From Dokdonia sp. Dokd-P16 (GTDB taxonomy: Bacteria; Bacteroidota; Bacteroidia; Flavobacteriales; Flavobacteriaceae), in contig NZ_CP029151.1 of assembly GCF_003095655.1 (NCBI RefSeq), positions 1,301,001 through 1,365,000 of the forward strand: a stretch of DNA of 64,000 nucleotides, written 5' to 3'. The first letter of the stretch is position 1, and every line of letters starts with the position of its first letter. Below, piece by piece: positions 1-64,000 of this stretch. The notes below the pieces were generated by a model. That model was not told the origin of the DNA and did no database searches. It was given only the letters and a program-made list of their open reading frames with translations. Position numbers and translations under genes: made by a program.

Positions 1-1
1 C

Positions 2-151
2 AGCAGCTGTATTGCGCGTGTGACAGAAGGAACGGCCGTAATGTCACAAAACCAAATCTTAACAGACTCAGAAGTAGCCGAAGGATTAATACTTACCTGC
101 CAGGCGCATCCTACCTCCGCATCCATTGTGGTAGATTATGATGATGTGTAG
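2..151 (+). CDS. paaE: Phenylacetyl-CoA epoxidase reductase subunit PaaE, C-terminal end (partial)
   Basis: Only the last 49 codons are in the window; the frame is open from the left edge to TAG. The peptide carries Cys residues in the arrangement of the C-terminal plant-type 2Fe-2S ferredoxin domain (SSCIARVTEG near the start, LTCQAHPTS near the end), followed by an acidic tail. This matches the end of PaaE, the NAD(P)H-dependent flavin/iron-sulfur reductase that feeds electrons to the PaaABC epoxidase in aerobic phenylacetate degradation. The assignment rests on this fragment alone, so another ferredoxin-reductase of the same family is possible. A terminator hairpin follows. Confidence 0.7.
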   Translation, partial: SSCIARVTEGTAVMSQNQILTDSEVAEGLILTCQAHPTSASIVVDYDDV

Positions 152-172
152 TCTTTTACAATAAAATATTTT

Positions 173-208
173 AAAACTCATTGGGTATAACTACTTAATG
201 AGTTTTTT
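173..208 (+). terminator. Rho-independent terminator after paaE
   Basis: AAAACTCATT and AATGAGTTTT pair as a perfect stem of about 10 bp across a 14-nt loop and run into a T tract, 22 bp after the paaE stop codon. Confidence 0.75.
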
Positions 209-318
209 CTTTTTAAACACTTGCATGTGCTTATCATTTGTAGATATATTGCACGCTTATTTTTTGAGACTGATTAATTTACAAAAGGAATCACTAAACT
301 TATTAAAGAAACAATACA

Positions 319-723
319 ATGGATGTAGACCAACAGGAATTTTCAATATTAACTACGCTATCGTCTCAAGAACTTCAATCCCACGTTGATCGCTATATAT
401 TGTTGATGAAAACTACCTATAATGTACGGTATGTGGGTTTTGCTGTAGCTGGACTATTTGGTATTTACAGCATTTTTATTGCTGGAAAACGTGTTACTTA
501 TTCAGAGAAGAATATTATAGAAATGACAATGCTCACACTAGGAGTCTTAATAATAGCTATACTTATTTGGTTTTTAGTTTCCATTCTTAAGAAAAATGCC
601 GCACTGAAAAAAGGATTAAGAGCAACTGCAGAAAATCATGCCTTAGATAAAAAATCATTTTTAAAGGAATTTAATGCCCTTGTTATAGCTCAACATGGTG
701 GTAAAGGAGTTTATAAAATATAG
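319..723 (+). CDS. Small membrane protein of unknown function
   Basis: The 134-residue product has two hydrophobic segments, about residues 38-54 and 70-89, separated by a short charged loop, with soluble ends; the C-terminus is lysine-rich. No family was recognised. The ATG at 319 is the first in frame after a gene-free leader. It stands between the paaE terminator and the ABC module without obvious coupling to either, so its context says little. It is probably a real gene because of its length, coding character and membrane topology. Confidence 0.55.
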   Translation: MDVDQQEFSILTTLSSQELQSHVDRYILLMKTTYNVRYVGFAVAGLFGIYSIFIAGKRVTYSEKNIIEMTMLTLGVLIIAILIWFLVSILKKNAALKKGLRATAENHALDKKSFLKEFNALVIAQHGGKGVYKI

Positions 724-858
724 TGTTTTTCAAACACGTCAAGCTCTAGCCCTAATTAGCTTAAAATGTTGATATTATACTAAAACTAGACAATCTTGGT
801 TTATGTAGATATATCTCGTCTAAATATATGATTAGACCAGACAGCACACCTTTAATCT

Positions 859-1152
859 ATGTGGACCTATTACCGTGATGTAACTTTATACGCCGCAGGC
901 ACGTGCCTATTGTTTGGACTTGTACAGATTCCCGCTAGTGAACGTATCGCTGTAGGGATAATTACTACTATTATTATCTTTGGAGTTTTTGGAACTGGCT
1001 TAGGCGTTTTGGCATTTGCATATTTTCAAAAGCAGCAATATTACATGTATCATAATCTCGGCTTTACAAAGCGTTATTTAATACTACGTGCATGGGCGAT
1101 AAATTTTGTTCTTGCCTGTATACTCACTGTTTTCGTACTGCCGTTTCTATGA
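859..1152 (+). CDS. Putative small membrane partner of an ABC transporter
   Basis: The 97-residue product is mostly hydrophobic, with about three predicted membrane segments (about 10-25, 32-55 and 78-97). Its stop codon overlaps the ATG of the downstream ATPase gene in an ATGA arrangement, which implies translational coupling. By position it may be the membrane component, or part of one, of an ABC system driven by the following ATPase, but it is shorter than ordinary permeases and no permease motif is visible. Function is inferred from context only. Confidence 0.6.
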   Translation: MWTYYRDVTLYAAGTCLLFGLVQIPASERIAVGIITTIIIFGVFGTGLGVLAFAYFQKQQYYMYHNLGFTKRYLILRAWAINFVLACILTVFVLPFL

Positions 1153-1811
1153 AAAATGAACTCAACGCACACGGTCTCTACAAGAATTTTGGAAGGAAAA
1201 ATATACTCACAGATGTGTCTTTTAATCTTAGTACAGGAGATGTTTTAGGACTTTTTGGAAAAAATGGTTCTGGAAAATCTACCCTTCTCAAAATTCTTTT
1301 TGGAACACTTAAACCTACGCGCTTAGAGCTTAGCATAAATGATATATTTATAGCACCTAAGAACATCATACCTGAGCAGCTTATTGGTTACTTGCCACAA
1401 GAAAGTTTCTTACCTAAGCATTTAAAAGTAAGAGATATTATTCCGTTATTTCATGAAAGTGGTGATGCTCAAGACACCATCTTTAGAGCTCCATTTATTG
1501 AGAAAATTGCTTCAAGAAAGGCAGGCCTACTCTCCATGGGAGAAATACGCTATCTAGAATTACTACTTGTCGCAAATCTCAACCACCCTTTCTTAATGCT
1601 GGACGAGCCTTTCTCTATGATAGAACCGCTTTACAAGGATAAAATAAAAGAGTTTTTAATTTCGCTTAAAGCGAAAAAAGGAATCATACTTACAGATCAT
1701 TATTATACAGACGTTCTTGACGTTTCTACTAAGAACCTAATACTAAAGAATGGTGTTGCTCATGAAATTCATACTTCACAAGATTTGAAAGATTTTGGCT
1801 ATTTGAGGTAA
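1149..1811 (+). CDS. ABC transporter ATP-binding protein
   Basis: The 220-residue ATPase has a Walker A motif GKNGSGKST at residues 37-45, a Q-loop in YLPQES, a variant signature LSMGE in place of LSGGQ, and a Walker B FLMLDEPF followed by a switch histidine in LTDHYY. The start is set at the ATG at 1149, which overlaps the upstream stop codon by 4 bp; an earlier TTG in frame lies within the upstream gene and is unlikely. It should form a two-gene export or signalling ABC module with the preceding membrane protein; the substrate is unknown. A stretch near 1660 contains the inverted repeat TTTCGCTTAAAGCGAAA. Confidence 0.85.
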   Translation: MKNELNAHGLYKNFGRKNILTDVSFNLSTGDVLGLFGKNGSGKSTLLKILFGTLKPTRLELSINDIFIAPKNIIPEQLIGYLPQESFLPKHLKVRDIIPLFHESGDAQDTIFRAPFIEKIASRKAGLLSMGEIRYLELLLVANLNHPFLMLDEPFSMIEPLYKDKIKEFLISLKAKKGIILTDHYYTDVLDVSTKNLILKNGVAHEIHTSQDLKDFGYLR

Positions 1812-1839
1812 GAAAACTTTCTGAAACGGTGCACTTTGA

Positions 1840-2358
1840 GCTACTTGTGTGATCTCTCCTAGCGTCGAGATGACGATGCATAGTCATTTCGACAGAGCGA
1901 GGTACAAGTGACGAGAAATCGCATAAGAGTGAAAATGTTATGTGAGAAATTTTAAAACGCTACTTGTGGAGCTATATTCTTGAGCTACTTGTGAGATCTC
2001 TCCTAGCGTCGAGATGACAATCTGTAGTCATTTCGACAGAGCGAGGTGCGAGCGACGAGAAATCGCATAGGAGTGAGCAATCGAGAACTACTCTCAAGTA
2101 CTAATTATATAGAGTTGTATTATGAATCATTCTCATGGAGCTATATTCCTTAGCTACTTGTGTGATCTCTCCTAGCGTCGAGATGACAATTTGTAGTCAT
2201 TTCGACAGAACGAGGAACGAGTGACGAGAAAACGCATAGGAGTGAGCAATCGAGAACTACTCTCAAGTACTAATTATATAGAGTTGTATTATGAATCATT
2301 CTCATGGAGCTATATTCCTTAGCTCCTTGTGTGATCTCTCCTAGCGTCGAGATGACAT
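1840..2358. repeat. Tandem hairpin-forming intergenic repeat, period about 169 bp
   Basis: This gene-free block lies between two convergent genes. The unit core reads GATCTCTCCTAGCGTCGAG, then ATGAC, a short loop, then GTCATTTCGACAGAGCGAGG; GTCGAGATGAC pairs with GTCATTTCGAC as an 11-bp stem with one G-U pair. Cores begin at 1851, 1995, 2162 and 2333. The segment from about 2071 recurs from 2240 with almost no change, giving a period of 167-171 bp; the last unit is cut off where a TTTCGCGAAA palindrome begins. Hairpin repeats of this type are known between flavobacterial genes and may act as REP-like or transcription-ending elements. Confidence 0.85.
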
Positions 2359-2365
2359 CTCACAT

Positions 2366-2379
2366 TTTCGCGAAAGCGT
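2366..2379. repeat. Iterated palindrome, half-degenerate copy 1
   Basis: TTTCGCGAAAGCGT; the left arm is degenerate. It sits at the junction of the hairpin repeat block and the 3' end of the nitronate monooxygenase-like gene. Confidence 0.75.
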
Positions 2380-2383
2380 CCTT

Positions 2384-3337
2384 CTATATAAACTTCTTAA
2401 TAATAGTTGCCACAGGCTCTATAGCAGTCGTTTCTTCTATCGATGGGCCAGCTACCCAAACTGTTTTATATGTAGCACTCTGAGCGGCTTTTGTGGTGTC
2501 ACGCATTCCTTTTGCAAAGCGTATAGCCTTTACCCACTTCTTAAGTTTCTTATTCTTGTTAAGTAAGCCTTCTAACCACGTTTGTTTCGTCCCTATCTTT
2601 TGAACGTACGGCGTGTTTATGACAGTACAAGGTGTACCAGAAATCTTCTGAGTCATCACGATATCTTTAGCACCAAAGTCTACACAAGCCTGCTTATATT
2701 CTTGTGAAACTGGAGCCTCTTCTGATGCTATAAAAGGGCTTCCTATACTTGCTCCTATGGCACCATAGGTCATGGCGCGCTCAAGATCTGCTTTATTTGC
2801 AACGCCTCCAGCAGTGATAACTGGAATTGTACAATTTTCATCAAGTTCTTTTATCAGTGCTTCGGGAGCGATGTTACCTCTGTGTCCTCCTGCTTGATTA
2901 TTTACAGCCACAAGAGCATCACAGCCCATAGCCTCTACCTTTTTTGAATAATCAAGGTCTGTTACATCACAAAACACTTTGATTCCCTTAGGTTTTGCCT
3001 GCTCAATCACCATCTGTGGTGATCCTAAGGATGTAATTATAAAGTCTACCCCTAATTCACAAGCTGCCTCAAGCTGTGCAGGGTATTTCATGTTTGATTT
3101 ATTTACAATGAGGTTAATACCAAAAGCTCCTCCAGGAACTTTGGCAGCCTTAAGTTCAGTAATTGCAGCCTTAAGCTCATCTATCGTTCTATAATTGAGT
3201 GCTGGCACACAAGCAGCAATTCCGTTTTCCATTCCGGCTTTGAGCATCGCTACATTAGATACCAAAAACATAGGTGCCATAATGATAGGATGTGTAATTC
3301 CAAGTAAATCTTTTAGGGTAGGTTTTGTTGTGCTCAT
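2384..3337 (-). CDS. Nitronate monooxygenase-like FMN protein (2-nitropropane dioxygenase family)
   Basis: The 317-residue product is a TIM-barrel flavoprotein of the NMO/NPD family. It has the N-terminal HPIIMAPMF motif, a central NNQAGGHRG segment and the phosphate-binding ITAGGVAN and GAIGASIGS segments typical of FMN binding. Members oxidise alkyl nitronates or act as enoyl-ACP reductase-like enzymes, so the substrate is uncertain. The start is placed at 3337 rather than 3355 because a TATATTTG -7 element at 3353-3360 would start transcription downstream of the longer start; this gives a leader of about 10 nt. The gene is monocistronic. Confidence 0.85.
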   Translation of the reverse strand: MSTTKPTLKDLLGITHPIIMAPMFLVSNVAMLKAGMENGIAACVPALNYRTIDELKAAITELKAAKVPGGAFGINLIVNKSNMKYPAQLEAACELGVDFIITSLGSPQMVIEQAKPKGIKVFCDVTDLDYSKKVEAMGCDALVAVNNQAGGHRGNIAPEALIKELDENCTIPVITAGGVANKADLERAMTYGAIGASIGSPFIASEEAPVSQEYKQACVDFGAKDIVMTQKISGTPCTVINTPYVQKIGTKQTWLEGLLNKNKKLKKWVKAIRFAKGMRDTTKAAQSATYKTVWVAGPSIEETTAIEPVATIIKKFI

Positions 3338-3352
3338 AACATTCAATTTAAA

Positions 3353-3360
3353 CAAATATA
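3353..3360 (-). promoter_or_regulatory. Bacteroidota -7 promoter element of the nitronate monooxygenase-like gene
   Basis: TATATTTG on the minus strand fits the TAnnTTTG consensus and lies 16 nt before the chosen ATG. No clear -33 TTTG is visible. Confidence 0.5.
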
Positions 3361-3395
3361 ATCAATCTTACTATGCGTGCATAATACTTTTTTCA

Positions 3396-4409
3396 CTAGA
3401 TTATAGTCGTCACTTTCTCAACAATATCAATAGGTAAGATAGTCGTCATCGCATCCTCATAACCTTCTGGCACTAAGTTTCCATAAATTGAAGTAGGTAT
3501 TTGTGGATACCTTTTTCTATCTGAAAGTAGGCAGTTTACTTCTTGGTTAAATGGTGCAAATCCTGCGTATGGATGCGTTACTCCCCATAATGTTACGGTA
3601 GGGATCCCATACATCGCTGCTAGATGCGCATTACCACTATCCATAGCGAGCATACCATCTAGCTGACTAATAAGATTAATTTCTTCTTTGAACTTAAGTT
3701 TTCCGGCAACCACCTTTGTCATCATGCAACCTTGCGAAAGGTCTCTAAGTATCTCCTCCTCATCTGGTGCTCCAAAAAGGAATAAATTGTATTCTTTCCT
3801 GCCATCTAACTCTCTAATAACTTGCTCCATCAAGTCTAGTGGGTATTGTTTTCCTTGATGTGCTGCAAAAGGCGCAATGCCAATCCACTTTTTATGACAA
3901 CCAGCAGTAAACTCTACAACTTCATTTTGTTTGTTAGGTTTAGGGAGTGGTTCTGGTATAAAATGACCTCCATCTAAGGCTTCAATAACATCTTGATATC
4001 TAGCTATTGTGGTTTTAAGGGCTTTAAAAACTTTGTCTGCACTTCTAGTAAGCGCCTTTTTATCTGGTCTACCTTTATCTAAGCAAACGCTGGGAAGATT
4101 AAGAAACTTACGCAGCATTTTTGAGCGAATTACATTATGCAAATCTGCGACATGTGTGATTCCTAACTTTTTGAGTTGGCGCGATAACTTCCACATACCG
4201 CTTACACCTTTGTGTATGGTATTAACTTCGGCAGCGATAAAAGTTACATTAGGTATTGCCTCTACAATAGGCCTAAAAAAAGGTTTTGAAAGGAAGGATA
4301 TTTTTATTTCTGGGTTCGCTTTCGCGAAAGCGTACACCACAGGCACCGTCATCGCAACGTCTCCCATTGCAGAGAGACGAATGATGAGCATGTGTTTTTG
4401 TTGAGCCAT
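3396..4409 (-). CDS. Glycosyltransferase family 9 (ADP-heptose:LPS heptosyltransferase-like)
   Basis: The 337-residue product has the GT9 N-terminal motif IIRLSAMGDVAMTVPV at residues 9-24 and the C-terminal motif AMDSGNAHLAAMYGIPTVT. GT9 enzymes transfer heptose from ADP-heptose to the LPS inner core at the cytoplasmic face of the inner membrane. The following DUF4254 gene commonly accompanies this type in Flavobacteriaceae. Codons for residues 27-31 (Ala-Phe-Ala-Lys-Ala) are formed by the iterated palindrome at 4317-4332, at the start of helix 1 after the glycine-rich loop. The sugar specificity is inferred from the family. Confidence 0.85.
   Translation of the reverse strand: MAQQKHMLIIRLSAMGDVAMTVPVVYAFAKANPEIKISFLSKPFFRPIVEAIPNVTFIAAEVNTIHKGVSGMWKLSRQLKKLGITHVADLHNVIRSKMLRKFLNLPSVCLDKGRPDKKALTRSADKVFKALKTTIARYQDVIEALDGGHFIPEPLPKPNKQNEVVEFTAGCHKKWIGIAPFAAHQGKQYPLDLMEQVIRELDGRKEYNLFLFGAPDEEEILRDLSQGCMMTKVVAGKLKFKEEINLISQLDGMLAMDSGNAHLAAMYGIPTVTLWGVTHPYAGFAPFNQEVNCLLSDRKRYPQIPTSIYGNLVPEGYEDAMTTILPIDIVEKVTTII
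4317..4332. repeat. Iterated palindrome copy 2 (inside the GT9 gene)
   Basis: CGCTTTCGCGAAAGCG, perfect over 16 bp, read as AFAKA in the heptosyltransferase-like gene. Confidence 0.9.
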
Positions 4410-4467
4410 TATCTCGTTAGACTTGTGAAGGGTTTATCGATTTTAGACTAAATCCTTCAACAGATAA

Positions 4468-5079
4468 TTATTTTTTAATGTTGCGAAGGACTGGGTTGAG
4501 CTCATCGTCATTGTACATCTTCATCTGCTTATAGACTTTCATGTACTTATCTCCGCTTGAGATATCCTCAAGCAAGGTATCTATCGCCGTCGAAAGGTCT
4601 ATGCGTTGCTCAAGCAATATATCAAGTTTTATTTTACAAGCTGCTCGGTGTGCATCACTAGCATCTGTGCGAGTTGCTTCCTCGTCCATATGGTATACTT
4701 TGAGCGCTAGAATGGATAAACGATCTACTCCCCAAGCCGGACTTTCTGTATTAATTGTAGCGCCTTCTTTAACCTCAACACTGTTATATTTTTCAAGGAA
4801 ATAGCTATCTATATATTCAACCATGTCTGTACGATCTTGGTTAGACGCATCAATCTTACGTTTTAGAGTCAAGGCTGCAACTGGATCAATCTGCGGATCA
4901 CGAATGATGTCTTCATAATGCCATTGTACCGTATCTATCCAGCATTTTCTGTACAATAGGTGGCCCAATAAATCTTCGTTTTTATCATACTTATTAGTAA
5001 ATGGTTGGTCTACCGTATTTACTAAATGATAGGTGTCGATTGCTTCTTTAAAAATGGCGTTTGCCTTTTCTGTAAACAT
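4468..5079 (-). CDS. DUF4254 family protein
   Basis: The 203-residue, largely helical soluble protein matches DUF4254, a family found mainly in Bacteroidota next to GT9 heptosyltransferases. Visible features are an acidic and charged composition, the conserved-looking NEDLLGHLLYRKCW segment near residues 33-48 and SPAWGVDRLSILALK in the middle. No signal peptide or catalytic motif is apparent. Its stop lies 58 bp upstream of the GT9 gene on the same strand, so the two probably form an operon. The molecular function is unknown. Confidence 0.75.
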   Translation of the reverse strand: MFTEKANAIFKEAIDTYHLVNTVDQPFTNKYDKNEDLLGHLLYRKCWIDTVQWHYEDIIRDPQIDPVAALTLKRKIDASNQDRTDMVEYIDSYFLEKYNSVEVKEGATINTESPAWGVDRLSILALKVYHMDEEATRTDASDAHRAACKIKLDILLEQRIDLSTAIDTLLEDISSGDKYMKVYKQMKMYNDDELNPVLRNIKK

Positions 5080-5258
5080 ATAATTGTTTTCTATAATGTA
5101 ATTGTTCTATAATGCGGAGCACTTCGTATAACGTGTAAATCCTCTAAGGAATACGGGCAATAGGCATGGTCTACAAAGATATTATTTTTTGAGTTGGCAT
5201 AGCGACCTGCCTTTACTTGTTAAAAGTAGCCTTGAATTTAGAAACAAGAGCTGTCAAA

Positions 5259-6185
5259 TTAAGGTAAGAGATGTATTATGATAGGTAATAATATGATAAA
5301 CCATAATAAGCTTTCCTTAAATAGCAAGCTCTCTGTGTTTTCGAGATAATTACTTACAATGATGGTCATTACGGGTATAATAAAGTACCACTCCGCCCCT
5401 GTTTTAGTGGTGGTAAATAAGATTACCACTAGTCCCACAGCTAGTATTCCTAAAATAACCGAGTATCTACTTTTTGATCCCGTAGAAGCCCTCCGTTGTT
5501 CACCTAGATATTTCCATATAGTCCACAATAATGTCCCTATGAAGAAAGCAATTGCCGCGAGCACCTGTAGATTATTATAAGCTGTAAAATCTAGTGATAT
5601 AGATTGAAATGATAATGACACCTCAGACGGATCACCCACTTGAAACAATAGTACAGCATAATAAATCACACTAAAACTCAGTAATGCTAGTAGCGGAATA
5701 AACAGGTATCTTACCACAGTAATTCTATAAAAAAGCAACGCTAGATAAATCGCTATAACATACAGCCAGCTAAAATAAAACGCTAGTGAGGCTAATAATA
5801 TCCACAGTGCCGCGTCAAAAATCTTGCGCTCCATGTGTAATTCTGACTTGAAACTGATGATCCTACGTAGCGCGATTAAGATAAAGAAACCAGCTATTAA
5901 TATGGCGTGATCCTTTAGAGCGACAGGTAATGCTAAGCTAAATGCTGCAAATAGAAGTACTCCATAAGATGATCGCTTAGTAAGGTCATTCTTTTGAGAA
6001 ACAAAACTTAATATAAACATTGTGAGTACATAAAGTATCCACATACCTAGTGTTGTAAGTGTGCTTAGCCATGTAAATGGCTCAGTAATTATGTCCCTAT
6101 GACTATAAAAAAAGCCCAAGGTCATATATATCAAAACAATGGCAATAGCGAGTGGTTTTGATGACCCAAAAAATCTTGTGAGCAT
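5259..6185 (-). CDS. Polytopic membrane protein, DUF6427-like
   Basis: The 308-residue product has roughly eight to ten hydrophobic segments over its whole length and short charged loops. It resembles a membrane protein family of Flavobacteriaceae labelled DUF6427, which sits beside purD; family membership is from memory and not certain. It is divergent from the small DUF6341-like gene at 6267, with an 81-bp shared promoter region. No transport or enzymatic motif was recognised. Confidence 0.65.
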   Translation of the reverse strand: MLTRFFGSSKPLAIAIVLIYMTLGFFYSHRDIITEPFTWLSTLTTLGMWILYVLTMFILSFVSQKNDLTKRSSYGVLLFAAFSLALPVALKDHAILIAGFFILIALRRIISFKSELHMERKIFDAALWILLASLAFYFSWLYVIAIYLALLFYRITVVRYLFIPLLALLSFSVIYYAVLLFQVGDPSEVSLSFQSISLDFTAYNNLQVLAAIAFFIGTLLWTIWKYLGEQRRASTGSKSRYSVILGILAVGLVVILFTTTKTGAEWYFIIPVMTIIVSNYLENTESLLFKESLLWFIILLPIIIHLLP

Positions 6186-6200
6186 AGCTAGTTTTTTTCC

Positions 6201-6208
6201 TATTTTTG
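6201..6208 (+). promoter_or_regulatory. Possible -7 promoter element for the DUF6341-like gene
   Basis: TATTTTTG fits TAnnTTTG and lies 59 nt before the ATG at 6267, giving a leader of about 50 nt. Confidence 0.35.
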
Positions 6209-6266
6209 CAATAACATCTTTACAAGATGCATAATTAAGATTTCAATATTGTAAACATACAACATT

Positions 6267-6530
6267 ATGAGTTTGACAGGACTTTACGAAGGCATTCAAG
6301 AATTTGCAGAAGCAACTTTATTTGCACCTTTCAACGCACTTGCAGAATTAGAACTAAGCAACTGGTGGCTAGCTAACGGAATCAACTGGTTCTTTATGCT
6401 CATTTGTGCTGCAGCTATCGTATACTGGGTTATGGAAATCAAAAAGTATGACGATAATGACACAGAATACCGCGAAGCAAAAGCTCACGGTTTCTTAGGT
6501 AAAAACAGCGAGCTAGAAAGTAACCTGTAA
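6267..6530 (+). CDS. Small membrane-anchored protein, DUF6341-like
   Basis: The 87-residue product has one strong hydrophobic segment (about residues 40-56, WFFMLICAAAIVYWV) and a charged C-terminal tail KKYDDNDTEYREAKAHG. An amphipathic N-terminus precedes it. Similar small proteins lie beside purD in flavobacteria and are labelled DUF6341; some are misannotated as uracil phosphoribosyltransferase, which this sequence does not support. It converges on purD with only 4 bp between the stop codons. Confidence 0.65.
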   Translation: MSLTGLYEGIQEFAEATLFAPFNALAELELSNWWLANGINWFFMLICAAAIVYWVMEIKKYDDNDTEYREAKAHGFLGKNSELESNL

Positions 6531-6534
6531 TTTA

Positions 6535-7803
6535 CTATAGGTCAAAACCTATATCTGTACGATAATTCATCCTATCAAAATGTAGCTTTTCTATATTTTG
6601 GTAGGATTTTTTTATGGCCTCTCTATAATCTTCATGGAAGGAAGTGATAGCAATCACTCTACCACCATTAGTAACAACTGCGCCATCTTTTTCTGTTGTT
6701 CCTGCATGGAATGCTATAGAACCTTCAATTTTTTCAAGCCCTGTAATTACTTTTCCTTTATCATAAGCCTCTGGATATCCACCAGAAACTAGCATTACTG
6801 TTGCTGCACTTCTAGTATCTAGCTTAAATTCTTGCTTATCTAATGTTTGACTATCAACCGCTTTAAAGAGTGATACTAGATCAGACTGGATACGTGGTAA
6901 TACTACCTCTGTCTCAGGATCACCCATGCGCACATTGTACTCAATTACCTTAGGGTCATCTCCTACTTTGATAAGACCAATAAATATGAATCCCTTGTAA
7001 TCTATATTTTCTTTAGTAAGACCATTAACCGTAGGCTTAACAATACGGTCTTCTATTTTTTTCATAAAAGCAGCATCTGCAAATGGTACTGGGCTTATTG
7101 CACCCATTCCTCCGGTGTTAAGTCCTTTATCACCTTCACCTATGCGTTTGTAATCTTTTGCAGTAGGAAGCACTTTATAGTTTTTACCATCTGTAAGTAC
7201 AAACACACTAAGCTCGATTCCGTCTAGAAATTCTTCAATCACTACGGTCGTACTTGCATCACCAAATTTACCACCAAGCATGCTTGCTAGCTCCTCCTTT
7301 GCCTCATCAAGATCATCTATGATTAGAACTCCTTTACCCGCCGCAAGACCATCTGCTTTTAATACATATGGAGGATTTAAAGTTTCTAAAAAAGCTTGTC
7401 CTTTCTCTAGTGTCTCTGCTGTAAAAGCTTCGTAGGCAGCCGTAGGAATATCATGAGCAATCATAAATTCTTTTGCTCGTTCCTTACTTCCTTCAAGTTC
7501 TGCTCCTTCTTTACTTGGGCCAATGACAGCAACGTTTTTCAGAGCTTCATCTGCTTTAAAGAAGTCATATACTCCTTGCACAAGTGGATCCTCAGGTCCC
7601 ACAACCACCATTGTAATTTGTTCCTTAATCACTAAAGCTTTGATGGCTTCAAAATCGGTTACGCCTACGGCAACATTGGTTGCTATTTGAGCAGTACCTG
7701 CATTTCCTGGTGCAACAAATAGTGAATCACATTGCTCGCTCTGTGCTAGTTTATAAGCAAATGTATGCTCGCGTCCTCCAGAACCTAAGATTAAGATATT
7801 CAT
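6535..7803 (-). CDS. purD: Phosphoribosylamine-glycine ligase
   Basis: The 422-residue product is full length for PurD (GAR synthetase), the ATP-grasp enzyme that joins phosphoribosylamine and glycine in the second step of de novo purine synthesis. Evidence is the N-terminal LGSGGREHTFAYKL motif, the ATP-grasp segment KADGLAAGKGVLI, the GGMGAISPVP loop and the metal-binding MGDPETEVVLPR segment. It is transcribed alone from a TATTTTTG element and is divergent from the CapK-like gene. Confidence 0.95.
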   Translation of the reverse strand: MNILILGSGGREHTFAYKLAQSEQCDSLFVAPGNAGTAQIATNVAVGVTDFEAIKALVIKEQITMVVVGPEDPLVQGVYDFFKADEALKNVAVIGPSKEGAELEGSKERAKEFMIAHDIPTAAYEAFTAETLEKGQAFLETLNPPYVLKADGLAAGKGVLIIDDLDEAKEELASMLGGKFGDASTTVVIEEFLDGIELSVFVLTDGKNYKVLPTAKDYKRIGEGDKGLNTGGMGAISPVPFADAAFMKKIEDRIVKPTVNGLTKENIDYKGFIFIGLIKVGDDPKVIEYNVRMGDPETEVVLPRIQSDLVSLFKAVDSQTLDKQEFKLDTRSAATVMLVSGGYPEAYDKGKVITGLEKIEGSIAFHAGTTEKDGAVVTNGGRVIAITSFHEDYREAIKKSYQNIEKLHFDRMNYRTDIGFDL

Positions 7804-7825
7804 TATGGTATATTTTGCGTTTAGA

Positions 7826-7833
7826 CAAAAATA
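7826..7833 (-). promoter_or_regulatory. -7 promoter element of purD
   Basis: TATTTTTG on the minus strand, 23 nt before the purD ATG; fits TAnnTTTG. Confidence 0.45.
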
Positions 7834-7867
7834 AATGTTTGTATTTTGGCTCCCTAATTAAGACGAT

Positions 7868-9178
7868 GTGAATTTATTCAACTGGGCTTTAAAAATGAAA
7901 GGATTTGATACCGCTTTCGCGAAAGCGGAATTGCAACGTATCAAAGACATTCCAGAAAATCAGTATGCCGCTTATATCTCTGAACAGAAAAAAAAGATAG
8001 TTACCCATCACGAAATCTATAATTCATTTTACAGAAAATTTCTTGCCAAAAGAGATGAAAAAGACTGGGAAACACTACCTGTACTGACAAAATCTGATTT
8101 ACAACAGCCTCTTGAAAATAGGCTTTCTCAAAACTATGACCGCAAGAGTGTATACATAAGTAATACATCGGGTTCTTCTGGTCACCCTTTTGTTTTTGCA
8201 AAAGATAAAGTTGCACACGCATTGAGCTGGGTGAGTTTTCAAGATAGATATAACTGGTATCATCTAGATCTGGACACTTCAAAACAAGCACGTTTCTATG
8301 GAATCCCTCTCAATAAAATAGGATATAGAAAGGAAAGGCTCAAGGATAAACTAGGCAACAGATATCGTTTTCCCATTTTTGACTTATGTGATCATAAGCT
8401 TGCCGGTATGGTTGATAAATTTAGAAAGACACCTTTTGACTATATAAATGGTTACACAAGTAGCATTGTATTACTGGCAAAATATTTAAAAAAGCACCAA
8501 CTAATACTCACAGATATTTGCCCAACCCTTAAGGCATGTATTGTAACCAGTGAAATGCTTTTTCCAGATGATTTACAATTAATGGATGAGCAATTTAATG
8601 TCCCAATCATTAATGAATATGGAGCCTCAGAAGTAGGCCTCATCGCCTTTCAAAACAAAAACAAAGAGCTGCAGGTAGACAGTGAGTTATTATTTGTCGA
8701 AATTCTTGATGACAACGATAAAGTATTACCACATGGTGATGTAGGGCGTATTGTTATTACGTCTTTTTATAACAAAGCACACCCTTTTATACGCTATGAT
8801 ATAGGGGATATGGGGTCATTATCTCCCCAAAGCACTCTTAAAAAACCTATTTTAGAAAACTTACAAGGAAGAACAAGTGATATTGCACGTCTTCCTAGTG
8901 GTAAAGTAGTTCCTGGCCTCACATTTTATTATGTGACCAAAAGCATTATAGAGGAAGATGGCAATGTACGTGAATTCATTATTGAACAAACTGCTAAAGA
9001 TTCATTTACATTTATTTACACCTCTGAGAGACCACTTAATGTTCAAGAAAAAAGTAACATTAAAAAAACTACCGCTACATACCTTGAAAGTGGACTTCAA
9101 CTCACATTTGAAAAAGTGGATGTCATGGATCGTAGTAATAGAGGAAAACTTAAACAGTTTGCATCGCTCGTCTCTTAA
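7868..9178 (+). CDS. CapK-like phenylacetate-CoA ligase family protein
   Basis: The 436-residue product belongs to the adenylate-forming PaaK/CapK family. It shows the phosphate-binding loop NTSGSSGHPF near residues 97-106, the EYGASEVG motif and a C-terminal RYDIGD/GRTSD region. CapK proteins in polysaccharide loci probably activate an acyl group for sugar modification; a true phenylacetate-CoA ligase is less likely given the adjacent glycosyltransferase operon. The start is GTG at 7868, because family members begin with an N-LFN-type sequence; an ATG at 7892 is the alternative. The iterated palindrome at 7912 encodes AFAKA near residue 16. It converges on the polysaccharide operon with a 4-bp overlap. 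Confidence 0.8.
   Translation: MNLFNWALKMKGFDTAFAKAELQRIKDIPENQYAAYISEQKKKIVTHHEIYNSFYRKFLAKRDEKDWETLPVLTKSDLQQPLENRLSQNYDRKSVYISNTSGSSGHPFVFAKDKVAHALSWVSFQDRYNWYHLDLDTSKQARFYGIPLNKIGYRKERLKDKLGNRYRFPIFDLCDHKLAGMVDKFRKTPFDYINGYTSSIVLLAKYLKKHQLILTDICPTLKACIVTSEMLFPDDLQLMDEQFNVPIINEYGASEVGLIAFQNKNKELQVDSELLFVEILDDNDKVLPHGDVGRIVITSFYNKAHPFIRYDIGDMGSLSPQSTLKKPILENLQGRTSDIARLPSGKVVPGLTFYYVTKSIIEEDGNVREFIIEQTAKDSFTFIYTSERPLNVQEKSNIKKTTATYLESGLQLTFEKVDVMDRSNRGKLKQFASLVS
7912..7927. repeat. Iterated palindrome copy 3 (inside the CapK-like gene)
   Basis: CGCTTTCGCGAAAGCG, perfect over 16 bp, read as AFAKA near the N-terminus. Confidence 0.9.
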
Positions 9179-9975
9179 ACCTCGTATCGCTGTATCCACT
9201 TAGGTCTCATTACAAAATACTCCCAGAAAAAGCGTAATAAATATAGTGCGGATAGTGTATGAGAATATCCTAGGCAAGTTTTATAAAACTGGTAGTTGTA
9301 CTTGATAAGATTTAATTTATTTGAGCTCATCGAGCCTTCACTTACTCTATAAAAAGCAAGGTCTTCTTGCAAGCCTAAGGCTGGTTTCTTGCTTTTCCTT
9401 ATCGCTTCTAACCATAGCGCCCAGTCTTGTCTCTTTCTAACGGCTGGAGCGCTTATTTTACCTATTGCGGCTGTTTTATAAATGCCCGTGAGATTTCCCA
9501 CATAGTTATTACTATGTTGCTTCTTGTAAGCGAGTTCTGGTAAAGCCACGATGCGTTTTCCAAGTGGCTTTCCACCTTCATCTATATGCACATAGCTGGT
9601 ATAAGAAACGTCACAACCTGTTTCTTGCATGAAAGCAATTTGCTTTTCGAGTTTTTCTGCATGCCATAGGTCGTCAGAGTCTAAGAAGGCTATAAACTTA
9701 CCTTGTGCAGCTTCTGTTGCGACGTTACGAGAATGAGCAGCGCCACTATTTCGCGAAAGCGTAATAAGCTTAATTCTATCATCAAGAGCCGCTAGTGCTT
9801 TCACAATTTGAACAGAATCATCTGTCGAGCAGTCATCAACGATAATTTGTTCCCAGTTTTGATACGTTTGCGCTTGAACACTAGCGATAGTTTGGGCAAT
9901 AAAACGTGCTGCATTATACAGCGGGGTAATAATTGAAACCAGTGGTTCTATATCTTTTTTAGTAAGCTTTGTCAT
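9175..9975 (-). CDS. Glycosyltransferase family 2
   Basis: The 266-residue GT-A enzyme has the family motifs VSIITPLYNA (residues 13-22), VDDCSTDDS and the metal-binding FLDSDDLW. It adds a sugar to the lipid-linked repeat unit on the cytoplasmic face. It is the last gene of the polysaccharide operon and its start overlaps the end of the initiating transferase gene by 17 bp. A half palindrome at 9749 lies in the LITLSRNSGAAH region, where TLSRN is normal for GT2 proteins. Donor and acceptor sugars are unknown. Confidence 0.88.
   Translation of the reverse strand: MTKLTKKDIEPLVSIITPLYNAARFIAQTIASVQAQTYQNWEQIIVDDCSTDDSVQIVKALAALDDRIKLITLSRNSGAAHSRNVATEAAQGKFIAFLDSDDLWHAEKLEKQIAFMQETGCDVSYTSYVHIDEGGKPLGKRIVALPELAYKKQHSNNYVGNLTGIYKTAAIGKISAPAVRKRQDWALWLEAIRKSKKPALGLQEDLAFYRVSEGSMSSNKLNLIKYNYQFYKTCLGYSHTLSALYLLRFFWEYFVMRPKWIQRYEV
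9749..9764. repeat. Iterated palindrome, half-degenerate copy 4 (inside the GT2 gene)
   Basis: TTTCGCGAAAGCGTAA; the left arm has decayed. Read in the TLSRN frame. Confidence 0.7.
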
Positions 9976-11311
9976 CTCCTACAATAGCTTTATAAATAGT
10001 ATTAAAAACGATTTTAATATCTAAAAAGAGCGACCAGTTTTCTACATAGAATATGTCAAATTTTACGCGGTTCACAATATCTTCATCGGTCTCTATTTCT
10101 CCTCTATATCCACTTACTTGTGCTAGGCCTGTAATTCCAGGTTTTATGAAGTGACGTACCATAAATTTATCTATACGCTCCGCATACATGTGTGTATGGC
10201 TAACCATATGAGGTCTTGGCCCCACCACAGACATGTCTCCTTTAAGAACATTAATAAATTGTGGTAACTCATCCATACTTGTTTTACGCAAGAAGCTACC
10301 TACTCTAGTAATGCGACTATCATTTTTACTCACTTGCTCAAGATCTGCCTGCTCGTTATCCCTCATGGATCGAAATTTATAACAATAAAATTCGTGATAA
10401 TCTAATCCATTACGTTTCTGTTTGAAAAACACAGTTCCTTTAGAGTCGAGCTTTATTAAAATTGCAAGCAAAGGGGTAAGCCATGATAATACGCCTACAA
10501 GTACAGCAATAGAAAGAACGATGTCAAACGCACGCTTAATAAACTGATTTAATGGCTTATCTATAGGGATGGTACGCAATGATAGAATGGGAGTAATCCC
10601 TAGATATTGATATTCTAGTTTCTTTGTAAAGATCTCGCGGCTGTCTGGAATAAATTTTAATATCTTAAGGTTGTTATCTGTAAATTCAGATATCTCTCTC
10701 AACTCTTCATTAGTAAACTGCTCTACTGAGCAGTAAACCTCATCTACACTATTCTCTAATATGTAATTAAATATGCTATCAAGAGAAACACTTGGGTCTT
10801 TTACATCAAAGGTGTTACTCACTACATAACCGTACCTTTTGTTTTCATCAAAAAACTTTTTAAGCTCCTTAACTTGGACATTCCAGCCTAAAATAACAAC
10901 ACGACGATGGTTACCTCCTAAAACAGCTCTGTATGTTTTTAATAAATAAAACACACCAAATTTATTAACCCCTACACCTATAAAGACATATAAAACATAT
11001 AGAAAGACAGCTACTGGAGAGGCGCCTACTGTTTGAAATAGACCAAAGAATGCAAAAACAAGTAATGCAAAAATGAATAACTGTAATAGTAAAAGAGATA
11101 CTATACGTGTAGGCTTAGTATACCTATAAACTTCATAAAAATCTGACTTGATGGTTGAAAAAATCCAATTTGTCGTGATATATAATGAGAACACCACAAA
11201 ATCTTCATTCATAATGAGGCATACCCTAGCTAGTAATAAAATAATTACTAGGTCTATAACATAAATTATGGGTCTTATGTAAAAGGAATACCTACCTACG
11301 CGTTGCGCCAT
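9959..11311 (-). CDS. Initiating polyprenyl glycosylphosphotransferase (WcaJ-like)
   Basis: The 450-residue product has four N-terminal membrane segments (about residues 12-30, 38-55, 75-98 and 101-118), a nucleotide-binding-like middle domain, a fifth hydrophobic segment near residue 275, and the catalytic bacterial sugar transferase domain with KRAFDIVLS, FFKQKRNG, YKFRSM and DELPQFINVLKGDMSVVGPR. It transfers a hexose-1-phosphate to undecaprenyl phosphate and so starts assembly of the repeat unit. It lies 2 bp after the UDP-xylose synthase gene within the operon. Confidence 0.9.
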   Translation of the reverse strand: MAQRVGRYSFYIRPIIYVIDLVIILLLARVCLIMNEDFVVFSLYITTNWIFSTIKSDFYEVYRYTKPTRIVSLLLLQLFIFALLVFAFFGLFQTVGASPVAVFLYVLYVFIGVGVNKFGVFYLLKTYRAVLGGNHRRVVILGWNVQVKELKKFFDENKRYGYVVSNTFDVKDPSVSLDSIFNYILENSVDEVYCSVEQFTNEELREISEFTDNNLKILKFIPDSREIFTKKLEYQYLGITPILSLRTIPIDKPLNQFIKRAFDIVLSIAVLVGVLSWLTPLLAILIKLDSKGTVFFKQKRNGLDYHEFYCYKFRSMRDNEQADLEQVSKNDSRITRVGSFLRKTSMDELPQFINVLKGDMSVVGPRPHMVSHTHMYAERIDKFMVRHFIKPGITGLAQVSGYRGEIETDEDIVNRVKFDIFYVENWSLFLDIKIVFNTIYKAIVGDDKAY

Positions 11312-11313
11312 AC

Positions 11314-12300
11314 TTATTTACGTATGTGTTTTGAAAAGTCTTTATGTTCACTTTTATATAATTGTTCTTGAGATAAACTTTTAAAATATTCAAACGTCTT
11401 TCTCATGCCTTCTTTGCGGTCTACCTTAGCCTCCCAATCTAATATTTCTATTGCTTTTGAAATATCTGGTTTACGTTGCATAGGGTCGTCTACTGGCAAA
11501 TCTTGGTAAATTACCTTCTGGTCTGTTCCGGTAAGTTTTATAATCTCCTCGGCAAAATCTTTTATAGTGATTTCATCTGGGTTGCCTATGTTTACTGGTA
11601 ATGCATAATCACTTAATAGTAGACGGTAAATACCCTCTACTTGATCATCCACATAACAAAAGGAACGTGTTTGTAAACCGTCACCAAATATCGTTAGATC
11701 TTCTCCCCTTAGTGCCTGCCCCATAAATGCAGGGATTACTCTACCATCATTAAGTCTCATACGAGGTCCATAGGTATTAAATATACGCACGATACGAGTT
11801 TCTAGTCCGTGAAAACGATGATAAGCCATCGTGATAGATTCTTGAAAACGTTTTGCCTCGTCATATACTCCTCTAGGTCCTATAGTATTTACATTACCAT
11901 AATAGTTTTCATCCTGAGGGTGTACGAGTGGATCACCATAAACTTCAGAAGTTGATGCAATCAAAATACGGGCATTTTTGACCTTAGCCAACCCTAGTAA
12001 GTTGTGTGTTCCTAAAGAACCTACTTTAAGTGTCTGTATAGGTATTTTAAGATAGTCTATAGGACTTGCTGGCGATGCAAAATGCAAGATGTAATCAAGT
12101 TTACCAGGTACATGTACAAATGTCGTAACGTCGTGATGATGGAACTCAAATTGTTCTAATTTAAAGAGATGCTCAATATTTGACAAGCTCCCCGTTATAA
12201 GGTTATCCATACCAATTACATGAAAACCTTCTTTAATAAATCTATCACATAAATGAGACCCTAAAAATCCTGCAGCACCTGTAATTAAAACTCTCTTCAT
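11314..12300 (-). CDS. UDP-glucuronate decarboxylase (UDP-xylose synthase)
   Basis: The 328-residue extended SDR has the NAD-binding GAAGFLGSH motif at residues 8-16, the family hallmark [20 protein letters not shown], and the catalytic Tyr146-x3-Lys150 in VYDEAK. These mark UXS, which converts UDP-glucuronate to UDP-xylose. The enzyme therefore supplies a xylose or related pentose donor for the polysaccharide. It starts 82 bp after the WcaI-like gene, the largest gap among the distal operon genes. Confidence 0.88.
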
Positions 12301-12382
12301 AATTGGTTGATTAATCTATACAGATTTAAAAATCTGTGTTCGTAAAAATAAGGAAGTATTAGCTGCTTGTAAAGCGTAAGCC

Positions 12383-13606
12383 TTATAACCTACTCAAGGT
12401 TTGAGAAAATTTCTCTAAAATAGGTTTCCTTGCAAATTTTTCAAGTACATACTTTCTTGCAGCTGTACCCATAGTCATAGCTGTATCTGGAGACAAGTTG
12501 AGAGTCTCTAGCTGGCTCAATATTATATCAACATTAATAACGGAGTTATAAAATCCACCATTTGAATCTTTTATAATCTTAGCTGGCTCTGCGTCTGGGT
12601 GACCAGTGATGATAGATGGTCTAGCGCTCGCCATCATTCCTAAGATTTTAGAAGGCATAACAGTATCTACAACCTCGCTTTTTTGAAATAAAATATGCAC
12701 ATCTGTACTAGCGAGTAAACTTGATAACTCTACGAAAGGAACTGGCGCATAAAATTTTACCTTTGTATCCTTTAAACTTTCCTTCAGAGTCTCCATTTTT
12801 GCCCCTGCTCCTACTACGATAACTTCAAACTTATTAAAATCTAATGCTTTGATAACGTTAGTAAATAACTGCCAGTCTTGCTTGTCTCCCACGTTACCAG
12901 AATATAAGATGCTAAATTTCTCTTTTGAGAAAAAAGCATGTTCTTGAGCCTTTAAAGGGTCACTCTCGTCTGCATCTATCCAGTTGGGGAGATAGTAGGT
13001 TCCGGAAGTGGTTTTCTCTTTGAGTTTGGCCAGCATCGTATGACTTATGGTGCTTACATAATCTGCTTTATTAAGGATACTGCGTTCTAGTTTCATCAAG
13101 GCCTTATAAGGCATACTAGTGTTGTTATTTCCAGAGGCAAGACCTGATTGAAAAGCTGCGTCAAATTCAAAATCTTGAATGTGAATCCAGTGTTTTGCGT
13201 TACGCTTTCGCGAAAGCGTATTTCCTAACCATGCACTACTCGTAAAGGGGATTACAGAAATCACAATATCACATTTCGTGATTTGTTTAAAATTAAATCT
13301 TGACCCTATGGTAAAGTCGGCTATGTGAATAACACGCTTTAAGAATGTAGGCTCCTTGGGAGTAAACTGCTTATATCGATATATATCAATGGTTCCCTTC
13401 TTCTCATGCAAATAAGTTCCTTTGTTTTGATATGATTCTGCTATTTCCCACTTTGGATAGTAAGGAAATGCGGTAATTACAGAAATATGCGCCCCTTGAT
13501 CCTCCAGATATTCTGCTAGTTGTGTGCTATACAGACCTATTGCCGTATCTTCTGGATAGAAGTTTAAGGAAATAAGCGTGATGTGTTTGCCTTGTAGGTT
13601 ATTCAA
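12383..13606 (-). CDS. Glycosyltransferase family 4, WcaI/WbuB-like
   Basis: The 407-residue GT-B protein matches the WcaI/WbuB group: N-terminal ISLNFYPEDTAIGLYSTQLAEYL, WIHIQDFEFDAA in the middle and a nucleotide-sugar region VGDKQDW near residue 240 followed by MPSKILGMMASARPSI. These enzymes extend colanic-acid-like or fucosamine-containing repeats. The palindrome at 13201 is read as TLSRKR. The gene overlaps the upstream acetyltransferase gene by 8 bp. Confidence 0.85.
   Translation of the reverse strand: MNNLQGKHITLISLNFYPEDTAIGLYSTQLAEYLEDQGAHISVITAFPYYPKWEIAESYQNKGTYLHEKKGTIDIYRYKQFTPKEPTFLKRVIHIADFTIGSRFNFKQITKCDIVISVIPFTSSAWLGNTLSRKRNAKHWIHIQDFEFDAAFQSGLASGNNNTSMPYKALMKLERSILNKADYVSTISHTMLAKLKEKTTSGTYYLPNWIDADESDPLKAQEHAFFSKEKFSILYSGNVGDKQDWQLFTNVIKALDFNKFEVIVVGAGAKMETLKESLKDTKVKFYAPVPFVELSSLLASTDVHILFQKSEVVDTVMPSKILGMMASARPSIITGHPDAEPAKIIKDSNGGFYNSVINVDIILSQLETLNLSPDTAMTMGTAARKYVLEKFARKPILEKFSQTLSRL
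13201..13220. repeat. Iterated palindrome copy 5, full 20 bp (inside the WcaI-like gene)
   Basis: TACGCTTTCGCGAAAGCGTA, perfect. Read in the TLSRKR frame, not the AFAKA frame. Confidence 0.95.
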
Positions 13607-14147
13607 TACGATCTTTTATAATGATTGCTGGTGTACCTGTGCAGATTTTTCCTGCTGGTAAATTTTTAAAAACACTGCTTCTCGCACCTACCACGGTGCC
13701 ATTTCCTATTGAAACTCCAGGTGCTACATAAACATCTGTAGCAATCCAGCATTTTTCTCCTATAGTGATAGGGTGCGCCTCTATTGCAAAACTTGAAGAG
13801 TGATAATCATGTGTTCCTGTGCATAAATAACTGCGTTGTGATACCACAGCATTTGCCCCTACAGTAATAGGTCCCAGCGTGTATAGCGCTACCTCATCAC
13901 CTATCCAGCAGTAATCTCCTAAAACTAATTTCCAGGGATAGGTGATTTGAGCTGTGGGTCTTATAATTACTTTCTTACCCACCTTAGCACCAAAACATCT
14001 TAGTAAAAACCGCCTCCAGCCGTATAATGCCTGCGGAGAATTTCTGAACAAAATAACATACACAATACGCCATAATTGCACTATTACACCTAGTTTCCCT
14101 CTGAAACCACTAGGAGTATTATATGATTTTAAATCTTGATAGTCCAC
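13599..14147 (-). CDS. WcaF-type left-handed beta-helix acetyltransferase
   Basis: The 182-residue product contains hexapeptide repeats (for example KVIIRPTAQITYPWKLVLG and VGANAVVSQRS) and an acetyl-CoA site sequence near VAPGVSIGNGTVVGARS. It resembles colanic-acid biosynthesis acetyltransferases that acetylate the polysaccharide or its precursor. It ends the 3-gene stretch with 1- and 8-bp overlaps to its neighbours, which indicates translational coupling. Confidence 0.85.
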   Translation of the reverse strand: MDYQDLKSYNTPSGFRGKLGVIVQLWRIVYVILFRNSPQALYGWRRFLLRCFGAKVGKKVIIRPTAQITYPWKLVLGDYCWIGDEVALYTLGPITVGANAVVSQRSYLCTGTHDYHSSSFAIEAHPITIGEKCWIATDVYVAPGVSIGNGTVVGARSSVFKNLPAGKICTGTPAIIIKDRIE

Positions 14148-15223
14148 TAGCTTTTAAAGATATTAGTAAGCCTTTCTGAAAAGGCTGTTATCGTAAAATT
14201 TTTATTAAAGTAATTCACATTACCTTCTCCTATTTCCTTAATAGTGGACACATTGTTTACAAGGTACTCCATCTTGGCCGCTAGATCTTCTACCTGTTGT
14301 TTTTCTACAAAAAAACCGTGTTTACCATCTTCTATCACATCTACAATCCCGCCTTGTGTTGTGGTTACTATTAACGATCCTGTAGCCATAGCTTCAAGTA
14401 TTGATATGGGTTGTCCTTCCATAGCATAATAGGTAGGTAATACAAATACATTACCCCACTCAAAAAGTTCTTTCTTTTCTTTTCCTCGTACGACTCCTTT
14501 GTAATCTACGTTTTTGAGCGTGAGTAGCAATGGGTTTACTTGAGACCACATTTCGGAAGTGACACCGCCTCCTATCTGTGCATTGAAGAGCACTCCTTTG
14601 TCTTGAAGAATTTTAAGTGCTCTTAAAAAGATTAAAATACCTTTCTCCTCCATCAAGTTACTCAAATATATAAAACGAGGTGCAGTATATGTCTTTATGA
14701 TGTTTTCTTGTAAATATTCTTCGGCAAAATTAGGAAGTACATGTATATCTTTCGACTGTAAAAATGGAGTGAGATTAGCAATTAAAGATTGAGACAGTAC
14801 AATCCCCGTGTTTGATTTCGACATTAAAAAATGTACAATTCTTTGTTGCACACTACTCATTTGCTCATATGCAGTACCTAGATGATTACCATGTATGTGG
14901 GTAATTATACGCTTTCGCGAAAGCGTACCAAACCCAATAAACAAGGCATATTTAAGAACACCAAAAAAGGTCTGTCCTGGTGTTATATATAAAATATCGT
15001 TTGAAAAAACTTTAAACGCTGCTGTATTATACTTGAGATTATGCCAAAATTTTTTAAATGAAAAGCTTCCTAATTTCTCATCTAGCTCGCTAAATGACGT
15101 ATTAACTATAGTCACCTTAAAACCAGACTTAATCAACAAGTTACTTGCTACTTGGTTTGCCAGTGAAACCCCAGTGGTGGGCTCTGGAAAAGGGCCTACA
15201 ATAAGTATCTTTTTATTAGTCAT
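14147..15223 (-). CDS. Glycosyltransferase family 4
   Basis: The 358-residue product has the GT4 features ILIVGPFPEPTTGVS at the N-terminus, IYLSNLMEEKG at the start of the nucleotide-binding domain and the E-x7-E-like motif in EGQPISILEAMATGSLIV. The start is placed at 15223 (MTNKKILIV) because the longer reading from 15304 lies within the preceding gene and codes for an untypical N-terminus; the chosen start overlaps that gene by 8 bp. The palindrome at 14908 is read as TLSRKR. Confidence 0.87.
   Translation of the reverse strand: MTNKKILIVGPFPEPTTGVSLANQVASNLLIKSGFKVTIVNTSFSELDEKLGSFSFKKFWHNLKYNTAAFKVFSNDILYITPGQTFFGVLKYALFIGFGTLSRKRIITHIHGNHLGTAYEQMSSVQQRIVHFLMSKSNTGIVLSQSLIANLTPFLQSKDIHVLPNFAEEYLQENIIKTYTAPRFIYLSNLMEEKGILIFLRALKILQDKGVLFNAQIGGGVTSEMWSQVNPLLLTLKNVDYKGVVRGKEKKELFEWGNVFVLPTYYAMEGQPISILEAMATGSLIVTTTQGGIVDVIEDGKHGFFVEKQQVEDLAAKMEYLVNNVSTIKEIGEGNVNYFNKNFTITAFSERLTNIFKS
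14908..14927. repeat. Iterated palindrome copy 6, full 20 bp (inside a GT4 gene)
   Basis: TACGCTTTCGCGAAAGCGTA, perfect, read as TLSRKR. Confidence 0.95.
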
Positions 15224-16442
15224 TAATAGGTGTGGCAAATAAGGTTTTGGCAGAAAGAAAATTAAAAAACAATGAGAAGTAAATGACCCCTGATTCTTTT
15301 TCAAAAATATTATCTGTGAGCATCATTATGCTGTAGAATATGATTACCAAGATCAGTAGCTCATTATTAAATCTGACGGCAAAGATAAAATTTAAAATGA
15401 GTGTAGCTAAGAAAGCAAGCAACGCAATGATTCCTCCTATAAGTAATAAACTAAGAAACTGATTGTGGGCATTATACCCTCCTTCTTCTAATAGCTTAGT
15501 TTCTAAAAGCTCATATCTCTCTGTAAGTACCTCGCGGTAATCTCCAACACCATAGCCAGCTATAGGACTTTCTCGTATAACATCGAGGGCTATCCCGTAA
15601 ATAGTGAACCTAATATTTGTAGAGGTAGGAGCTCCCTGGCTAATGGATTCAATCTTTTTAAATTCTAAAAATTTATCTCGTGTGCGTGGTATAGCAATCA
15701 TTAATACCAGTAGACCTACTATTACAAAAGCATACGGTTTCACCAAGCCTTTATTACGCTGAAAGAGCACAAAGACAAAGGAAACAACCATAAGCGCTAT
15801 CATAGATCCCTTCTTTGCATAAAGCAATAAAAACAATACTAAAACAAGGTTTATAACGAGCAATCCAACGATTTTCCGTCGTGATTTTAGGGATCGAAAT
15901 ATGTATATGGAGAATAATAATGCAGCACTACAGTGCATTCCAGAATAAATAGGATGAATTTTATATTTACCCACATGGATTTTCATGATCATGGGAAAGT
16001 GCATAAGCATCTCATCAAAGCTATAATGCGTTATATAAAACCATAAAAAGGATATAACGTTAAATAAGGCGACAGTAACAACATAAACTGCAAAGTATCT
16101 TTCTAGATGCGTATATAATCGCTTTATGTCTTCTCGAGAATACATTGCAAAACAGAGCGGAAAGACTATTAACGATAAAAATATGGTGAGTTTCTTAATG
16201 CCAAATTCAACATTATCACTGTAGAGTAAAGTGCTCGCTACTGCGATATACACAAGTCCATTTACTATAAAAAAACGGAAATTAAATGTGTTCTTACTTT
16301 TAAAGAAATGAAGCAGAGAGATGACAGCAAATAGACCTATCGCTATAGATTTAGCGTTAGAAGGTAGTAATACAGATCCAAATAATAGAAAGAGAGCGCC
16401 TTCCGGTAATCTTAAGCTTTCTTGATGCGACTTTGCTTCCAT
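15216..16442 (-). CDS. O-antigen ligase/polymerase family membrane protein
   Basis: The 408-residue product has about ten membrane segments and a large periplasmic loop with IRESPIAGYGVGDYREV and GYNAHNQFLS; the GxGxGD and HNxxL elements are typical of the Wzy_C/WaaL superfamily. It should act in the inner membrane on undecaprenyl-linked glycan, either ligating it to lipid A core or polymerising it. The cluster has a second polymerase-like gene immediately upstream with a 31-bp overlap, so one of the two may be the ligase and the other the polymerase. Confidence 0.8.
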   Translation of the reverse strand: MEAKSHQESLRLPEGALFLLFGSVLLPSNAKSIAIGLFAVISLLHFFKSKNTFNFRFFIVNGLVYIAVASTLLYSDNVEFGIKKLTIFLSLIVFPLCFAMYSREDIKRLYTHLERYFAVYVVTVALFNVISFLWFYITHYSFDEMLMHFPMIMKIHVGKYKIHPIYSGMHCSAALLFSIYIFRSLKSRRKIVGLLVINLVLVLFLLLYAKKGSMIALMVVSFVFVLFQRNKGLVKPYAFVIVGLLVLMIAIPRTRDKFLEFKKIESISQGAPTSTNIRFTIYGIALDVIRESPIAGYGVGDYREVLTERYELLETKLLEEGGYNAHNQFLSLLLIGGIIALLAFLATLILNFIFAVRFNNELLILVIIFYSIMMLTDNIFEKESGVIYFSLFFNFLSAKTLFATPIND

Positions 16443-17854
16443 TGTTGCTGATTGATTATTCCTTGTTTGATAAAATAATCTAATATTTTAGCAATACCCA
16501 TAACTCCGACAAGGATGCCTACATAATACGAGAATCCATTTGCAAAATCCCCTCTAAGGAAAAACACAAGGTGAATAGCAAAATAAAAAGCCATCATCCT
16601 TTTTATTAAAATACTACTTTGCAACCAAGTAAGCAAGTAAACAATTGTGTACGCTAATGCTATTGCTAGTAGTATTACTCCCACTACTCCAAAGTTAATA
16701 TAACCCTCTGAAACCATGGGATTAGATAGATTACTAAAATTAAAGCCATAATTATCTATAAGATGCTCTCCTACAAGTTGCCCTGTAGTTGTAGGCTTAT
16801 CTGGCCATATTTTGCGTGGAACAAAAAAGAGAAAAGCCCCTAATAGTTGATATCCATGTGAGAAGCCCTCGTATTTTACATAATCTATAGTCGCTACAAT
16901 GTTTATAAAGGCATCGTAATGAAGTGTATTAAATACCTCACCTATGCCCTCTCCTTCAAACTCATCAAGAAGTAATCGTGGTTGTATAAAAACCTCACGT
17001 AAAGATGACCTCGCATGCGTAATTATTGCAGACAATGGAAATACAATAATCATGGTGAAAAACATAAAAAATGTAGTCTTCACATTACTATTAAATATTC
17101 TAGGTATAAATAGGTAAATAATTGATATATAGATAGGTCCTAAAGCATTTCGCTTTTCTACTAATGGATTTTTAAACCATAACAATAGTATTACAAAGAG
17201 CATAAGTACTAATGCTATTGCCAACACATTTTTTGAAGAGCTTTTTACATTCTTATAATATTGTACTGAAAGAATAATTCCTCCTAACGGAACTACAAAT
17301 AGCAGTTTTTTCCATAATAGCAATGCCGTAGTACCAACAGAAAATGATGTCTGCCCTGCTCTTGAAATCTCACTTATCACAAAACCATAACTTGCTATAA
17401 AAACGAACAATGATATCCCTAACAACCCTATTAATACCAAGGGCAATCTTGTATTACTTTCTATAGTATGTTTTACGACTCTAGTTTTTCTAGTTTTTTT
17501 AAACAAGGTATAGGCCCCAAAAAAGAACATAGTAAAAATAACTACAAGCACATTTGCATAAATAATACCACTTGATGTATAAGGGAGATTTGTTATAAAA
17601 TCTGCATTCTTAATACCTATCACCCGTAATTGCAGTATGGGTGCTATTATGAAAAATAAAAAGTTAAAAACAATATACACAGATATAAAAGGAGAGTACT
17701 CCTTCTCTTTATATAAATGCCACCAAAAAAGTACAAATAGAACTAGGTTACTCACAAAAAAAGAAGCCCACACCTCTATCTCTGTTGCAAAAGTTGCAAA
17801 TAGAAATGTACTTATTACTATATAAGCGAGTATTAAAATAAGTTTACCTAACAT
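16412..17854 (-). CDS. O-antigen polymerase Wzy-like
   Basis: The 480-residue product has about twelve membrane segments and a cytoplasmic/periplasmic loop pattern like OAG-polymerase proteins, including a long loop with PRKIWPDKPTTTGQLVGEH. It is the best candidate for Wzy, which polymerises the flipped repeat units in the periplasm. It overlaps the preceding glycosyltransferase gene by 11 bp and the next by 31 bp. The Wzy family is poorly conserved, so the call rests on topology and position. Confidence 0.75.
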   Translation of the reverse strand: MLGKLILILAYIVISTFLFATFATEIEVWASFFVSNLVLFVLFWWHLYKEKEYSPFISVYIVFNFLFFIIAPILQLRVIGIKNADFITNLPYTSSGIIYANVLVVIFTMFFFGAYTLFKKTRKTRVVKHTIESNTRLPLVLIGLLGISLFVFIASYGFVISEISRAGQTSFSVGTTALLLWKKLLFVVPLGGIILSVQYYKNVKSSSKNVLAIALVLMLFVILLLWFKNPLVEKRNALGPIYISIIYLFIPRIFNSNVKTTFFMFFTMIIVFPLSAIITHARSSLREVFIQPRLLLDEFEGEGIGEVFNTLHYDAFINIVATIDYVKYEGFSHGYQLLGAFLFFVPRKIWPDKPTTTGQLVGEHLIDNYGFNFSNLSNPMVSEGYINFGVVGVILLAIALAYTIVYLLTWLQSSILIKRMMAFYFAIHLVFFLRGDFANGFSYYVGILVGVMGIAKILDYFIKQGIINQQQWKQSRIKKA

Positions 17855-18917
17855 CCTTTGCTACTAAGTTAATAAAAACCTGAGCCATCGCTTCTACTGC
17901 ATAATGCTTTGCACAAGATTTTGATATTCTTGAACGTCTTTTTATCCACTCATCTCGGCTTGAGAATATGCTTAGTACGCTTTCGCGAAAGGAATTGATG
18001 TCGTCACTATCATAAAATAATGAATTTTCATCTTCAATAGCTGCCTCTATTTCTGGAGAATGGGGTTCTCCATTAGAAATCAACATAGGTACACCAAACC
18101 CAAAACTTTGAGTAATGGATAAACCTACATAGCCAGGCGAAACGCTCATAATACTGCTAGCATATAAGCCCTTTAACATGTGTTGATCATAAATATGTCC
18201 AAGCAACTGTACTCGAGATTCTAGCCGTTGTACTTTTATATAACCACTTATTTCATCTTTTTCCTCACCTTCCCCCACGATTAACAGATTTGTGTCCTCA
18301 GGAAGGTACTCGATAATGGCGCTGAACGCTTTTACAAGAAACAGCACCTTTTTAGCCTTAGTGAGCCTCCCTACATAAATAAGATTACGAGGATTTTCAG
18401 ATACTGGAACCATCTCGTTTTTATTAATCAAGGCGTTCGGTGCTGCGTAGATTAACTTTTTAGGCATTTTAAATTGCAGCTCTTGCTGCTGCTGTTTTGT
18501 ATAAACCACTATACTATTTGCAAGCTTACGCATTTGCTGCCGTAATAAATCACTCTTAGATTCTTTACCGTTACGAGGCCAAGCATGTCCCCATAATACC
18601 GTCTCCTTTTTTGACCATTTTCTTCTCAAAAGTAAATACCAATTTGATATAATACGCGGGTTCATCTCTAACACGAGTAAACCCTCTTCTTGTACGAGAT
18701 GTTTTATGCCTCGTTGCCAAAGAAACTTACCTCCTAGTAAATAAAAGTTGGTGACAGAGTGATGTATAATTGTATTGTCCGTCTTAACAGATGATTCAAA
18801 ATAGTAACTCCCTCCATACAATTCAAAGCGAGAACCTAAAGAATCTCTAATATGCTCAAAGAACCGACCTCTATAGTCCGGCAGAACCGTTTGGAGAATA
18901 GTAAGTCTATGCTCCAT
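17844..18917 (-). CDS. Glycosyltransferase family 4
   Basis: The 357-residue GT-B enzyme contains LIYVGRLTKAKKVLFLVKAF at the start of the nucleotide-binding half, and SITQSFGFGVPMLIS in place of the usual E-x7-E segment. The start is placed at 18917 (MEHRLTILQ), which overlaps the flippase gene by 11 bp; the upstream ATG at 18959 is within that gene. A palindrome copy at 17976 is read in the third frame as SFRES. The sugar specificity is unknown. Confidence 0.82.
   Translation of the reverse strand: MEHRLTILQTVLPDYRGRFFEHIRDSLGSRFELYGGSYYFESSVKTDNTIIHHSVTNFYLLGGKFLWQRGIKHLVQEEGLLVLEMNPRIISNWYLLLRRKWSKKETVLWGHAWPRNGKESKSDLLRQQMRKLANSIVVYTKQQQQELQFKMPKKLIYAAPNALINKNEMVPVSENPRNLIYVGRLTKAKKVLFLVKAFSAIIEYLPEDTNLLIVGEGEEKDEISGYIKVQRLESRVQLLGHIYDQHMLKGLYASSIMSVSPGYVGLSITQSFGFGVPMLISNGEPHSPEIEAAIEDENSLFYDSDDINSFRESVLSIFSSRDEWIKRRSRISKSCAKHYAVEAMAQVFINLVAKDVR
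17976..17991. repeat. Iterated palindrome copy 7, right arm shortened (inside a GT4 gene)
   Basis: TACGCTTTCGCGAAAG; the only copy in the window read in the RFRES frame. Confidence 0.85.
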
Positions 18918-20175
18918 GAACTTCAATATTTTTGCGTTTATTAAAGTAGAACCAGGCAAGAGCAGCTAGCAAAAACTCCGTAGTAATTACTGCGATTACA
19001 ATACCGTATATAGGCCAAAATGAAACCAATATAAAAGCGAAAATCACGTTAAAGACACCTCCTACAAAAAGAATGTTCATCCTAGTGATATAATCACCTA
19101 CAGCTGGAAAGTATAAAGAGAGCATCACCATATTTGCTGCTGCAAAAACAGTTCCTACAGACAGTATTTTAAATGCCAAAACATAATCGTTAATGGCTGA
19201 ATCATTAAATAAGAAGTCCAAAATAACGTCACCAAATAATAATACAGTTACTGTATAGATTGCAGCAAGGAGTAACATAATAGGAGTAAGTTTAACAATA
19301 TTAGAGCGTTGCTTAACAGCATCCTGTTTTGATAACCAAGGGAATATTGCCTGCATGAGAGGACCAAAAAAACTTTTTGAGGCAATAAAAATTTTTTCAA
19401 AACTTCCATAAATTCCCGCAATACTATCACCCGCAACAATACCTACGATAAAAATATTTGCCGAATTGAAAAGTCTAGCAGCAATATTTGAAACAAAAAT
19501 ACTTTTGCTCTCTATCATAAGTTCCTTCATAAGGACTTTTGATGGCTTTTTAATCTTGACATACTTAAGACTAATGATAAAACTTATAAGCCCTGCTATT
19601 ATATACCCTATACTCGTATATAAAGGTACAAGTGTATAATCTTGTACAGATATGACAAAAAAGAAGATTAGTGCCGTAAAAATGACCTTAGCTAGCACAT
19701 TGAGAATGGCTATAAATTGCATTTTCTCTATTCCCTGAAAAAACCAGTCTGGAAATAAGGCTTGACCAATTACTACACCGTAACTAAGCGCATATACCTC
19801 CCACTCTAATTGAAATCTAGGAAACATGAAAATTATAGCTGTATATACTATGGCAACTACAATTACTAGCAAAAACTTAACACCCATCACAGCCGAAAAT
19901 ATAGCGGCCTTTTGATTTGCATTATCTTTTGCTATTGATATTCTTCGTGTGGCACTTAGGTTAAAACCAAACTCAACAAAAACATACAAAATGGTACAAA
20001 ATGCCTGAGCAAGTAATATAAGTCCATACTTTTCTGTACCTAGAGTTCTTACTAGGTATGGTAATAATAACAGAGGTAGTAAAATATTTGCCGCTTGGAT
20101 AAATAGTAGTGAAACATAATTTCCAGCAATAGTTCTACCTGCGGTACTTTGCAATATAGACTTTATTATATTCAC
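18907..20175 (-). CDS. Wzx-type polysaccharide flippase
   Basis: The 422-residue product has about twelve membrane helices and the MOP-superfamily start AGNYVSLLFIQAANILLPLLLLPYLVRTLG. LGTEKYGLILLAQAF follows, typical of Wzx/RfbX. It flips undecaprenyl-linked repeat units across the inner membrane. It is placed directly after a methyltransferase gene without a gap, in the same operon. Confidence 0.88.
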   Translation of the reverse strand: MNIIKSILQSTAGRTIAGNYVSLLFIQAANILLPLLLLPYLVRTLGTEKYGLILLAQAFCTILYVFVEFGFNLSATRRISIAKDNANQKAAIFSAVMGVKFLLVIVVAIVYTAIIFMFPRFQLEWEVYALSYGVVIGQALFPDWFFQGIEKMQFIAILNVLAKVIFTALIFFFVISVQDYTLVPLYTSIGYIIAGLISFIISLKYVKIKKPSKVLMKELMIESKSIFVSNIAARLFNSANIFIVGIVAGDSIAGIYGSFEKIFIASKSFFGPLMQAIFPWLSKQDAVKQRSNIVKLTPIMLLLAAIYTVTVLLFGDVILDFLFNDSAINDYVLAFKILSVGTVFAAANMVMLSLYFPAVGDYITRMNILFVGGVFNVIFAFILVSFWPIYGIVIAVITTEFLLAALAWFYFNKRKNIEVHGA

Positions 20176-20796
20176 TTAAGGTTTTATAAGAATCACTGTA
20201 TCAGAAACTCCACTAGAAAATTGTAATTGTTTCCACTGCTTAGTGACATTTGAAAATTCTTTCCAAGTTGGTAATTGTTCTGATTGCTGGTTTAAATAAT
20301 TATAAGGTGCGTGAGTCTTAAGAGGTATGTAACGCTCTGCATCATCTAATAAAAGATATCCTCCAGAAGCTAATTTATCAATAGCTTTTAAAGCTAAGGT
20401 ATCTCTATGCTTTCCATCAACAACGATAATATCAACGCTACTTTCCTCAATGCTGTCCATCAATTCTATGTATGGTATATTACCTTCGGAGTCCATAATG
20501 CTAGGCTTAAACAAATATGAAATATTATCAATATCAGAATTTTTCAAATCATCATTAACCTGTTTAAACCAATCCTGATGATCCTCTATGCTTATCAATG
20601 ATTTAAGTCGCTTAGCATACCATACAGTACTTCTGCCGGACCCAAACTCTACACCCATCATATTTTTATTAAGATGCTCGTCTAGCCATTGAATTGCAGT
20701 AGGAGCAATCCAAGGTTTATCTTTATTAAATTGCTCATATATGTATAAGCTAATCCTATTTTTGGCGTACCTAGGTGTCCATATTTTAAGATTCAT
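20176..20796 (-). CDS. Class I SAM-dependent methyltransferase-like protein
   Basis: The 206-residue product has GVEFGSGRSTVWYAK near residues 48-62 (SAM-binding loop), IDIIVVDGKHRDTLAL-type sequence in the middle and GGYLLLDDAERY near residue 145. These resemble a Rossmann methyltransferase of the group found in glycan clusters. It is packed between fcl and the flippase gene with no intergenic space, so it probably modifies a sugar of the repeat unit. The substrate is not evident. Confidence 0.7.
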   Translation of the reverse strand: MNLKIWTPRYAKNRISLYIYEQFNKDKPWIAPTAIQWLDEHLNKNMMGVEFGSGRSTVWYAKRLKSLISIEDHQDWFKQVNDDLKNSDIDNISYLFKPSIMDSEGNIPYIELMDSIEESSVDIIVVDGKHRDTLALKAIDKLASGGYLLLDDAERYIPLKTHAPYNYLNQQSEQLPTWKEFSNVTKQWKQLQFSSGVSDTVILIKP

Positions 20797-21858
20797 CTAT
20801 TTATTTTTAAGATACCAATTATATAATCTATTAACTCCATCCTCAAGCGCTACCGTATGTTTCCATCCTAAGCTATTGAGTTTTGTTACGTCTGTAAGTT
20901 TGCGCGGAGTTCCATCTGGTTTTGAACTATCAAAAATTAACGCTCCTGTAAAACCTATCGTTTCTTTGATGAGGGTAGCTAGCTCTTTTATAGAGATATC
21001 CTCTCCTGTGCCTATGTTGATGTGTGTATTCCTTACTTCGGTGGTGCTTCCTTTTACGTCATCAAAACTTGTGTTCTCTAAGATATGTACACAAGCATCT
21101 GCCATGTCTTGACTCCATAAAAATTCTCTTCTAGGCGTTCCTGTTCCCCATATCTCAACACTTTCAGCTGTAACACCAAACTTTTCTAGTATAGGTTGCG
21201 CTTTCGCGAAAGCGGAAACATCTAGATCCTTACAAACCTCATCGTTCTTTCCTTCAGAGAGTAGTTTTGCAAGGTGAATCTTTCTTATTAGTGCTGGTAG
21301 CACGTGAGATTTCTCTAAGTCGAAGTTGTCATTAAATCCATATAGATTAGTAGGCATCACCGAAATGAAATCTGTTCCATATTGCAGATTATAACTCTCG
21401 CAGAGTTTAATACCTGCTATTTTTGCAATAGCATACGGCTCATTTGTGTATTCTAAAGCGCCTGTGAGCAGAGCATCCTCTGGCATAGGTTGCGGTGCAT
21501 TTTTAGGGTAAATACAGGTACTTCCTAAAAATAACAACTTCTTAACTCCGTGTACATAACTCTGATGAATTACATTATTTTGAATCATGAGATTCACGTA
21601 CAGAAAATCTGCTCGATACGTATTATTTGCTATAATCCCACCCACTTTTGCGGCTGCAAGAAAAACATATTCAGGCTTTTCTTGTTCAAAGAAGAGTTGG
21701 GTTGCAACAGTATCTGTTAAATCAAGCTCCTTGTGAGTTCGCGTGATTATGTCCGCATAACCTTTTGCTTTAAGCGTGTTTACAATCGCGCTTCCCACCA
21801 GGCCGCGATGTCCAGCAACAAATATTCTAGCGTTTTTAGGTATTGATATATTACTCAA
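20797..21858 (-). CDS. fcl: GDP-L-fucose synthase
   Basis: The 353-residue SDR has the [13 protein letters not shown]-binding motif, [10 protein letters not shown] and [11 protein letters not shown] with the catalytic Tyr-x3-Lys, and [12 protein letters not shown]. It epimerises and reduces GDP-4-keto-6-deoxymannose to GDP-L-fucose. Bacteroidota members carry an insert of about 35 residues before the WGTG motif; here the palindrome at 21199 supplies AFAKA within this variable loop. It overlaps gmd by 8 bp, forming the GDP-fucose pair. Confidence 0.95.
21199..21214. repeat. Iterated palindrome copy 8 (inside fcl)
   Basis: CGCTTTCGCGAAAGCG, read as AFAKA in the lineage-specific insert of GDP-fucose synthase. 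Confidence 0.9.
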
Positions 21859-22969
21859 AATAATTCATCGTTTTATATCCGCCCTCTTTAAGGTAGCTGT
21901 CTTTTTTCATTAACCTTAGGTCACTTTGCATCATATCATCTACTAGTCCTTGAAGTTGATATTCTGGCTTCCAGCCAAGTTTGTTATAAGCTTTTGAAGC
22001 ATCTCCTATTAAAAGTTCTACCTCTGTAGGTCTAAAATACTTAGGATCCACCTCAACAACTACCTGCCCTATTTTTACAGGATAATCTACATTTTCTGAT
22101 GCAATAACAATCCCTTTTTCATCTATTCCTTCACCTTCAAATGACAAGGTAACACCTATATGAGCAAATGACATTTTTATAAAATCACGCACCGTCGTAG
22201 TCTCTCCAGTGGCGATTACCCAATCTTCTGGCTCATCTGCCTGCAAGATCATCCACATCATTCTCACATAATCCTTAGCATGACCCCAGTCACGCTTTGC
22301 GTCTAGATTTCCTAGATACATTTTATCTTGTAAGCCTAAAGCAATTTTTGATGTAGCTCTAGTAATCTTTCTAGTCACAAAAGTTTCTCCTCTTACTGGA
22401 GACTCGTGATTAAATAAAATACCGTTACACGCAAACATATTGTAAGCTTCACGATGGTTTACGGTAGACCAGTATGCATATAGTTTTGCTACTGCATAGG
22501 GACTTCGTGGATAAAAAGGTGTGGTTTCAGATTGTGGTACTTCTTGTACCTTCCCATATAACTCTGATGTACTTGCTTGATAAATACGTGTCTTTTTTTC
22601 AAGACCTAGAGCTCTCACTGCCTCAAGGAGTCTTAGTGCTCCCAATCCGTCTACATTTGCTGTATATTCTGGCATCTCAAAGGAAACTTGTACATGACTC
22701 ATTGCCCCTAGATTATAAATCTCATCTGGCTGTACTTCTTGTATGATTCTAAATAGATTTGTGCTGTCCGTAAGATCTCCATAATGAAGAAAAAATCGCT
22801 GATTATCAATATGCGGATCTTCATAAAGGTGATCTATCCTATCTGTATTAAATAAAGATGATCTACGTTTAATACCGTGTACTTCATAGCCCTTCTTAAG
22901 TAAAAACTCACTTAAGTACGCTCCATCTTGACCAGTCACACCGGTTATTAATGCTACTTTATTACTCAT
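21851..22969 (-). CDS. gmd: GDP-mannose 4,6-dehydratase
   Basis: The 372-residue enzyme has [16 protein letters not shown] near the N-terminus, [19 protein letters not shown] and the catalytic [15 protein letters not shown]. It forms GDP-4-keto-6-deoxy-D-mannose, the substrate of Fcl downstream. Length and motifs are normal. Only 26 bp separate it from the wzz-like gene, so it shares that operon. Confidence 0.96.
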
Positions 22970-22995
22970 AAATTATTATTAATATGTGGGAGAAA

Positions 22996-23994
22996 CTATC
23001 CTTTTAGGACCGCTGTTTCGCGCCTGTATGATTTGTATACACTTACAATCCCTGAGAATATTAGAAATATAATTACTAAGCCTAATGGGAAAATAACAAT
23101 GAGATTATCTGTTATAGATGACTTCTTTGATACTTGGATGTCACTTACAATTACTGCCAAATCAGAATAACTTACAAAGTCATTTTTTTCTATTTCTAAG
23201 TCTTCTACTAGATTTGATTTGGTATGAAATAATGATGCAAGGTTGTTGGATTGATTATTAAAATAAAACCCTCCACCGTCTTTTGGCTCTAATTTGTTAT
23301 TATCCTTACTAAAAGAATTAATAAGCTCATTTATTTGAGCAATAGATTGTTCTTGGCTTTCTAGATAAATCTTATGATTTTTAAGACCTTCTTTTTTCAA
23401 CTCTTTAGCATAGGAATTATCATTAATAAATGATAGGAAAGATTCAATATCTTCTAAGTTTTTATCACTATCAAATGTAAATTTAAGTTTATGAAATTTA
23501 AACTTAGATAAAAATCTATCTGTTGCAAACAACTCACGGTCATCCTTAAGTTTAAACTCTCTGGTCATTTCTCCTAGCGCGCCGTCATTTTCACCTATAT
23601 AATTAACTAAGTCTATAACCTCAACTACGGGCTCTACATTAACTTTTTTGATACTAAAGTTTTCAGGAGACTTACCAAGAGATGTTATAAAATCTTCATC
23701 GTCTTCTTCAAGGTTATTATTAAACTGCTCTATTGCCGTATAAACGTACGCCTGACTCGTAAAATTAGTTTTAAGTAACAGGTTTGCCTCATAAGATGGC
23801 TCGTCCTTCAAAACGAACCCTATAGCTATTCCAGCAATGATGAGTAATAAGAACGCCCACCACATTTTAATGACATAATCAACAATTCTAAAAAATGAAT
23901 AAACTACATTTTTAAATAATCTACCTACCAAAGAAAAGATGTCTGAGAGGTCCATTTCTTGCTGATTTCCAGACTGATTGTAGTGATCGCTCAT
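22996..23994 (-). CDS. Wzz-like chain-length determinant
   Basis: The 332-residue product has two membrane segments, about residues 42-62 and 297-317, flanking a periplasmic coiled-coil-rich domain, which is the topology of polysaccharide co-polymerases. No C-terminal tyrosine kinase domain follows and no wza is in the window, so it is Wzz-like (LPS O-antigen) rather than Wzc-like (capsule). It is the first gene of the polysaccharide operon. Confidence 0.75.
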   Translation of the reverse strand: MSDHYNQSGNQQEMDLSDIFSLVGRLFKNVVYSFFRIVDYVIKMWWAFLLLIIAGIAIGFVLKDEPSYEANLLLKTNFTSQAYVYTAIEQFNNNLEEDDEDFITSLGKSPENFSIKKVNVEPVVEVIDLVNYIGENDGALGEMTREFKLKDDRELFATDRFLSKFKFHKLKFTFDSDKNLEDIESFLSFINDNSYAKELKKEGLKNHKIYLESQEQSIAQINELINSFSKDNNKLEPKDGGGFYFNNQSNNLASLFHTKSNLVEDLEIEKNDFVSYSDLAVIVSDIQVSKKSSITDNLIVIFPLGLVIIFLIFSGIVSVYKSYRRETAVLKG

Positions 23995-24032
23995 GTGCTT
24001 ACTTAAAATTGAATGTTTGTTGTAATATATTC

Positions 24033-25727
24033 CTACTTATTAGTAGTGAACAGTTGGTGTAATATCTTTTCAGTAATTAGGTATGTAGGCTTTACCCCTG
24101 TAGTTCCTAGTCCTCCAGAAGCAAGTGTGCTACCCGTTTCTAGTGGGTTATCACTAGCATAGTATGCATATCGTACTTTTACATCCTCTTGAATACTCTT
24201 ACGAAGTTTTGCGGCAGCTTGTATTGCCTTTTGATAATGTGCTCCTTCCATTTCTAGACCTATCACACTCCAAGTACTGTCATGGAAGAATTTAAGGATA
24301 TCTCTATTTTGTAGTGATGTTCCTAATACAGAAACCATAGCTCCTTCAAACACTTCTAATCCGTGTCCTTCAAAATCTTCTTTTGTAAGTTCGTTCTCAA
24401 AAGGATAATTATCTGCTGTTCCTTCAAAAAGGTGTGCACTTGGAATCATAAGATCTCCCTTTCCACCTTCTAGAATACCCGCTTTACCCATAATAGACAC
24501 AGAATCTACATCTAAGTATGTTTTCTCTTCTCCTTCTTCATAGGGTTTGAGAAGCTCTTCCATCGTTTCATAAGCTTGCTCTCCAAAAGCGTAGTCCATT
24601 ACTATAATAACAGGCTGCTGCTCCTTTTTTAAATCATTGCTACAGAAATCATTTTCGGCTACTGGTAGCTTACACATATCAAAAATCTGAACATTGATAT
24701 TAGTACCACTATCATCTGGTAGGTATATCATTCCGTTCTGTAATGCGACTTTCTCCACTTTAGCTCGTAGAGCTCCGTTGCCACTATTACTAAGCATTTC
24801 ATACACCTCCAGTTTAGACTTTTTCTTAAGTTCAGACTTGAGTGCAAGTGGTGCATATAAAGTGTTCATAACAGAGTGCATATTTGCACTAATAATATGA
24901 AGAGGTCTACCTAAAAGATTATTTTTCTTTAGAGTCGCTTTAATATCATTTGCCCAGATCTCACCGTGTATGTGATGACCTAATCGTTCTCTTAAAACAG
25001 GACTAAAGGTAACTGTGCGTTTCTCCTCTTTAAGTACTTCTGCTATGGCAAGTTTACCTAACCAGTAAATAAGCTCAAAGAAGCGCTTATTGTTAGAACG
25101 TGTATTAAAAAGAGGTGCAATTGCGCGAACTTCGGCAAAGGTGCGTCCTAAGATATTTGCAGTATGCGTAGTTGCAATCTCCCAGCTATTTTGATCTAGC
25201 TCTTCGTTGTTTAATACTGCTTTTTCTAGCTTTTCCCAATCACGTATTACTGCGCCTTCATCATTTATGAGGACACGCTTCATAATCTTATGAGACTCAA
25301 TAAATAGGAAGGTCACGTGTGTAAGAATATCATAAATTTCAGAACGACCACGCGTGATCTCGATGTTCATTTGTTCTTCATCTATGCGGTAGCAATTGCG
25401 ACGACGCTTTGCTGGAATAATAGGTTCAAAGTGGCTATTTTTGTAGCCTTCATCACTTGTTAAGTTTATGAATCTGCATTGCTCTATTCCTTCTGGAAGT
25501 CTATCAATAACGTAAAGAAGACCATCAAGCTCTACTTTTTCTTCGGCAATGGTACCGTAAATTTCTGGTCTTAGTATAAGAAGTGACTCTCTAAGTGTCT
25601 CACCAGAGACTCCCATAGGTTTATAAAATCCTCTGTTAAAAAGGTGACGCATTGTAATATACATGCGTTCTATAGCGCTGCTGCTCTCTTGGGCTCTTGT
25701 ACGGCCTTGTGTTTTGTTTGTGCTCAT
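24033..25727 (-). CDS. Uncharacterised Bacteroidota protein (DUF6909-like) with a nucleoside-phosphorylase-like C-terminus
   Basis: The 564-residue soluble protein resembles a conserved, uncharacterised Bacteroidota family (I believe DUF6909; uncertain). Residues 1-350 are mostly helical with no recognised motif. Residues 370-555 resemble the PNP/UDP phosphorylase fold: SIMGKAGILEGGKGDLMIPS at 411-430 parallels the GxxGGLxxxxxGDLVIP segment, and LEMEGAHYQKA at 491-501 parallels the DMEG segment that binds the nucleoside ribose. It lies between the wzz-like gene and GH3 on the same strand. A nucleosidase-type activity is an inference. Confidence 0.6.
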   Translation of the reverse strand: MSTNKTQGRTRAQESSSAIERMYITMRHLFNRGFYKPMGVSGETLRESLLILRPEIYGTIAEEKVELDGLLYVIDRLPEGIEQCRFINLTSDEGYKNSHFEPIIPAKRRRNCYRIDEEQMNIEITRGRSEIYDILTHVTFLFIESHKIMKRVLINDEGAVIRDWEKLEKAVLNNEELDQNSWEIATTHTANILGRTFAEVRAIAPLFNTRSNNKRFFELIYWLGKLAIAEVLKEEKRTVTFSPVLRERLGHHIHGEIWANDIKATLKKNNLLGRPLHIISANMHSVMNTLYAPLALKSELKKKSKLEVYEMLSNSGNGALRAKVEKVALQNGMIYLPDDSGTNINVQIFDMCKLPVAENDFCSNDLKKEQQPVIIVMDYAFGEQAYETMEELLKPYEEGEEKTYLDVDSVSIMGKAGILEGGKGDLMIPSAHLFEGTADNYPFENELTKEDFEGHGLEVFEGAMVSVLGTSLQNRDILKFFHDSTWSVIGLEMEGAHYQKAIQAAAKLRKSIQEDVKVRYAYYASDNPLETGSTLASGGLGTTGVKPTYLITEKILHQLFTTNK

Positions 25728-25795
25728 AATTGGGGATAAAGGTACTTAATAGAACTTGACCATGGTAATTTCATCGCCAGCTTACCTATTAAATA

Positions 25796-27286
25796 CTATT
25801 TTGATTGCAATAGATCGGCAATCTTTCGATCGTTTGAAAGACGTGGAATTTTATTTTGACCACCTAACTTTCCTTGTGATTTCATGTAATTATTAAAGCC
25901 ATCTTTTACCACCTTCGTGATTTTCAATGGCTGGAGTACCTTTCCTGTGATTAAGTCAAGGTAGTATGAATTTTGAGCTTGTAGTGAGGAATCTAACGCT
26001 TTCGCGAAAGCGTGCAAATCACCACTACCCTCATTTTCAAATTCTATAAACCACTCATGATAAGGCAACCCATCTTGAGGTGCAACTTGAGGCGCTACGG
26101 TAAACTCTGTCACTTTAATATCTGTTCCGGCTGAGGCTTCAAGCATGGCTTGCTCAACTTCCTTACCTATGACATGCTCTCCAAAAGCCGAAATAAAATG
26201 CTTAATTCTCCCAGAAACCATAATACGATATGGTTTGAGACTCGTAAATATCACGGTATCTCCTATGTTATAAGCCCATAAACCTGCTGTGGTAGAGATA
26301 ATCATCACATAATTTACGTCAAGCGCTACATCCTTAAGCGTTATTCTCGTAGGATTCTCGTTAAAAAACTCATCTGCTTTTACAAACTCATAAAAGATAC
26401 CGTTGTCTAGTTGCAACAGCATTCCTTTCTCTGTTTGCGTATCTTGAAAAGCAAAAAATCCTTCACTCGCTGGATATAACTCAATGCTGTCTACACTTCT
26501 ACCTATAAGATCTTCTAGCTTGCGGCGGTAAGGTTCATAATTCACACCTCCATATACAAACAACTGATAGTTTTTAAAGAGCTCTCCCACCGTTTTACCA
26601 CTCTTCTGGATAAGGCGCTCATAATACATCTGTACCCACGGAGGAATCCCTCCTATAAGCGTCATATCTTGGTCTATCGTTTCAGCTACAATCGCATCTA
26701 CCTTTTGCTCCCAGTCGTCTATACAATTAGTCTCAAGACTAGGAAGCCTATTCTTCTGTAGGTAATTAGGCACATAGTGTGCGACAATACCAGAAAGGCG
26801 GCCTAGTTTGATGCCATTCTTTTCGGTCATCTCTGGGCTTCCTTGTAAAAATATCATCTTACCATCTACAAAGTCAGTATTTCCTGTCTCTGCGATGTAA
26901 GAAAGAATTGCATTACGCGCACTATTAGGGTGCGTTTTCATGCTGTCCTTAGTAAGCGGAATGTACTTTACTCCAGAAGTAGTTCCAGAAGTTTTTGCAA
27001 AATAAAGAGGTTTTCCTGGCCAGAGTATATCTGGTTCTCCAGCGACCATTTTATCCACATAGTAGCGCAAGTCTTCATAATCTCTTATGGGAACTTGCTT
27101 TACAAAATCTGCATGTGACTTTATCGTGTCAAAACGGTGATCATTACCAAAAGCTGTATACTGAGCAGCACCTATAAGACTCTCAAAAACTTTGTGCTGA
27201 GTCTCAATAGGGTTGTCTGCCCATTTTTTTATACTTCGCTGTATGTACGACGCAAAAATTTTTGCTCCAAAAGACTTTATCGACAT
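25796..27286 (-). CDS. GH3-family acyl-adenylating protein
   Basis: The 496-residue product matches the GH3 auxin-responsive family, which in plants joins amino acids to acyl hormones through an adenylate. AKTSGTTSGVKYIPLT is the ATP-binding loop and ELYPASEGFFAFQ the second motif; YNIGDTVIFTSLKPYRI follows. In bacteria the substrates are unknown. The palindrome at 25996 encodes AFAKA near residue 430, in the C-terminal lid. Its start overlaps the upstream M23 peptidase stop by one base. Confidence 0.88.
   Translation of the reverse strand: MSIKSFGAKIFASYIQRSIKKWADNPIETQHKVFESLIGAAQYTAFGNDHRFDTIKSHADFVKQVPIRDYEDLRYYVDKMVAGEPDILWPGKPLYFAKTSGTTSGVKYIPLTKDSMKTHPNSARNAILSYIAETGNTDFVDGKMIFLQGSPEMTEKNGIKLGRLSGIVAHYVPNYLQKNRLPSLETNCIDDWEQKVDAIVAETIDQDMTLIGGIPPWVQMYYERLIQKSGKTVGELFKNYQLFVYGGVNYEPYRRKLEDLIGRSVDSIELYPASEGFFAFQDTQTEKGMLLQLDNGIFYEFVKADEFFNENPTRITLKDVALDVNYVMIISTTAGLWAYNIGDTVIFTSLKPYRIMVSGRIKHFISAFGEHVIGKEVEQAMLEASAGTDIKVTEFTVAPQVAPQDGLPYHEWFIEFENEGSGDLHAFAKALDSSLQAQNSYYLDLITGKVLQPLKITKVVKDGFNNYMKSQGKLGGQNKIPRLSNDRKIADLLQSK
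25996..26013. repeat. Iterated palindrome copy 9 (inside the GH3 gene)
   Basis: ACGCTTTCGCGAAAGCGT, perfect over 18 bp, read as HAFAKAL. Confidence 0.92.
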
Positions 27287-28152
27287 TAGTTAAAATCTAT
27301 AAAATTAGTCGGATTTATAGGGTAACCATTACTCCACAACTCAAAATGTAAGTGCGGTCCAGTACTATAGTCACCTGTATTACCCACCGTGGCAATAACT
27401 TCTCCTGCTTGTACTAACGCTCCTTGTGACTTATTGAGAGAAGCATTGTGTTTATATACGGTAATAAGGTTCTTACCATGATTTATTATGAGTACATGAC
27501 CTGTCTCTGCTGTCCACTCGGCAAAAATCACAGTTCCATCTGCTGCTGCTTTTACAGGAGCATCTTTTACCGTTACAATATCTACTGCAAAGTGTTTTTG
27601 ACTAGCATTATATGCAGATGATATGGTTCCTTTTACTGGAGGAAACAGTGAGAAATCTGTATCCTCAATAGCTTTATCAAAGACATTGTACTTGTCTTCC
27701 TGCTCTACAGTTTGTCTCAATAAACTGTCTTCTCTACTAGGAAGCACATAGATTTCTTCATCATTAAAAACAGCATCGCGTATAGAATCTCTATCAAATT
27801 CTAGCTCCTCTACATCACCACTCAATACTCTACGTATGGAAGAGTAGTATTGCTCATTTACTCTAATTGCATTTTCTATAGAATCTGTTTTTGCAACGAG
27901 TAGCGTCGCATTGCGCTTGAGTTTTGTGCTTGAGTAACCAGGAATATATTCCCTTAATGGTGTAAATGCAATAAGTAATGTAGTAAGTGCAATAAGAATA
28001 ATAGCAGATATACCTACTAAAATAAACACATTGAGTCGTGTGAGTTTAAAAGAAATACGCTCCTCAAAAGTATCTTCATTGAGAATAACTAAGCGATACT
28101 TGTGCAGTAGCTTTTTTGCAATCTTTTTTTTCTTCTCTTTTTTTTCTGCCAT
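27286..28152 (-). CDS. M23-family metallopeptidase
   Basis: The 288-residue product has a basic N-terminus, one membrane anchor at about residues 39-61, a coiled-coil linker and a C-terminal LytM domain with the zinc ligands HxxxD (HFAVDIV) and HxH (GPHLHFELW). Such proteins cleave peptidoglycan cross-links or regulate amidases at the periplasmic face. It is followed directly by GH3 and probably shares a transcript. Confidence 0.88.
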   Translation of the reverse strand: MAEKKEKKKKIAKKLLHKYRLVILNEDTFEERISFKLTRLNVFILVGISAIILIALTTLLIAFTPLREYIPGYSSTKLKRNATLLVAKTDSIENAIRVNEQYYSSIRRVLSGDVEELEFDRDSIRDAVFNDEEIYVLPSREDSLLRQTVEQEDKYNVFDKAIEDTDFSLFPPVKGTISSAYNASQKHFAVDIVTVKDAPVKAAADGTVIFAEWTAETGHVLIINHGKNLITVYKHNASLNKSQGALVQAGEVIATVGNTGDYSTGPHLHFELWSNGYPINPTNFIDFN

Positions 28153-28196
28153 TTGAGATACAAATATACTTTTTAGATATGAGATAATTGATGTCT

Positions 28197-28212
28197 TTAC
28201 GCTTTCGCGAAA
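28197..28212. repeat. Iterated palindrome copy 10, right arm shortened
   Basis: TTACGCTTTCGCGAAA in the divergent gap between the M23 gene and tatA. Confidence 0.8.
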
Positions 28213-28309
28213 ATTGGATTGCCATAACCACTCAACACCAATTAAGTCCTTTTTATGACTTTAACGCTCGTATGTCTGTTTTCTTACTATCTTTGTTTTT
28301 CTAAAACAG

Positions 28310-28504
28310 ATGAAGATGAATTTTTTAGCAATATTTTTAGGAATGGTAGGCCCTTGGCAAATAGGACTTATTGTATTAGTTGTCTTATTACTTTTTGGAG
28401 GTAAGAAAATCCCTGAAATGATGCGCGGCTTAGGTGGCGGTATCAAAGAATTTAAGAAAGCGTCTAAGGACGAAGAAGATGATATGATAGAAGAGAAGAA
28501 GTAA
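28310..28504 (+). CDS. tatA: Twin-arginine translocase subunit TatA/TatE
   Basis: The 64-residue protein has one N-terminal membrane helix (about 12-27, [18 protein letters not shown]), the TatA-type hinge [14 protein letters not shown], an amphipathic helix and an acidic tail. It forms the translocation pore of the Tat export system. ATG codons at 28310 and 28316 are both usable. It is convergent with the toxin-antitoxin pair, with a strong terminator between. Confidence 0.93.
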
Positions 28505-28521
28505 TACTCGCTCTTTCTTAT

Positions 28522-28563
28522 ATAAAAAAACCGCATAGCTCTTTAAGTTATGCGGTTTTTTTG
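28522..28563. terminator. Bidirectional terminator between tatA and the toxin gene
   Basis: AAAAAAACCGCATA pairs with TATGCGGTTTTTTT over an 11-nt loop, with a T tract on either strand; well placed for the convergent genes. Confidence 0.85.
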
Positions 28564-28570
28564 TGTGTAT

Positions 28571-28590
28571 TACGCTTTCGCGAAAGCGTA
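28571..28590. repeat. Iterated palindrome copy 11, full 20 bp, intergenic
   Basis: TACGCTTTCGCGAAAGCGTA, perfect, 4 bp beyond the toxin gene's stop codon and next to the terminator. Confidence 0.95.
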
Positions 28591-28594
28591 ATTA

Positions 28595-28891
28595 CTAAAC
28601 ATCATTTATCAATCTACTAGGGTTTTGATATGTACTAAAGACTCGTAAAACAATAATGTCATCACCTTCTCTGTCGTACACTATTTTGTAATGTCTTATT
28701 ATAATCCTTCTAAAGGTATTATTAATTTCATCCTTTTGATATTGCTCAAAGTAAATAATAGTTTCACTAGCCTCGATAATATCATTAACCACATTTAGAG
28801 CGCCTTGTGGTGATTTCTTTACATTCTTTAAGTAATTATAAATTTGCTTTAAATCTCTTTTTGCTGTATTCGTCCAGACAGTATTAAGCAT
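28595..28891 (-). CDS. RelE/ParE-family toxin
   Basis: The 98-residue basic protein has the ParE/RelE pattern: WTNTAKRDLKQIYNYL at the N-terminus, FRRIIIRHYKIVYDREGDDIIVLRVF at the C-terminus. It pairs with the gene upstream, whose stop lies 3 bp before its start. RelE types cut mRNA on the ribosome and ParE types poison gyrase; the sequence does not decide between them. It is one of the few accessory genes here. Confidence 0.85.
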   Translation of the reverse strand: MLNTVWTNTAKRDLKQIYNYLKNVKKSPQGALNVVNDIIEASETIIYFEQYQKDEINNTFRRIIIRHYKIVYDREGDDIIVLRVFSTYQNPSRLINDV

Positions 28892-28894
28892 CTG

Positions 28895-29140
28895 TTACCA
28901 GCCCTTTATTTCTTTCTTGAGATCATCAACGGCTGTATACTCTCCTCGTTTATATTCTGCTTTTGCCTCCTTTAGCTCTTGTTTATATTGTTCTCTACCT
29001 AAAGGTTCTCCATCCACGGTGTAAGCAATAACTTCAGATTCTTGATAGCTTATTGCTAGCGCTTTTATCATTGCAAGTAAGCGCTCATCTGCGTCTTGCA
29101 CTTTTTTTAAAACTTCCTCTCGCAATTCTCGTTCTCCCAT
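28895..29140 (-). CDS. Antitoxin of the RelE/ParE module
   Basis: The 81-residue acidic, helical protein ends in YKRGEYTAVDDLKKEIKGW, a C-terminal segment typical of antitoxins that wrap RelE/ParE toxins. GEPLGREQYKQELKEAKAEY in the middle resembles Bacteroidota antitoxins of the family. No clear DNA-binding fold was recognised. It precedes the toxin gene by 3 bp, the usual antitoxin-first order. Confidence 0.8.
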   Translation of the reverse strand: MGERELREEVLKKVQDADERLLAMIKALAISYQESEVIAYTVDGEPLGREQYKQELKEAKAEYKRGEYTAVDDLKKEIKGW

Positions 29141-29176
29141 AATATACTGTTTAACAACATAATAAAGATAACGTTT

Positions 29177-30148
29177 TTACCTCAACCTAGCACTCTTCAA
29201 GATACTTTCAAGCTCAAACATATTATCACGTTGGTCTTGTGATGGGGAGAAGATAAAGCCTTCTAATATCAAGTATCTTCCATTTTTTTCATCTCTTACG
29301 GCATAGTTTACAAAAGGTCCAGCCATATAACGACCGTCTACTTCCCATGTTCCTTTAGTTTCATAAGCTAGCTTTCCATCTATCTCTGTTTCTTGTAAGT
29401 ATGGTGAGAAAGCTCGTTCTGTAATAAAGCGACCGTCATCTACTGGTATTTTCTTTCCTCCTATAGAATCACGCATGCGTATAATGTTCTTGATTGTTAA
29501 GGTATCCTTATCAATTGCTTCTAGCGGCACTTCATATACCGTTATGTTCATATTACCACTGCGCTTAAGTTCCTTGCGCATCCAGAAGAAATCCGGTTTC
29601 TGTTCTGCATATCGATATGCATTAGGAAAGTTAAGTTTTACTCCAAATACTTTTTGTAAAGAATCTGTTTTCTTCAGTGCCTTCTTAATTCGACTTTGGT
29701 TTGCAACAAGCTCTTGTTCTTTAAAAGCAGTTACAATACGTTCCTCATTATCAATAATAAGGTTTGCAATTTGTGTCTGGCTTCTTCCAGTAACAATTAT
29801 TCCTGTCTGTGGGCGTGCATATGGGTCTTTTACTATGGTTAAAGAGGCACTATCTGCTGGTTTTATTTTTAGATAAATTCTGTTCTTAAGTAGAAAACCA
29901 CTGAAAGCTTCTGGCGGAATCTGATCTATAGAAAATTTAGGCTCCTCACGTGGTAATCCATATACTGGATCTGCTAGGACGTCACGTAGCGCGTCTCCTA
30001 TAGCTCCTTGCCATTGATCCTTAGACACAATGACCTTAACATTGTTAATATTACCTACAGACTGGCTTAAAATAGGTTTACCGTCATTATTCCCACATGA
30101 AAAAAGTAAGGATGCCACTACTACACTTAAAAATAATCTTTTTATCAT
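29177..30148 (-). CDS. DUF4837 family lipoprotein
   Basis: The 323-residue product has a lipoprotein signal ending in LLFSCGNN, so it is probably anchored in the periplasm or outer membrane. The remainder fits DUF4837, known from Bacteroidota and of unknown function, often near LysM/lytic transglycosylase genes as here. The start is placed at 30148 (MIKRLFLSV) because it begins a standard lipoprotein signal; the longer start overlaps the upstream gene. Confidence 0.82.
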   Translation of the reverse strand: MIKRLFLSVVVASLLFSCGNNDGKPILSQSVGNINNVKVIVSKDQWQGAIGDALRDVLADPVYGLPREEPKFSIDQIPPEAFSGFLLKNRIYLKIKPADSASLTIVKDPYARPQTGIIVTGRSQTQIANLIIDNEERIVTAFKEQELVANQSRIKKALKKTDSLQKVFGVKLNFPNAYRYAEQKPDFFWMRKELKRSGNMNITVYEVPLEAIDKDTLTIKNIIRMRDSIGGKKIPVDDGRFITERAFSPYLQETEIDGKLAYETKGTWEVDGRYMAGPFVNYAVRDEKNGRYLILEGFIFSPSQDQRDNMFELESILKSARLR

Positions 30149-30165
30149 ATTGCTATTATTAACGA

Positions 30166-30663
30166 TTAACATCCAGACATCACAAGGATCGTGGTGTAAT
30201 CTATATCTCTATTAATTGTAAAAAATCCGCCTAGTAAATTGTCGGTTGGTCTGTATTCTGTAAGGTCAAAGTTCCAATGATTCTGGCCATAATCTCCAAA
30301 AACCTTATTAACCGACTCTACCCACAACAGTACAGATTCTCTATTGGGATTTGCTATGGTGAGCACTTCTCCTGTAGCAAGAGCTGCGTCTCCACAATTG
30401 CGTTTTGTGTAAATGATTCCATTTTGAAAAGTTTGTGTGAATCCGCAATCCCCTCCTCCATTAGGTGGAAGGATTTCCTTTTCTGAAATGGCTTTATAAT
30501 TATCTATCAAGTACGTATAAACAGGGTTTTTTATAATACTATTTACATTCCCCTCACTATTTACTACTGTATAAGCCTCAGCATCATAAGGTTTAAGAGT
30601 TACTTCTTGCGCAGCAAGTACTGCTGTAAAGCATAGGCTTAAGGAGAGAAGTAACTTTTTCAT
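30166..30663 (-). CDS. Secreted protein of unknown function
   Basis: The 165-residue product begins with a cleavable signal peptide, MKKLLLSLSLCFTAVLAAQ, cut before EVTLKPY. The mature part contains three cysteines in GGDCGFTQTF, TKRNCGDAAL and the C-terminal SGC, which could form disulfides or bind metal. It was not recognised as a known family. The start at 30663 is chosen because it begins the signal peptide. It lies in a minus-strand series with the transglycosylase and DUF4837 genes. Confidence 0.65.
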   Translation of the reverse strand: MKKLLLSLSLCFTAVLAAQEVTLKPYDAEAYTVVNSEGNVNSIIKNPVYTYLIDNYKAISEKEILPPNGGGDCGFTQTFQNGIIYTKRNCGDAALATGEVLTIANPNRESVLLWVESVNKVFGDYGQNHWNFDLTEYRPTDNLLGGFFTINRDIDYTTILVMSGC

Positions 30664-30670
30664 AATTGTT

Positions 30671-32284
30671 TTATTTAGAAACACGTAGTTTCATTCCGGG
30701 CTTCAATTTACTACTACTAATATCATTCCAAACTTTAATATTATCGATGCTTACCCCAGGAAACTTATTTGCAATTTTCCAGAGTGAGTCACCATTTTGA
30801 ACAGTATATGTTTTCTTTCCCTTTAATGAAACCGTTTTTGTGCTACTACTTGCACTACTGTTTGTGACCGGCTTTCTAGGGTAAATGGTTAGTCGCTGAC
30901 CTATTTTAAGAGCATTTGATCGTAGGTTGTTCCACTTCTTAATCTGGCTTACACCTACTCCGTATTTGCTTGCTATCTTTCCTAGATAATCACCGCTACG
31001 CACTCGGTATCTTACCTGAGAGCTTGCTGTAAGTACTTCTGGCAATGGCTTTTCTCTTTTGTCTAGTTCAGCTTTCGCGAAAGCGTAAATAGCCTGTTCA
31101 TTTTGTACAAATTTACCCACACTCTCGATAGGAAGTCGCACGTAATATTTCTTGTCCTTTACCACCGGAATAATATCCAATTTATACTGCGGATTTAGAA
31201 ATTGAACAATCTCCAAAGGAATTCCCACAATACTAGAAACCTGATCTAGCGCGATACTTTGTTTTATGTGAATGGTATCTGTTGCAAAGTAGTTTATAGG
31301 TGCTCTTTCTGGTGTGTATCCATGCTCATCTGCATATTCAAAAAGATACATGGTGGCTAGAAAAGCAGGTACATAACCAGCGGTTTCTCGAGGTAAATTC
31401 TTTCTAATATTCCAGTAATTTGTAGCACCTCCAGAACGTCTTATGGCTTTAGACACATTTCCTGGACCAGAGTTATAAGAAGCCAGTGCAAGATCCCAGT
31501 CTCCATGAATGTCATAGAGTTGTGATAGGTAAGCACAAGCAGCCTCTGTTGCTGCAATAGGATCCATGCGATCATCTACATAGCTGTTTACCTCGAGGTT
31601 AAACATTTTACCCGTTGCAAACATAAATTGCCATAACCCTGTTGCTCCTACTCTAGATTTTGCTCTTGGTCGCAGTGCACTTTCTACAATGGCGAGATAT
31701 TTCATCTCTAGAGGGATGTCATACTTATCCAGACGCTCCTCAAACATAGGGAAGTAAAACTGGCTTACTGCCATAAGCTTCTCCATAGCTGGTTTGTGAC
31801 GCTTTAAATAGCGGTTTATAACGCTTTCTAGCGATGGGTTATACTCCACGTTAAATGGAGTACGCGCATTAATTTCGGCAAGGCGCTTTTTAAGCGTGTC
31901 TGTAGGAAGTTCTAGATTTACTTCAGGCTGGTATGTGTGACTTTCACGTATATTATTTATAGAATCAAATAAATCCATTCTTGCCAGTTCCTTACGCCAG
32001 CGCATATCTATAAGTGCTGCTTGAGGATTATCTGGTAAGTTGAACGTTATAGAATCTCTCACTTGTGTATCTAGTAATACTTGAGGTAAATCTTGAGAGA
32101 TTGTATTGGTAATGACAGTTTCTACTACTTTGATAGTATCTCTTTGGAGTGCCGGTTTTTTATCTTCTTTTATAACCGGAGCTTTCTGTTTATAAGCCTC
32201 ATATGAGAGGGTGTCTTGCGCTTTCGCGAAAGCGGAAAACAAGAGTATAGAAGCTACTAGGGATATTTTAAAATTATGTTGCAT
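30671..32284 (-). CDS. Lytic transglycosylase with LysM domains (MltD-like)
   Basis: The 537-residue product has a signal peptide (residues 1-21, cut near FAKAQ), a Slt-type domain with the catalytic Glu in YLAIVESALRPRAKS and the GATGLWQF segment, and two C-terminal LysM repeats starting at RYRVRSGDYLGKIA and TYTVQNGDSLWKIA. It cleaves peptidoglycan in the periplasm. The start is 32284 or 32293 (MTLMQ). Two palindrome copies lie inside: one codes for the signal-peptide end, the other for YAFAKAEL before the LysM part. Confidence 0.9.
   Translation of the reverse strand: MQHNFKISLVASILLFSAFAKAQDTLSYEAYKQKAPVIKEDKKPALQRDTIKVVETVITNTISQDLPQVLLDTQVRDSITFNLPDNPQAALIDMRWRKELARMDLFDSINNIRESHTYQPEVNLELPTDTLKKRLAEINARTPFNVEYNPSLESVINRYLKRHKPAMEKLMAVSQFYFPMFEERLDKYDIPLEMKYLAIVESALRPRAKSRVGATGLWQFMFATGKMFNLEVNSYVDDRMDPIAATEAACAYLSQLYDIHGDWDLALASYNSGPGNVSKAIRRSGGATNYWNIRKNLPRETAGYVPAFLATMYLFEYADEHGYTPERAPINYFATDTIHIKQSIALDQVSSIVGIPLEIVQFLNPQYKLDIIPVVKDKKYYVRLPIESVGKFVQNEQAIYAFAKAELDKREKPLPEVLTASSQVRYRVRSGDYLGKIASKYGVGVSQIKKWNNLRSNALKIGQRLTIYPRKPVTNSSASSSTKTVSLKGKKTYTVQNGDSLWKIANKFPGVSIDNIKVWNDISSSKLKPGMKLRVSK
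31071..31086. repeat. Iterated palindrome copy 12 (inside the MltD-like gene)
   Basis: GCTTTCGCGAAAGCGT, read as YAFAKAEL in the linker before the LysM domains. Confidence 0.9.
32219..32234. repeat. Iterated palindrome copy 13 (signal peptide of the MltD-like gene)
   Basis: CGCTTTCGCGAAAGCG, read as SAFAKAQ across the likely signal-peptidase site. Confidence 0.9.
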
Positions 32285-32385
32285 TAGAGTCATAGTCAAG
32301 GAACGAAAGATACGGGAAAATCGTATGGTTTTAAAGAGAGGAAATATAACTTCTAGCCAGCACAACTTCTGTTAGGGATATAAAT

Positions 32386-32415
32386 AATAAGACCACCTCA
32401 AGAGGTGGTCTTATC
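32386..32415 (-). terminator. Terminator of pgk
   Basis: AAGACCACCTC pairs with GAGGTGGTCTT around a 2-3 nt loop, 20 bp after the pgk stop, with T residues following on the minus strand. Confidence 0.75.
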
Positions 32416-32432
32416 TATTGATGTGTTATTAA

Positions 32433-33626
32433 TTATTCTTGTATAGCAGCTATACCAGGTAAAGTTTTACCTTCTAGCATTTCAAGCATTGCACCACCTC
32501 CTGTAGAGACGTAGCTTACTTTTGTATCAAAACCAAATTGTTTTACAGCGGCAACACTATCTCCTCCACCTACTAGTGAGAACGCGCCATCCTTTGTAGC
32601 TGCAGCGATACTATGACCTAGTGCAATAGTTCCTCCTGCAAATGTTTCCATCTCAAAAACTCCTAATGGTCCATTCCATAAAATAGTTTTTGCACGCTTT
32701 GCCACTTCGTCAAAAAGTTCGCGAGATTTTGGTCCAGCATCAAGGCCTTGCCATCCATCTTCAATACTCATGATATCAGACACCTTTGTATTTGCATCGT
32801 TTGAGAAATCATCTGCAGCAATTACGTCTACTGGTATGTGAATCTGTACTCCTTTTTCTTTGGCTTGTTTAAGAATGTCAATAGCAAGCTCCAATTTATC
32901 ATCTTCACAAATAGAGTTTCCTATGGTTCCTCCTTGTGCTTTAATGAAAGTAAAAGCCATACCTCCACCTATAATCATCTCATCTACTTTATCAAGGATA
33001 TTCTCAATAACTGTAATTTTTGAAGATACTTTAGAACCACCAAGAATAGCTAGTACTGGCTTCTCACTATTATTAAGAACGCGATCAAGACTCTCTATTT
33101 CTTTTGATAGTAAATAACCATAGCATTTTGCATCTGGAAAGAACTGAGCAATGATGGTAGTAGAAGCATGCGCACGGTGTGCAGTACCAAAGGCATCATT
33201 TACATAAATATCTCCTAACTCACTTAACTGCTTTGCAAAGTCTATATCACCAGCTGTTTCCTCGCTGTAGTAACGGAGGTTTTCTAGTAGTAATATTTTA
33301 CCCATTTCGAGGTTAGATGCTGCCTCTGTGGCTTTTGCACCTACACAATCCTCCACAAAGTTTACTTCTACACCAATGACTTCAGAGACAGTTCTACAAA
33401 TCTGAGATAAAGAAAACTCCTCTTCTTTATTTTTAGGTCGACCTAAATGAGACATAAGGATAGCAGATCCTCCATCTTCTAATACTTTCAAGATTGTAGG
33501 TTTTGCAGCCTCAATTCTTGTAGTATCAGTAACATTACCATCTTCATCAAGGGGAACATTAAAATCTACGCGAATTAATGCTTTCTTATTCTCAAAATTA
33601 AAGTCGTCTACTGTGATCATTTTCAT
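32433..33626 (-). CDS. pgk: Phosphoglycerate kinase
   Basis: The 397-residue enzyme is full length. It has the PGK signature [15 protein letters not shown], the substrate loop [21 protein letters not shown] and the C-terminal [13 protein letters not shown]. It transfers phosphate from 1,3-bisphosphoglycerate to ADP in glycolysis. The start ATG at 33626 is preferred to the upstream TTG because a TATATTTG element at 33639-33646 would place the transcript start only about 6 nt before the ATG. It is divergent from holB. Confidence 0.95.
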
Positions 33627-33638
33627 TGGTTTTGCTAA

Positions 33639-33646
33639 CAAATATA
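33639..33646 (-). promoter_or_regulatory. -7 promoter element of pgk
   Basis: TATATTTG on the minus strand, 12 nt before the pgk ATG, so the leader is very short. Confidence 0.55.
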
Positions 33647-33681
33647 ATAGATACAGAGGATAAAAAATGCAGTGATTCCTT

Positions 33682-33689
33682 TATATTTG
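33682..33689 (+). promoter_or_regulatory. -7 promoter element of holB
   Basis: TATATTTG ends 5 nt before the ATG at 33695; a transcript from it would be leaderless or nearly so. Confidence 0.5.
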
Positions 33690-33694
33690 ACGCT

Positions 33695-34843
33695 ATGCTG
33701 TTTTCAAACGTTATCGGGCAAGATTTTATTAAAAATCATCTCACAACAAGTGTTGATGCTGGGCGAATTGCTCATGCTCAACTTTTTATAGGTTTATCTG
33801 GCACAGGGGTTTTGCCCATGGCGATTGCTTATGCACAATATATTTTATGTAATAATGCTCAAGGCGAAAATGAGGGAGGATCGCAAGCTTGTAATTTAAA
33901 GTTTGAGCACTTATCGCATCCAGATTTGCACTTTGCTTTTCCCGTAGCAACTACTCCCGAAGTAAAAAGCCATCCTGTCTCTAATAATTTTATGAGAGAA
34001 TGGCGCTCGTTTATTACAGAAAACCCATATGGAGATCTCTTTGAATGGCACCAGCATCTTGGTATTGAAAAAAAACAAGGACAGATAGGTGTAGATGAAG
34101 CTTCTGAAATTAATAAAGCTCTCGCTTTAAAGTCATATGAAGGTGGTTATAAAGTAATGATCATTTGGGCAGTTGATAAAATGAATACTGCTGGATCAAA
34201 TAAACTTCTCAAACTACTAGAGGAGCCACCAGCAAAAACGTTGTTTATTCTTATTTCTGAAAATGAAGACAGCATTATTGACACGATAAAGTCAAGATGC
34301 CAAGTATTACATTTCCCAAGATTAAGCGAACCACAAATTGCAGATGCTTTAATTACTCATCATAAAACTCCTGATGCAGAAGCTCATAAAATTGCTCATC
34401 AAGCACAAGGAGATTACCAGCAAGCGATGCATTTATTGCATCATGATGGAGACGATATTCAGTTTGAAAAATGGTTTGTTACTTGGGTGCGTACCGCCTT
34501 CCAAGCAAAGGGTAAAAAAGAGGCCGTTTTAGGACTCATGGAGTGGAGTGAAATCATAGCAAAATCTGGACGTGAAACACAGAAAAATTTCCTTGCATAT
34601 TGCGTTCAATTTTTCCGTCAAGCTTTGCTTAAAAATTACAAGGCAAATGATCTTGTTTTTATGGAAACAGAGACAGGTTTTGATCTCTCAAAATTTGCTC
34701 CATTTGTTCATAATAATAATATATTTCCTATTGTAGAAGCCATCCAAGATGCTTCATATCACATAGAACGTAATGGAAATGCTAAAATAATCCTGACAGA
34801 TCTATCTATAAAACTAACTCGATTTCTACATCGTAAGAGTTGA
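33695..34843 (+). CDS. holB: DNA polymerase III subunit delta'
   Basis: The 382-residue AAA+ clamp-loader protein has VIGQDFIKNHLTTSV and AHAQLFIGLSGTG at the N-terminus; the P-loop lysine is absent, as usual for delta' subunits. WAVDKMNTAGSNKLLKLLEEPPAKTLFILIS is the Walker B/sensor region. It opens and loads the sliding clamp with gamma/tau and delta. The start at 33695 is chosen over the TTG at 33626 by the start of homology and by the promoter just upstream. Confidence 0.88.
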   Translation: MLFSNVIGQDFIKNHLTTSVDAGRIAHAQLFIGLSGTGVLPMAIAYAQYILCNNAQGENEGGSQACNLKFEHLSHPDLHFAFPVATTPEVKSHPVSNNFMREWRSFITENPYGDLFEWHQHLGIEKKQGQIGVDEASEINKALALKSYEGGYKVMIIWAVDKMNTAGSNKLLKLLEEPPAKTLFILISENEDSIIDTIKSRCQVLHFPRLSEPQIADALITHHKTPDAEAHKIAHQAQGDYQQAMHLLHHDGDDIQFEKWFVTWVRTAFQAKGKKEAVLGLMEWSEIIAKSGRETQKNFLAYCVQFFRQALLKNYKANDLVFMETETGFDLSKFAPFVHNNNIFPIVEAIQDASYHIERNGNAKIILTDLSIKLTRFLHRKS

Positions 34844-35125
34844 TTATATCAATTAGTTACCTCTATTTTTAGTTTTGTCTAAATATATTTTTAGATAAAT
34901 AATTAATAGTGTGCTCTATTTATATACTCAGATGATATCAGATCTTGTACTAAACGACAATATTTAAAGGCTCTATAATCTGCCACTACGATTTCTACCT
35001 CGCTAAACGCTACCAGTTGGTTAGTGAAATCTTATTAAATAGGCTTGATTATATTTATGAAAAATACGTAGTCTTTAATGCTTCATCTAGTCATTTATCG
35101 ATGAGATAATTTATCAAAATCAGGC
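34844..35125. other. Gene-free stretch between holB and the OmpH-like gene
   Basis: This AT-rich 280-bp stretch after holB carries no credible open frame or repeat copy; no terminator hairpin for holB is evident. Confidence 0.5.
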
Positions 35126-35158
35126 ATAAAAAAAGCGATGATTTCTCATCGCTTTTAA
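35126..35158 (-). terminator. Terminator of the OmpH-like gene
   Basis: AAAAAGCGATGA pairs with TCATCGCTTTT around a 3-5 nt loop, 22 bp after the stop on the minus strand. Confidence 0.8.
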
Positions 35159-35179
35159 AGCTATTTTAAACACTAGTGT

Positions 35180-35698
35180 TTAGTCTTCTTTCGGAGCATA
35201 TTCTCCATTCATTTCTGTAAGAATTGCTTCTGTAAGATTCAATTCATCTTTACCATAAAGAACACTTCCAGCATCGTTAGATCCATAGATATAAGAGTAA
35301 CCATTTGTCTTTCCGTAAGCCTTTACTTTATCCTTCACTTTTGTAATAAGTGAGTCTATTACTTTCTGGCTTTCTACTTGTAGTTGTCCTATTCTTGCCT
35401 GGCGTTCTTGTTGTAATTGTTGTGCCTCTGCTCCTAGTTCGTTGTAAGTTTCTTCTTGTTTCTTACGTGACATAGACGGTCCGTTTTTTCTAAACAAGTC
35501 TTCTTTGATTTGGTAAGACTTAATCTTAAGCTCTAATTCGCCCATGATTTCGTCATTTTGCTTTGTAAAACGATCCTTTGCGCTTTTAAGCTCTGCATAT
35601 TCTGTAAGTAACTCTTCAGTATCTACAAAACCAGTTTTCTCTGTTTGACAGGCTACAGCCATCATAGCAGTAACAAGTAGCATTCCTATTTTTTTCAT
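35180..35698 (-). CDS. OmpH/Skp-family periplasmic chaperone-like lipoprotein
   Basis: The 172-residue product has a lipoprotein-type signal, MLLVTAMMAVACQTEK, followed by a long charged coiled coil (about residues 30-125) and the C-terminal segment YGYSYIYGS-like that is typical of OmpH/Skp family members (AYGKTNGYSYIYG). Skp proteins escort outer-membrane proteins through the periplasm; the lipid anchor is a variation. It is transcribed alone and ends in its own terminator. Confidence 0.8.
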   Translation of the reverse strand: MKKIGMLLVTAMMAVACQTEKTGFVDTEELLTEYAELKSAKDRFTKQNDEIMGELELKIKSYQIKEDLFRKNGPSMSRKKQEETYNELGAEAQQLQQERQARIGQLQVESQKVIDSLITKVKDKVKAYGKTNGYSYIYGSNDAGSVLYGKDELNLTEAILTEMNGEYAPKED

Positions 35699-36298
35699 TG
35701 TGTTATTTTGATTATTTGATGCGAAAATAGGTAGAATCCATTAAAACTTAATTAAAATCATGCGTATTTCCATTTTGATTTTCAAATAAATGTAGATAGA
35801 CTTAAAGTCATCGGTTATTCAATAAAAATTGAATCTTTTGAAATCTACATATAGAAGATATATAAAGAACGCTACAATTTAAAATAATGAAGTAATTCGT
35901 GATTAGTAAATACGATACGCTGAAATCCTCAAAATTGAAAACAGAAATGGAATACATTAATCAGGAAGATTGATAAACACATTACAAGTGATAGTAATTG
36001 TGTGATTTGAAAATTGGTATTGTTAATTGAAAATATTTCACGTGGAACATTTTACAACAAAATGCATTTTAAACAAAAACATTGAAAACCAAATTCTCAA
36101 TTCCAGATTAAATATAAAAAGATGAAAATTGGTTGAAATAAGCTCTCATAAGAAAAAGCTATGGTCAAAAATTCGAATAATAACGAAATCCTATGAAAAT
36201 CAAAGCCTATAAACACCATTTTTAAACGGTTTCAACATTTCGCCATATACATTTAAGGCATGTATGCTCAAAAGCGCTTAAAAGCGCTTATTCGCGAT
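35699..36298. other. 600-bp AT-rich gene-free region containing a parS-like site
   Basis: No credible gene is seen on either strand. It contains a parS-like site at 36034-36049 and, at its right end next to the methyltransferase stop, two tandem copies of AAAGCGCTTA (36271-36290). There are no DnaA-box-like 9-mers comparable to those at 57.8-58.2 kb. Confidence 0.6.
36034..36049. promoter_or_regulatory. parS-like ParB binding site A (one mismatch)
   Basis: TATTTCACGTGGAACA differs at one position from TGTTTCACGTGGAACA, the reverse complement of the canonical parS TGTTCCACGTGAAACA. Two more sites follow within about 3 kb. Confidence 0.75.
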
Positions 36299-37132
36299 TT
36301 AAGCGTGTTTTAGGACATAAATATGAGATGAATAACCTCCAGACTGCTTTGCTTTACGATTTGACTTAAATCCAGTTACAAATGCAGTGAAGAAATTCAT
36401 TTTACCATTTTTATACTTTTCAGAAAGAAGACCTACATAATAGGAATCAAATTTCATAGGCAGTGTTTCTACTAAATGTAAACCATGTTCTGAAAAAAGT
36501 TTTTTTATAGCAATTTCAGAAAAATGGTATAAGTGTCTTGGCACATCAAAAGCTGCCCAATATGATTTATAATAACTAGCATCAAAAGATTCGAAATTAG
36601 GAACGGCAATAAATATAGTTCCATTTTTTGCTAGTTGGTTTTTCAACCATGCAATTTGCTCTTGTAAATCGTAAATATGTTCTAGCACATGCCACATAGT
36701 TATCACATCGTATAACTCCCCTCCTACTTCATCGATAGTGTTATAAATATCGAGTCCTTTATGTTGAGCAAGCTTTTTTGCTTTGGCATTTGGCTCTACT
36801 CCTTTTACGTTCCATTTTCTTTTAGATAGAAATTCCAAAAAATCTCCAGTTCCAGCTCCTATATCTAAAACAGAGCCTTGGTCAGGATGAAAACTTTTCA
36901 GGAGTTTTTGCTTTCGCGAAAGTGTGATACCTTTTATAGTTTGATATGCGATTTCAAATAAAGATCGTTTTCCATCTGTATGAGATATATAATCTTCACT
37001 TTCATAATATGAAGGAAGTTTAGAAATTTCCGGCTTAGGGCTAGTGAAATACATGTGGTACTTCTTATCATACTTTAATGTAAATTCCTCCCCACTTACC
37101 GAATGATCTTTTACTTTAAAATCTTCTTTCAT
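36299..37132 (-). CDS. Class I SAM-dependent methyltransferase
   Basis: The 277-residue product has an N-terminal part with paired substrate residues, then SVLDIGAGTGDFLEFL (SAM motif I), NVKGVEPNAKA (motif II) and MWHVLEHIYDL (post-I HVLEH). VPRHLYHFS follows, which groups it with glycan or lipid methyltransferases. It follows mnmG on the minus strand with a 37-bp gap that contains a parS-like site. The start is 37132; the TTG one codon earlier is unlikely. The half-degenerate palindrome at 36910 is read as TLSRK. Confidence 0.8.
   Translation of the reverse strand: MKEDFKVKDHSVSGEEFTLKYDKKYHMYFTSPKPEISKLPSYYESEDYISHTDGKRSLFEIAYQTIKGITLSRKQKLLKSFHPDQGSVLDIGAGTGDFLEFLSKRKWNVKGVEPNAKAKKLAQHKGLDIYNTIDEVGGELYDVITMWHVLEHIYDLQEQIAWLKNQLAKNGTIFIAVPNFESFDASYYKSYWAAFDVPRHLYHFSEIAIKKLFSEHGLHLVETLPMKFDSYYVGLLSEKYKNGKMNFFTAFVTGFKSNRKAKQSGGYSSHIYVLKHA
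36910..36922. repeat. Iterated palindrome copy 14, degenerate right end (inside the methyltransferase gene)
   Basis: GCTTTCGCGAAAG followed by T instead of C; read in the TLSRK frame. Confidence 0.8.
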
Positions 37133-37138
37133 CAACTT

Positions 37139-37154
37139 TGTTTCACGTGGAACG
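37139..37154. promoter_or_regulatory. parS-like ParB binding site B (one mismatch)
   Basis: TGTTTCACGTGGAACG matches the parS consensus except for the final base. It lies in the gap between mnmG and the methyltransferase gene, 6 bp before that gene's start codon. Confidence 0.8.
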
Positions 37155-37169
37155 TATACTATTTAAAAA

Positions 37170-39047
37170 TTATCGCCCCATATAAACTAACATTACACTT
37201 ATGTCTGAAGGAGAAACTCCACTCACTCTAGACGCTTGAGAAATTGTAGTTGGCCTAATTTTAGATAATTTTTCCCTAGCCTCAAAAGACAGAGACTTCA
37301 GTTTTGTATAATCAAAACCTTCTGGGATTTTAATATTTTCTAATCGCTGTAGCTTGTCTGCATTTGCTTTTTCCTTTGCAATGTAACCAGCATACTTAAC
37401 TTTAATTTCTGCTTGTTCTAATACGTCACGATCAAGATCTTTCTCCTCAATATAAGCAGCTACTTTCTCGAAACCTTTCATATCATCAAGCGTAATTTGA
37501 GGTCTAGAAAAAACTTTAAACATCTTATCAGATTGTCTCATAGGAGAAGATCCTCTCTCCTCTAGAATATCATTTACTTCTTCAGGAAGAATACTTGTCT
37601 CTTCAAAGAACTTAACAAGATCATTAGATTCCGCCTGTTTCTTCTCCATGGTAATGAGACGTTCCTCAGAGGCTAAGCCTACAGCATTTGACATAGGCGT
37701 GAGGCGTTCATCTGCATTATCTTGACGCAACAGTGTTCTATACTCAGCACGAGAAGTAAACATCCTGTACGGTTCTTCTGTACCTTTTGTGATTAAATCA
37801 TCTATAAGAACTCCTATATACGCCTCATCTCTTTTGAGCATGAAAGGATCTTTCTCATGCACTTTAAGGTGTGCATTCATACCAGCCATTAATCCTTGAG
37901 ATGCTGCCTCTTCATATCCTGTAGTTCCATTAATTTGTCCAGCAAAATACAGCCCGCTCACAAGCTTAGTTTCTAGCGTATGCTTTAACTGTGTAGGCGG
38001 AAAATAATCATACTCGATAGCATAACCTGGACGGAAGAATTTTACACTCTCAAAACCAGCTACAGACTTTAAAGCCTTAAACTGGACATCTTCTGGAAGT
38101 GATGTTGAGAATCCATTTACATAGATCTCACATGTATTCCACCCTTCTGGCTCAATAAATAATTGATGTCTATCCTTATCTGCAAAGCGGTTAATCTTAT
38201 CTTCAATAGACGGACAATATCTTGGTCCAAGAGATTTAATTCTACCATTAAACATAGGCGAGCGATCAAAACCTTCTCTCAAAATATCATGCACTTCTAG
38301 CGAAGTATAACTCATATGACAAGGACGCTGATGTGTAAGCGGACTTGTTTCTTTAGAATAACTAAACTTCTCTGGAACTTCATCCCCTGGCTGAATAATC
38401 ATCTTAGAAAAATCTAACGATCTACCATCTACTCGTGGCGGTGTTCCCGTTTTCATTCTTCCAGACTCAAAACCAAATCCAGCTAGTTGTTCTGTAATTC
38501 CGGTAGCTGCTCTTTCACCTGCTCTACCTCCACCAAATTGTTTATCTCCTATGTGGATTAATCCATTTAAAAAAGTACCATTAGTTAGCACTACAGATCT
38601 TCCTTTTACTTCAATTCCGAGAGAGGTTTTTACACCAACAACTTTATCATTTTCTACTATGAGTCCGCTCACCATCTCTTGATAAAAATCAAGATTCTTA
38701 GTTCCCTCAAGCTTCATTCTCCACTCCTCTGCAAATCTCATTCTATCAGATTGCACACGTGGCGACCACATTGCAGGACCTTTAGATTTGTTAAGCATCT
38801 TAAACTGTATCGCTGTCTTATCAGATACGATTCCGCTATATCCTCCTAGTGCATCAATCTCTCTTACTATTTGCCCTTTTGCAATTCCTCCCATAGCAGG
38901 ATTACAACTCATTTGGGCAATAGTTTGAAGGTTCATAGTTATAAGAAGTGTAGAACTTCCCATATTTGCAGCAGCAGCGGCAGCCTCACAACCTGCATGG
39001 CCAGCACCTACTACTATAACATCGTATGTATCTTGAAATAGACTCAT
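37170..39047 (-). CDS. mnmG: tRNA uridine-5-carboxymethylaminomethyl modification enzyme MnmG (GidA)
   Basis: The 625-residue FAD enzyme has the dinucleotide-binding [12 protein letters not shown] motif at residues 11-22, the family signatures [24 protein letters not shown] and [10 protein letters not shown], and the C-terminal helical domain. With MnmE it modifies the wobble uridine of several tRNAs. In many bacteria the gene lies near the replication origin. A perfect parS site abuts the start codon, inside the leader, so ParB binding could interfere with expression. Confidence 0.96.
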
Positions 39048-39063
39048 TGTTTCACGTGGAACA
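39048..39063. promoter_or_regulatory. parS ParB binding site C (perfect)
   Basis: TGTTTCACGTGGAACA is the exact reverse complement of canonical parS. It directly adjoins the mnmG ATG. Confidence 0.9.
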
Positions 39064-39090
39064 TTAAAATATTAATAACTCTAAGAGAAG

Positions 39091-39112
39091 TTACGCTTTC
39101 GCGAAAGTGTAA
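39091..39112. repeat. Iterated palindrome copy 15, one mismatch (mnmG leader)
   Basis: TTACGCTTTCGCGAAAGTG then TAA; symmetric except for one base. It lies between the mnmG promoter and parS site C. Confidence 0.85.
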
Positions 39113-39134
39113 TATACATTCTTTTAAAGGCGTG

Positions 39135-39142
39135 CAAAGATA
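39135..39142 (-). promoter_or_regulatory. -7 promoter element of mnmG
   Basis: TATCTTTG on the minus strand; transcription from it gives a leader of about 80 nt that contains a palindrome copy and parS site C. Confidence 0.5.
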
Positions 39143-39224
39143 CAGCCTTTAATTCTCTCTAACACAACTTCCCCCTGGCTCAGATGTTAAACCTTGAAAT
39201 AGAAGCGTGTAAGAAATTTACTAC

Positions 39225-39632
39225 TTATCTAACTGATAAATATAAGTTTTCCTTTGCTCTCATCTCCTTAGCCTCATCCTCACTCTTATCTTTGTAACCG
39301 CAATAGTGAAGTACTCCGTGAACCATAACACGGCTTAATTCGTCTTTAAAAGAAGTTTTAAAATCTGCAGCATTATCTTCAACACGCTCTACAGAAATAT
39401 ACACATCTCCACTAATTACATCTCCACTCGTGTAATCAAAACTGATTACATCTGTAAGCGTATCGTGATTCAAATATTCAACGTTGAGTTTATGTAAGTA
39501 AGCATCATCACAAAAAATGTAATTGATCTCCCCCATTTGTTTTTGCTCGGCTTCTATCACAGATGTTAACCACTGAAGAATTTCTTCAGGATTTGATAAC
39601 TCAAAATCATTTGTACTATTAAATTCAATCAT
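39225..39632 (-). CDS. ybeY: Endoribonuclease YbeY
   Basis: The 135-residue protein matches YbeY, the metal-dependent RNase of 16S rRNA maturation and ribosome quality control. It has DVISFDYTSGDVISGDVYIS and the HGVLHYCGYKDKSEDE motif; the usual third zinc-ligand histidine (HGxLHxxGYDH) is replaced here by Asp in GYKD, which I believe is common among flavobacteria. The start at 39632 (MIEFNST) overlaps the DUF4175 gene by 8 bp; the longer reading is inside that gene. Confidence 0.9.
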   Translation of the reverse strand: MIEFNSTNDFELSNPEEILQWLTSVIEAEQKQMGEINYIFCDDAYLHKLNVEYLNHDTLTDVISFDYTSGDVISGDVYISVERVEDNAADFKTSFKDELSRVMVHGVLHYCGYKDKSEDEAKEMRAKENLYLSVR

Positions 39633-42600
39633 TGTTTTTCTGGAAGTAATCCTGCACTTTACGCTTATATTCTTCCTTAAGCGGGAGTGCATTTCTGTTT
39701 AAAATTTCAGTTGTATTAAAATACTTTTTGGCCTTTTCGAGAGCACTATTCACAGGGTTTGCAAACTCCTTCAAGTTGGTATTTGCTTCACGCTTGTTCT
39801 CTTCTCCTTGTTGTAGTGTTGCCTCTTTAAGTTTAAGAAGTTCGTGCTTAAGATTAGTCATACGTTGTAAGGTTTCATTATTAAAACCTTTGTCTAACAA
39901 TTGCTGCTCAACATCCTTCATATCCTTAACAAGCTTCTTTGCATTATCCCCAAGACCTTCCTTTTGAATAGCATCTTCTAGTTGTTGCCTTAACTTAGAC
40001 TGCTCTTTATAAATTTCATAAAGAAGTCCCTGCTCATACTCGTCGCTTTGTGCATCTCCTTCTTTACCATTTCCTTCACCATCACTTCCTTCACCATTTT
40101 TGTCTCCATTGCTCGAACCTTTTCCTCCACCTTGACCACCTTCTCCTTGGCCTTCTTTTCCTCCTTCACCTTCAGATCGGGGTTGCTCACCGCCTTCCTT
40201 TCCTTGTCCATCTTTACCTTCAGAACCCTCGCCAGATTCTCCTTCTTTACCCTCACCTTCTTTTCCTTCTCCAGGCTTTTTTCCTTCACCCATTTTCTTA
40301 TTGAGTTCCTCTTGACTCTGTATAATATCCGGAAGTTGTTGTCCATTACCACTACCACTACCCATACCCATTCCTTTCCCTTTTCCAGAACCGCTACTAG
40401 ACATCATGGCATTTTGCATATTATCTAGCGTCTGACTAAGGAAGTCTGCTAGTTTGTTAGTTCCCGTAATCACATACTGCTGGCTACTTACTCCTTGCAT
40501 AATTTGATTCTCTGCAAGTCTTAATAAGGCTTGATCCATGCTGTAATCAATATCAACTAAGGTCTCATTGATAATCTCATCCAGTTTTGGCTGGCGCAGT
40601 GACAAGGCATATAAACTATCATCTATATGTCTGAAGTTTTGTTTGAGTACATTTTGCCTTCTTAACTTACGCGCGTAGTTAGGATTCTTATCATCCATCT
40701 TACGAAATTCCATCATTATAGCTTCTTCCTCAAAACTAAAAACAAGAAGATTATCTAGTATCTGGCGTAACATCTCTGTATCCTCTTCAAGACTTTCTTC
40801 ACCATCCATTTGCATTTGGGATTGCATAGATTGGCTCATTTGCTTCATCTTTTCTGCAGCCTTTTTTTGTTTCTGCTGGGCACTAGATTTATCTTGAGGG
40901 GTACCGTCTTGTTGTTCTTGATCCTCTTGTTTTTCTAGTTCATCACTAGCTCCCTGCTGCTCTTCTTTAATTTCTTCTTGTTTTTTCTCGTCACCAGGAA
41001 GGTCCATAGGCTTTTTAAGTTCTTGGTTTTCTTTCTCAAGATCCTTTAACGCTTCCTCCAGTTTTTTGAACTCTTCATTGAGTTCATCTTGTTTTTCTTT
41101 AGTGTTTTCTTTGCCTTCCTTATTACTTAAGTCTTCTTGTTTTTTTGCCAACTCTTCTAAGTCTCGAGCAATTTGCTCCGTCTTTTTTTGAACATAATAA
41201 CGCTTTGTAAGCTCCACCATCTGCTCTAAGTTGCGTTTATTATTTTTATTCTGCTTTTCAAGTTCCTCAAGCTTTTCAGAGAGTTCTTCTTTTGGCATTT
41301 TCTCTCGAAGCTTTTGTAATTCCTTTAAAAGCTTTTCGTTTTCCTTTGCTTTCTTTTCTTGACGTTCTAGACGTTCCTTCAGTTTTTCTTTGTCCTCATC
41401 TGTAAGCTCTTCTTCCTTTTGAAACTCATCTAGATTCTCCTTAAGTTGCTTAGAAAAATCCTTCATCATTTCCTCTTGCTGCTTCTGACGCTTAAGAAAA
41501 CTATCAAGTTTCTTTTGATCGTTAAAACTGAGCTGCTTTTTCTCCTTTTGGGTTCTGGATATTTCTTGCAATTCCTTCTCGCTATCCTTCATCTTCTGTA
41601 AGGACTTATCAAGATTACCTATAGATTTTTGTTGTTGCTCAAGCTGTTTGTTTTTAAGCTCATCATCTGTGAGTTTTACAAAACTATATATGGTGCTCTT
41701 CGTACTTTTAAAACGGTGGATGGCATCGTTATCAAATACTTCAAAATAGTACTCATAATTTACTCCTTCTTGTAAATCCAGATTATTAGGAAATGCATAT
41801 ATGAACTGATCTACGTTACCCTTTGAAATACTGATTTCCTCATACTGTTTATTATCACTCTCTGCAGGATAATAAACAATTTGTAATTTTTTAAGCCCGT
41901 AATCGTCGCTCACTTTTCCGTAAAAATAATTCTGCTGCTCGTTTACAGTATCTTTTTTTGCTTCTAAGGATATTTGAGGATACTGATCTTTTATGACTTG
42001 TAAATTATAAGCCAGATTTTCATAATTTTTCAGTTGACTATTGCTAGTACTTACTTCATAACTCGTGTTATTATAGATACGCTTTACTGCTTTGAAAACT
42101 TTTGAGGTTGTCACATTTTCGCTTAAAGCGAAAGGAATAATAGTATCCTTAAGAACAAGATCTACACCTTCCGTCTGCCTCGTACTAATATTCCAAGAAA
42201 CGGTAGTTCCTTCTGGAATAATTGCATTTCCAGTATTTTTTACAGTCTCTTTTCCTTTGCGAGTATGTGCCGGATAGTTAAGTTCCATATCAAAATCCAT
42301 AAGTACAGGAACCTTGAGCACCTCAATGGTATATGGCTGGGACACTACTTTATTACCTTTGAGATTGAAAGTTATATTTTCTGTAGGCTTTTCAAATATA
42401 TAGCTATACTCTCCCAGAGCGATTTGCTGTAAAAAATACACCTCATCATTAAAACGCACAGACGCCTCCTCAGGAATTACATCTCCCAATGTGCGCACAC
42501 GCAACTCAAAATCTTTATTTTCTATAGCCTGTAAATTCTCATTTACAACATAAAAACTAAAAAGCGCTGGTGGTTCATAAGCCTCATTATAATTTACAAC

Positions 42601-43146
42601 ACGCTCATAACTTGTTGAGAATACCTTTTCCTTCCCTGCATAGTTTGCAATGAGGAATATAACTACGGGTATTGCAGCATATTTGAGGTACTTCTTATTT
42701 TTTTTAAAATCTATGGCTAGTCTAAAAGGGATAGGCTCGAGCTCTTCACTCTTCTGCTCTATGCTTGCGAGCATTAACTCTGAGTCTGTAACTTCATTAT
42801 GTAATTGCAAGGTGTTTATAAGCTTGTCGCTTACTTCTGGAAAATAATTTCCTATCAAACTTGCGGCATCCTTGTAGTTAATGCCTTTTGACAATTTAAA
42901 TAATCTGGCTAGTGGTACTATTATAAACTTGATGAGTAAGGCAACTTCTACTACTATAAATGCCCAGAAAAGAACCGTTCTTCCCGCTGGACTAAGCCAG
43001 AAAAAATACTCAATGAGTAGTGTAATTAAGAAATAAAATAGACCTAATGCAAAAAATAATATCGCACCGCGCAGCAATTCATTAGTGTAATACTTTCTAA
43101 TAAATCCCTCGAGCTTCTTCTCTATTTTTTCAAATCTATTCGTCAT
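39625..43146 (-). CDS. Very large DUF4175-like membrane protein
   Basis: The 1173-residue product has N-terminal membrane segments (about 23-45, 52-75) and another at about 150-165, followed by beta-rich domains (residues 170-490), a long Lys/Glu/Gln coiled coil (about 500-780), and a Gly/Glu/Lys/Ser-rich low-complexity stretch (about 930-1050, coded near 39.99-40.4 kb). It fits DUF4175, a Bacteroidota membrane family of unknown function. The TTTCGCTTAAAGCGAAA inverted repeat is at 42117. It is translationally coupled to ybeY. Confidence 0.78.
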   Translation of the reverse strand: MTNRFEKIEKKLEGFIRKYYTNELLRGAILFFALGLFYFLITLLIEYFFWLSPAGRTVLFWAFIVVEVALLIKFIIVPLARLFKLSKGINYKDAASLIGNYFPEVSDKLINTLQLHNEVTDSELMLASIEQKSEELEPIPFRLAIDFKKNKKYLKYAAIPVVIFLIANYAGKEKVFSTSYERVVNYNEAYEPPALFSFYVVNENLQAIENKDFELRVRTLGDVIPEEASVRFNDEVYFLQQIALGEYSYIFEKPTENITFNLKGNKVVSQPYTIEVLKVPVLMDFDMELNYPAHTRKGKETVKNTGNAIIPEGTTVSWNISTRQTEGVDLVLKDTIIPFALSENVTTSKVFKAVKRIYNNTSYEVSTSNSQLKNYENLAYNLQVIKDQYPQISLEAKKDTVNEQQNYFYGKVSDDYGLKKLQIVYYPAESDNKQYEEISISKGNVDQFIYAFPNNLDLQEGVNYEYYFEVFDNDAIHRFKSTKSTIYSFVKLTDDELKNKQLEQQQKSIGNLDKSLQKMKDSEKELQEISRTQKEKKQLSFNDQKKLDSFLKRQKQQEEMMKDFSKQLKENLDEFQKEEELTDEDKEKLKERLERQEKKAKENEKLLKELQKLREKMPKEELSEKLEELEKQNKNNKRNLEQMVELTKRYYVQKKTEQIARDLEELAKKQEDLSNKEGKENTKEKQDELNEEFKKLEEALKDLEKENQELKKPMDLPGDEKKQEEIKEEQQGASDELEKQEDQEQQDGTPQDKSSAQQKQKKAAEKMKQMSQSMQSQMQMDGEESLEEDTEMLRQILDNLLVFSFEEEAIMMEFRKMDDKNPNYARKLRRQNVLKQNFRHIDDSLYALSLRQPKLDEIINETLVDIDYSMDQALLRLAENQIMQGVSSQQYVITGTNKLADFLSQTLDNMQNAMMSSSGSGKGKGMGMGSGSGNGQQLPDIIQSQEELNKKMGEGKKPGEGKEGEGKEGESGEGSEGKDGQGKEGGEQPRSEGEGGKEGQGEGGQGGGKGSSNGDKNGEGSDGEGNGKEGDAQSDEYEQGLLYEIYKEQSKLRQQLEDAIQKEGLGDNAKKLVKDMKDVEQQLLDKGFNNETLQRMTNLKHELLKLKEATLQQGEENKREANTNLKEFANPVNSALEKAKKYFNTTEILNRNALPLKEEYKRKVQDYFQKNND

Positions 43147-43288
43147 CTATCCTAATTCTCTTTATAGCAACCTCTAAAGTACTATTTTATTATGTTTTAA
43201 GAGGATGTCAACATTTACAAAGATATCACTGTGATCTTCATAAAAAACTTTAAACCGTAATCGTTAAGCCTTTTTAATGGCTTAAAAG

Positions 43289-43296
43289 TATCTTTG
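43289..43296 (+). promoter_or_regulatory. -7 promoter element of gltX
   Basis: TATCTTTG, 16 nt before the gltX ATG; fits TAnnTTTG. Confidence 0.5.
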
Positions 43297-43312
43297 CACA
43301 AAATCTAAGACT

Positions 43313-44830
43313 ATGTCTCAAAACGTTCGGGTGCGATTTGCACCTTCACCTACTGGGCCATTGCACATCGGTGGTGTGCGTACGGCGCTTTTTAATTATT
43401 TATTTGCAAAAAAACATGGAGGTACTTTTATCCTCCGTATAGAAGATACAGATCAAAATCGCTATGTACCTGGTGCAGAAGATTATATACGTGAGAGTCT
43501 AGACTGGTGCGGTATTTCATATGATGAAGGACCTACAAAAGATGGCGGATTTGGACCTTATAGACAAAGTGAACGTAAGGATAAGTATCACGCTTTCGCG
43601 AAAGCGTTAGTAGACTCAAATAATGCTTACTATGCATTTGATACTGCCGAAAGTCTTGATGCACATAGAAAAGATCACGAAGCAAACGGCAAAACCTTTA
43701 TCTATAACTGGCACAATCGCCTTAAACTAGATAACTCTCTCGTTCTATCGCAAGAAGAAACAGAGAAGCGTATAGCCGCTGGCGAAAATTATGTGATACG
43801 TTTTAAATCTCCTCAAGATGAAGTATTACAACTACGTGATGAAATCCGTGGTGCTATGGAGATTGATACCAATATTCTAGATGATAAGGTGTTATTTAAA
43901 TCTGACGGGATGCCTACCTATCACCTAGCAAACATAGTAGATGACCATTTAATGGAAATTACTCATGTGATACGTGGTGAAGAGTGGTTACCATCTCTAG
44001 CGTTGCACGTGTTATTATATAGAGCCTTTGGATGGGATGCGCCGGTATTTGCTCACCTACCGCTTATTCTCAAACCTGTAGGGAAAGGAAAATTAAGTAA
44101 ACGTGATGGTGATAAATTAGGATTTCCAGTATTTCCGTTACAATGGGAAGATCCAAAATCAAACGAAATTTCTTCTGGATACAGAGAAGACGGTTACTTT
44201 GCAGAAGCAATGGTAAACATGCTTGCCTTTTTAGGATGGAATCCTGGTACGGAACAAGAAATTTTTAGTCTAGAAGAGCTTGTAGCAGCTTTTGACTTAA
44301 AACGTGTTAATAAAGCTGGAGCAAAGTTTGATCCAGAAAAGACAAAGTGGTTCCAGCAGCAGTATATGCAAGAATCTCCTGTAGCACTTATAGCAGATCA
44401 ATTTATGACATTCTTAAAGGATAAGAATGTTACCGCTACAGAGGAATATACTACACACGTAGTTGATCTTATTAAAGAACGCGCCATCTTTGTAGAAGAT
44501 TTATGGACATTAGGAAGTTACTTCTTTACTGCTCCAACAGAGTTTGATGAAAAGGCAGCCAAGAAAGCTTGGAAAGAAGATACGGCGGCCATCATGGAAG
44601 AGGTGAAAATTATATTATCTGGCGTATCTAACTTCACAACAATAGAAGCTCAAACAGCTCTTAAGGAGTGGATTGTAGCAAAGGAATTAGGTTTTGGAAA
44701 AGTAATGCAACCTTTTAGATTATCACTTGTGGGCGCTATGCAAGGACCTGATGTTTTTGATATTGCTACCACCATTAGCAAAGAAGAAACATTGCGACGT
44801 ATAGATTATGCAATTACCACACTAGGATAA
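43313..44830 (+). CDS. gltX: Glutamate-tRNA ligase
   Basis: The 505-residue class I synthetase has FAPSPTGPLHIGGVRTALFNYLFA with the HIGH-type motif at residues 18-21 and the KLSKRDG form of KMSKS. It charges tRNA-Glu in the cytoplasm. The palindrome at 43591 encodes HAFAKALV in the segment before AYYAFDT, where other GltX proteins have an alanine- and lysine-rich helix, so the peptide fits the family. It is followed by a bidirectional terminator. Confidence 0.95.
   Translation: MSQNVRVRFAPSPTGPLHIGGVRTALFNYLFAKKHGGTFILRIEDTDQNRYVPGAEDYIRESLDWCGISYDEGPTKDGGFGPYRQSERKDKYHAFAKALVDSNNAYYAFDTAESLDAHRKDHEANGKTFIYNWHNRLKLDNSLVLSQEETEKRIAAGENYVIRFKSPQDEVLQLRDEIRGAMEIDTNILDDKVLFKSDGMPTYHLANIVDDHLMEITHVIRGEEWLPSLALHVLLYRAFGWDAPVFAHLPLILKPVGKGKLSKRDGDKLGFPVFPLQWEDPKSNEISSGYREDGYFAEAMVNMLAFLGWNPGTEQEIFSLEELVAAFDLKRVNKAGAKFDPEKTKWFQQQYMQESPVALIADQFMTFLKDKNVTATEEYTTHVVDLIKERAIFVEDLWTLGSYFFTAPTEFDEKAAKKAWKEDTAAIMEEVKIILSGVSNFTTIEAQTALKEWIVAKELGFGKVMQPFRLSLVGAMQGPDVFDIATTISKEETLRRIDYAITTLG
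43591..43606. repeat. Iterated palindrome copy 16 (inside gltX)
   Basis: CGCTTTCGCGAAAGCG, read as AFAKA. Confidence 0.92.
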
Positions 44831-44851
44831 CTGTTATACATCACATTATTA

Positions 44852-44890
44852 TTTAAGGCTACAAATCATTGATTTGTAGCCTTAATTTTT
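44852..44890. terminator. Bidirectional terminator between gltX and the PorT-like gene
   Basis: AAGGCTACAAATC and GATTTGTAGCCTT form a 13-bp stem around ATT, with T runs on both sides. Confidence 0.85.
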
Positions 44891-44900
44891 TGCCGATAGT

Positions 44901-45572
44901 TTATAAATAAAAGACAACTCCAGCAGTGATTAATGATGCATTGCCTTTAAAATCTCTTGCATTGTTATCAATTACAAGGTTTTGCTCATTAAGATTATTG
45001 AGGATGTTTGTAAATCCATATTGGTACTGTAGCATAAGCCTTACGTGTTCAAAACCACCTGTAAGTCCTATGATACCAAAACCATTTACTCTAGATATTT
45101 CTTGTATATCACTTGCGGTGAGAGTAGTATAACCGCTTACTATATTTGTGCTTTGACTAGAATTATCTAATTTCATCTTACTGTTGATAAGTAGTGCAGG
45201 TCCAATGTCTACTGCTAGATGGTTTGCAATTAAGTTATAACTGAGTAATAGATTAAGCTGCGCACCTATGATATTGTATTGAGTATCCTCACTAGTAAGT
45301 TGATCTAAAGAAGTTGTTTGAACTGTAACCGCAGTACTTAACAAATCAATCCCGTAAACCATTCCCCAATTATTATACACATTTCCTCTAGTAGTAAAAC
45401 CCGCTAGAAAACCAGCTTCTCCTTGTACATCAAAGTTCTTTGTATCTATATCCATAAATGCAACTTTACCTTGAAGGCCTATACGGTTATAATTACCGCT
45501 ACCCCTATAAGATTGGGCAAAGATTGTTGTGGATGTTATAAGTAGTAAAGCAAATAGTAATAAATATTTCAT
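44901..45572 (-). CDS. Outer membrane beta-barrel protein (PorT-like)
   Basis: The 223-residue product has a signal peptide ending in TTIFAQ, then alternating hydrophobic stretches and a C-terminal aromatic residue pattern (AGVVFYL) characteristic of small outer-membrane barrels. It resembles the PorT/OMP_b-brl family; the specific role is unknown. It is transcribed alone, convergent with gltX. Confidence 0.7.
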   Translation of the reverse strand: MKYLLLFALLLITSTTIFAQSYRGSGNYNRIGLQGKVAFMDIDTKNFDVQGEAGFLAGFTTRGNVYNNWGMVYGIDLLSTAVTVQTTSLDQLTSEDTQYNIIGAQLNLLLSYNLIANHLAVDIGPALLINSKMKLDNSSQSTNIVSGYTTLTASDIQEISRVNGFGIIGLTGGFEHVRLMLQYQYGFTNILNNLNEQNLVIDNNARDFKGNASLITAGVVFYL

Positions 45573-45735
45573 AGGGGAGTATGTAAAGAAGATTATGCTT
45601 AATTAATGGTTCTAAGGTATAATAACTTCAAGGCAATCAAGAAACTTTTAGTTTATGTGTTACATTTTATCGATTATGGCTACTTATCTTTAAGATTACA
45701 ATAATCACCATCAATAATTTCTAAAAATATCCAAT

Positions 45736-46695
45736 ATGGGACAGATTCTTTTACCAGTATTAATAGTACTAGCCATACTTATAATCCTCTCAGGGATATT
45801 TATGGTTAAACAGCAAACCGCCGCCGTTGTGGAGCGTTTTGGAAAATTCATTGGAGTACGTAACTCGGGACTTCAATTTAAAATTCCTGTATTTGATAAA
45901 ATTGCAGGTCGTATCAATTTAAAAATACAGCAGCTTGATGTTGTTGTTGAGACTAAAACTAAAGATGACGTTTTTGTACGTCTTAAGATTTCTGTACAGT
46001 TTCAAGTAGTAAAAGATAAAGTGTATGACGCATTTTATAAACTTGAAAATCCACATGATCAGATTACCTCTTATGTATTTGACGTAGTAAGGGCAGAAGT
46101 TCCAAAAATGAAACTAGATGATGTTTTTGAGCGTAAAGATGATATTGCTATTGCAGTAAAGCGTGAGCTTAACGAAGCTATGTCTAGTTATGGTTTTGAC
46201 ATCATTAAAACCCTTGTAACAGACATTGATCCAGATATGCAGGTAAAGGCAGCTATGAACAGAATTAATGCAGCAGAACGCGAGAAAGTAGCTGCAGAGT
46301 TTGAAGCAGAAGCAGATCGTATCAAGATTGTAGCAAAAGCTCGTGCAGAAGCAGAGTCTAAGCGCTTACAAGGACAAGGTATTGCAGATCAAAGACGTGA
46401 GATTGCTCGTGGCCTTGAAGAATCTGTAGATGTATTGAATAATGTGGGGATTAATTCTCAAGAAGCATCTGCACTTATTGTAGTTACTCAACACTATGAC
46501 ACTTTACAATCTATGGGTGAGCAAACTAACTCTAACTTAATTTTAATGCCTAACTCACCACAAGCTGGAAGTAATATGCTTAATGATATGATAACTTCAT
46601 TTGTAGCTTCTAATCAAATAGGAGAGCAAATGAAAAAAGATAATGAAGCAAAAGGTATTATCAATAAGAAGAAGAGAGACGCTCAAGAAGATTAA
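45736..46695 (+). CDS. SPFH/band-7 family protein (stomatin-like)
   Basis: The 319-residue product has one N-terminal membrane helix (about 5-23), the SPFH domain (VVERFGKFIGVRNSGLQFKIPVFDKI and following) and a coiled-coil with AEREKVAAEFEAEADRIKIVAKARAEAE, then a disordered C-terminus. Proteins of this type form large membrane-bound assemblies and organise membrane microdomains or assist membrane proteases. It is transcribed alone, with a strong terminator after it; its partner is unknown. Confidence 0.88.
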   Translation: MGQILLPVLIVLAILIILSGIFMVKQQTAAVVERFGKFIGVRNSGLQFKIPVFDKIAGRINLKIQQLDVVVETKTKDDVFVRLKISVQFQVVKDKVYDAFYKLENPHDQITSYVFDVVRAEVPKMKLDDVFERKDDIAIAVKRELNEAMSSYGFDIIKTLVTDIDPDMQVKAAMNRINAAEREKVAAEFEAEADRIKIVAKARAEAESKRLQGQGIADQRREIARGLEESVDVLNNVGINSQEASALIVVTQHYDTLQSMGEQTNSNLILMPNSPQAGSNMLNDMITSFVASNQIGEQMKKDNEAKGIINKKKRDAQED

Positions 46696-46712
46696 TTATT
46701 ACAATTGAGCTC

Positions 46713-46752
46713 ATAAAAAACCCCAAGAACAGACTGTTCTTGGGGTTTTACT
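46713..46752. terminator. Bidirectional terminator between the SPFH gene and DUF6327-like gene
   Basis: AAAACCCCAAGAACAG and CTGTTCTTGGGGTTTT form a long near-perfect stem with T runs on both strands. Confidence 0.9.
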
Positions 46753-46770
46753 ATTTATAAAATAAGTCTG

Positions 46771-47031
46771 TTAAGCTTTGTACTCTCCTTCTCTGTTTAC
46801 TTCCTTAACGCGTTTATATCCAAAAATTGTACTTAGTAATTTAGCCACCACTGCCTTTTGAAGTAATGATCCTACTAAAGTGCCTAATGATGATACTGGA
46901 GAAAATCCAGAACTCATACCATTTTTAGCTCCATTTACATTAAGCCTTACCTCCTCCTCACTTATTTGTCTTTTAAGTTTAAGGATTTTAAGGTCATGCT
47001 CTATTTGTTCAAAACTACTATATTCTCTCAT
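46771..47031 (-). CDS. Small DUF6327-like protein
   Basis: The 86-residue product starts with charged helices (SSFEQIEHDLKILKLKRQISEEEVRL) and ends with a hydrophobic segment (about residues 48-70, LGTLVGSLLQKAVVAKLLSTIFGY) and a basic tail. It fits a small Bacteroidota family that accompanies YtxH and holin-like genes, labelled DUF6327 to my knowledge. It overlaps the upstream gene by 14 bp. Confidence 0.7.
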   Translation of the reverse strand: MREYSSFEQIEHDLKILKLKRQISEEEVRLNVNGAKNGMSSGFSPVSSLGTLVGSLLQKAVVAKLLSTIFGYKRVKEVNREGEYKA

Positions 47032-47437
47032 TAGTATCTGCTTTATTAGTTACTACTGGAGCCAAAGGAGATGCTTTTGAGATTGAATCCTCACTAAAAG
47101 CAAGTTTACTGTATTTCTTAAGCAGCATAGTTTCGAGCGGCTTTGCAGCAAAAAGAAATATTAAAAAGAAAATCACTAAGTAAATTCCTCCTACAATAAA
47201 AAATCCTGCACTCAAGCTATCTAGAGACTCCCCTATCACGATAGAAAGACCTATAGAAAAGAACATCATCGCTATAAGACCAAAAGTTGCTCTCAAAGCT
47301 AAGTTTGCTCCACTTACTAAACCTCTCATTCCATTCTTGAACAAGCTTAGTTTATAGTATTCTGCAGTGACTTTGGCATATTCCTGCCCGTTATCTGTGA
47401 GTCCTTTTAAGTTATTTGTTAACTTTTCAAAAGCCAT
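47018..47437 (-). CDS. Phage holin-like membrane protein family
   Basis: The 139-residue product has two hydrophobic segments (about residues 48-70 and 77-98) between charged ends, the topology of the Holin-X/phage-holin-like family found in chromosomal stress modules. It is not a lysis gene here: no phage genes are nearby. It forms an operon with the YtxH and DUF6327-like genes. Function is inferred from context only. Confidence 0.75.
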   Translation of the reverse strand: MAFEKLTNNLKGLTDNGQEYAKVTAEYYKLSLFKNGMRGLVSGANLALRATFGLIAMMFFSIGLSIVIGESLDSLSAGFFIVGGIYLVIFFLIFLFAAKPLETMLLKKYSKLAFSEDSISKASPLAPVVTNKADTNERI

Positions 47438-47458
47438 ATCTGATTGGTTTCTGTTGGC

Positions 47459-47833
47459 TTATGATAATGCTTTCTCCACTTTGGCTACGTTTTTATCTAC
47501 AACTGCATCTTTTTGAAGTTTTGCATTTTGTACACGTAACTCAGCTAGTTTTGTTTCTAATGTTGAAATTACGTCATCTGCCTTGTGACTTGCAGTTGAG
47601 ATAGAGTCGTTTAACTTTTCTTCAAAGGTTAACTTAGCTTTCTGAGCATTATCAGTAAGCGACTCTCTAGTTTCCTTAAGTTGCTTTAGTAGTTTTTCTT
47701 GCTCTTTCTTAGCTTTCTTAGAAAGATCCTTTCTTGTTTTAGTTCCTTTTTCTGGAGCATATAAAATTCCTGCTGCTGCACCTATTGCACCACCTAAAAC
47801 TAACGCTAACAATGTATTACTTGACTTACTCAT
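47459..47833 (-). CDS. YtxH domain protein
   Basis: The 124-residue product starts with the YtxH glycine-rich membrane-associated segment (residues 8-25, LLALVLGGAIGAAAGILYAPEKG), followed by the KGTKTRKDLSKKAKKEQEKL basic coiled coil. YtxH-type proteins are general-stress proteins of unknown biochemical role. It is the first gene of the three-gene module ending at 46771. Confidence 0.85.
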   Translation of the reverse strand: MSKSSNTLLALVLGGAIGAAAGILYAPEKGTKTRKDLSKKAKKEQEKLLKQLKETRESLTDNAQKAKLTFEEKLNDSISTASHKADDVISTLETKLAELRVQNAKLQKDAVVDKNVAKVEKALS

Positions 47834-48013
47834 ATGATTCTATTTTATATTAATAATTGGTTGAATGTAAAGATATTTTGATATGTTTCTTTTCTCCGTT
47901 AATAACCGGTTAATATCTCTTTAACCAACTCACAATCTTTGTTAAAAGTAGCCTCTTATCATCCTTAAATGAGACATTTATGCCAATAACTGTTAATATA
48001 TAGATCCTAGATA

Positions 48014-50050
48014 TTAAAATTTAGACGCTGCTTCTTGTAATATTTCGTTGCTATCTTCTTTTGCCTTTTCAACAAATGCTTCGGCTCCTTCAATGTCATT
48101 AATGGTTTTATTTTGCGCTTTCGCGAAAGCGTACAAACTCTCAATACCCGCAATACGGGTACCCACCTTTTTTGCCGACGTATTAAAGAATCCTTTTACT
48201 TCATCTTCCGTTAAACTCGCTGCTAGCTTCTGTATATCTGCCACAGCCGCAAGACGCTTATCTTCTGGAAGGTTTGCAAGTTTCTTTCCTAGTTTATTAA
48301 TCGTACTTAACGCAGAAGCTTTTTGTTGTTGCTGTGGTTTTGCTTGCCCTTGAGCATTACCTTGTGCTTGTTTAGGCTTCACTTTTGCCCATGAATCACG
48401 TAAACCTACGGTTCTATTAAAAATAAGGTGATCTGCTGTAGACTCTTTATCTACATTAAAATATCCCTTGCGCTGGAACTGGAATATATCACCTACCTCA
48501 ACGTCTTTAAGACTAGGCTCAAGGTATCCAGTAATCGTAGTAAGACTGTTAGGATTTATAAATTCCATAAAGTCTTTATCCTCATGTCCATCTGGATTTT
48601 CATCACTAAATAATCTATCAAATAAACGTACCTCTGCTTTAATAGCATGAGCAATAGAAACCCAGTGTAGCGTTCCTTTTACATTGCGCTTAGAAGCTTC
48701 TGTACCGCTTCCAGATCTACTCTCTGGATCATAGGTACAATGTATCTCTGTGATAACTCCGTTCTCATCTTTGATAACCTCACCACCTTTTATGATGTAT
48801 GAGTTTTTTAAACGTACTTCCTTATCTGTAGTAAGGCGGAAATACTTGTTTCCGGCATTTTCTTTAAAATCCTCACGCTCTATGTACAACTCTCTACTAA
48901 AAGGAACTTTACGCTCTCCTGCAGCCTCATCTTCTGGATTATTCTCTGCATCTAGCCACTCCTCTTTTCCTTCTGGATAGTTAGTAATGACAAGTTTTAC
49001 TGGATCTAATACTGCCATTACTCTAGGAGCAATGTTATTTAAATCCTGACGAATATGGAATTCTAACAATGCAACATCAATCACATTCTCACGCTTTGCA
49101 ACTCCTACTGCATCAATAAAATTACGTATTGCTGCTGCAGTATAACCACGACGTCTTAGTCCAGAAATAGTAGGCATACGTGGGTCATCCCATCCAGATA
49201 CAACTCCTTTTTCAACTAATGTGAGCAACTTACGTTTACTCATAATAGTATAATTGAGGTTGAGACGTGCAAACTCGCGCTGCTTAGGACGTAAATCATC
49301 ACCAGAATATACTTGATCTAAGAACCAATCATAAAGTTCTCTGTGAGGCTTAAACTCAAGCGAGCATAAACTATGACTTACCTGTTCTATATAATCACTC
49401 TCTCCATGTGTCCAGTCATACATAGGGTAGATACACCAGTCACTACCTGTACGGTGGTGATCTTTATGCAGTACACGATAAATAATAGGATCACGCATTA
49501 ACATGTTTACATGCGCCATGTCAATTTTTGCACGTAAAATATGCTCTCCTTCCTTAAACTCACCCGCTTTCATTCTAGCAAAAAGGTCTAAGTTTTCTTC
49601 TACCGTACGATCACGGTAAGGTCCAGGCACACCGGGTTGTGTAGGTGTTCCCTTTTGCTCTGCCATAGCCTCACTAGATTGAGAATCTACATAAGCTTTT
49701 CCATCCTTAATAAGCTGGACAGTCCAATCATATAACTGCTGGAAATAATCACTAGAAAAACATTCCTTATCCCATTGATACCCTAACCAAGAAACATCTT
49801 CCTTGATAGCATCTACATATTCTTGCTCTTCCTTTGCAGGATTTGTATCGTCAAAACGTAAGTTTACCGGTGCCCCGTACTTCTCCCCTAGCCCAAAACT
49901 TATACAGATTGCCTTACAGTGACCTATATGTAAATACCCATTAGGCTCTGGTGGAAAGCGAAAACGCAAATCCTCCTTAGTATAGCTTCCTTTAAGGTCT
50001 TCTTCAACAATTTGTTCTAGAAAATTCAATGATTTATTATCCTCTGTCAT
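48014..50050 (-). CDS. glnS: Glutamine-tRNA ligase with C-terminal YqeY-like extension
   Basis: The 678-residue product has the GlnRS core, RFPPEPNGYLHIGHCKAI with the HIGH motif, and MSKRKL as the KMSKS motif. After about residue 555 a Gln/Ala-rich linker leads to a helical YqeY-like domain (LANLPEDKRLAAVADIQKLAASLTEDEV and onward). It charges tRNA-Gln directly, and with gltX in this window it implies no need for the transamidation route for Gln. The palindrome at 48116 encodes AFAKA in the C-terminal domain. Confidence 0.94.
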   Translation of the reverse strand: MTEDNKSLNFLEQIVEEDLKGSYTKEDLRFRFPPEPNGYLHIGHCKAICISFGLGEKYGAPVNLRFDDTNPAKEEQEYVDAIKEDVSWLGYQWDKECFSSDYFQQLYDWTVQLIKDGKAYVDSQSSEAMAEQKGTPTQPGVPGPYRDRTVEENLDLFARMKAGEFKEGEHILRAKIDMAHVNMLMRDPIIYRVLHKDHHRTGSDWCIYPMYDWTHGESDYIEQVSHSLCSLEFKPHRELYDWFLDQVYSGDDLRPKQREFARLNLNYTIMSKRKLLTLVEKGVVSGWDDPRMPTISGLRRRGYTAAAIRNFIDAVGVAKRENVIDVALLEFHIRQDLNNIAPRVMAVLDPVKLVITNYPEGKEEWLDAENNPEDEAAGERKVPFSRELYIEREDFKENAGNKYFRLTTDKEVRLKNSYIIKGGEVIKDENGVITEIHCTYDPESRSGSGTEASKRNVKGTLHWVSIAHAIKAEVRLFDRLFSDENPDGHEDKDFMEFINPNSLTTITGYLEPSLKDVEVGDIFQFQRKGYFNVDKESTADHLIFNRTVGLRDSWAKVKPKQAQGNAQGQAKPQQQQKASALSTINKLGKKLANLPEDKRLAAVADIQKLAASLTEDEVKGFFNTSAKKVGTRIAGIESLYAFAKAQNKTINDIEGAEAFVEKAKEDSNEILQEAASKF
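48116..48131. repeat. Iterated palindrome copy 17 (inside glnS)
   Basis: CGCTTTCGCGAAAGCG, read as YAFAKAQ in the C-terminal domain. Confidence 0.92.
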
Positions 50051-50304
50051 GATGTATGATTGTAAGGGTAAAATTAATCAATTTGTAGTTGGATTTAATA
50101 AGTGTTTTCACTGATGTTTTTATTGCTTACGCGAAAACTTGAAATCATTATACAGAAGCATTCATACAAACCATCGTGCTAGGTAAACCTCTCAACAATA
50201 GTATTACCAAAAACCACTGATTATACTTGAATTATAATGTTTTGAAAGTCATCATGTAACATTTTAAAAAAATAGACACTCATCTATTATAACAACAATA
50301 CACT

Positions 50305-50514
50305 ATGAAACCACTTAATTATACTTGCGTAAAATGCCAAAACCAAACTTACAAAATAGGCGAAATGCGTGCTACTGGAAGTTTTCTAACAAAATTGCTC
50401 AATATGCAAACAGAAAAGTACAGCACAGTAACATGTAAAAATTGTTCGTACACGGAGTTTTACAAGGCCAAAACTGGAGCACTTAGTAACATTTTTGATT
50501 TGTTTGGAGGATAA
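50305..50514 (+). CDS. Small zinc-ribbon protein
   Basis: The 69-residue product has two CxxC pairs, at Cys8/Cys11 (CVKC) and Cys44/Cys47 (CKNC), spaced as in a zinc ribbon. It resembles a family of uncharacterised nucleic-acid-binding zinc ribbon proteins (COG3478 type). It lies between glnS (divergent) and folB (same strand). The exact role is unknown. Confidence 0.75.
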   Translation: MKPLNYTCVKCQNQTYKIGEMRATGSFLTKLLNMQTEKYSTVTCKNCSYTEFYKAKTGALSNIFDLFGG

Positions 50515-50564
50515 ACTAAGGTTAAACCTTGGGATTTATAAATGCAACATCATGTTTTGAGTTG

Positions 50565-50572
50565 TAACTTTG
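50565..50572 (+). promoter_or_regulatory. -7 promoter element of folB
   Basis: TAACTTTG, 25 nt before the ATG at 50597; it lies at or before the alternative TTG start at 50570, which it excludes. Confidence 0.5.
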
Positions 50573-50596
50573 AACACTTATAAACAATACCATATC

Positions 50597-50953
50597 ATGG
50601 GAAAAATAAGAGTAACAAATATACGTGCATACGCCTACCACGGTTGTCTTTCTGAGGAAACAGCCATAGGATCAGACTACAGAGTAGACGTAGAGATTGA
50701 AGCAGATTTATCAAAAAGTGCTCAAACAGATAAACTTGCAGACACGGTAGACTATGTATTACTTAACCGTATTGTAAAAGAAGAAATGGCGATTCCTTCT
50801 GCATTACTAGAAGTAGTGTGCGAGCGTATTTTAGTACGGTTTTTTAAAGAAGAAGCTCTTATACAGCTAGCTACAGTAGCAGTTTCAAAAGTAAATCCTC
50901 CTATAGGTGGAGATGTAGAGATGGTTACTGTAGAGCGTACTCGAGTGCGTTAA
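50597..50953 (+). CDS. folB: Dihydroneopterin aldolase
   Basis: The 118-residue enzyme has IRAYAYHGCLSEETAIGSDYRVDVEIEAD, with the typical YHGCLxxE active-site region, and a C-terminal VxKxNPPIGGDVEMVTVER (lysine and glutamate positions). It makes 6-hydroxymethyl-dihydropterin in folate synthesis. Start at 50597 (MGKIRV) is preferred because the promoter lies between it and the upstream TTG. It is followed by a tRNA-Cys gene. Confidence 0.93.
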   Translation: MGKIRVTNIRAYAYHGCLSEETAIGSDYRVDVEIEADLSKSAQTDKLADTVDYVLLNRIVKEEMAIPSALLEVVCERILVRFFKEEALIQLATVAVSKVNPPIGGDVEMVTVERTRVR

Positions 50954-51061
50954 TACCTTTATTATCAGAGGTAAAACGAGTTAAAAATTCGTAAAAAGAA
51001 TTTGTATTATTTATAAAGAAAAAAAAGAATATCTCATTTCGATATTTGTCAGTACTATTCC

Positions 51062-51069
51062 TATATTTG
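51062..51069 (+). promoter_or_regulatory. -7 promoter element of tRNA-Cys
   Basis: TATATTTG, 12 nt before the first base of the tRNA. Confidence 0.5.
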
Positions 51070-51081
51070 CACACCACATAA

Positions 51082-51152
51082 GGTGTCGTGGCCGAGTGGC
51101 TAGGCAATGGTCTGCAACACCATCTACAGCGGTTCGAATCCGCTCGACACCT
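51082..51152 (+). tRNA. tRNA-Cys (GCA)
   Basis: A full cloverleaf: acceptor GGTGTCG/CGACACC, an anticodon stem ATGGT/ACCAT around the loop CTGCAAC with anticodon GCA at 51114-51116, and a T arm AGCGG/CCGCT around TTCGAAT. CCA is not encoded. It has its own promoter element and a terminator just after. Confidence 0.95.
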
Positions 51153-51153
51153 C

Positions 51154-51188
51154 AAAAAGGAACTTCTAACGGAGTTCCTTTTTTTTTG
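51154..51188 (+). terminator. Terminator of tRNA-Cys
   Basis: AAAAAGGAACT pairs with AGTTCCTTTTT around an 8-nt loop and runs into a long T tract. Confidence 0.85.
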
Positions 51189-51209
51189 TGCTTTATTGTA
51201 AAGACTTAA

Positions 51210-51911
51210 TTAATGAATCGTATCTGGCTTGATTTCTGGAAGCTCTTGAAAACGTTCCATCTCTTGCTGGATATTAAACTCGTCTGAAGGAACAAAACCT
51301 TTTGTCACCAGTACAAGACCACAGAAAATAAGAATAAGACCTAAAACCTTTTTTACTTTAAAAATTCTACGTGGTGTGAGGTAACGCTTAAGTTGTTTTG
51401 CAAGAATTATTTTACCTAAATCTGTAACGAAATAGGCACCTATCATCCCTATAAAGAAACCTAGTAAACGGTCTCCGTCATTATCTACCGTAGGACCTAC
51501 AATTATTAAGATTCCTAACCAGAAAACAAGTACTCCTATATTAATAAAGTTGAGTAAAAATCCCTTTATGAAGAGCTGTAAATAACCACCTTTCTTCACT
51601 TTTGCTCTGTTAGGATCAAGTGCATCTCGGGTAGGTTTTTTAAGATAAATGGTAAGTCCGTACACAATTAATATCGCTCCTCCAAAAACATAAAGACCTG
51701 GTTGATTACTCAGATTTTCCAGTAGTTGATAACTACTTAAGTAAGCAACTACTATAAAAACAATATCTGCAATAATAACACCTATATCAAAGGTAAGTGC
51801 AGCTCTGAAACCTTTAGTTGCCGCAGTTTCTAGTAACACAAAAAATACAGGGCCTATCAAGAACGCTAAGAAAAATCCTAGAGGTATAGCCGTGTGTAAA
51901 TCTTGAAACAT
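51210..51911 (-). CDS. LysE-family exporter
   Basis: The 233-residue product has about six membrane helices and the family N-terminal signature PLGFFLAFLIGPVFFVLLETAATKGFRAAL. LysE/RhtB exporters pump amino acids or their analogues out of the cell; the substrate is not evident. It is convergent with the tRNA-Cys gene. Confidence 0.85.
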   Translation of the reverse strand: MFQDLHTAIPLGFFLAFLIGPVFFVLLETAATKGFRAALTFDIGVIIADIVFIVVAYLSSYQLLENLSNQPGLYVFGGAILIVYGLTIYLKKPTRDALDPNRAKVKKGGYLQLFIKGFLLNFINIGVLVFWLGILIIVGPTVDNDGDRLLGFFIGMIGAYFVTDLGKIILAKQLKRYLTPRRIFKVKKVLGLILIFCGLVLVTKGFVPSDEFNIQQEMERFQELPEIKPDTIH

Positions 51912-51928
51912 ATAGAAAGTGCTTTACA

Positions 51929-51936
51929 CAAAGTTA
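51929..51936 (-). promoter_or_regulatory. -7 promoter element of the LysE gene
   Basis: TAACTTTG on the minus strand, 18 nt before the ATG. Confidence 0.5.
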
Positions 51937-51956
51937 GACAAAAGCATACAGTAAAA

Positions 51957-51992
51957 AGAAAAGGATGCCTACGTATGTAAACATCCTTTGTA
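51957..51992 (-). terminator. Possible terminator after the head-GIN gene
   Basis: AAAGGATG and CATCCTTT pair around a 14-nt loop, with A/T runs nearby; the 8-bp stem is weaker than others in the window. Confidence 0.45.
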
Positions 51993-52063
51993 TATATCTA
52001 TTGATTAAGAATTTAAAGTGCTTTCAAACCTGTTATAGAAGATTGCCCTAAAAATATAATAGC

Positions 52064-52741
52064 TTACATTATTTTAATACGCCCTCCAAAAGTACGACGA
52101 CGCTTCACCTCTGCTGGATTACCATAGATCACAATATCTCCACCTGCTCTTATCGTGAGATCTGCTAGTTTACTTGCATAAGCTTCTACTTCTCCTCCTG
52201 CTTGTACAAATATCTCGGCTGTTTCTGTTTCAAGATCTCTACCTTCATAGATGCCTCCTGTGTTCACTTTTACCTTTTGTAGAGTTGCTTGACCACTTGC
52301 TTCTATAATTCCTCCTGTAACGGCTCTTAAATGTGCTTCTTTTACAAGTAAGCCTACTTTTACACGAGCACCTTCTTGCATTTTAATCTCAATCTTGTCT
52401 TGTTCTATAAGTTCATTAGACGTGATTACAGCTCCCTCATTTCCATCTATTACTTGCAGGTTGTTGTAGTGCACATGTACAAAGGTTTTGTTTCCATCAA
52501 AAATAAGATCAAGATCCATTTTGATTTTCAAAGTTCCATCCTTGTTTACTACTTGTACTTGACTTACATCTTCACCAGTAATAATTACTTTATTCTCGGT
52601 AGACTTTACAAGGTTTACTACAATACGATCATACACTTTTACTTCTGTAAAATCACCTACGTCTTTTGTAATTGGGTTTTGAGCAAATGCTGTTGCTGTA
52701 ATAACTAGCGCTACTATGGTATATATAAATTTCATATTCAT
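52064..52741 (-). CDS. Head-GIN domain (DUF2807) periplasmic protein
   Basis: The 225-residue product has a signal peptide ending in ATAFAQ and a C-terminal parallel beta-helix-like repeat pattern (VDGNEGAVITSNELIEQDKIEIKMQEGARVKVG and following), which fits the putative auto-transporter adhesin head-GIN domain. The N-terminal VNLVKSTENKVIITGEDVSQVQV segment is typical. Alternative start two codons later. Role: surface or periplasmic structural protein, unknown. Confidence 0.8.
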   Translation of the reverse strand: MNMKFIYTIVALVITATAFAQNPITKDVGDFTEVKVYDRIVVNLVKSTENKVIITGEDVSQVQVVNKDGTLKIKMDLDLIFDGNKTFVHVHYNNLQVIDGNEGAVITSNELIEQDKIEIKMQEGARVKVGLLVKEAHLRAVTGGIIEASGQATLQKVKVNTGGIYEGRDLETETAEIFVQAGGEVEAYASKLADLTIRAGGDIVIYGNPAEVKRRRTFGGRIKIM

Positions 52742-52795
52742 TGTTTTTGTTTGATATAGAGACCAGACAATTACTAGATTGTTACAGTTTACAGC

Positions 52796-52963
52796 TTAAT
52801 GCCTCTTCCCTTTCCATGTTCCACCATAGGTGTAACCTTCTTTATAACGATGTTTATCGCAACATGTTTCACATATAAAAACCCACTCTTTGGCGTGATT
52901 TAACCGTACTCTAAAAGCTACGGTTATTTCTTTGTTACAAGTATGACAGGTCTTTGTTTTAAT
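52796..52963 (-). CDS. Unlisted small zinc-ribbon ORF without a canonical start codon
   Basis: Read by eye: 55 codons on the minus strand ending at TAA (52796-52798). The product begins K-T-K-T-C-H-T-C and ends with TYGGTWKGKRH; it has CHTC and CETCC, two CxxC pairs at residues 6-9 and 31-34 like a zinc ribbon. No ATG, GTG or TTG precedes it in frame; the frame stays open back past 53000 through the palindrome at 53002-53021 (read as TLSRKR). The first usable-looking codon is ATT (52961-52963) followed by AAA. It may use a rare start or be a remnant that lost its 5' end. Confidence 0.5.
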   Translation of the reverse strand: MKTKTCHTCNKEITVAFRVRLNHAKEWVFICETCCDKHRYKEGYTYGGTWKGKRH

Positions 52964-53001
52964 ATCAAATTCTTTATGAAAAAGCTCTTTGTGAAATGTG
53001 T

Positions 53002-53021
53002 TACGCTTTCGCGAAAGCGTA
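53002..53021. repeat. Iterated palindrome copy 18, full 20 bp
   Basis: TACGCTTTCGCGAAAGCGTA, perfect, 10 bp after the stop of the GNAT-nitrilase gene and in the open frame leading into the small zinc-ribbon ORF. Confidence 0.95.
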
Positions 53022-53030
53022 TTTAAAAAT

Positions 53031-54554
53031 CTATCTTCTTCTTAACTCAAATAAATCTTTACGACGGTCTCTTAAGTTCTTAACAGCTCCAAACTGGTTG
53101 AGGTTACGTAATAAGTCTATATCACAATCTGCAATAAGAATCATCTCTGTGTTAGGTGTAGCCTCTGCCTTGATCCCGTTTGCTGGAAATGAAAAGTCAC
53201 AAGGAGTAAATACCATAGACTGTGCGTACTGGATGTCCATGTTATGCACCTTAGGCAAGTTACCCACACTACCTGCTATTGCCACATAACATTCATTTTC
53301 AATAGCTCTTGCTTGTGCACAGTTACGCACACGAGAGTATCCATTTTGAGTATCTGTAAGGAAAGGAACAAAAAGAATATCCATACCATCATCTGCAAGG
53401 ATCCTACTTAGTTCTGGAAACTCAGAATCATAGCAAATTAGAATTCCTATTTTACCACAGTCTGTGTCAAAAGAGTGCAATTTATTACCTCCTTGCATTC
53501 CCCATACTTTTGCCTCATCTGGAGTTACATGAAGTTTTTCATAACGTTCTGTACTTCCATCTCTACGGCATAAATACCCTACGTTGTATAGTAAATCATC
53601 TACCACTTCTGGCATACTACCTGTAATGATATTGATGTTATAAGATATTGCTAACTGTGAAAAACGATTTTTAATTTCCTCCGTATGTTTTGCAAGTTCC
53701 CGTATAGCTTCTGAAACTGGTAGGTGATTATTTTCTGCCATAAGTGGAGCGTTAAAGAACTCTGGAAAAAGTGCAAAATCTGATCGATAACCAGATACTG
53801 CATCTACAAAGTACTCTACTTGCTGCATGAGCTCTTCTAGATCTTTATACAAACGCATTTGCCACTGTATTAAGCCAAGTCTTACTACCTTTTTTTGTGT
53901 AGCTGCAACAACAGATTTTTTCTCATAGTAGATGTTATTCCACTCTAGAAGTACGGCAAACTCACCTGAGTCTTCATCACCAGGTAGGTATCCTTTTAAA
54001 ATCTTAGCAGGGTGAAAATCATTATTGATCTGGAAGTTTAATACCGGATCGTGGATTTCTTTACGCTTTACCTTCTCAATATATTCCTTGGGAGTTACAG
54101 AATCTGCGTGTTTGTGATAGTTAGGAATACGACCTCCAAAAAGGATTCCTTTTAAATTTTGCTCCTCACAAAGCTCTTTACGGTAATCGTATAATCTTCT
54201 TCCTAGACGTAAACCTCTGTATTCTGTTTTAATAAAAACATCGATACCGTACAGAATATCTCCATCTGGCTTATGTGTATTGAATGTGTAGTTACCCGTA
54301 ATTTCTTCATAGGTATGTACACTGTCAAAAGTAGACTCATTGAGTTTTATGGAAAGCGCGCAACCTGCAAGTTTTCCATCAATTTTAATTACTACTTGAC
54401 CTTCTGGAAACTTATTGATAAGTGCAGTAATTTGTTTCTCATTCCAGTACATATCTGGCATATTAGAATACGCCTGTATCATTGCACTTTTAAGTTCTTC
54501 GTAATCGTTGAGCGTAAGATATTTAAGCTCGATATTTTCTATGGATGTTGACAT
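53031..54554 (-). CDS. GNAT acetyltransferase - carbon-nitrogen hydrolase fusion
   Basis: The 507-residue product has an N-terminal GNAT domain (about 8-190, with acetyl-CoA loop RGLRLGRRLYDYR at 113-125) and a C-terminal nitrilase-superfamily domain (about 224-495) with the Glu265 (FPEFF), Lys340 (YEKLH) and Cys374 (ILICYD) triad. It fits known bifunctional GNAT/CN-hydrolases of unknown substrate, possibly amide-type conjugates. The start at 54554 follows a TAATTTTG element. Confidence 0.85.
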   Translation of the reverse strand: MSTSIENIELKYLTLNDYEELKSAMIQAYSNMPDMYWNEKQITALINKFPEGQVVIKIDGKLAGCALSIKLNESTFDSVHTYEEITGNYTFNTHKPDGDILYGIDVFIKTEYRGLRLGRRLYDYRKELCEEQNLKGILFGGRIPNYHKHADSVTPKEYIEKVKRKEIHDPVLNFQINNDFHPAKILKGYLPGDEDSGEFAVLLEWNNIYYEKKSVVAATQKKVVRLGLIQWQMRLYKDLEELMQQVEYFVDAVSGYRSDFALFPEFFNAPLMAENNHLPVSEAIRELAKHTEEIKNRFSQLAISYNINIITGSMPEVVDDLLYNVGYLCRRDGSTERYEKLHVTPDEAKVWGMQGGNKLHSFDTDCGKIGILICYDSEFPELSRILADDGMDILFVPFLTDTQNGYSRVRNCAQARAIENECYVAIAGSVGNLPKVHNMDIQYAQSMVFTPCDFSFPANGIKAEATPNTEMILIADCDIDLLRNLNQFGAVKNLRDRRKDLFELRRR

Positions 54555-54599
54555 GTAGTATGGTTAAGAAGAGCGATTTTTAATTCTTCTATAAGATCA

Positions 54600-54607
54600 C
54601 AAAATTA
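54600..54607 (-). promoter_or_regulatory. -7 promoter element of the GNAT-nitrilase gene
   Basis: TAATTTTG on the minus strand; leader about 38 nt. Confidence 0.45.
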
Positions 54608-54658
54608 GTGCGCTTTTTCTTAATAAATTGCTAAACTTTTAAGAATAATTAATAGCAT

Positions 54659-54697
54659 AAAAAAACCATCACACTTATGATAGTGTGATGGTTTAAA
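54659..54697 (-). terminator. Terminator of rnr
   Basis: AAACCATCACAC and GTGTGATGGTTT form a 12-bp stem about an 8-nt loop downstream of rnr. Confidence 0.85.
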
Positions 54698-54720
54698 CTT
54701 TAATATAAGTGATAAGTTAC

Positions 54721-56925
54721 CTACTGATGCAATCCTTCCTTTACACCTACAAGTGTAAAATCAAGATGCTTCTTCACTAGATCTGCTTCTTTTACTTTTA
54801 CTATTACTTCATCTCCTAGTGTAATTTGATTACCAGATTTTTGCCCTATTACAGAGTAACTATCTTGGTCAAATTCATAGTGATCACCTTTAATGTCTCT
54901 TAAGCGCACCATTCCTTCACACTTATTTGAGATTATCTCTACATAAATTCCCCATTCTGTAACTCCAGAAATAACACCTACAAACTCTTCATCCTTGTGA
55001 TCTTGCATGAACTTAACTTGCATATACTTGATGCTGTCTCGTTCTGAACTTGTGGCTAGCTGCTCCATTTGTGAAGAGTGCTTACATTTTTGCTCATACT
55101 CTTCTTCACTAGCAGATTTACCACCATCAAGATAATGCTGTAATAATCTATGCACCATTACATCTGGATAACGACGTATAGGCGATGTAAAGTGACTGTA
55201 ATAATCAAATGCAAGACCGTAGTGACCTATGTTATCTGTAGAGTATACTGCTTTACTCATAGTACGTATAGCAAGTGTATCTACCATGTTTTGCTCCTTC
55301 TTTCCCTGTACATCTGTAAGAAGTTGGTTTAAAGAAGAGGTGGTAGTCTTACGATCTTTTAAGTCTAATTTATAACCAAACTTGCCTATCACTTTTTCAA
55401 GAGATGCTAGTTTTTCATCATTAGGCTCATCGTGTATTCTGTATACAAATGTCTTTTTAGGAGATTGCTTTCCTATAAACTCAGATACTTTTCTGTTTGC
55501 CAGTAGCATAAACTCTTCAATGAGTTTATTTGCATCCTTAGAAGTTTTAAAATAAACACCCTCTGGATTCATGTCATCATCAAGCTTGAATTTTACTTCT
55601 ACTTTATCAAAAGAAATAGCTCCATCTTTCATGCGCTGGCGACGCATAATCTTAGCAATTCTATCCATTTCTAATGTTGCTTCTACAAGCTCATCAGATA
55701 CTTTGTAGGCTTCTCCAGTAAGAGAAACTTCGGCTGGGATGAGGTTTGATCTGCTTTCTATAATTGCCTGTGCTTCTTCATATGCAAAGCGGGCATCACT
55801 GTATGTTACAGTACGTCCGTACCAAGAATCTACTATTTTTCCAGAGTCTGCTTTCATTTGAAACACTGCAGAGAATGTATACTTCTCTTCATGAGGTCTT
55901 AATGAACAAGCACCATTACTCAATATTTCTGGTAACATAGGTACTACCCTATCTACTAGATATACAGATGTTGCACGCTCATAAGCTTCATCATCTAGTA
56001 TCGTTCCCGGTACGAGATAATGACTTACATCTGCAATGTGAATTCCTATTTCATAATTACCATTCTCAAGTTTTTGAAAACTTAATGCATCATCAAAATC
56101 TTTTGCATCCTTAGGATCTATGGTATACGTGAGTACATCACGCATGTCGCGACGTTTTGCAATTTCATCTGCTTTTATAGATGTATCTATCTTGTTTGCA
56201 AACTCTTCTACCTCTTCTGGAAACTCATATGGAAGTCCATATTGAGCAAGGATAGAATGTATTTCTGTATTATGCTCTCCTGGTTTTCCTAAGACCTTTG
56301 TAATTCTTCCAAAAGGAGAATCTGCCTTATCTGGCCAGTCTTCTATAGTTACCACCACCTTATCACCATCTTCTGCTTTGCCCAGCTTTTTAAGCGGTAC
56401 AAAAACATCGGTGTACATTTTATTAGACTCAGAGGTAAGTACAAAAGCAAACTTCTTTTGAAGTTTTACTACGCCTACAAACTCTTCAGTTTTGCGCTTA
56501 ATTATTTTTGTAATCTCTCCTTCATGCTTCTTACTACGGCGCTGGCGGTAAATATATACCTCTACTTCGTCACCATTTAAAGCTTTATTTAAGTGATGCG
56601 GTGGTACATAAATGTCTTGTTCTAGATCATCTACCATCACATAACCTCCACCTTTTCCAGATACATCTAGAATTCCGGTGTGGTAATTTTTATTTGAAGC
56701 AATCTTAAACTGGCCGCGTTCTTCTTCTATAATCTGCTCTTTGGCCTTAAGTTGCTGTAAGTGTTTGATAATTTGGTTGCGGCTGGATGGATCGTCTACA
56801 TCAAGTTTGGCCGCTATTTGTTTGTAATTGTAGGTTTTTTGGTGATCGTCTTTTAATATTCTAACGATTCTTTCTGAGAGGTTTGATATTTTTCCTGGTC
56901 CTCTCCTTCTCTTCTTGCTATTCAT
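54721..56925 (-). CDS. rnr: Ribonuclease R
   Basis: The 734-residue exoribonuclease has an N-terminal helix-turn-helix-like domain, cold-shock domains, the RNB catalytic segment DPKDAKDFDDALSF with the metal-binding aspartates, and a C-terminal S1 domain (DEEFVGVISGVTEWGIYVEI). It degrades structured RNA 3' to 5'. It lies beside the candidate origin and is transcribed away from it. Confidence 0.95.
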   Translation of the reverse strand: MNSKKRRRGPGKISNLSERIVRILKDDHQKTYNYKQIAAKLDVDDPSSRNQIIKHLQQLKAKEQIIEEERGQFKIASNKNYHTGILDVSGKGGGYVMVDDLEQDIYVPPHHLNKALNGDEVEVYIYRQRRSKKHEGEITKIIKRKTEEFVGVVKLQKKFAFVLTSESNKMYTDVFVPLKKLGKAEDGDKVVVTIEDWPDKADSPFGRITKVLGKPGEHNTEIHSILAQYGLPYEFPEEVEEFANKIDTSIKADEIAKRRDMRDVLTYTIDPKDAKDFDDALSFQKLENGNYEIGIHIADVSHYLVPGTILDDEAYERATSVYLVDRVVPMLPEILSNGACSLRPHEEKYTFSAVFQMKADSGKIVDSWYGRTVTYSDARFAYEEAQAIIESRSNLIPAEVSLTGEAYKVSDELVEATLEMDRIAKIMRRQRMKDGAISFDKVEVKFKLDDDMNPEGVYFKTSKDANKLIEEFMLLANRKVSEFIGKQSPKKTFVYRIHDEPNDEKLASLEKVIGKFGYKLDLKDRKTTTSSLNQLLTDVQGKKEQNMVDTLAIRTMSKAVYSTDNIGHYGLAFDYYSHFTSPIRRYPDVMVHRLLQHYLDGGKSASEEEYEQKCKHSSQMEQLATSSERDSIKYMQVKFMQDHKDEEFVGVISGVTEWGIYVEIISNKCEGMVRLRDIKGDHYEFDQDSYSVIGQKSGNQITLGDEVIVKVKEADLVKKHLDFTLVGVKEGLHQ

Positions 56926-56942
56926 CTATTTTATTTCTGTCA

Positions 56943-56950
56943 CAAAATTA
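56943..56950 (-). promoter_or_regulatory. -7 promoter element of rnr
   Basis: TAATTTTG on the minus strand, 18 nt before the ATG; short leader. Confidence 0.5.
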
Positions 56951-57029
56951 GTCCTAAAAAGCTCAACTATAGCTTTTATGTTAAAAATTTAAGGTTTAGT
57001 AACGTTTTGTATACTTTAAGTTGTTTTTA

Positions 57030-57049
57030 TACGCTTTCGCGAAAGCGTA
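57030..57049. repeat. Iterated palindrome copy 19, full 20 bp
   Basis: TACGCTTTCGCGAAAGCGTA, perfect, about 100 bp upstream of rnr and within the divergent gap. Confidence 0.95.
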
Positions 57050-57177
57050 CTTTAAAGATATAATATCTAAAGCAACTCTTATACCGTTTTTACATAGTCT
57101 CACAAGCATAACAAGATCTGTACTAAAGTTTAACACTCTAATTTTAACAAAATATTAGTATTATCTTAATTAAATCT

Positions 57178-57185
57178 TAATTTTG
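57178..57185 (+). promoter_or_regulatory. Possible -7 promoter element for the small membrane peptide gene
   Basis: TAATTTTG, 37-46 nt before the two possible ATG codons. Confidence 0.35.
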
Positions 57186-57221
57186 CTGTAACGTTTTGAT
57201 TTTTATTACGTCTTTAAGTAG

Positions 57222-57398
57222 ATGACAACTATGAATACCTCCAAATTAATACATAAAAACACAATCTTGCTCCTTGCTATTTTCTTAGTAGGGATCATCG
57301 TCGCTGTGGTATATATCAATGCTACTTTTGAAGAGGAAACAAATAGCCGTCATACTACAGCACCTGTAACAACGAAAGGAGTTTCTTACCACTCATAA
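57222..57398 (+). CDS. Single-span membrane peptide, 58 or 55 residues
   Basis: Read by eye: ATG at 57222 (or 57231) to TAA at 57398. The product has one hydrophobic helix (about residues 15-32, TILLLAIFLVGIIVAVVYI) between a basic N-terminus and a short acidic then Thr-rich tail. No family was recognised. A TAnnTTTG element lies upstream. It is probably a real small gene but the evidence is modest. Confidence 0.5.
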   Translation: MTTMNTSKLIHKNTILLLAIFLVGIIVAVVYINATFEEETNSRHTTAPVTTKGVSYHS

Positions 57399-57599
57399 AT
57401 TACATTTAAGCTTTTCTTTTAAAACGATTCCTTCCTCTTTTTTACAAAAGATAGAAGCATATAGTCATGCCTTCATCTTTCTAGTATTTTTCTTTTCAAG
57501 TATACAGAAAGTCAAGTACTCCGTTTTTTAAAATAAATCACTTCAGGATTATCAAAAATAGTCACTCCCTTTTTTCAATCAATTGACTTAAGAGAGCTT

Positions 57600-58230
57600 T
57601 CATTTTACAGAATTCAATTTTTAAAATTTTAGATGTTATTCACATATATATATATATCATTTGTTTTCTTTTAAAATTTTAAAAAATAATGATGCTTATT
57701 ATATACTGTGAATAGCGGTATAACTTTTAAGAGGGAATATTGTAAATATCACTTTTTGATAGTTGTTCACACCTTATCATACAGTTATTAGATTGTTTTT
57801 CTATTGAAAACATGAGGTTTATGAATCACTGTTAACAAATGTTGATAACCATAGATTATTGCAAATTGCTCATAAGTCGAGTTATCAACTTATTAAAAAT
57901 CGGCTCTTTTTGTGCTCATAAAATTGATCACTATTAAGCAAAGAAAAATTTGGTTCGTGTACCCTAAGTCTAGTATTGTTTTTTTAATCTTAATCTGCAA
58001 GTAGAGTTATCATTTACCGTCAAAAGTTATTGACAAACGCTATTAACAGCAATTCAAGGGTTATTAACAATAGTCTAGAATTGGAATATTTAATAGCTCG
58101 TTATGACAATAAGCACTATAAATATTAAGTTAAGTATCATTATTTCAATTACTTAACGTTATTAACAATTGTTGTGCTTTATACCATAACGTAGTTAAAA
58201 CCTATTAACCGCCTTATTGTTCATATAAGA
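57600..58230. other. Candidate replication origin (AT-rich, DnaA-box-like cluster)
   Basis: The gap between rnr and rpiB contains at least seven 9-mers close to the DnaA box TTATCCACA: TTATCAACA (minus, 57840-57848), TTATCAACT (57882-57890), TTATTGACA (58027-58035), CTATTAACA (58040-58048), TTATTAACA (58061-58069 and 58159-58167) and CTATTAACC (58202-58210). To the left, around 57620-57690, a stretch of almost pure A+T with a (TA)n run could be an unwinding element. Gene direction switches here: genes to the left are mostly minus. No dnaA is in the window. Confidence 0.45.
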
Positions 58231-58276
58231 AGGATATCAGGTTACTACTTATCTATAAAACGAGAATGCTATTCCT

Positions 58277-58284
58277 TAACTTTG
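58277..58284 (+). promoter_or_regulatory. -7 promoter element of rpiB
   Basis: TAACTTTG, 20 nt before the rpiB ATG. Confidence 0.5.
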
Positions 58285-58304
58285 ATTAATAAAACAAACG
58301 TACT

Positions 58305-58736
58305 ATGAAAATCTCTATAGGTAACGACCACGCAGGAACCAGTTATAAGAATCTTATTGTAAATTTTTTAAAAGAAGCTGGACATACCGTTAATAACTAC
58401 GGTACAAACGATGATGGAAGCGTAGACTATCCAGATTTTGGACATCCCGTCGCTAGCGATGTAGAGAAGGGTGAAGCAGATTTTGGGATTGTAATTTGTG
58501 GTAGTGGTAACGGTATTGCAATGACTGTTAATAAACATCAAGGTGTAAGAGCAGCACTATGCTGGATTAAAGAAATTGCAGTCCTTGCACGTGAGCATAA
58601 CAATGCAAATATAATAGCGATTCCTGCCAGATATACCTCAGAAAATCAAGCGCTAGATATGGTAAAAGCCTTTCTAGCTACAGATTTTGAAGGCGGACGC
58701 CACCAACGACGCGTAGATAAGATTGCTTGTAAATAA
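58305..58736 (+). CDS. rpiB: Ribose-5-phosphate isomerase B
   Basis: The 143-residue enzyme has GNDHAGTSYK at the N-terminus and the active-site cysteine in GIVICGSGNGIAMTVNK. It interconverts ribose-5-phosphate and ribulose-5-phosphate. The next gene, GNAT, starts 30 bp further and probably shares its transcript. Confidence 0.93.
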   Translation: MKISIGNDHAGTSYKNLIVNFLKEAGHTVNNYGTNDDGSVDYPDFGHPVASDVEKGEADFGIVICGSGNGIAMTVNKHQGVRAALCWIKEIAVLAREHNNANIIAIPARYTSENQALDMVKAFLATDFEGGRHQRRVDKIACK

Positions 58737-58766
58737 CTCAAAAAAAATTCGCTACGCGATATACAT

Positions 58767-59222
58767 ATGGAAGAACCTGGCATTAGTTTTATTATAAAGA
58801 AGTACGAGTTTATAAGTAGAGACGAGCTATATGACATACTACAGCTCAGATCTGAAGTTTTTGTTGTAGAACAAGACTGTGTATATCAAGATATAGATGG
58901 TAAGGATGATAAGGCCGTTCATGTTTTAGGTTATAAAAATGATGAGCTCATTGCTTACACGCGTATTTTCAAACCGGGCGCTTATTTTGATCAAGCTAGT
59001 ATAGGTCGAGTACTTGTAAAAGAAAACCAGCGTAAGTTCAAGTATGGCTATGATCTTATGAACGCATCTATAGAAGCCGTGCATAAATACTACGATGAGC
59101 GTATTATAAAAATATCTGCACAGAAGTACTTAAAAAGCTTTTACAACAACTTAGGTTTTAAAGAACAAGGAGCAGAATATCTAGAAGATGGGATTCCTCA
59201 CATTGTGATGATAAGAACATAA
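58767..59222 (+). CDS. GNAT acetyltransferase (ElaA-like)
   Basis: The 151-residue product matches the ElaA-type GNAT family: LRSEVFVVEQDCVYQDIDGKD near the N-terminus, then GRVLVKENQRKFKYGYDLM as the acetyl-CoA loop. The substrate is unknown. It follows rpiB in the same direction and converges on the CarboxypepD-like gene. Confidence 0.85.
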   Translation: MEEPGISFIIKKYEFISRDELYDILQLRSEVFVVEQDCVYQDIDGKDDKAVHVLGYKNDELIAYTRIFKPGAYFDQASIGRVLVKENQRKFKYGYDLMNASIEAVHKYYDERIIKISAQKYLKSFYNNLGFKEQGAEYLEDGIPHIVMIRT

Positions 59223-59261
59223 AATTAACGTGCAATTATTGAGATAATTATATGGTTGAGT

Positions 59262-59281
59262 TACGCTTTCGCGAAAGCGTA
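59262..59281. repeat. Iterated palindrome copy 20, full 20 bp
   Basis: TACGCTTTCGCGAAAGCGTA, perfect, 7 bp before the 3' end of the CarboxypepD-like gene in a convergent gap; it could also act as a hairpin. Confidence 0.95.
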
Positions 59282-59287
59282 TTTATA

Positions 59288-59719
59288 CTAGTTTGATTGA
59301 CAATATGATTTTTGGGCAGTGATGTAAACATTGCTATCAAAAAATGATGTCAATTTATTTTTTTCTTTAGCACTCATCAAATTCCACTGATTTATTGCTT
59401 TTCTTGACTTTCTTTTTCCTTTGCCAATTTTTAAGCACAAATAAGAATCATTTGTAGCTATACGACGAGTAATTTGATCAAAGCAAAATGGTAAAGAAAT
59501 AAAAACGTCAAAATTAGTAGGTATGGTAAGGCAAAATTTTCCTTCAAGATCTGTTTGAGTTCCTATGGTTGTACCTAATATAATTACGTTTTGTCCAGGA
59601 AATGGTCTTTTATTTTCATCAACGAGTACCCCAGTTATTTGCCGAAAAGAAGAACTCTCACTTTGTGCTACTACAAGTGTAAAGTTCCAGAGTAGTAATA
59701 AAAGCAATAATATTTTCAT
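59288..59719 (-). CDS. Carboxypeptidase-regulatory-like domain protein, secreted
   Basis: The 143-residue product has a signal peptide ending in LVVAQSES and one CarboxypepD_reg/CNA-B-like module: ITGVLVDENKRPFPGQNVIILGTTIGTQTDLEGKF. The C-terminal part is short and lysine-rich with SRKAINQWNLMS. TonB-dependent receptors often begin with the same module but no receptor follows. It lies 9 bp after the OmpA-domain gene. Confidence 0.75.
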   Translation of the reverse strand: MKILLLLLLLWNFTLVVAQSESSSFRQITGVLVDENKRPFPGQNVIILGTTIGTQTDLEGKFCLTIPTNFDVFISLPFCFDQITRRIATNDSYLCLKIGKGKRKSRKAINQWNLMSAKEKNKLTSFFDSNVYITAQKSYCQSN

Positions 59720-59728
59720 GTCTAACTA

Positions 59729-60604
59729 TTACTTCTTAGCCTTCACCTTCTTGATATAAGTCACATAAATCTCCACACGCTTATCCTCAGAAGGATCTCC
59801 ACCTAGTGGAAATCTGCTTCCAAAACCTTGATAACGCATGCGTTTTTTTGCAACTCCTTGATCTGCGAGATAATCATAGATAAACTTTGCTCTTGCTTCA
59901 GAGAGATTGCGCTTGCCTGTTTTAAGATTGATACCATCGCGACCGTGATCTACACAACATACGTGACCTTGAATCTTAAAAATAATTTCAGGGCGTTCTT
60001 TTAAGTACTTGGCTAGCTTTTTTAGATCATTGTATGACTTCCCGTGTATGTAGCTATAGTTGGTTTTAAAAAGAATATTCTTAAGTAAAATACGATCTCC
60101 TTTAGCTATCGTATCTTCCTCGTAGTTTTTATAGCGATCTATTTTGGTCGTGATTTCATCCGCCTCTTCTACTTCTTCTGGAGTGACAGTGCGCGCTTGT
60201 TTTAGAGAAACAATAATCTCTACTTTTCGATTAAGTTTACGTTGTATCTCGCTTCCTGCATCATCTAATCTGGTGAGTAAAAGCTCTCCCTTTCCATCAG
60301 AATTTTTGATAATCGTGTCTGCAACACCTTGCAGCATAAAGATGTCCTTAATAGTATTTGCGCGATCTTGCGAGAGACGTTTATTATAGGCATCTGTGCC
60401 ACGATCATCACAATAGCCGTAAATGGATATATCCTCTATTTTATCCTTAGGCAGCGATGCGATAAAGCGATTTAAAGACGCTAGCTCTGTTTTAATAAGC
60501 GCCGATTTATCGGTATCAAAAAAGGTTTCATGAGTGCGATCTATTTGCGCACTTACAGAAAGTACACAGAGGTAACATGCAATATGTAACGCAAGGAACT
60601 TAAT
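59729..60604 (-). CDS. Double OmpA-domain protein with apparent ATT start
   Basis: The frame extends beyond the first ATG at 60337 back to ATT at 60602-60604, giving 291 residues. The extra part begins K-F-L-A-L-H-I-A-C and runs as a signal peptide to VSAQ, followed by an OmpA-like module with GYCDDRGTDAYNKRLSQDRA. A second OmpA module follows, with IQGHVCCVDHGRDG, NLSEARAKFIYDYL and YQGFGSRFPLGGDPSEDKRVEI. The protein should bind peptidoglycan in the periplasm. The ATT overlaps the ctpA stop (TATTAA), which suggests translational coupling. Confidence 0.75.
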   Translation of the reverse strand: MKFLALHIACYLCVLSVSAQIDRTHETFFDTDKSALIKTELASLNRFIASLPKDKIEDISIYGYCDDRGTDAYNKRLSQDRANTIKDIFMLQGVADTIIKNSDGKGELLLTRLDDAGSEIQRKLNRKVEIIVSLKQARTVTPEEVEEADEITTKIDRYKNYEEDTIAKGDRILLKNILFKTNYSYIHGKSYNDLKKLAKYLKERPEIIFKIQGHVCCVDHGRDGINLKTGKRNLSEARAKFIYDYLADQGVAKKRMRYQGFGSRFPLGGDPSEDKRVEIYVTYIKKVKAKK

Positions 60605-62225
60605 AATTTAGAATCTTACTATAGCGCTTACTATCATTAAGTACGGTAGTCGCTTCTTTAATTTCTGTATTGTTAATAAGCTGGTATTCATACAGTCCAT
60701 CACGGTAGAAGTATCGTTTTACAATCTCATCAATCAGTAAATTTTGAATTTCCTCTTGACGCTCATCTATCGCTTTATTTTTAGCTTGTGCAATAGCATT
60801 GTCTAGTTGTGAGTATGCAGCTTGTACTTCTTTTTTGAGATCATCTTTTTCTGCTTGAAGAAGCGCTTTTGCAAATGCTTTTTCAGTTTCGGTCTCATAG
60901 TTAAAACCTGTACGTGTCAAGAAGTTTTTAAAATCATTAAAATCTGTTTGAGACCATGAGAATTCGCTCATATCGCTGTACTGATGCTTATAATAATAAT
61001 CTGTAGCGTATTCAAAAATGGCGTTATCCTTAAGTAGCGCCGTAGTCACAGGACTAAGCTTTGCAGATGATACTTGAATGTCTGGCAGTACACCACCACC
61101 ATCAAAAACCTTGCGTCCGTTCTTAGTTTTAAACTCGTTATAATCTTCAGAGTTAGTACGCACGGCATTACCATCATTATCACGATTCCAGTAGTCTAAC
61201 GCTTGAATACAACGTCCAGAAGGCGTGTAATAGCGAGATATTGTAATCTTTACAGAAGTTCCATAAGTAAGAGGCTTAGGACGCTGTACAAGACCTTTCC
61301 CAAAGGTTCTAGCTCCCACTACCACTGCTCTATCATAATCTTGTAAACCACCAGATACAATCTCAGACGCAGATGCAGATCTACCGTTCACAAGCACTAC
61401 TAGTGGTATTTCAATATCCACTGGTTCTTGCTGGGTTACGTAGGTTTTATTATACTTCTTAACAACAGACTTTGTCGTAGTAATAAGTGAGCCCTTAGGT
61501 AAAAAGAGGTTACAGATATTGATAGCTTCACTTAGTAACCCACCACCATTACCACGTAGATCTAGAATGATTTTTTTTGCACCATCCGTCTTTAAACTTA
61601 CAAGCGCATCTTTCACTTGGCTTGATGCTTTTTTACTAAACGTAGTAAGTACGATATACCCAGTATCTCCATCAATTAACTTAGAAAATGGAACTGCATC
61701 AATCTCAACAGAAGAACGTTTTATCGTCGTAGTATTCGTTTTCCCTTGACGTTCATAAGTGATAACAACCTCACTGTTAGGAGCTCCTTTTAATAAATCG
61801 CCAGCATCTCCGTCCATATGTGCAACGGTGATATCCCCTATTTTAAGGATATTGTCACCCGCTTTTAATCCTGCTTTATCTGCTGGATATCCTTTGCGCG
61901 GTTCAACAATAGTCATTTTATTAGCTACGTTTCTTACCGTTGCTCCTATTCCAGAGTAGTCTCCAGAGCGATTTATTTTGGCATCTTCCACCTCTTGCTC
62001 GGTCCAGTACTTAGTATAAGGATCAAGATCTGCAAGCATCCCTTCTATCGCACTATCCATCAATTCTGCAGGGTTAGTCTCATCTACATAATTCATGTTA
62101 AGCTCCTTAAAAAGCTCTGTAAAAATTTCGATTTGCTTTGCAATTTCAAAAAAGTCACTTTTAAAACTTACCGTTGCTATACCAATGGCAACCGCAATGA
62201 TGGGGATGAATATTTTCTTTTTCAT
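60600..62225 (-). CDS. ctpA: S41-family C-terminal processing peptidase
   Basis: The 541-residue product has an N-terminal signal/anchor (KIFIPIIAVAIGIATV), a PDZ domain (YSGIGATVRNVANKM through VAHMDGD) and the S41 catalytic part, with the Ser in NGRSASASEIVSGG and the Lys in FGKGLVQ. CtpA-type proteases process exported proteins in the periplasm. A long C-terminal helical extension follows; AFAKA in KAFAKALLQ here uses codons that do not form the palindrome. Confidence 0.9.
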   Translation of the reverse strand: MKKKIFIPIIAVAIGIATVSFKSDFFEIAKQIEIFTELFKELNMNYVDETNPAELMDSAIEGMLADLDPYTKYWTEQEVEDAKINRSGDYSGIGATVRNVANKMTIVEPRKGYPADKAGLKAGDNILKIGDITVAHMDGDAGDLLKGAPNSEVVITYERQGKTNTTTIKRSSVEIDAVPFSKLIDGDTGYIVLTTFSKKASSQVKDALVSLKTDGAKKIILDLRGNGGGLLSEAINICNLFLPKGSLITTTKSVVKKYNKTYVTQQEPVDIEIPLVVLVNGRSASASEIVSGGLQDYDRAVVVGARTFGKGLVQRPKPLTYGTSVKITISRYYTPSGRCIQALDYWNRDNDGNAVRTNSEDYNEFKTKNGRKVFDGGGVLPDIQVSSAKLSPVTTALLKDNAIFEYATDYYYKHQYSDMSEFSWSQTDFNDFKNFLTRTGFNYETETEKAFAKALLQAEKDDLKKEVQAAYSQLDNAIAQAKNKAIDERQEEIQNLLIDEIVKRYFYRDGLYEYQLINNTEIKEATTVLNDSKRYSKILNY

Positions 62226-62264
62226 AATCTTTTATATCTGTAGTAGACCGTAGTTGTGAGTATA

Positions 62265-62282
62265 ACGCTTTCGCGAAAGCGT
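62265..62282. repeat. Iterated palindrome copy 21, 18 bp
   Basis: ACGCTTTCGCGAAAGCGT, perfect, in the 64-bp gap between the DUF4349 gene and ctpA. Confidence 0.93.
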
Positions 62283-62289
62283 ACGTATA

Positions 62290-63111
62290 TTATTTATGTT
62301 TCTTTTTCATCCAGCGACGCACAAAAAAAGCGCTTATACTTAACAAGATAAGAAATGGCCAAAGATGCAACAAACCTAAAAAGAATACCGAAACACCGTT
62401 CCAGCCACTTTTAAGGGCATTAATCATTTTTGAACCATAGGAGTTTGTGACCTTAGTATCCACCTCGTTCTTATAAAAATGGATATTTAGAGTGCTTAAT
62501 GAGACTTGGCTTTCAAGGTATTTGAGTCTTCCTTGCTTTGCTTCTATTTCTTCTCGTATCTCTGCGAGTTCGCGTTCTATCTCTAGCATTTCTTTGACAT
62601 TTTTTGCCTTTGAAAGTAAGTCGATATAACGATCTTCTAGCGCTCGCTTTGCTTTAAGGCGGGCGTTGAGGTCTACAAATTCTTCTGTAACGTCTTTTTG
62701 AGAGATAGTTTTCTCGTCAAAATATGCTACACCTTTTGAAATCTCATCAAGTGCTATCTGGAAGTTACGAGTAGGAACACGTACAGTAAGATTTTGAAAA
62801 ACGCCGCCGTAGCTCTCTTTACCGGAATTATCATTCTGTATGTACCCTTCAGTCTTTTTTATAATATTGAGAATATGTGCGTGCGTTGCCGCCATATCCT
62901 GAGTTTCAAAACGTAGATTTCCTGTTTTGATAATTTTTTGTGTGGTGGCTTGGGCGTTTGGAGCACTTTCTTCGAGTACAATTTCCTCAATCTCCATATC
63001 GTCAAACGCCTCGTATGTTATTCCTGGTTCGCTATTGCTATAAGTACCGGTTTCGGCATTTTCACATGAAATAATGAATAAAAAACTAAGAAGTAGAAGA
63101 AACTGTCGCAT
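62290..63111 (-). CDS. DUF4349 lipoprotein
   Basis: The 273-residue product has a lipoprotein signal ending in LFIISCENA, a periplasmic part with a coiled coil (about residues 150-200), and a C-terminal membrane helix (about 240-265) with a basic tail. It fits DUF4349, whose members occur widely and have no assigned role. Its 5' end overlaps rnpA by 26 bp. Confidence 0.85.
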   Translation of the reverse strand: MRQFLLLLSFLFIISCENAETGTYSNSEPGITYEAFDDMEIEEIVLEESAPNAQATTQKIIKTGNLRFETQDMAATHAHILNIIKKTEGYIQNDNSGKESYGGVFQNLTVRVPTRNFQIALDEISKGVAYFDEKTISQKDVTEEFVDLNARLKAKRALEDRYIDLLSKAKNVKEMLEIERELAEIREEIEAKQGRLKYLESQVSLSTLNIHFYKNEVDTKVTNSYGSKMINALKSGWNGVSVFFLGLLHLWPFLILLSISAFFVRRWMKKKHK

Positions 63112-63469
63112 CGTTAAAACGTTTTATAAGTTTGACCATGGCCTTATGAAGCACTGCTTGAGAGACTTCTTCTTGGCCTGTATATAATATAAGCATCGCA
63201 AATGTCGTGCCTTTTGTATCTATAAGGTCTTTATGTAAACGATAGGACTCTCGCATTAAACGTTTTATGCGATTGCGAGAAACAGCCAACTTAAAATTAC
63301 GCTTGGACACAGAAACTCCAGCTTGTACCACGTAAGCATCAGTAGATAGTGGTGTTTCTATATAAACCATCCTAAGCGGAAAAGACTTCACAGACTTTCC
63401 CTCAATAAAAAGGGTGTCTATCAGTTTTTTAGACTTTAATTTTTCGGCTTTTGGGTAGGTGTGTGGCAT
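63086..63469 (-). CDS. rnpA: Ribonuclease P protein component
   Basis: The 127-residue basic protein has the RNase P signature RNRIKRLMRESYR and an N-terminal KAEKLKSKKLIDTLF. It assists the RNA subunit in trimming tRNA 5' ends. Start at 63469 (MPHTYPK) is preferred; the TTG upstream at 63478 overlaps the promoter. The -7 element lies about 7 nt before the ATG, so the message is nearly leaderless. rpmH, usual neighbour, is not seen here. Confidence 0.92.
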   Translation of the reverse strand: MPHTYPKAEKLKSKKLIDTLFIEGKSVKSFPLRMVYIETPLSTDAYVVQAGVSVSKRNFKLAVSRNRIKRLMRESYRLHKDLIDTKGTTFAMLILYTGQEEVSQAVLHKAMVKLIKRFNDATVSSTS

Positions 63470-63475
63470 TGCGAG

Positions 63476-63483
63476 CAAAGATA
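63476..63483 (-). promoter_or_regulatory. -7 promoter element of rnpA
   Basis: TATCTTTG on the minus strand, 6 nt before the chosen ATG. Confidence 0.45.
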
Positions 63484-63513
63484 ACAGAATTCAAATAGGT
63501 TGTATGATGCTAG

Positions 63514-63530
63514 TACGCTTTCGCGAAAGC
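63514..63530. repeat. Iterated palindrome copy 22, right arm shortened
   Basis: TACGCTTTCGCGAAAGC, in the divergent gap between rnpA and the umuD-like gene. Confidence 0.85.
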
Positions 63531-63581
63531 AAAAAAGCACATAAAATTATGGATAAAATACGTTTAATAGGAATATATCCA

Positions 63582-63589
63582 TAAATTTG
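63582..63589 (+). promoter_or_regulatory. -7 promoter element of the umuD-like gene
   Basis: TAAATTTG, 4 nt before the GTG start; the message would be leaderless or the true start is downstream. Confidence 0.45.
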
Positions 63590-63593
63590 TAGC

Positions 63594-63953
63594 GTGAACG
63601 AACTACAACCTCATAAAATAAAAAGAGCCAAAGAAGATTATGCAGGTAATCGGTCTGTGCAAACGGGTTTTCCCAGTCCAGCAACGCACTATCGCGAGCC
63701 TATGATTGACCTCAATAAAGAGCTCAGTTCTTCTCGAGATGCGACATTTTTTGTACGCGTAAAAGGGGACACATGGAAGGAGTATAATATTCTAGATCAA
63801 GACGTCTTGATTATAGATAGAGCTTTACATCCTAGTCAGGGCAAACTTGCTTTGGTAGTAACTCCAGACGGTTTTGATGTACAGAGAATAGACACCAATA
63901 AAAAGGTAGAACTCTGGGGAATGATAAGCTACATAATTCACAAAGCGGTATGA
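63594..63953 (+). CDS. UmuD-like S24-family protein with altered catalytic residues
   Basis: The 119-residue product aligns with UmuD/LexA-type peptidases: VQTGFPSPATHYREPMIDLNKEL, then ATFFVRVKGDTWKEYNILDQDVLIIDRAL. The nucleophile position, normally GDSM, is GDTW here, and the general-base lysine position (VKKL in UmuD) is VQRI, so self-cleavage may be lost or changed. The gene starts with GTG and its stop overlaps the umuC start (ATGA), so it is translationally coupled to the polymerase gene. Confidence 0.8.
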   Translation: MNELQPHKIKRAKEDYAGNRSVQTGFPSPATHYREPMIDLNKELSSSRDATFFVRVKGDTWKEYNILDQDVLIIDRALHPSQGKLALVVTPDGFDVQRIDTNKKVELWGMISYIIHKAV

Positions 63954-64000
63954 TTGCAATGGTAGATTGTAATAGCTTCTACGCCTCGTGCGAGCAAGTA
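63950..64000 (+). CDS. umuC: Y-family DNA polymerase UmuC, N-terminal end (partial)
   Basis: Only 17 codons lie in the window, with the frame open to the right edge. The peptide DCNSFYASCEQ is the conserved start of Y-family polymerases (metal-binding Asp and the steric-gate FYAS segment). The ATG at 63950 overlaps the umuD-like stop by 4 bp. It encodes the catalytic subunit of a translesion polymerase V-like enzyme. Confidence 0.85.
   Translation, partial: MIAMVDCNSFYASCEQV

Follow-up and report, generated by a model that had tools for sequence, protein, structure and literature searches.

A palindromic core with polar tails, iterated about 800 times in the Dokdonia chromosome, as a candidate self-DNA signal

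Among described systems the closest are the DNA uptake sequences (USS/DUS), in which one short word is strongly over-represented across the genome, in hundreds to thousands of copies many of which lie in genes (accessible sections of PMC7811141 and PMC1939737), and in which sites are gained and lost by point mutation instead of insertion. The available text of PMC7811141 reports AT-rich flanks for the Haemophilus USS and mentions lineage-specific preferred uptake motifs, and that of PMC1939737 reports a 92-fold drop in over-representation for the H. influenzae USS and treats USS/DUS as non-palindromic. A second relative is HIP1 of cyanobacteria (GCGATCGC), also a highly iterated palindrome that is limited to some lineages and does not spread by insertion, and for which the accessible part of PMC4390886 argues a methyltransferase link.

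We describe here a site in Dokdonia sp. Dokd-P16 that resembles the uptake sequences in several respects. Its exact 14-mer occurs 808 times in 3,623,447 bp, with 0 occurrences of the reversed-pattern control. In 464 kb, perfect cores number 150 and one-mismatch cores 34, where scrambled palindromes give 0.74 and 18.9, a sharp fall of the kind reported for H. influenzae (PMC1939737, in part). The G-poor tails are comparable with the AT-rich flanks of the Haemophilus USS, and position d9, adjoining the common core, differs between Dokdonia and g11 in a manner resembling the lineage-specific preferred motifs (both PMC7811141, in part). Phages of temperate type carry the signal in both systems, and our yardstick, the temperate Haemophilus phage HP1, has 17 USS 9-mers in 32,355 bp with a spacing CV of 0.51. 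The Dokdonia core differs from USS/DUS in being palindromic, with one or two tail modules, in its mean spacing of 3-5 kb rather than the ~1 kb of USS, and in belonging to the Bacteroidota, where an uptake role would be assigned by analogy. Natural competence is in print for Riemerella (PMC7965970, in part). Literature searches, including ones on flavobacterial uptake sequences and natural transformation in Nonlabens and with subscription journals thinly covered, returned no Dokdonia uptake experiment and no account of the motif, and the accessible part of PMC5217627 does not mention the site-rich genera.

Number and architecture of the sites

Within the window, the whole 64,000-nt stretch of DNA analysed, TTTCGCGAAA, a perfect 10-bp palindrome that forms the fixed centre of every site, occurs 22 times where a Markov-1 model expects 0.065. 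The forms CTTTCGCGAAAG, GCTTTCGCGAAAGC and CGCTTTCGCGAAAGCG occur 19, 16 and 14 times, an 18-mer nine times and the exact 20-mer six times (Markov-1 expectations of 0.00015 for the 14-mer and 2e-8 for the 20-mer), and 18 places lie within three mismatches of the 20-mer, compared with 0 in 100 shuffles. Chance or base composition as the source of the copies is ruled out by the shuffles, the Markov-1 expectations and the reversed-pattern control. A preliminary description of this DNA had reported a 20-bp palindrome present 22 times in 64 kb; all 22 positions were confirmed, but the figure applies to the 10-bp core. Its statement that the 14-bp core is not expected by chance was borne out, as was its division into 13 copies in genes and nine between them, using longest-ORF gene calls, and the genome-wide count and survey of relatives that it proposed show that it understated the phenomenon, the Dokdonia genomes all being rich. 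The window sites are as follows; coordinates are window positions, and the strand of sites is given as '.'.

2366..2375, strand., core with one arm (right), between genes at a tandem-repeat edge
4318..4331, strand., two-armed (GCTTTCGCGAAAGC), in ORF 3396-4409 (-), frame xAFAKA
7913..7926, strand., two-armed, in ORF 7868-9178 (+), frame xAFAKA
9749..9758, strand., core with one arm (right), in ORF 9175-9975 (-)
13204..13217, strand., two-armed, exact 20-mer at 13201-13220, in ORF 12383-13606 (-)
14911..14924, strand., two-armed, exact 20-mer at 14908-14927, in ORF 14147-15304 (-)
17981..17990, strand., core with one arm (left), in ORF 17844-18959 (-)
21200..21213, strand., two-armed, in ORF 20797-21858 (-), frame xAFAKA
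25998..26011, strand., two-armed, in ORF 25796-27286 (-), frame xAFAKA
28203..28212, strand., core with one arm (left), between genes
28574..28587, strand., two-armed, exact 20-mer at 28571-28590, between predicted ORFs
31071..31084, strand., two-armed, in ORF 30671-32365 (-), frame xAFAKA
32220..32233, strand., two-armed, in ORF 30671-32365 (-), signal-peptide-like N terminus, SAFAKAQ
36912..36921, strand., core with one arm (left), in ORF 36299-37135 (-); one core base differs at the aligned place in G206
39097..39106, strand., core with one arm (left), between genes
43592..43605, strand., two-armed, in ORF 43313-44830 (+), which by resemblance we take to be glutamyl-tRNA synthetase; the aligned position in D. 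sinensis has the core
48117..48130, strand., two-armed, in ORF 48014-50050 (-); the aligned position in D. sinensis has the core
53005..53018, strand., two-armed, exact 20-mer at 53002-53021, between genes; the aligned position in D. sinensis has the core
57033..57046, strand., two-armed, exact 20-mer at 57030-57049, between genes
59265..59278, strand., two-armed, exact 20-mer at 59262-59281, between convergent genes
62267..62280, strand., two-armed, between genes
63517..63530, strand., two-armed, between divergent genes

Each site comprises the core and one or two outward modules, a module being a GC(G) arm and, beyond it, a tail of ~20 nt that is rich in A and C and poor in G. The module is polar and a single one suffices: no copy lacks both arms (0/150 in 464 kb), and one-armed sites, which make up 6/22 in the window and 33/150 in the 464 kb, have the arm on the left in 18 cases and on the right in 15, with no strand preference or orientation bias. 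The G-poor tail is tied to the presence of an arm, and outside the arms the copies have composition alone in common. An extended hairpin was rejected, flank complementarity being equal to that of shuffled controls, as was C-to-T wear behind the C-poor 5' flanks, the polarised substitutions having no C>T excess (1/94 at d9-13 and 3/114 at d14-20, versus 23/1044 at d31-65).

Retention, spacing and distribution

In five relatives at 92.5, 89.1, 78.4, 72.6 and 71.7% identity, 53/59, 54/55, 40/51, 31/42 and 29/45 sites are kept, whereas control 10-mers are kept at 0.574, 0.421, 0.164, 0.081 and 0.065; at 72.6% DNA identity, the core survives in 31/42 sites compared with 8.1% of all 10-mers. Retention this far above background indicates that the sites are maintained, and constraint peaks within ~8 bp of the site centre. 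Non-conserved orthologous places are mostly of the same length, with ungapped substitutions and few insertions, which rules out insertion or transposition for the bulk of the sites; turnover by point mutation is thus consistent with the earlier view that this is not a transposon. The copies taken to be decayed, and to suggest turnover, are instead one-armed sites, and in four relatives their retention is similar to that of two-armed sites (14/15, 14/15, 10/13 and 8/10, versus 39/44, 40/40, 30/38 and 23/32), the exception being G206 (2/7 versus 27/38).

Spacing is over-regular (CV 0.46-0.64 versus ~0.97 for random placement), with few close neighbours and a largest gap of 8.4 kb within 464 kb. 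The preliminary description of the spacing as fairly even therefore holds well beyond random placement, and orientation-free sites spread across the sampled chromosome are likewise supported. Of the 18 sites specific to G206, three have a G000 site at most 800 bp away, versus 50% of random aligned positions; the same avoidance test gave 2/6 in G397 and 2/3 in G402, samples too small in both cases, and did not repeat the G206 result. Within a 187-kb stretch there are 45 sites in the 145 kb that align to all three relatives (0.31 per kb), three in the 6.8 kb that align to two, 13 in the 28.3 kb that align to one (0.46 per kb) and one in the 6.6 kb that align to none; these densities are mixed and do not favour a core-only distribution.

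All 18 Dokdonia genomes have 369-905 copies, two further Flavobacteriaceae genera have 408-664, and the remaining 391 family genomes searched have 0-19, such that three of 237 sampled genera are rich. Leeuwenhoekiella, which adjoins Dokdonia in a GltX tree with support of 88, has no core in six loci (~21.5 kb), and on this tree, examined for a single origin of the rich genera, at least three label changes are required, of which firmly supported branches force just one. Copy number barely tracks genome size, and among 13 Dokdonia genomes site density drops as genome size grows (Spearman -0.70, p 0.0075). The 16, 19 and 17 copies in genera g77 and g52 (G076, G287 and G051) are not relics, because nearly all (16/16, 18/19 and 16/17) are clustered in ~25-78 kb. 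Phage contigs also carry the site, among them G418 and G419 of temperate type with an integrase or Mu-like transposase, as does a metal-efflux island resident in site-poor genera. Two phages named as Nonlabens phages, whose host is not known to be site-rich, have 0 copies in 35,000 and 34,000 bp, and the parts of them examined bear no integrase annotation.

Plausible readers of the site

Because there are ~800 copies, regularly spaced, conserved amid drifting surroundings and carried by phages and mobile DNA, we tentatively favour, with a probability of roughly 0.4, a chromosome-wide self-DNA signal that would work, by analogy, like a DNA uptake sequence. We infer that a sequence-specific double-strand DNA-binding protein would read the site and, less surely, that it would do so during import of relatives' DNA; site-bearing fragments would be preferentially taken up and recombined, such import would restore lost sites and fill gaps, and resident phages and integrated elements would acquire the site by the same route. 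Point-mutation turnover, the tail, even spacing, the lineage difference by the core and the temperate-type phages fit uptake at least as well as they fit a chromosome organiser. Retention far above background, constraint near the centre, the steep drop from perfect to one-mismatch cores, the lower density in larger Dokdonia genomes and the two site-free Nonlabens phages also speak for uptake. Counting against it, USS/DUS are not palindromes, the sites are not clearly limited to shared DNA, and the 0.46 versus 0.31 per kb departs from the prediction of drive through recombination with relatives; an island that resides in site-poor genera carries the site as well, and temperate-type phages would be expected to carry a site that organises the chromosome inside the cell just as much.

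It is also possible, if short of an even chance, that palindromic cores with polar tail modules form a spacing-selected lattice that is read intracellularly and marks DNA as resident in a few Flavobacteriaceae genera, a mark that temperate phages and islands come to carry and some other phages do without. The main rival to uptake, which we rate somewhat lower, is that the site is bound by a protein that organises the nucleoid or chromosome, akin in function to SlmA, Noc or MatP but with far more sites, arranged as a lattice. Sitting on the palindrome as a dimer and stabilised through the tails, such a protein would space chromosome domains, and prophages and islands that remain chromosomal would come to carry the site. 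The palindromic and strongly conserved core, the even lattice with its bounded gaps, the avoidance of G000 sites by G206-specific ones, the phage contigs and island, and accessory-like DNA that is no poorer in sites are all consistent with an organiser. Noc, SlmA, MatP and parS sites are similarly palindromic, conserved and dispersed, and the TTTC..GAAA of the Dokdonia site resembles parS and Noc sites, although their copy numbers are far below the ~800 of Dokdonia and parS has a different half-site spacing. The patchy distribution, including the site-free Leeuwenhoekiella loci, the loose link between copy number and genome size, and the avoidance result in G397 and G402 argue against an organiser. 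A ParB_N search of 10 rich genomes gave one match each and no second ParB, and hence no Noc-like ParB paralogue. The likeness to HIP1 and to organiser sites that was first proposed is supported for the class, as a highly iterated signal, but not for a Noc-like paralogue as reader or, as described below, for the mechanism of HIP1.

A Chi-like signal, whose recognition by a repair nuclease-helicase or a partner would turn degradation into repair, is improbable. One site per 3-5 kb is similar to the density of E. coli Chi, coverage is even and extends to phages and the island, and palindromy would let one site serve both directions; however, known Chi sites are polar and of 5-8 nt, that of E. coli being a short octamer, whereas a long site, a 10-bp palindrome plus arm, is kept here and one-armed sites have no strand preference. 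We consider a HIP1-like system, in which the site would arise and persist through a solitary methyltransferase together with mismatch repair, more improbable still. Both are highly iterated, palindromic and substitution-based, but HIP1 has 8 bp and the Dokdonia site 10-16 bp with tails, the cognate solitary methyltransferase was not found among PF00145, PF01555 and PF02086 in G000 or in G242, and none of these three families is present in all 10 rich genomes searched, although some genomes have members. Furthermore, TCGCGA outside the core is seen 35 times versus 56 expected by composition. Neither the ParB_N search of the 10 rich genomes nor these methyltransferase families yielded a reader protein.

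A transcription terminator or RNA hairpin is very unlikely: the palindrome is perfect and, by arithmetic, ~5.5 to 7.5x denser per base between ORFs than in them, but 87/150 (58%) and 65/111 copies are in ORFs, convergent gene ends are not consistently preferred (1.96 per kb versus 1.17-1.59 for other intergenic types in G000, and 0.94 versus 0.88-1.50 in G206), and the 3' flank is A/C-rich with no T run, which together rule out an intrinsic terminator. A miniature mobile element or REP-like repeat is the least likely reading: hundreds of dispersed, near-identical palindromic copies are reminiscent of REP/RAYT systems, but orthologous non-sites mostly lack an insertion signature, flanks past the arms have no common sequence and the majority of copies are in genes.

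If the site is an uptake signal, it would be the first palindromic one known to us, and would provide a third lineage, of marine non-pathogens, for testing why uptake sequences exist. If instead it serves an organiser, its hundreds of copies would make up a lattice, with spacing apparently under selection and a density far above that of the organiser sites we know of. In either case, carriage by phages and a shared metal-efflux island suggests that mobile DNA is adapting to a host-specific DNA mark.

Copy number and anatomy of the sites

The 10-bp palindromic core TTTCGCGAAA occurs 22 times in the window, 13 times within ORFs and nine times between them, and the longer forms CTTTCGCGAAAG, GCTTTCGCGAAAGC and CGCTTTCGCGAAAGCG account for 19, 16 and 14 of these copies, with an 18-mer form in nine and the exact 20-mer in six. 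A first-order Markov model predicts 0.065 copies of the 10-mer, 0.00015 of the 14-mer and 2e-8 of the 20-mer. The exact 14-mer is present 808 times in the Dokdonia sp. Dokd-P16 genome (G000; a single contig of 3,623,447 bp, of which the window is positions 1301001-1365000), and its reversed control is absent; because 464 kb of this genome hold 150 cores and 117 14-mers, we infer roughly 1,000 cores genome-wide. Among 13 Dokdonia genomes with completeness of 90% or more (sizes rounded), copy number scarcely tracks genome size (r 0.34, p 0.25), and site density drops as genome size grows (Spearman -0.70, p 0.0075).

All 150 cores in the 464 kb have at least one GC arm, GC(G) beside the core (117 two-armed, 33 one-armed). 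The corresponding counts are 90 two-armed and 21 one-armed in 360 kb of the relative G206; 14 of 15 cores are two-armed in g191, another site-rich genus, and 41 phage copies divide into 33 two-armed, seven one-armed and one armless. Beyond the arm lies a tail of about 20 nt, A/C-rich and G-poor when read outwards, such that G in the G000 flanks is 7.3% at 11–20 nt and 10.7% at 21–30 nt from the palindrome centre, versus 17.3% at 51–65 nt. One-armed sites show this bias more weakly or not at all on the side that lacks the arm, with G at 11.5% and 17.0% (G000) and 16.2% and 21.9% (G206) over the two nearer intervals, and armed and armless sides differ there with p values of 0.11 and 0.0024 (G000) and 0.0032 and 0.0035 (G206). 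Since the tail bias is tied to the armed side and nearly all cores are armed, the arm and its tail appear to make up a single module, and a site appears to need the core plus one module, rare exceptions aside. An extended hairpin was rejected, flank complementarity being no greater than composition gives, as was a mutational origin of the flank bias, for which polarised substitutions revealed no cause.

At position d9, adjoining the shared core, A prevails in Dokdonia (0.57, left strand) and g11, a further site-rich genus, is mixed. The most frequent encoded frame in ORF copies is xAFAKA (48 of 87 in G000, 38 of 65 in G206), and some copies lie in signal-peptide-like N termini. We also note four intergenic repeat copies containing GATCTCTCCTAGCGTC at window positions 1836–2370, spaced 144, 169 and 169 bp, the last of which adjoins the palindrome at 2366; this repeat occurs once in the G400 stretch, once in the G402 stretch and nowhere in those of G206, G399 and G397.

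Conservation and spacing

Retention was measured by aligning the 464 kb of G000 with stretches of five relatives (BLAST), and cores are kept far above the 10-mer background. Most core losses are ungapped substitutions.

Retention of cores between G000 and five relatives (alignment-edge sites left out)
Relative	Identity (%)	Edge sites	G000 cores retained	All 10-mers	Relative's cores kept in G000
G399	92.5	2	53/59	0.574	53/54
G400	89.1	5	54/55	0.421	54/55
G397	78.4	5	40/51	0.164	40/46
G402	72.6	3	31/42	0.081	31/35
G206	71.7	4	29/45	0.065	29/49

Constraint peaks within about 8 bp of the palindrome centre. At intergenic copies the next 10–12 bp change somewhat faster than distant intergenic DNA (0.10–0.14 versus 0.08 in the two closest relatives), an effect not seen in the same flanks of genic copies. 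In the alignment block that begins at position 165425 of the joined 464-kb G000 segment, the G399 counterpart of one palindrome carries 24 additional bases close to the centre and contains a TTCGACTGCGCTC-type repeat.

The coefficient of variation (CV) of core spacing is 0.56 in G000, 0.64 in G206, 0.54 in G399, 0.46 in G400, 0.49 in G397 and 0.60 in G402, where it merely equals the simulated minimum at printed precision; random placement gives 0.97–0.99, with minima of 0.60–0.74 (2,000 simulations per stretch). Only 13 site pairs in G000 are less than 1 kb apart versus 41 expected, and cores within the 464 kb are never separated by more than 8,388 bp; outside that segment, the first 100 14-mer matches listed for G000 include a gap of 37 kb (82,016 to 118,849). 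In g11 the smallest site-to-site distances are 2,160 bp (80 kb of G242) and 2,010 bp (40 kb of G394). Sites private to G206 avoid those of G000, with three of 18 lying within 800 bp versus 50% of random aligned positions; avoidance is not seen in G397 (2/6) or G402 (2/3), samples too small to read.

Spread among genera and mobile DNA

All 18 Dokdonia genomes carry 369–905 copies. Among 397 Flavobacteriaceae genomes (G000 included) at least one copy occurs in 80, and all have 19 or fewer except six: G000 (808), G206 (857), three of g11 (578, 664 and 609), which may be Nonlabens, and one of g191 (408). Outside the family, no genome in a phylum survey of 394 has more than one copy. Of 80 GltX loci kept from a search of named genomes, the nearest to the window is that of Dokdonia sinensis, whose strain SH27 has a GltX identical to that of G206; the three Dokdonia loci have 3–5 cores each, and one of the other 77 has a single core. 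On the GltX tree (103 rows), placing the rich genera takes no fewer than three label changes, though branches with firm support demand just one. Leeuwenhoekiella adjoins Dokdonia in this tree (support 88), and the core is absent from six of its loci of about 21.5 kb. Aquimarina loci, including L037:2485-4960, have four copies of an unrelated palindrome, GTTCCACGTGGAAC, near gltX, and TTTCACGTGAAA occurs four times in the G242 and G394 stretches; both palindromes are parS-like.

In genomes of the site-poor genera g77 and g52, almost every copy falls in a cluster of about 25–78 kb (16 of 16 in G076, 18 of 19 in G287 and 16 of 17 in G051). A metal-efflux region common to several other genera, which we call a putative island, has two copies separated by 933 bp within a single outer-membrane efflux gene. 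At L403-L406 and L120-L139, several Flavobacteriaceae genera share a region that encodes RND efflux and outer-membrane efflux proteins and multicopper oxidase, with a site about every 5 kb. Copies in an 80-kb stretch of the site-poor G076 are kept in 24 of 42 pairwise comparisons with homologous stretches of other genera (68.7–77.7% identical), and 24 of 31 in the reverse view, against a 10-mer background of 3–11%, the same copies being counted against several related stretches.

An IMG/VR scan found at least 120 stretches with a match, and 74 of those listed are single matches at GC of at least 0.47. Eighteen records (22 loci), selected because they were low in GC or had more than one copy, have 1–8 copies each; two have the same positions and may be near-duplicates. 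Eight were examined further and phage proteins scanned in three, giving integrase, terminase and portal in G418, a Mu-like transposase, transposition protein and tail sheath in G419, and one weak terminase match among three proteins in G417. Two phages named as Nonlabens phages have no copy and no integrase annotated in the stretches examined, and their host may not be site-rich. As a yardstick, the 32,355 bp of the temperate Haemophilus phage HP1 contain 17 uptake-core 9-mers, and their spacing has a CV of 0.51.

Possible functions of the palindrome

Among known systems, uptake sequences have the most features in common with the palindrome (PMC7811141, PMC1939737, PMC7965970). One defining feature of uptake sequences sets them apart from the Dokdonia site, whose core is palindromic, and we therefore propose, at a probability of about 0.4, that the site may work in the manner of uptake sequences without classing it among them.

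A site for a nucleoid- or chromosome-organising protein is a serious rival, which we hold to be only slightly less probable. The 10 rich genomes searched each have one ParB_N copy. Site densities in a 187-kb stretch speak against a core-only distribution: DNA that aligns to a single one of three relatives has 13 sites (0.46 per kb), no lower a density than in DNA shared with all three, which has 45 (0.31 per kb), and DNA aligning to none has one site in 6.6 kb. Searches for the methyltransferase families PF01555, PF00145 and PF02086 gave nothing in G000 or G242; some of the 10 rich genomes have members, but no one of the three families is present in all 10.

Overall, the observations fit a self-DNA tag maintained by drive or selection.
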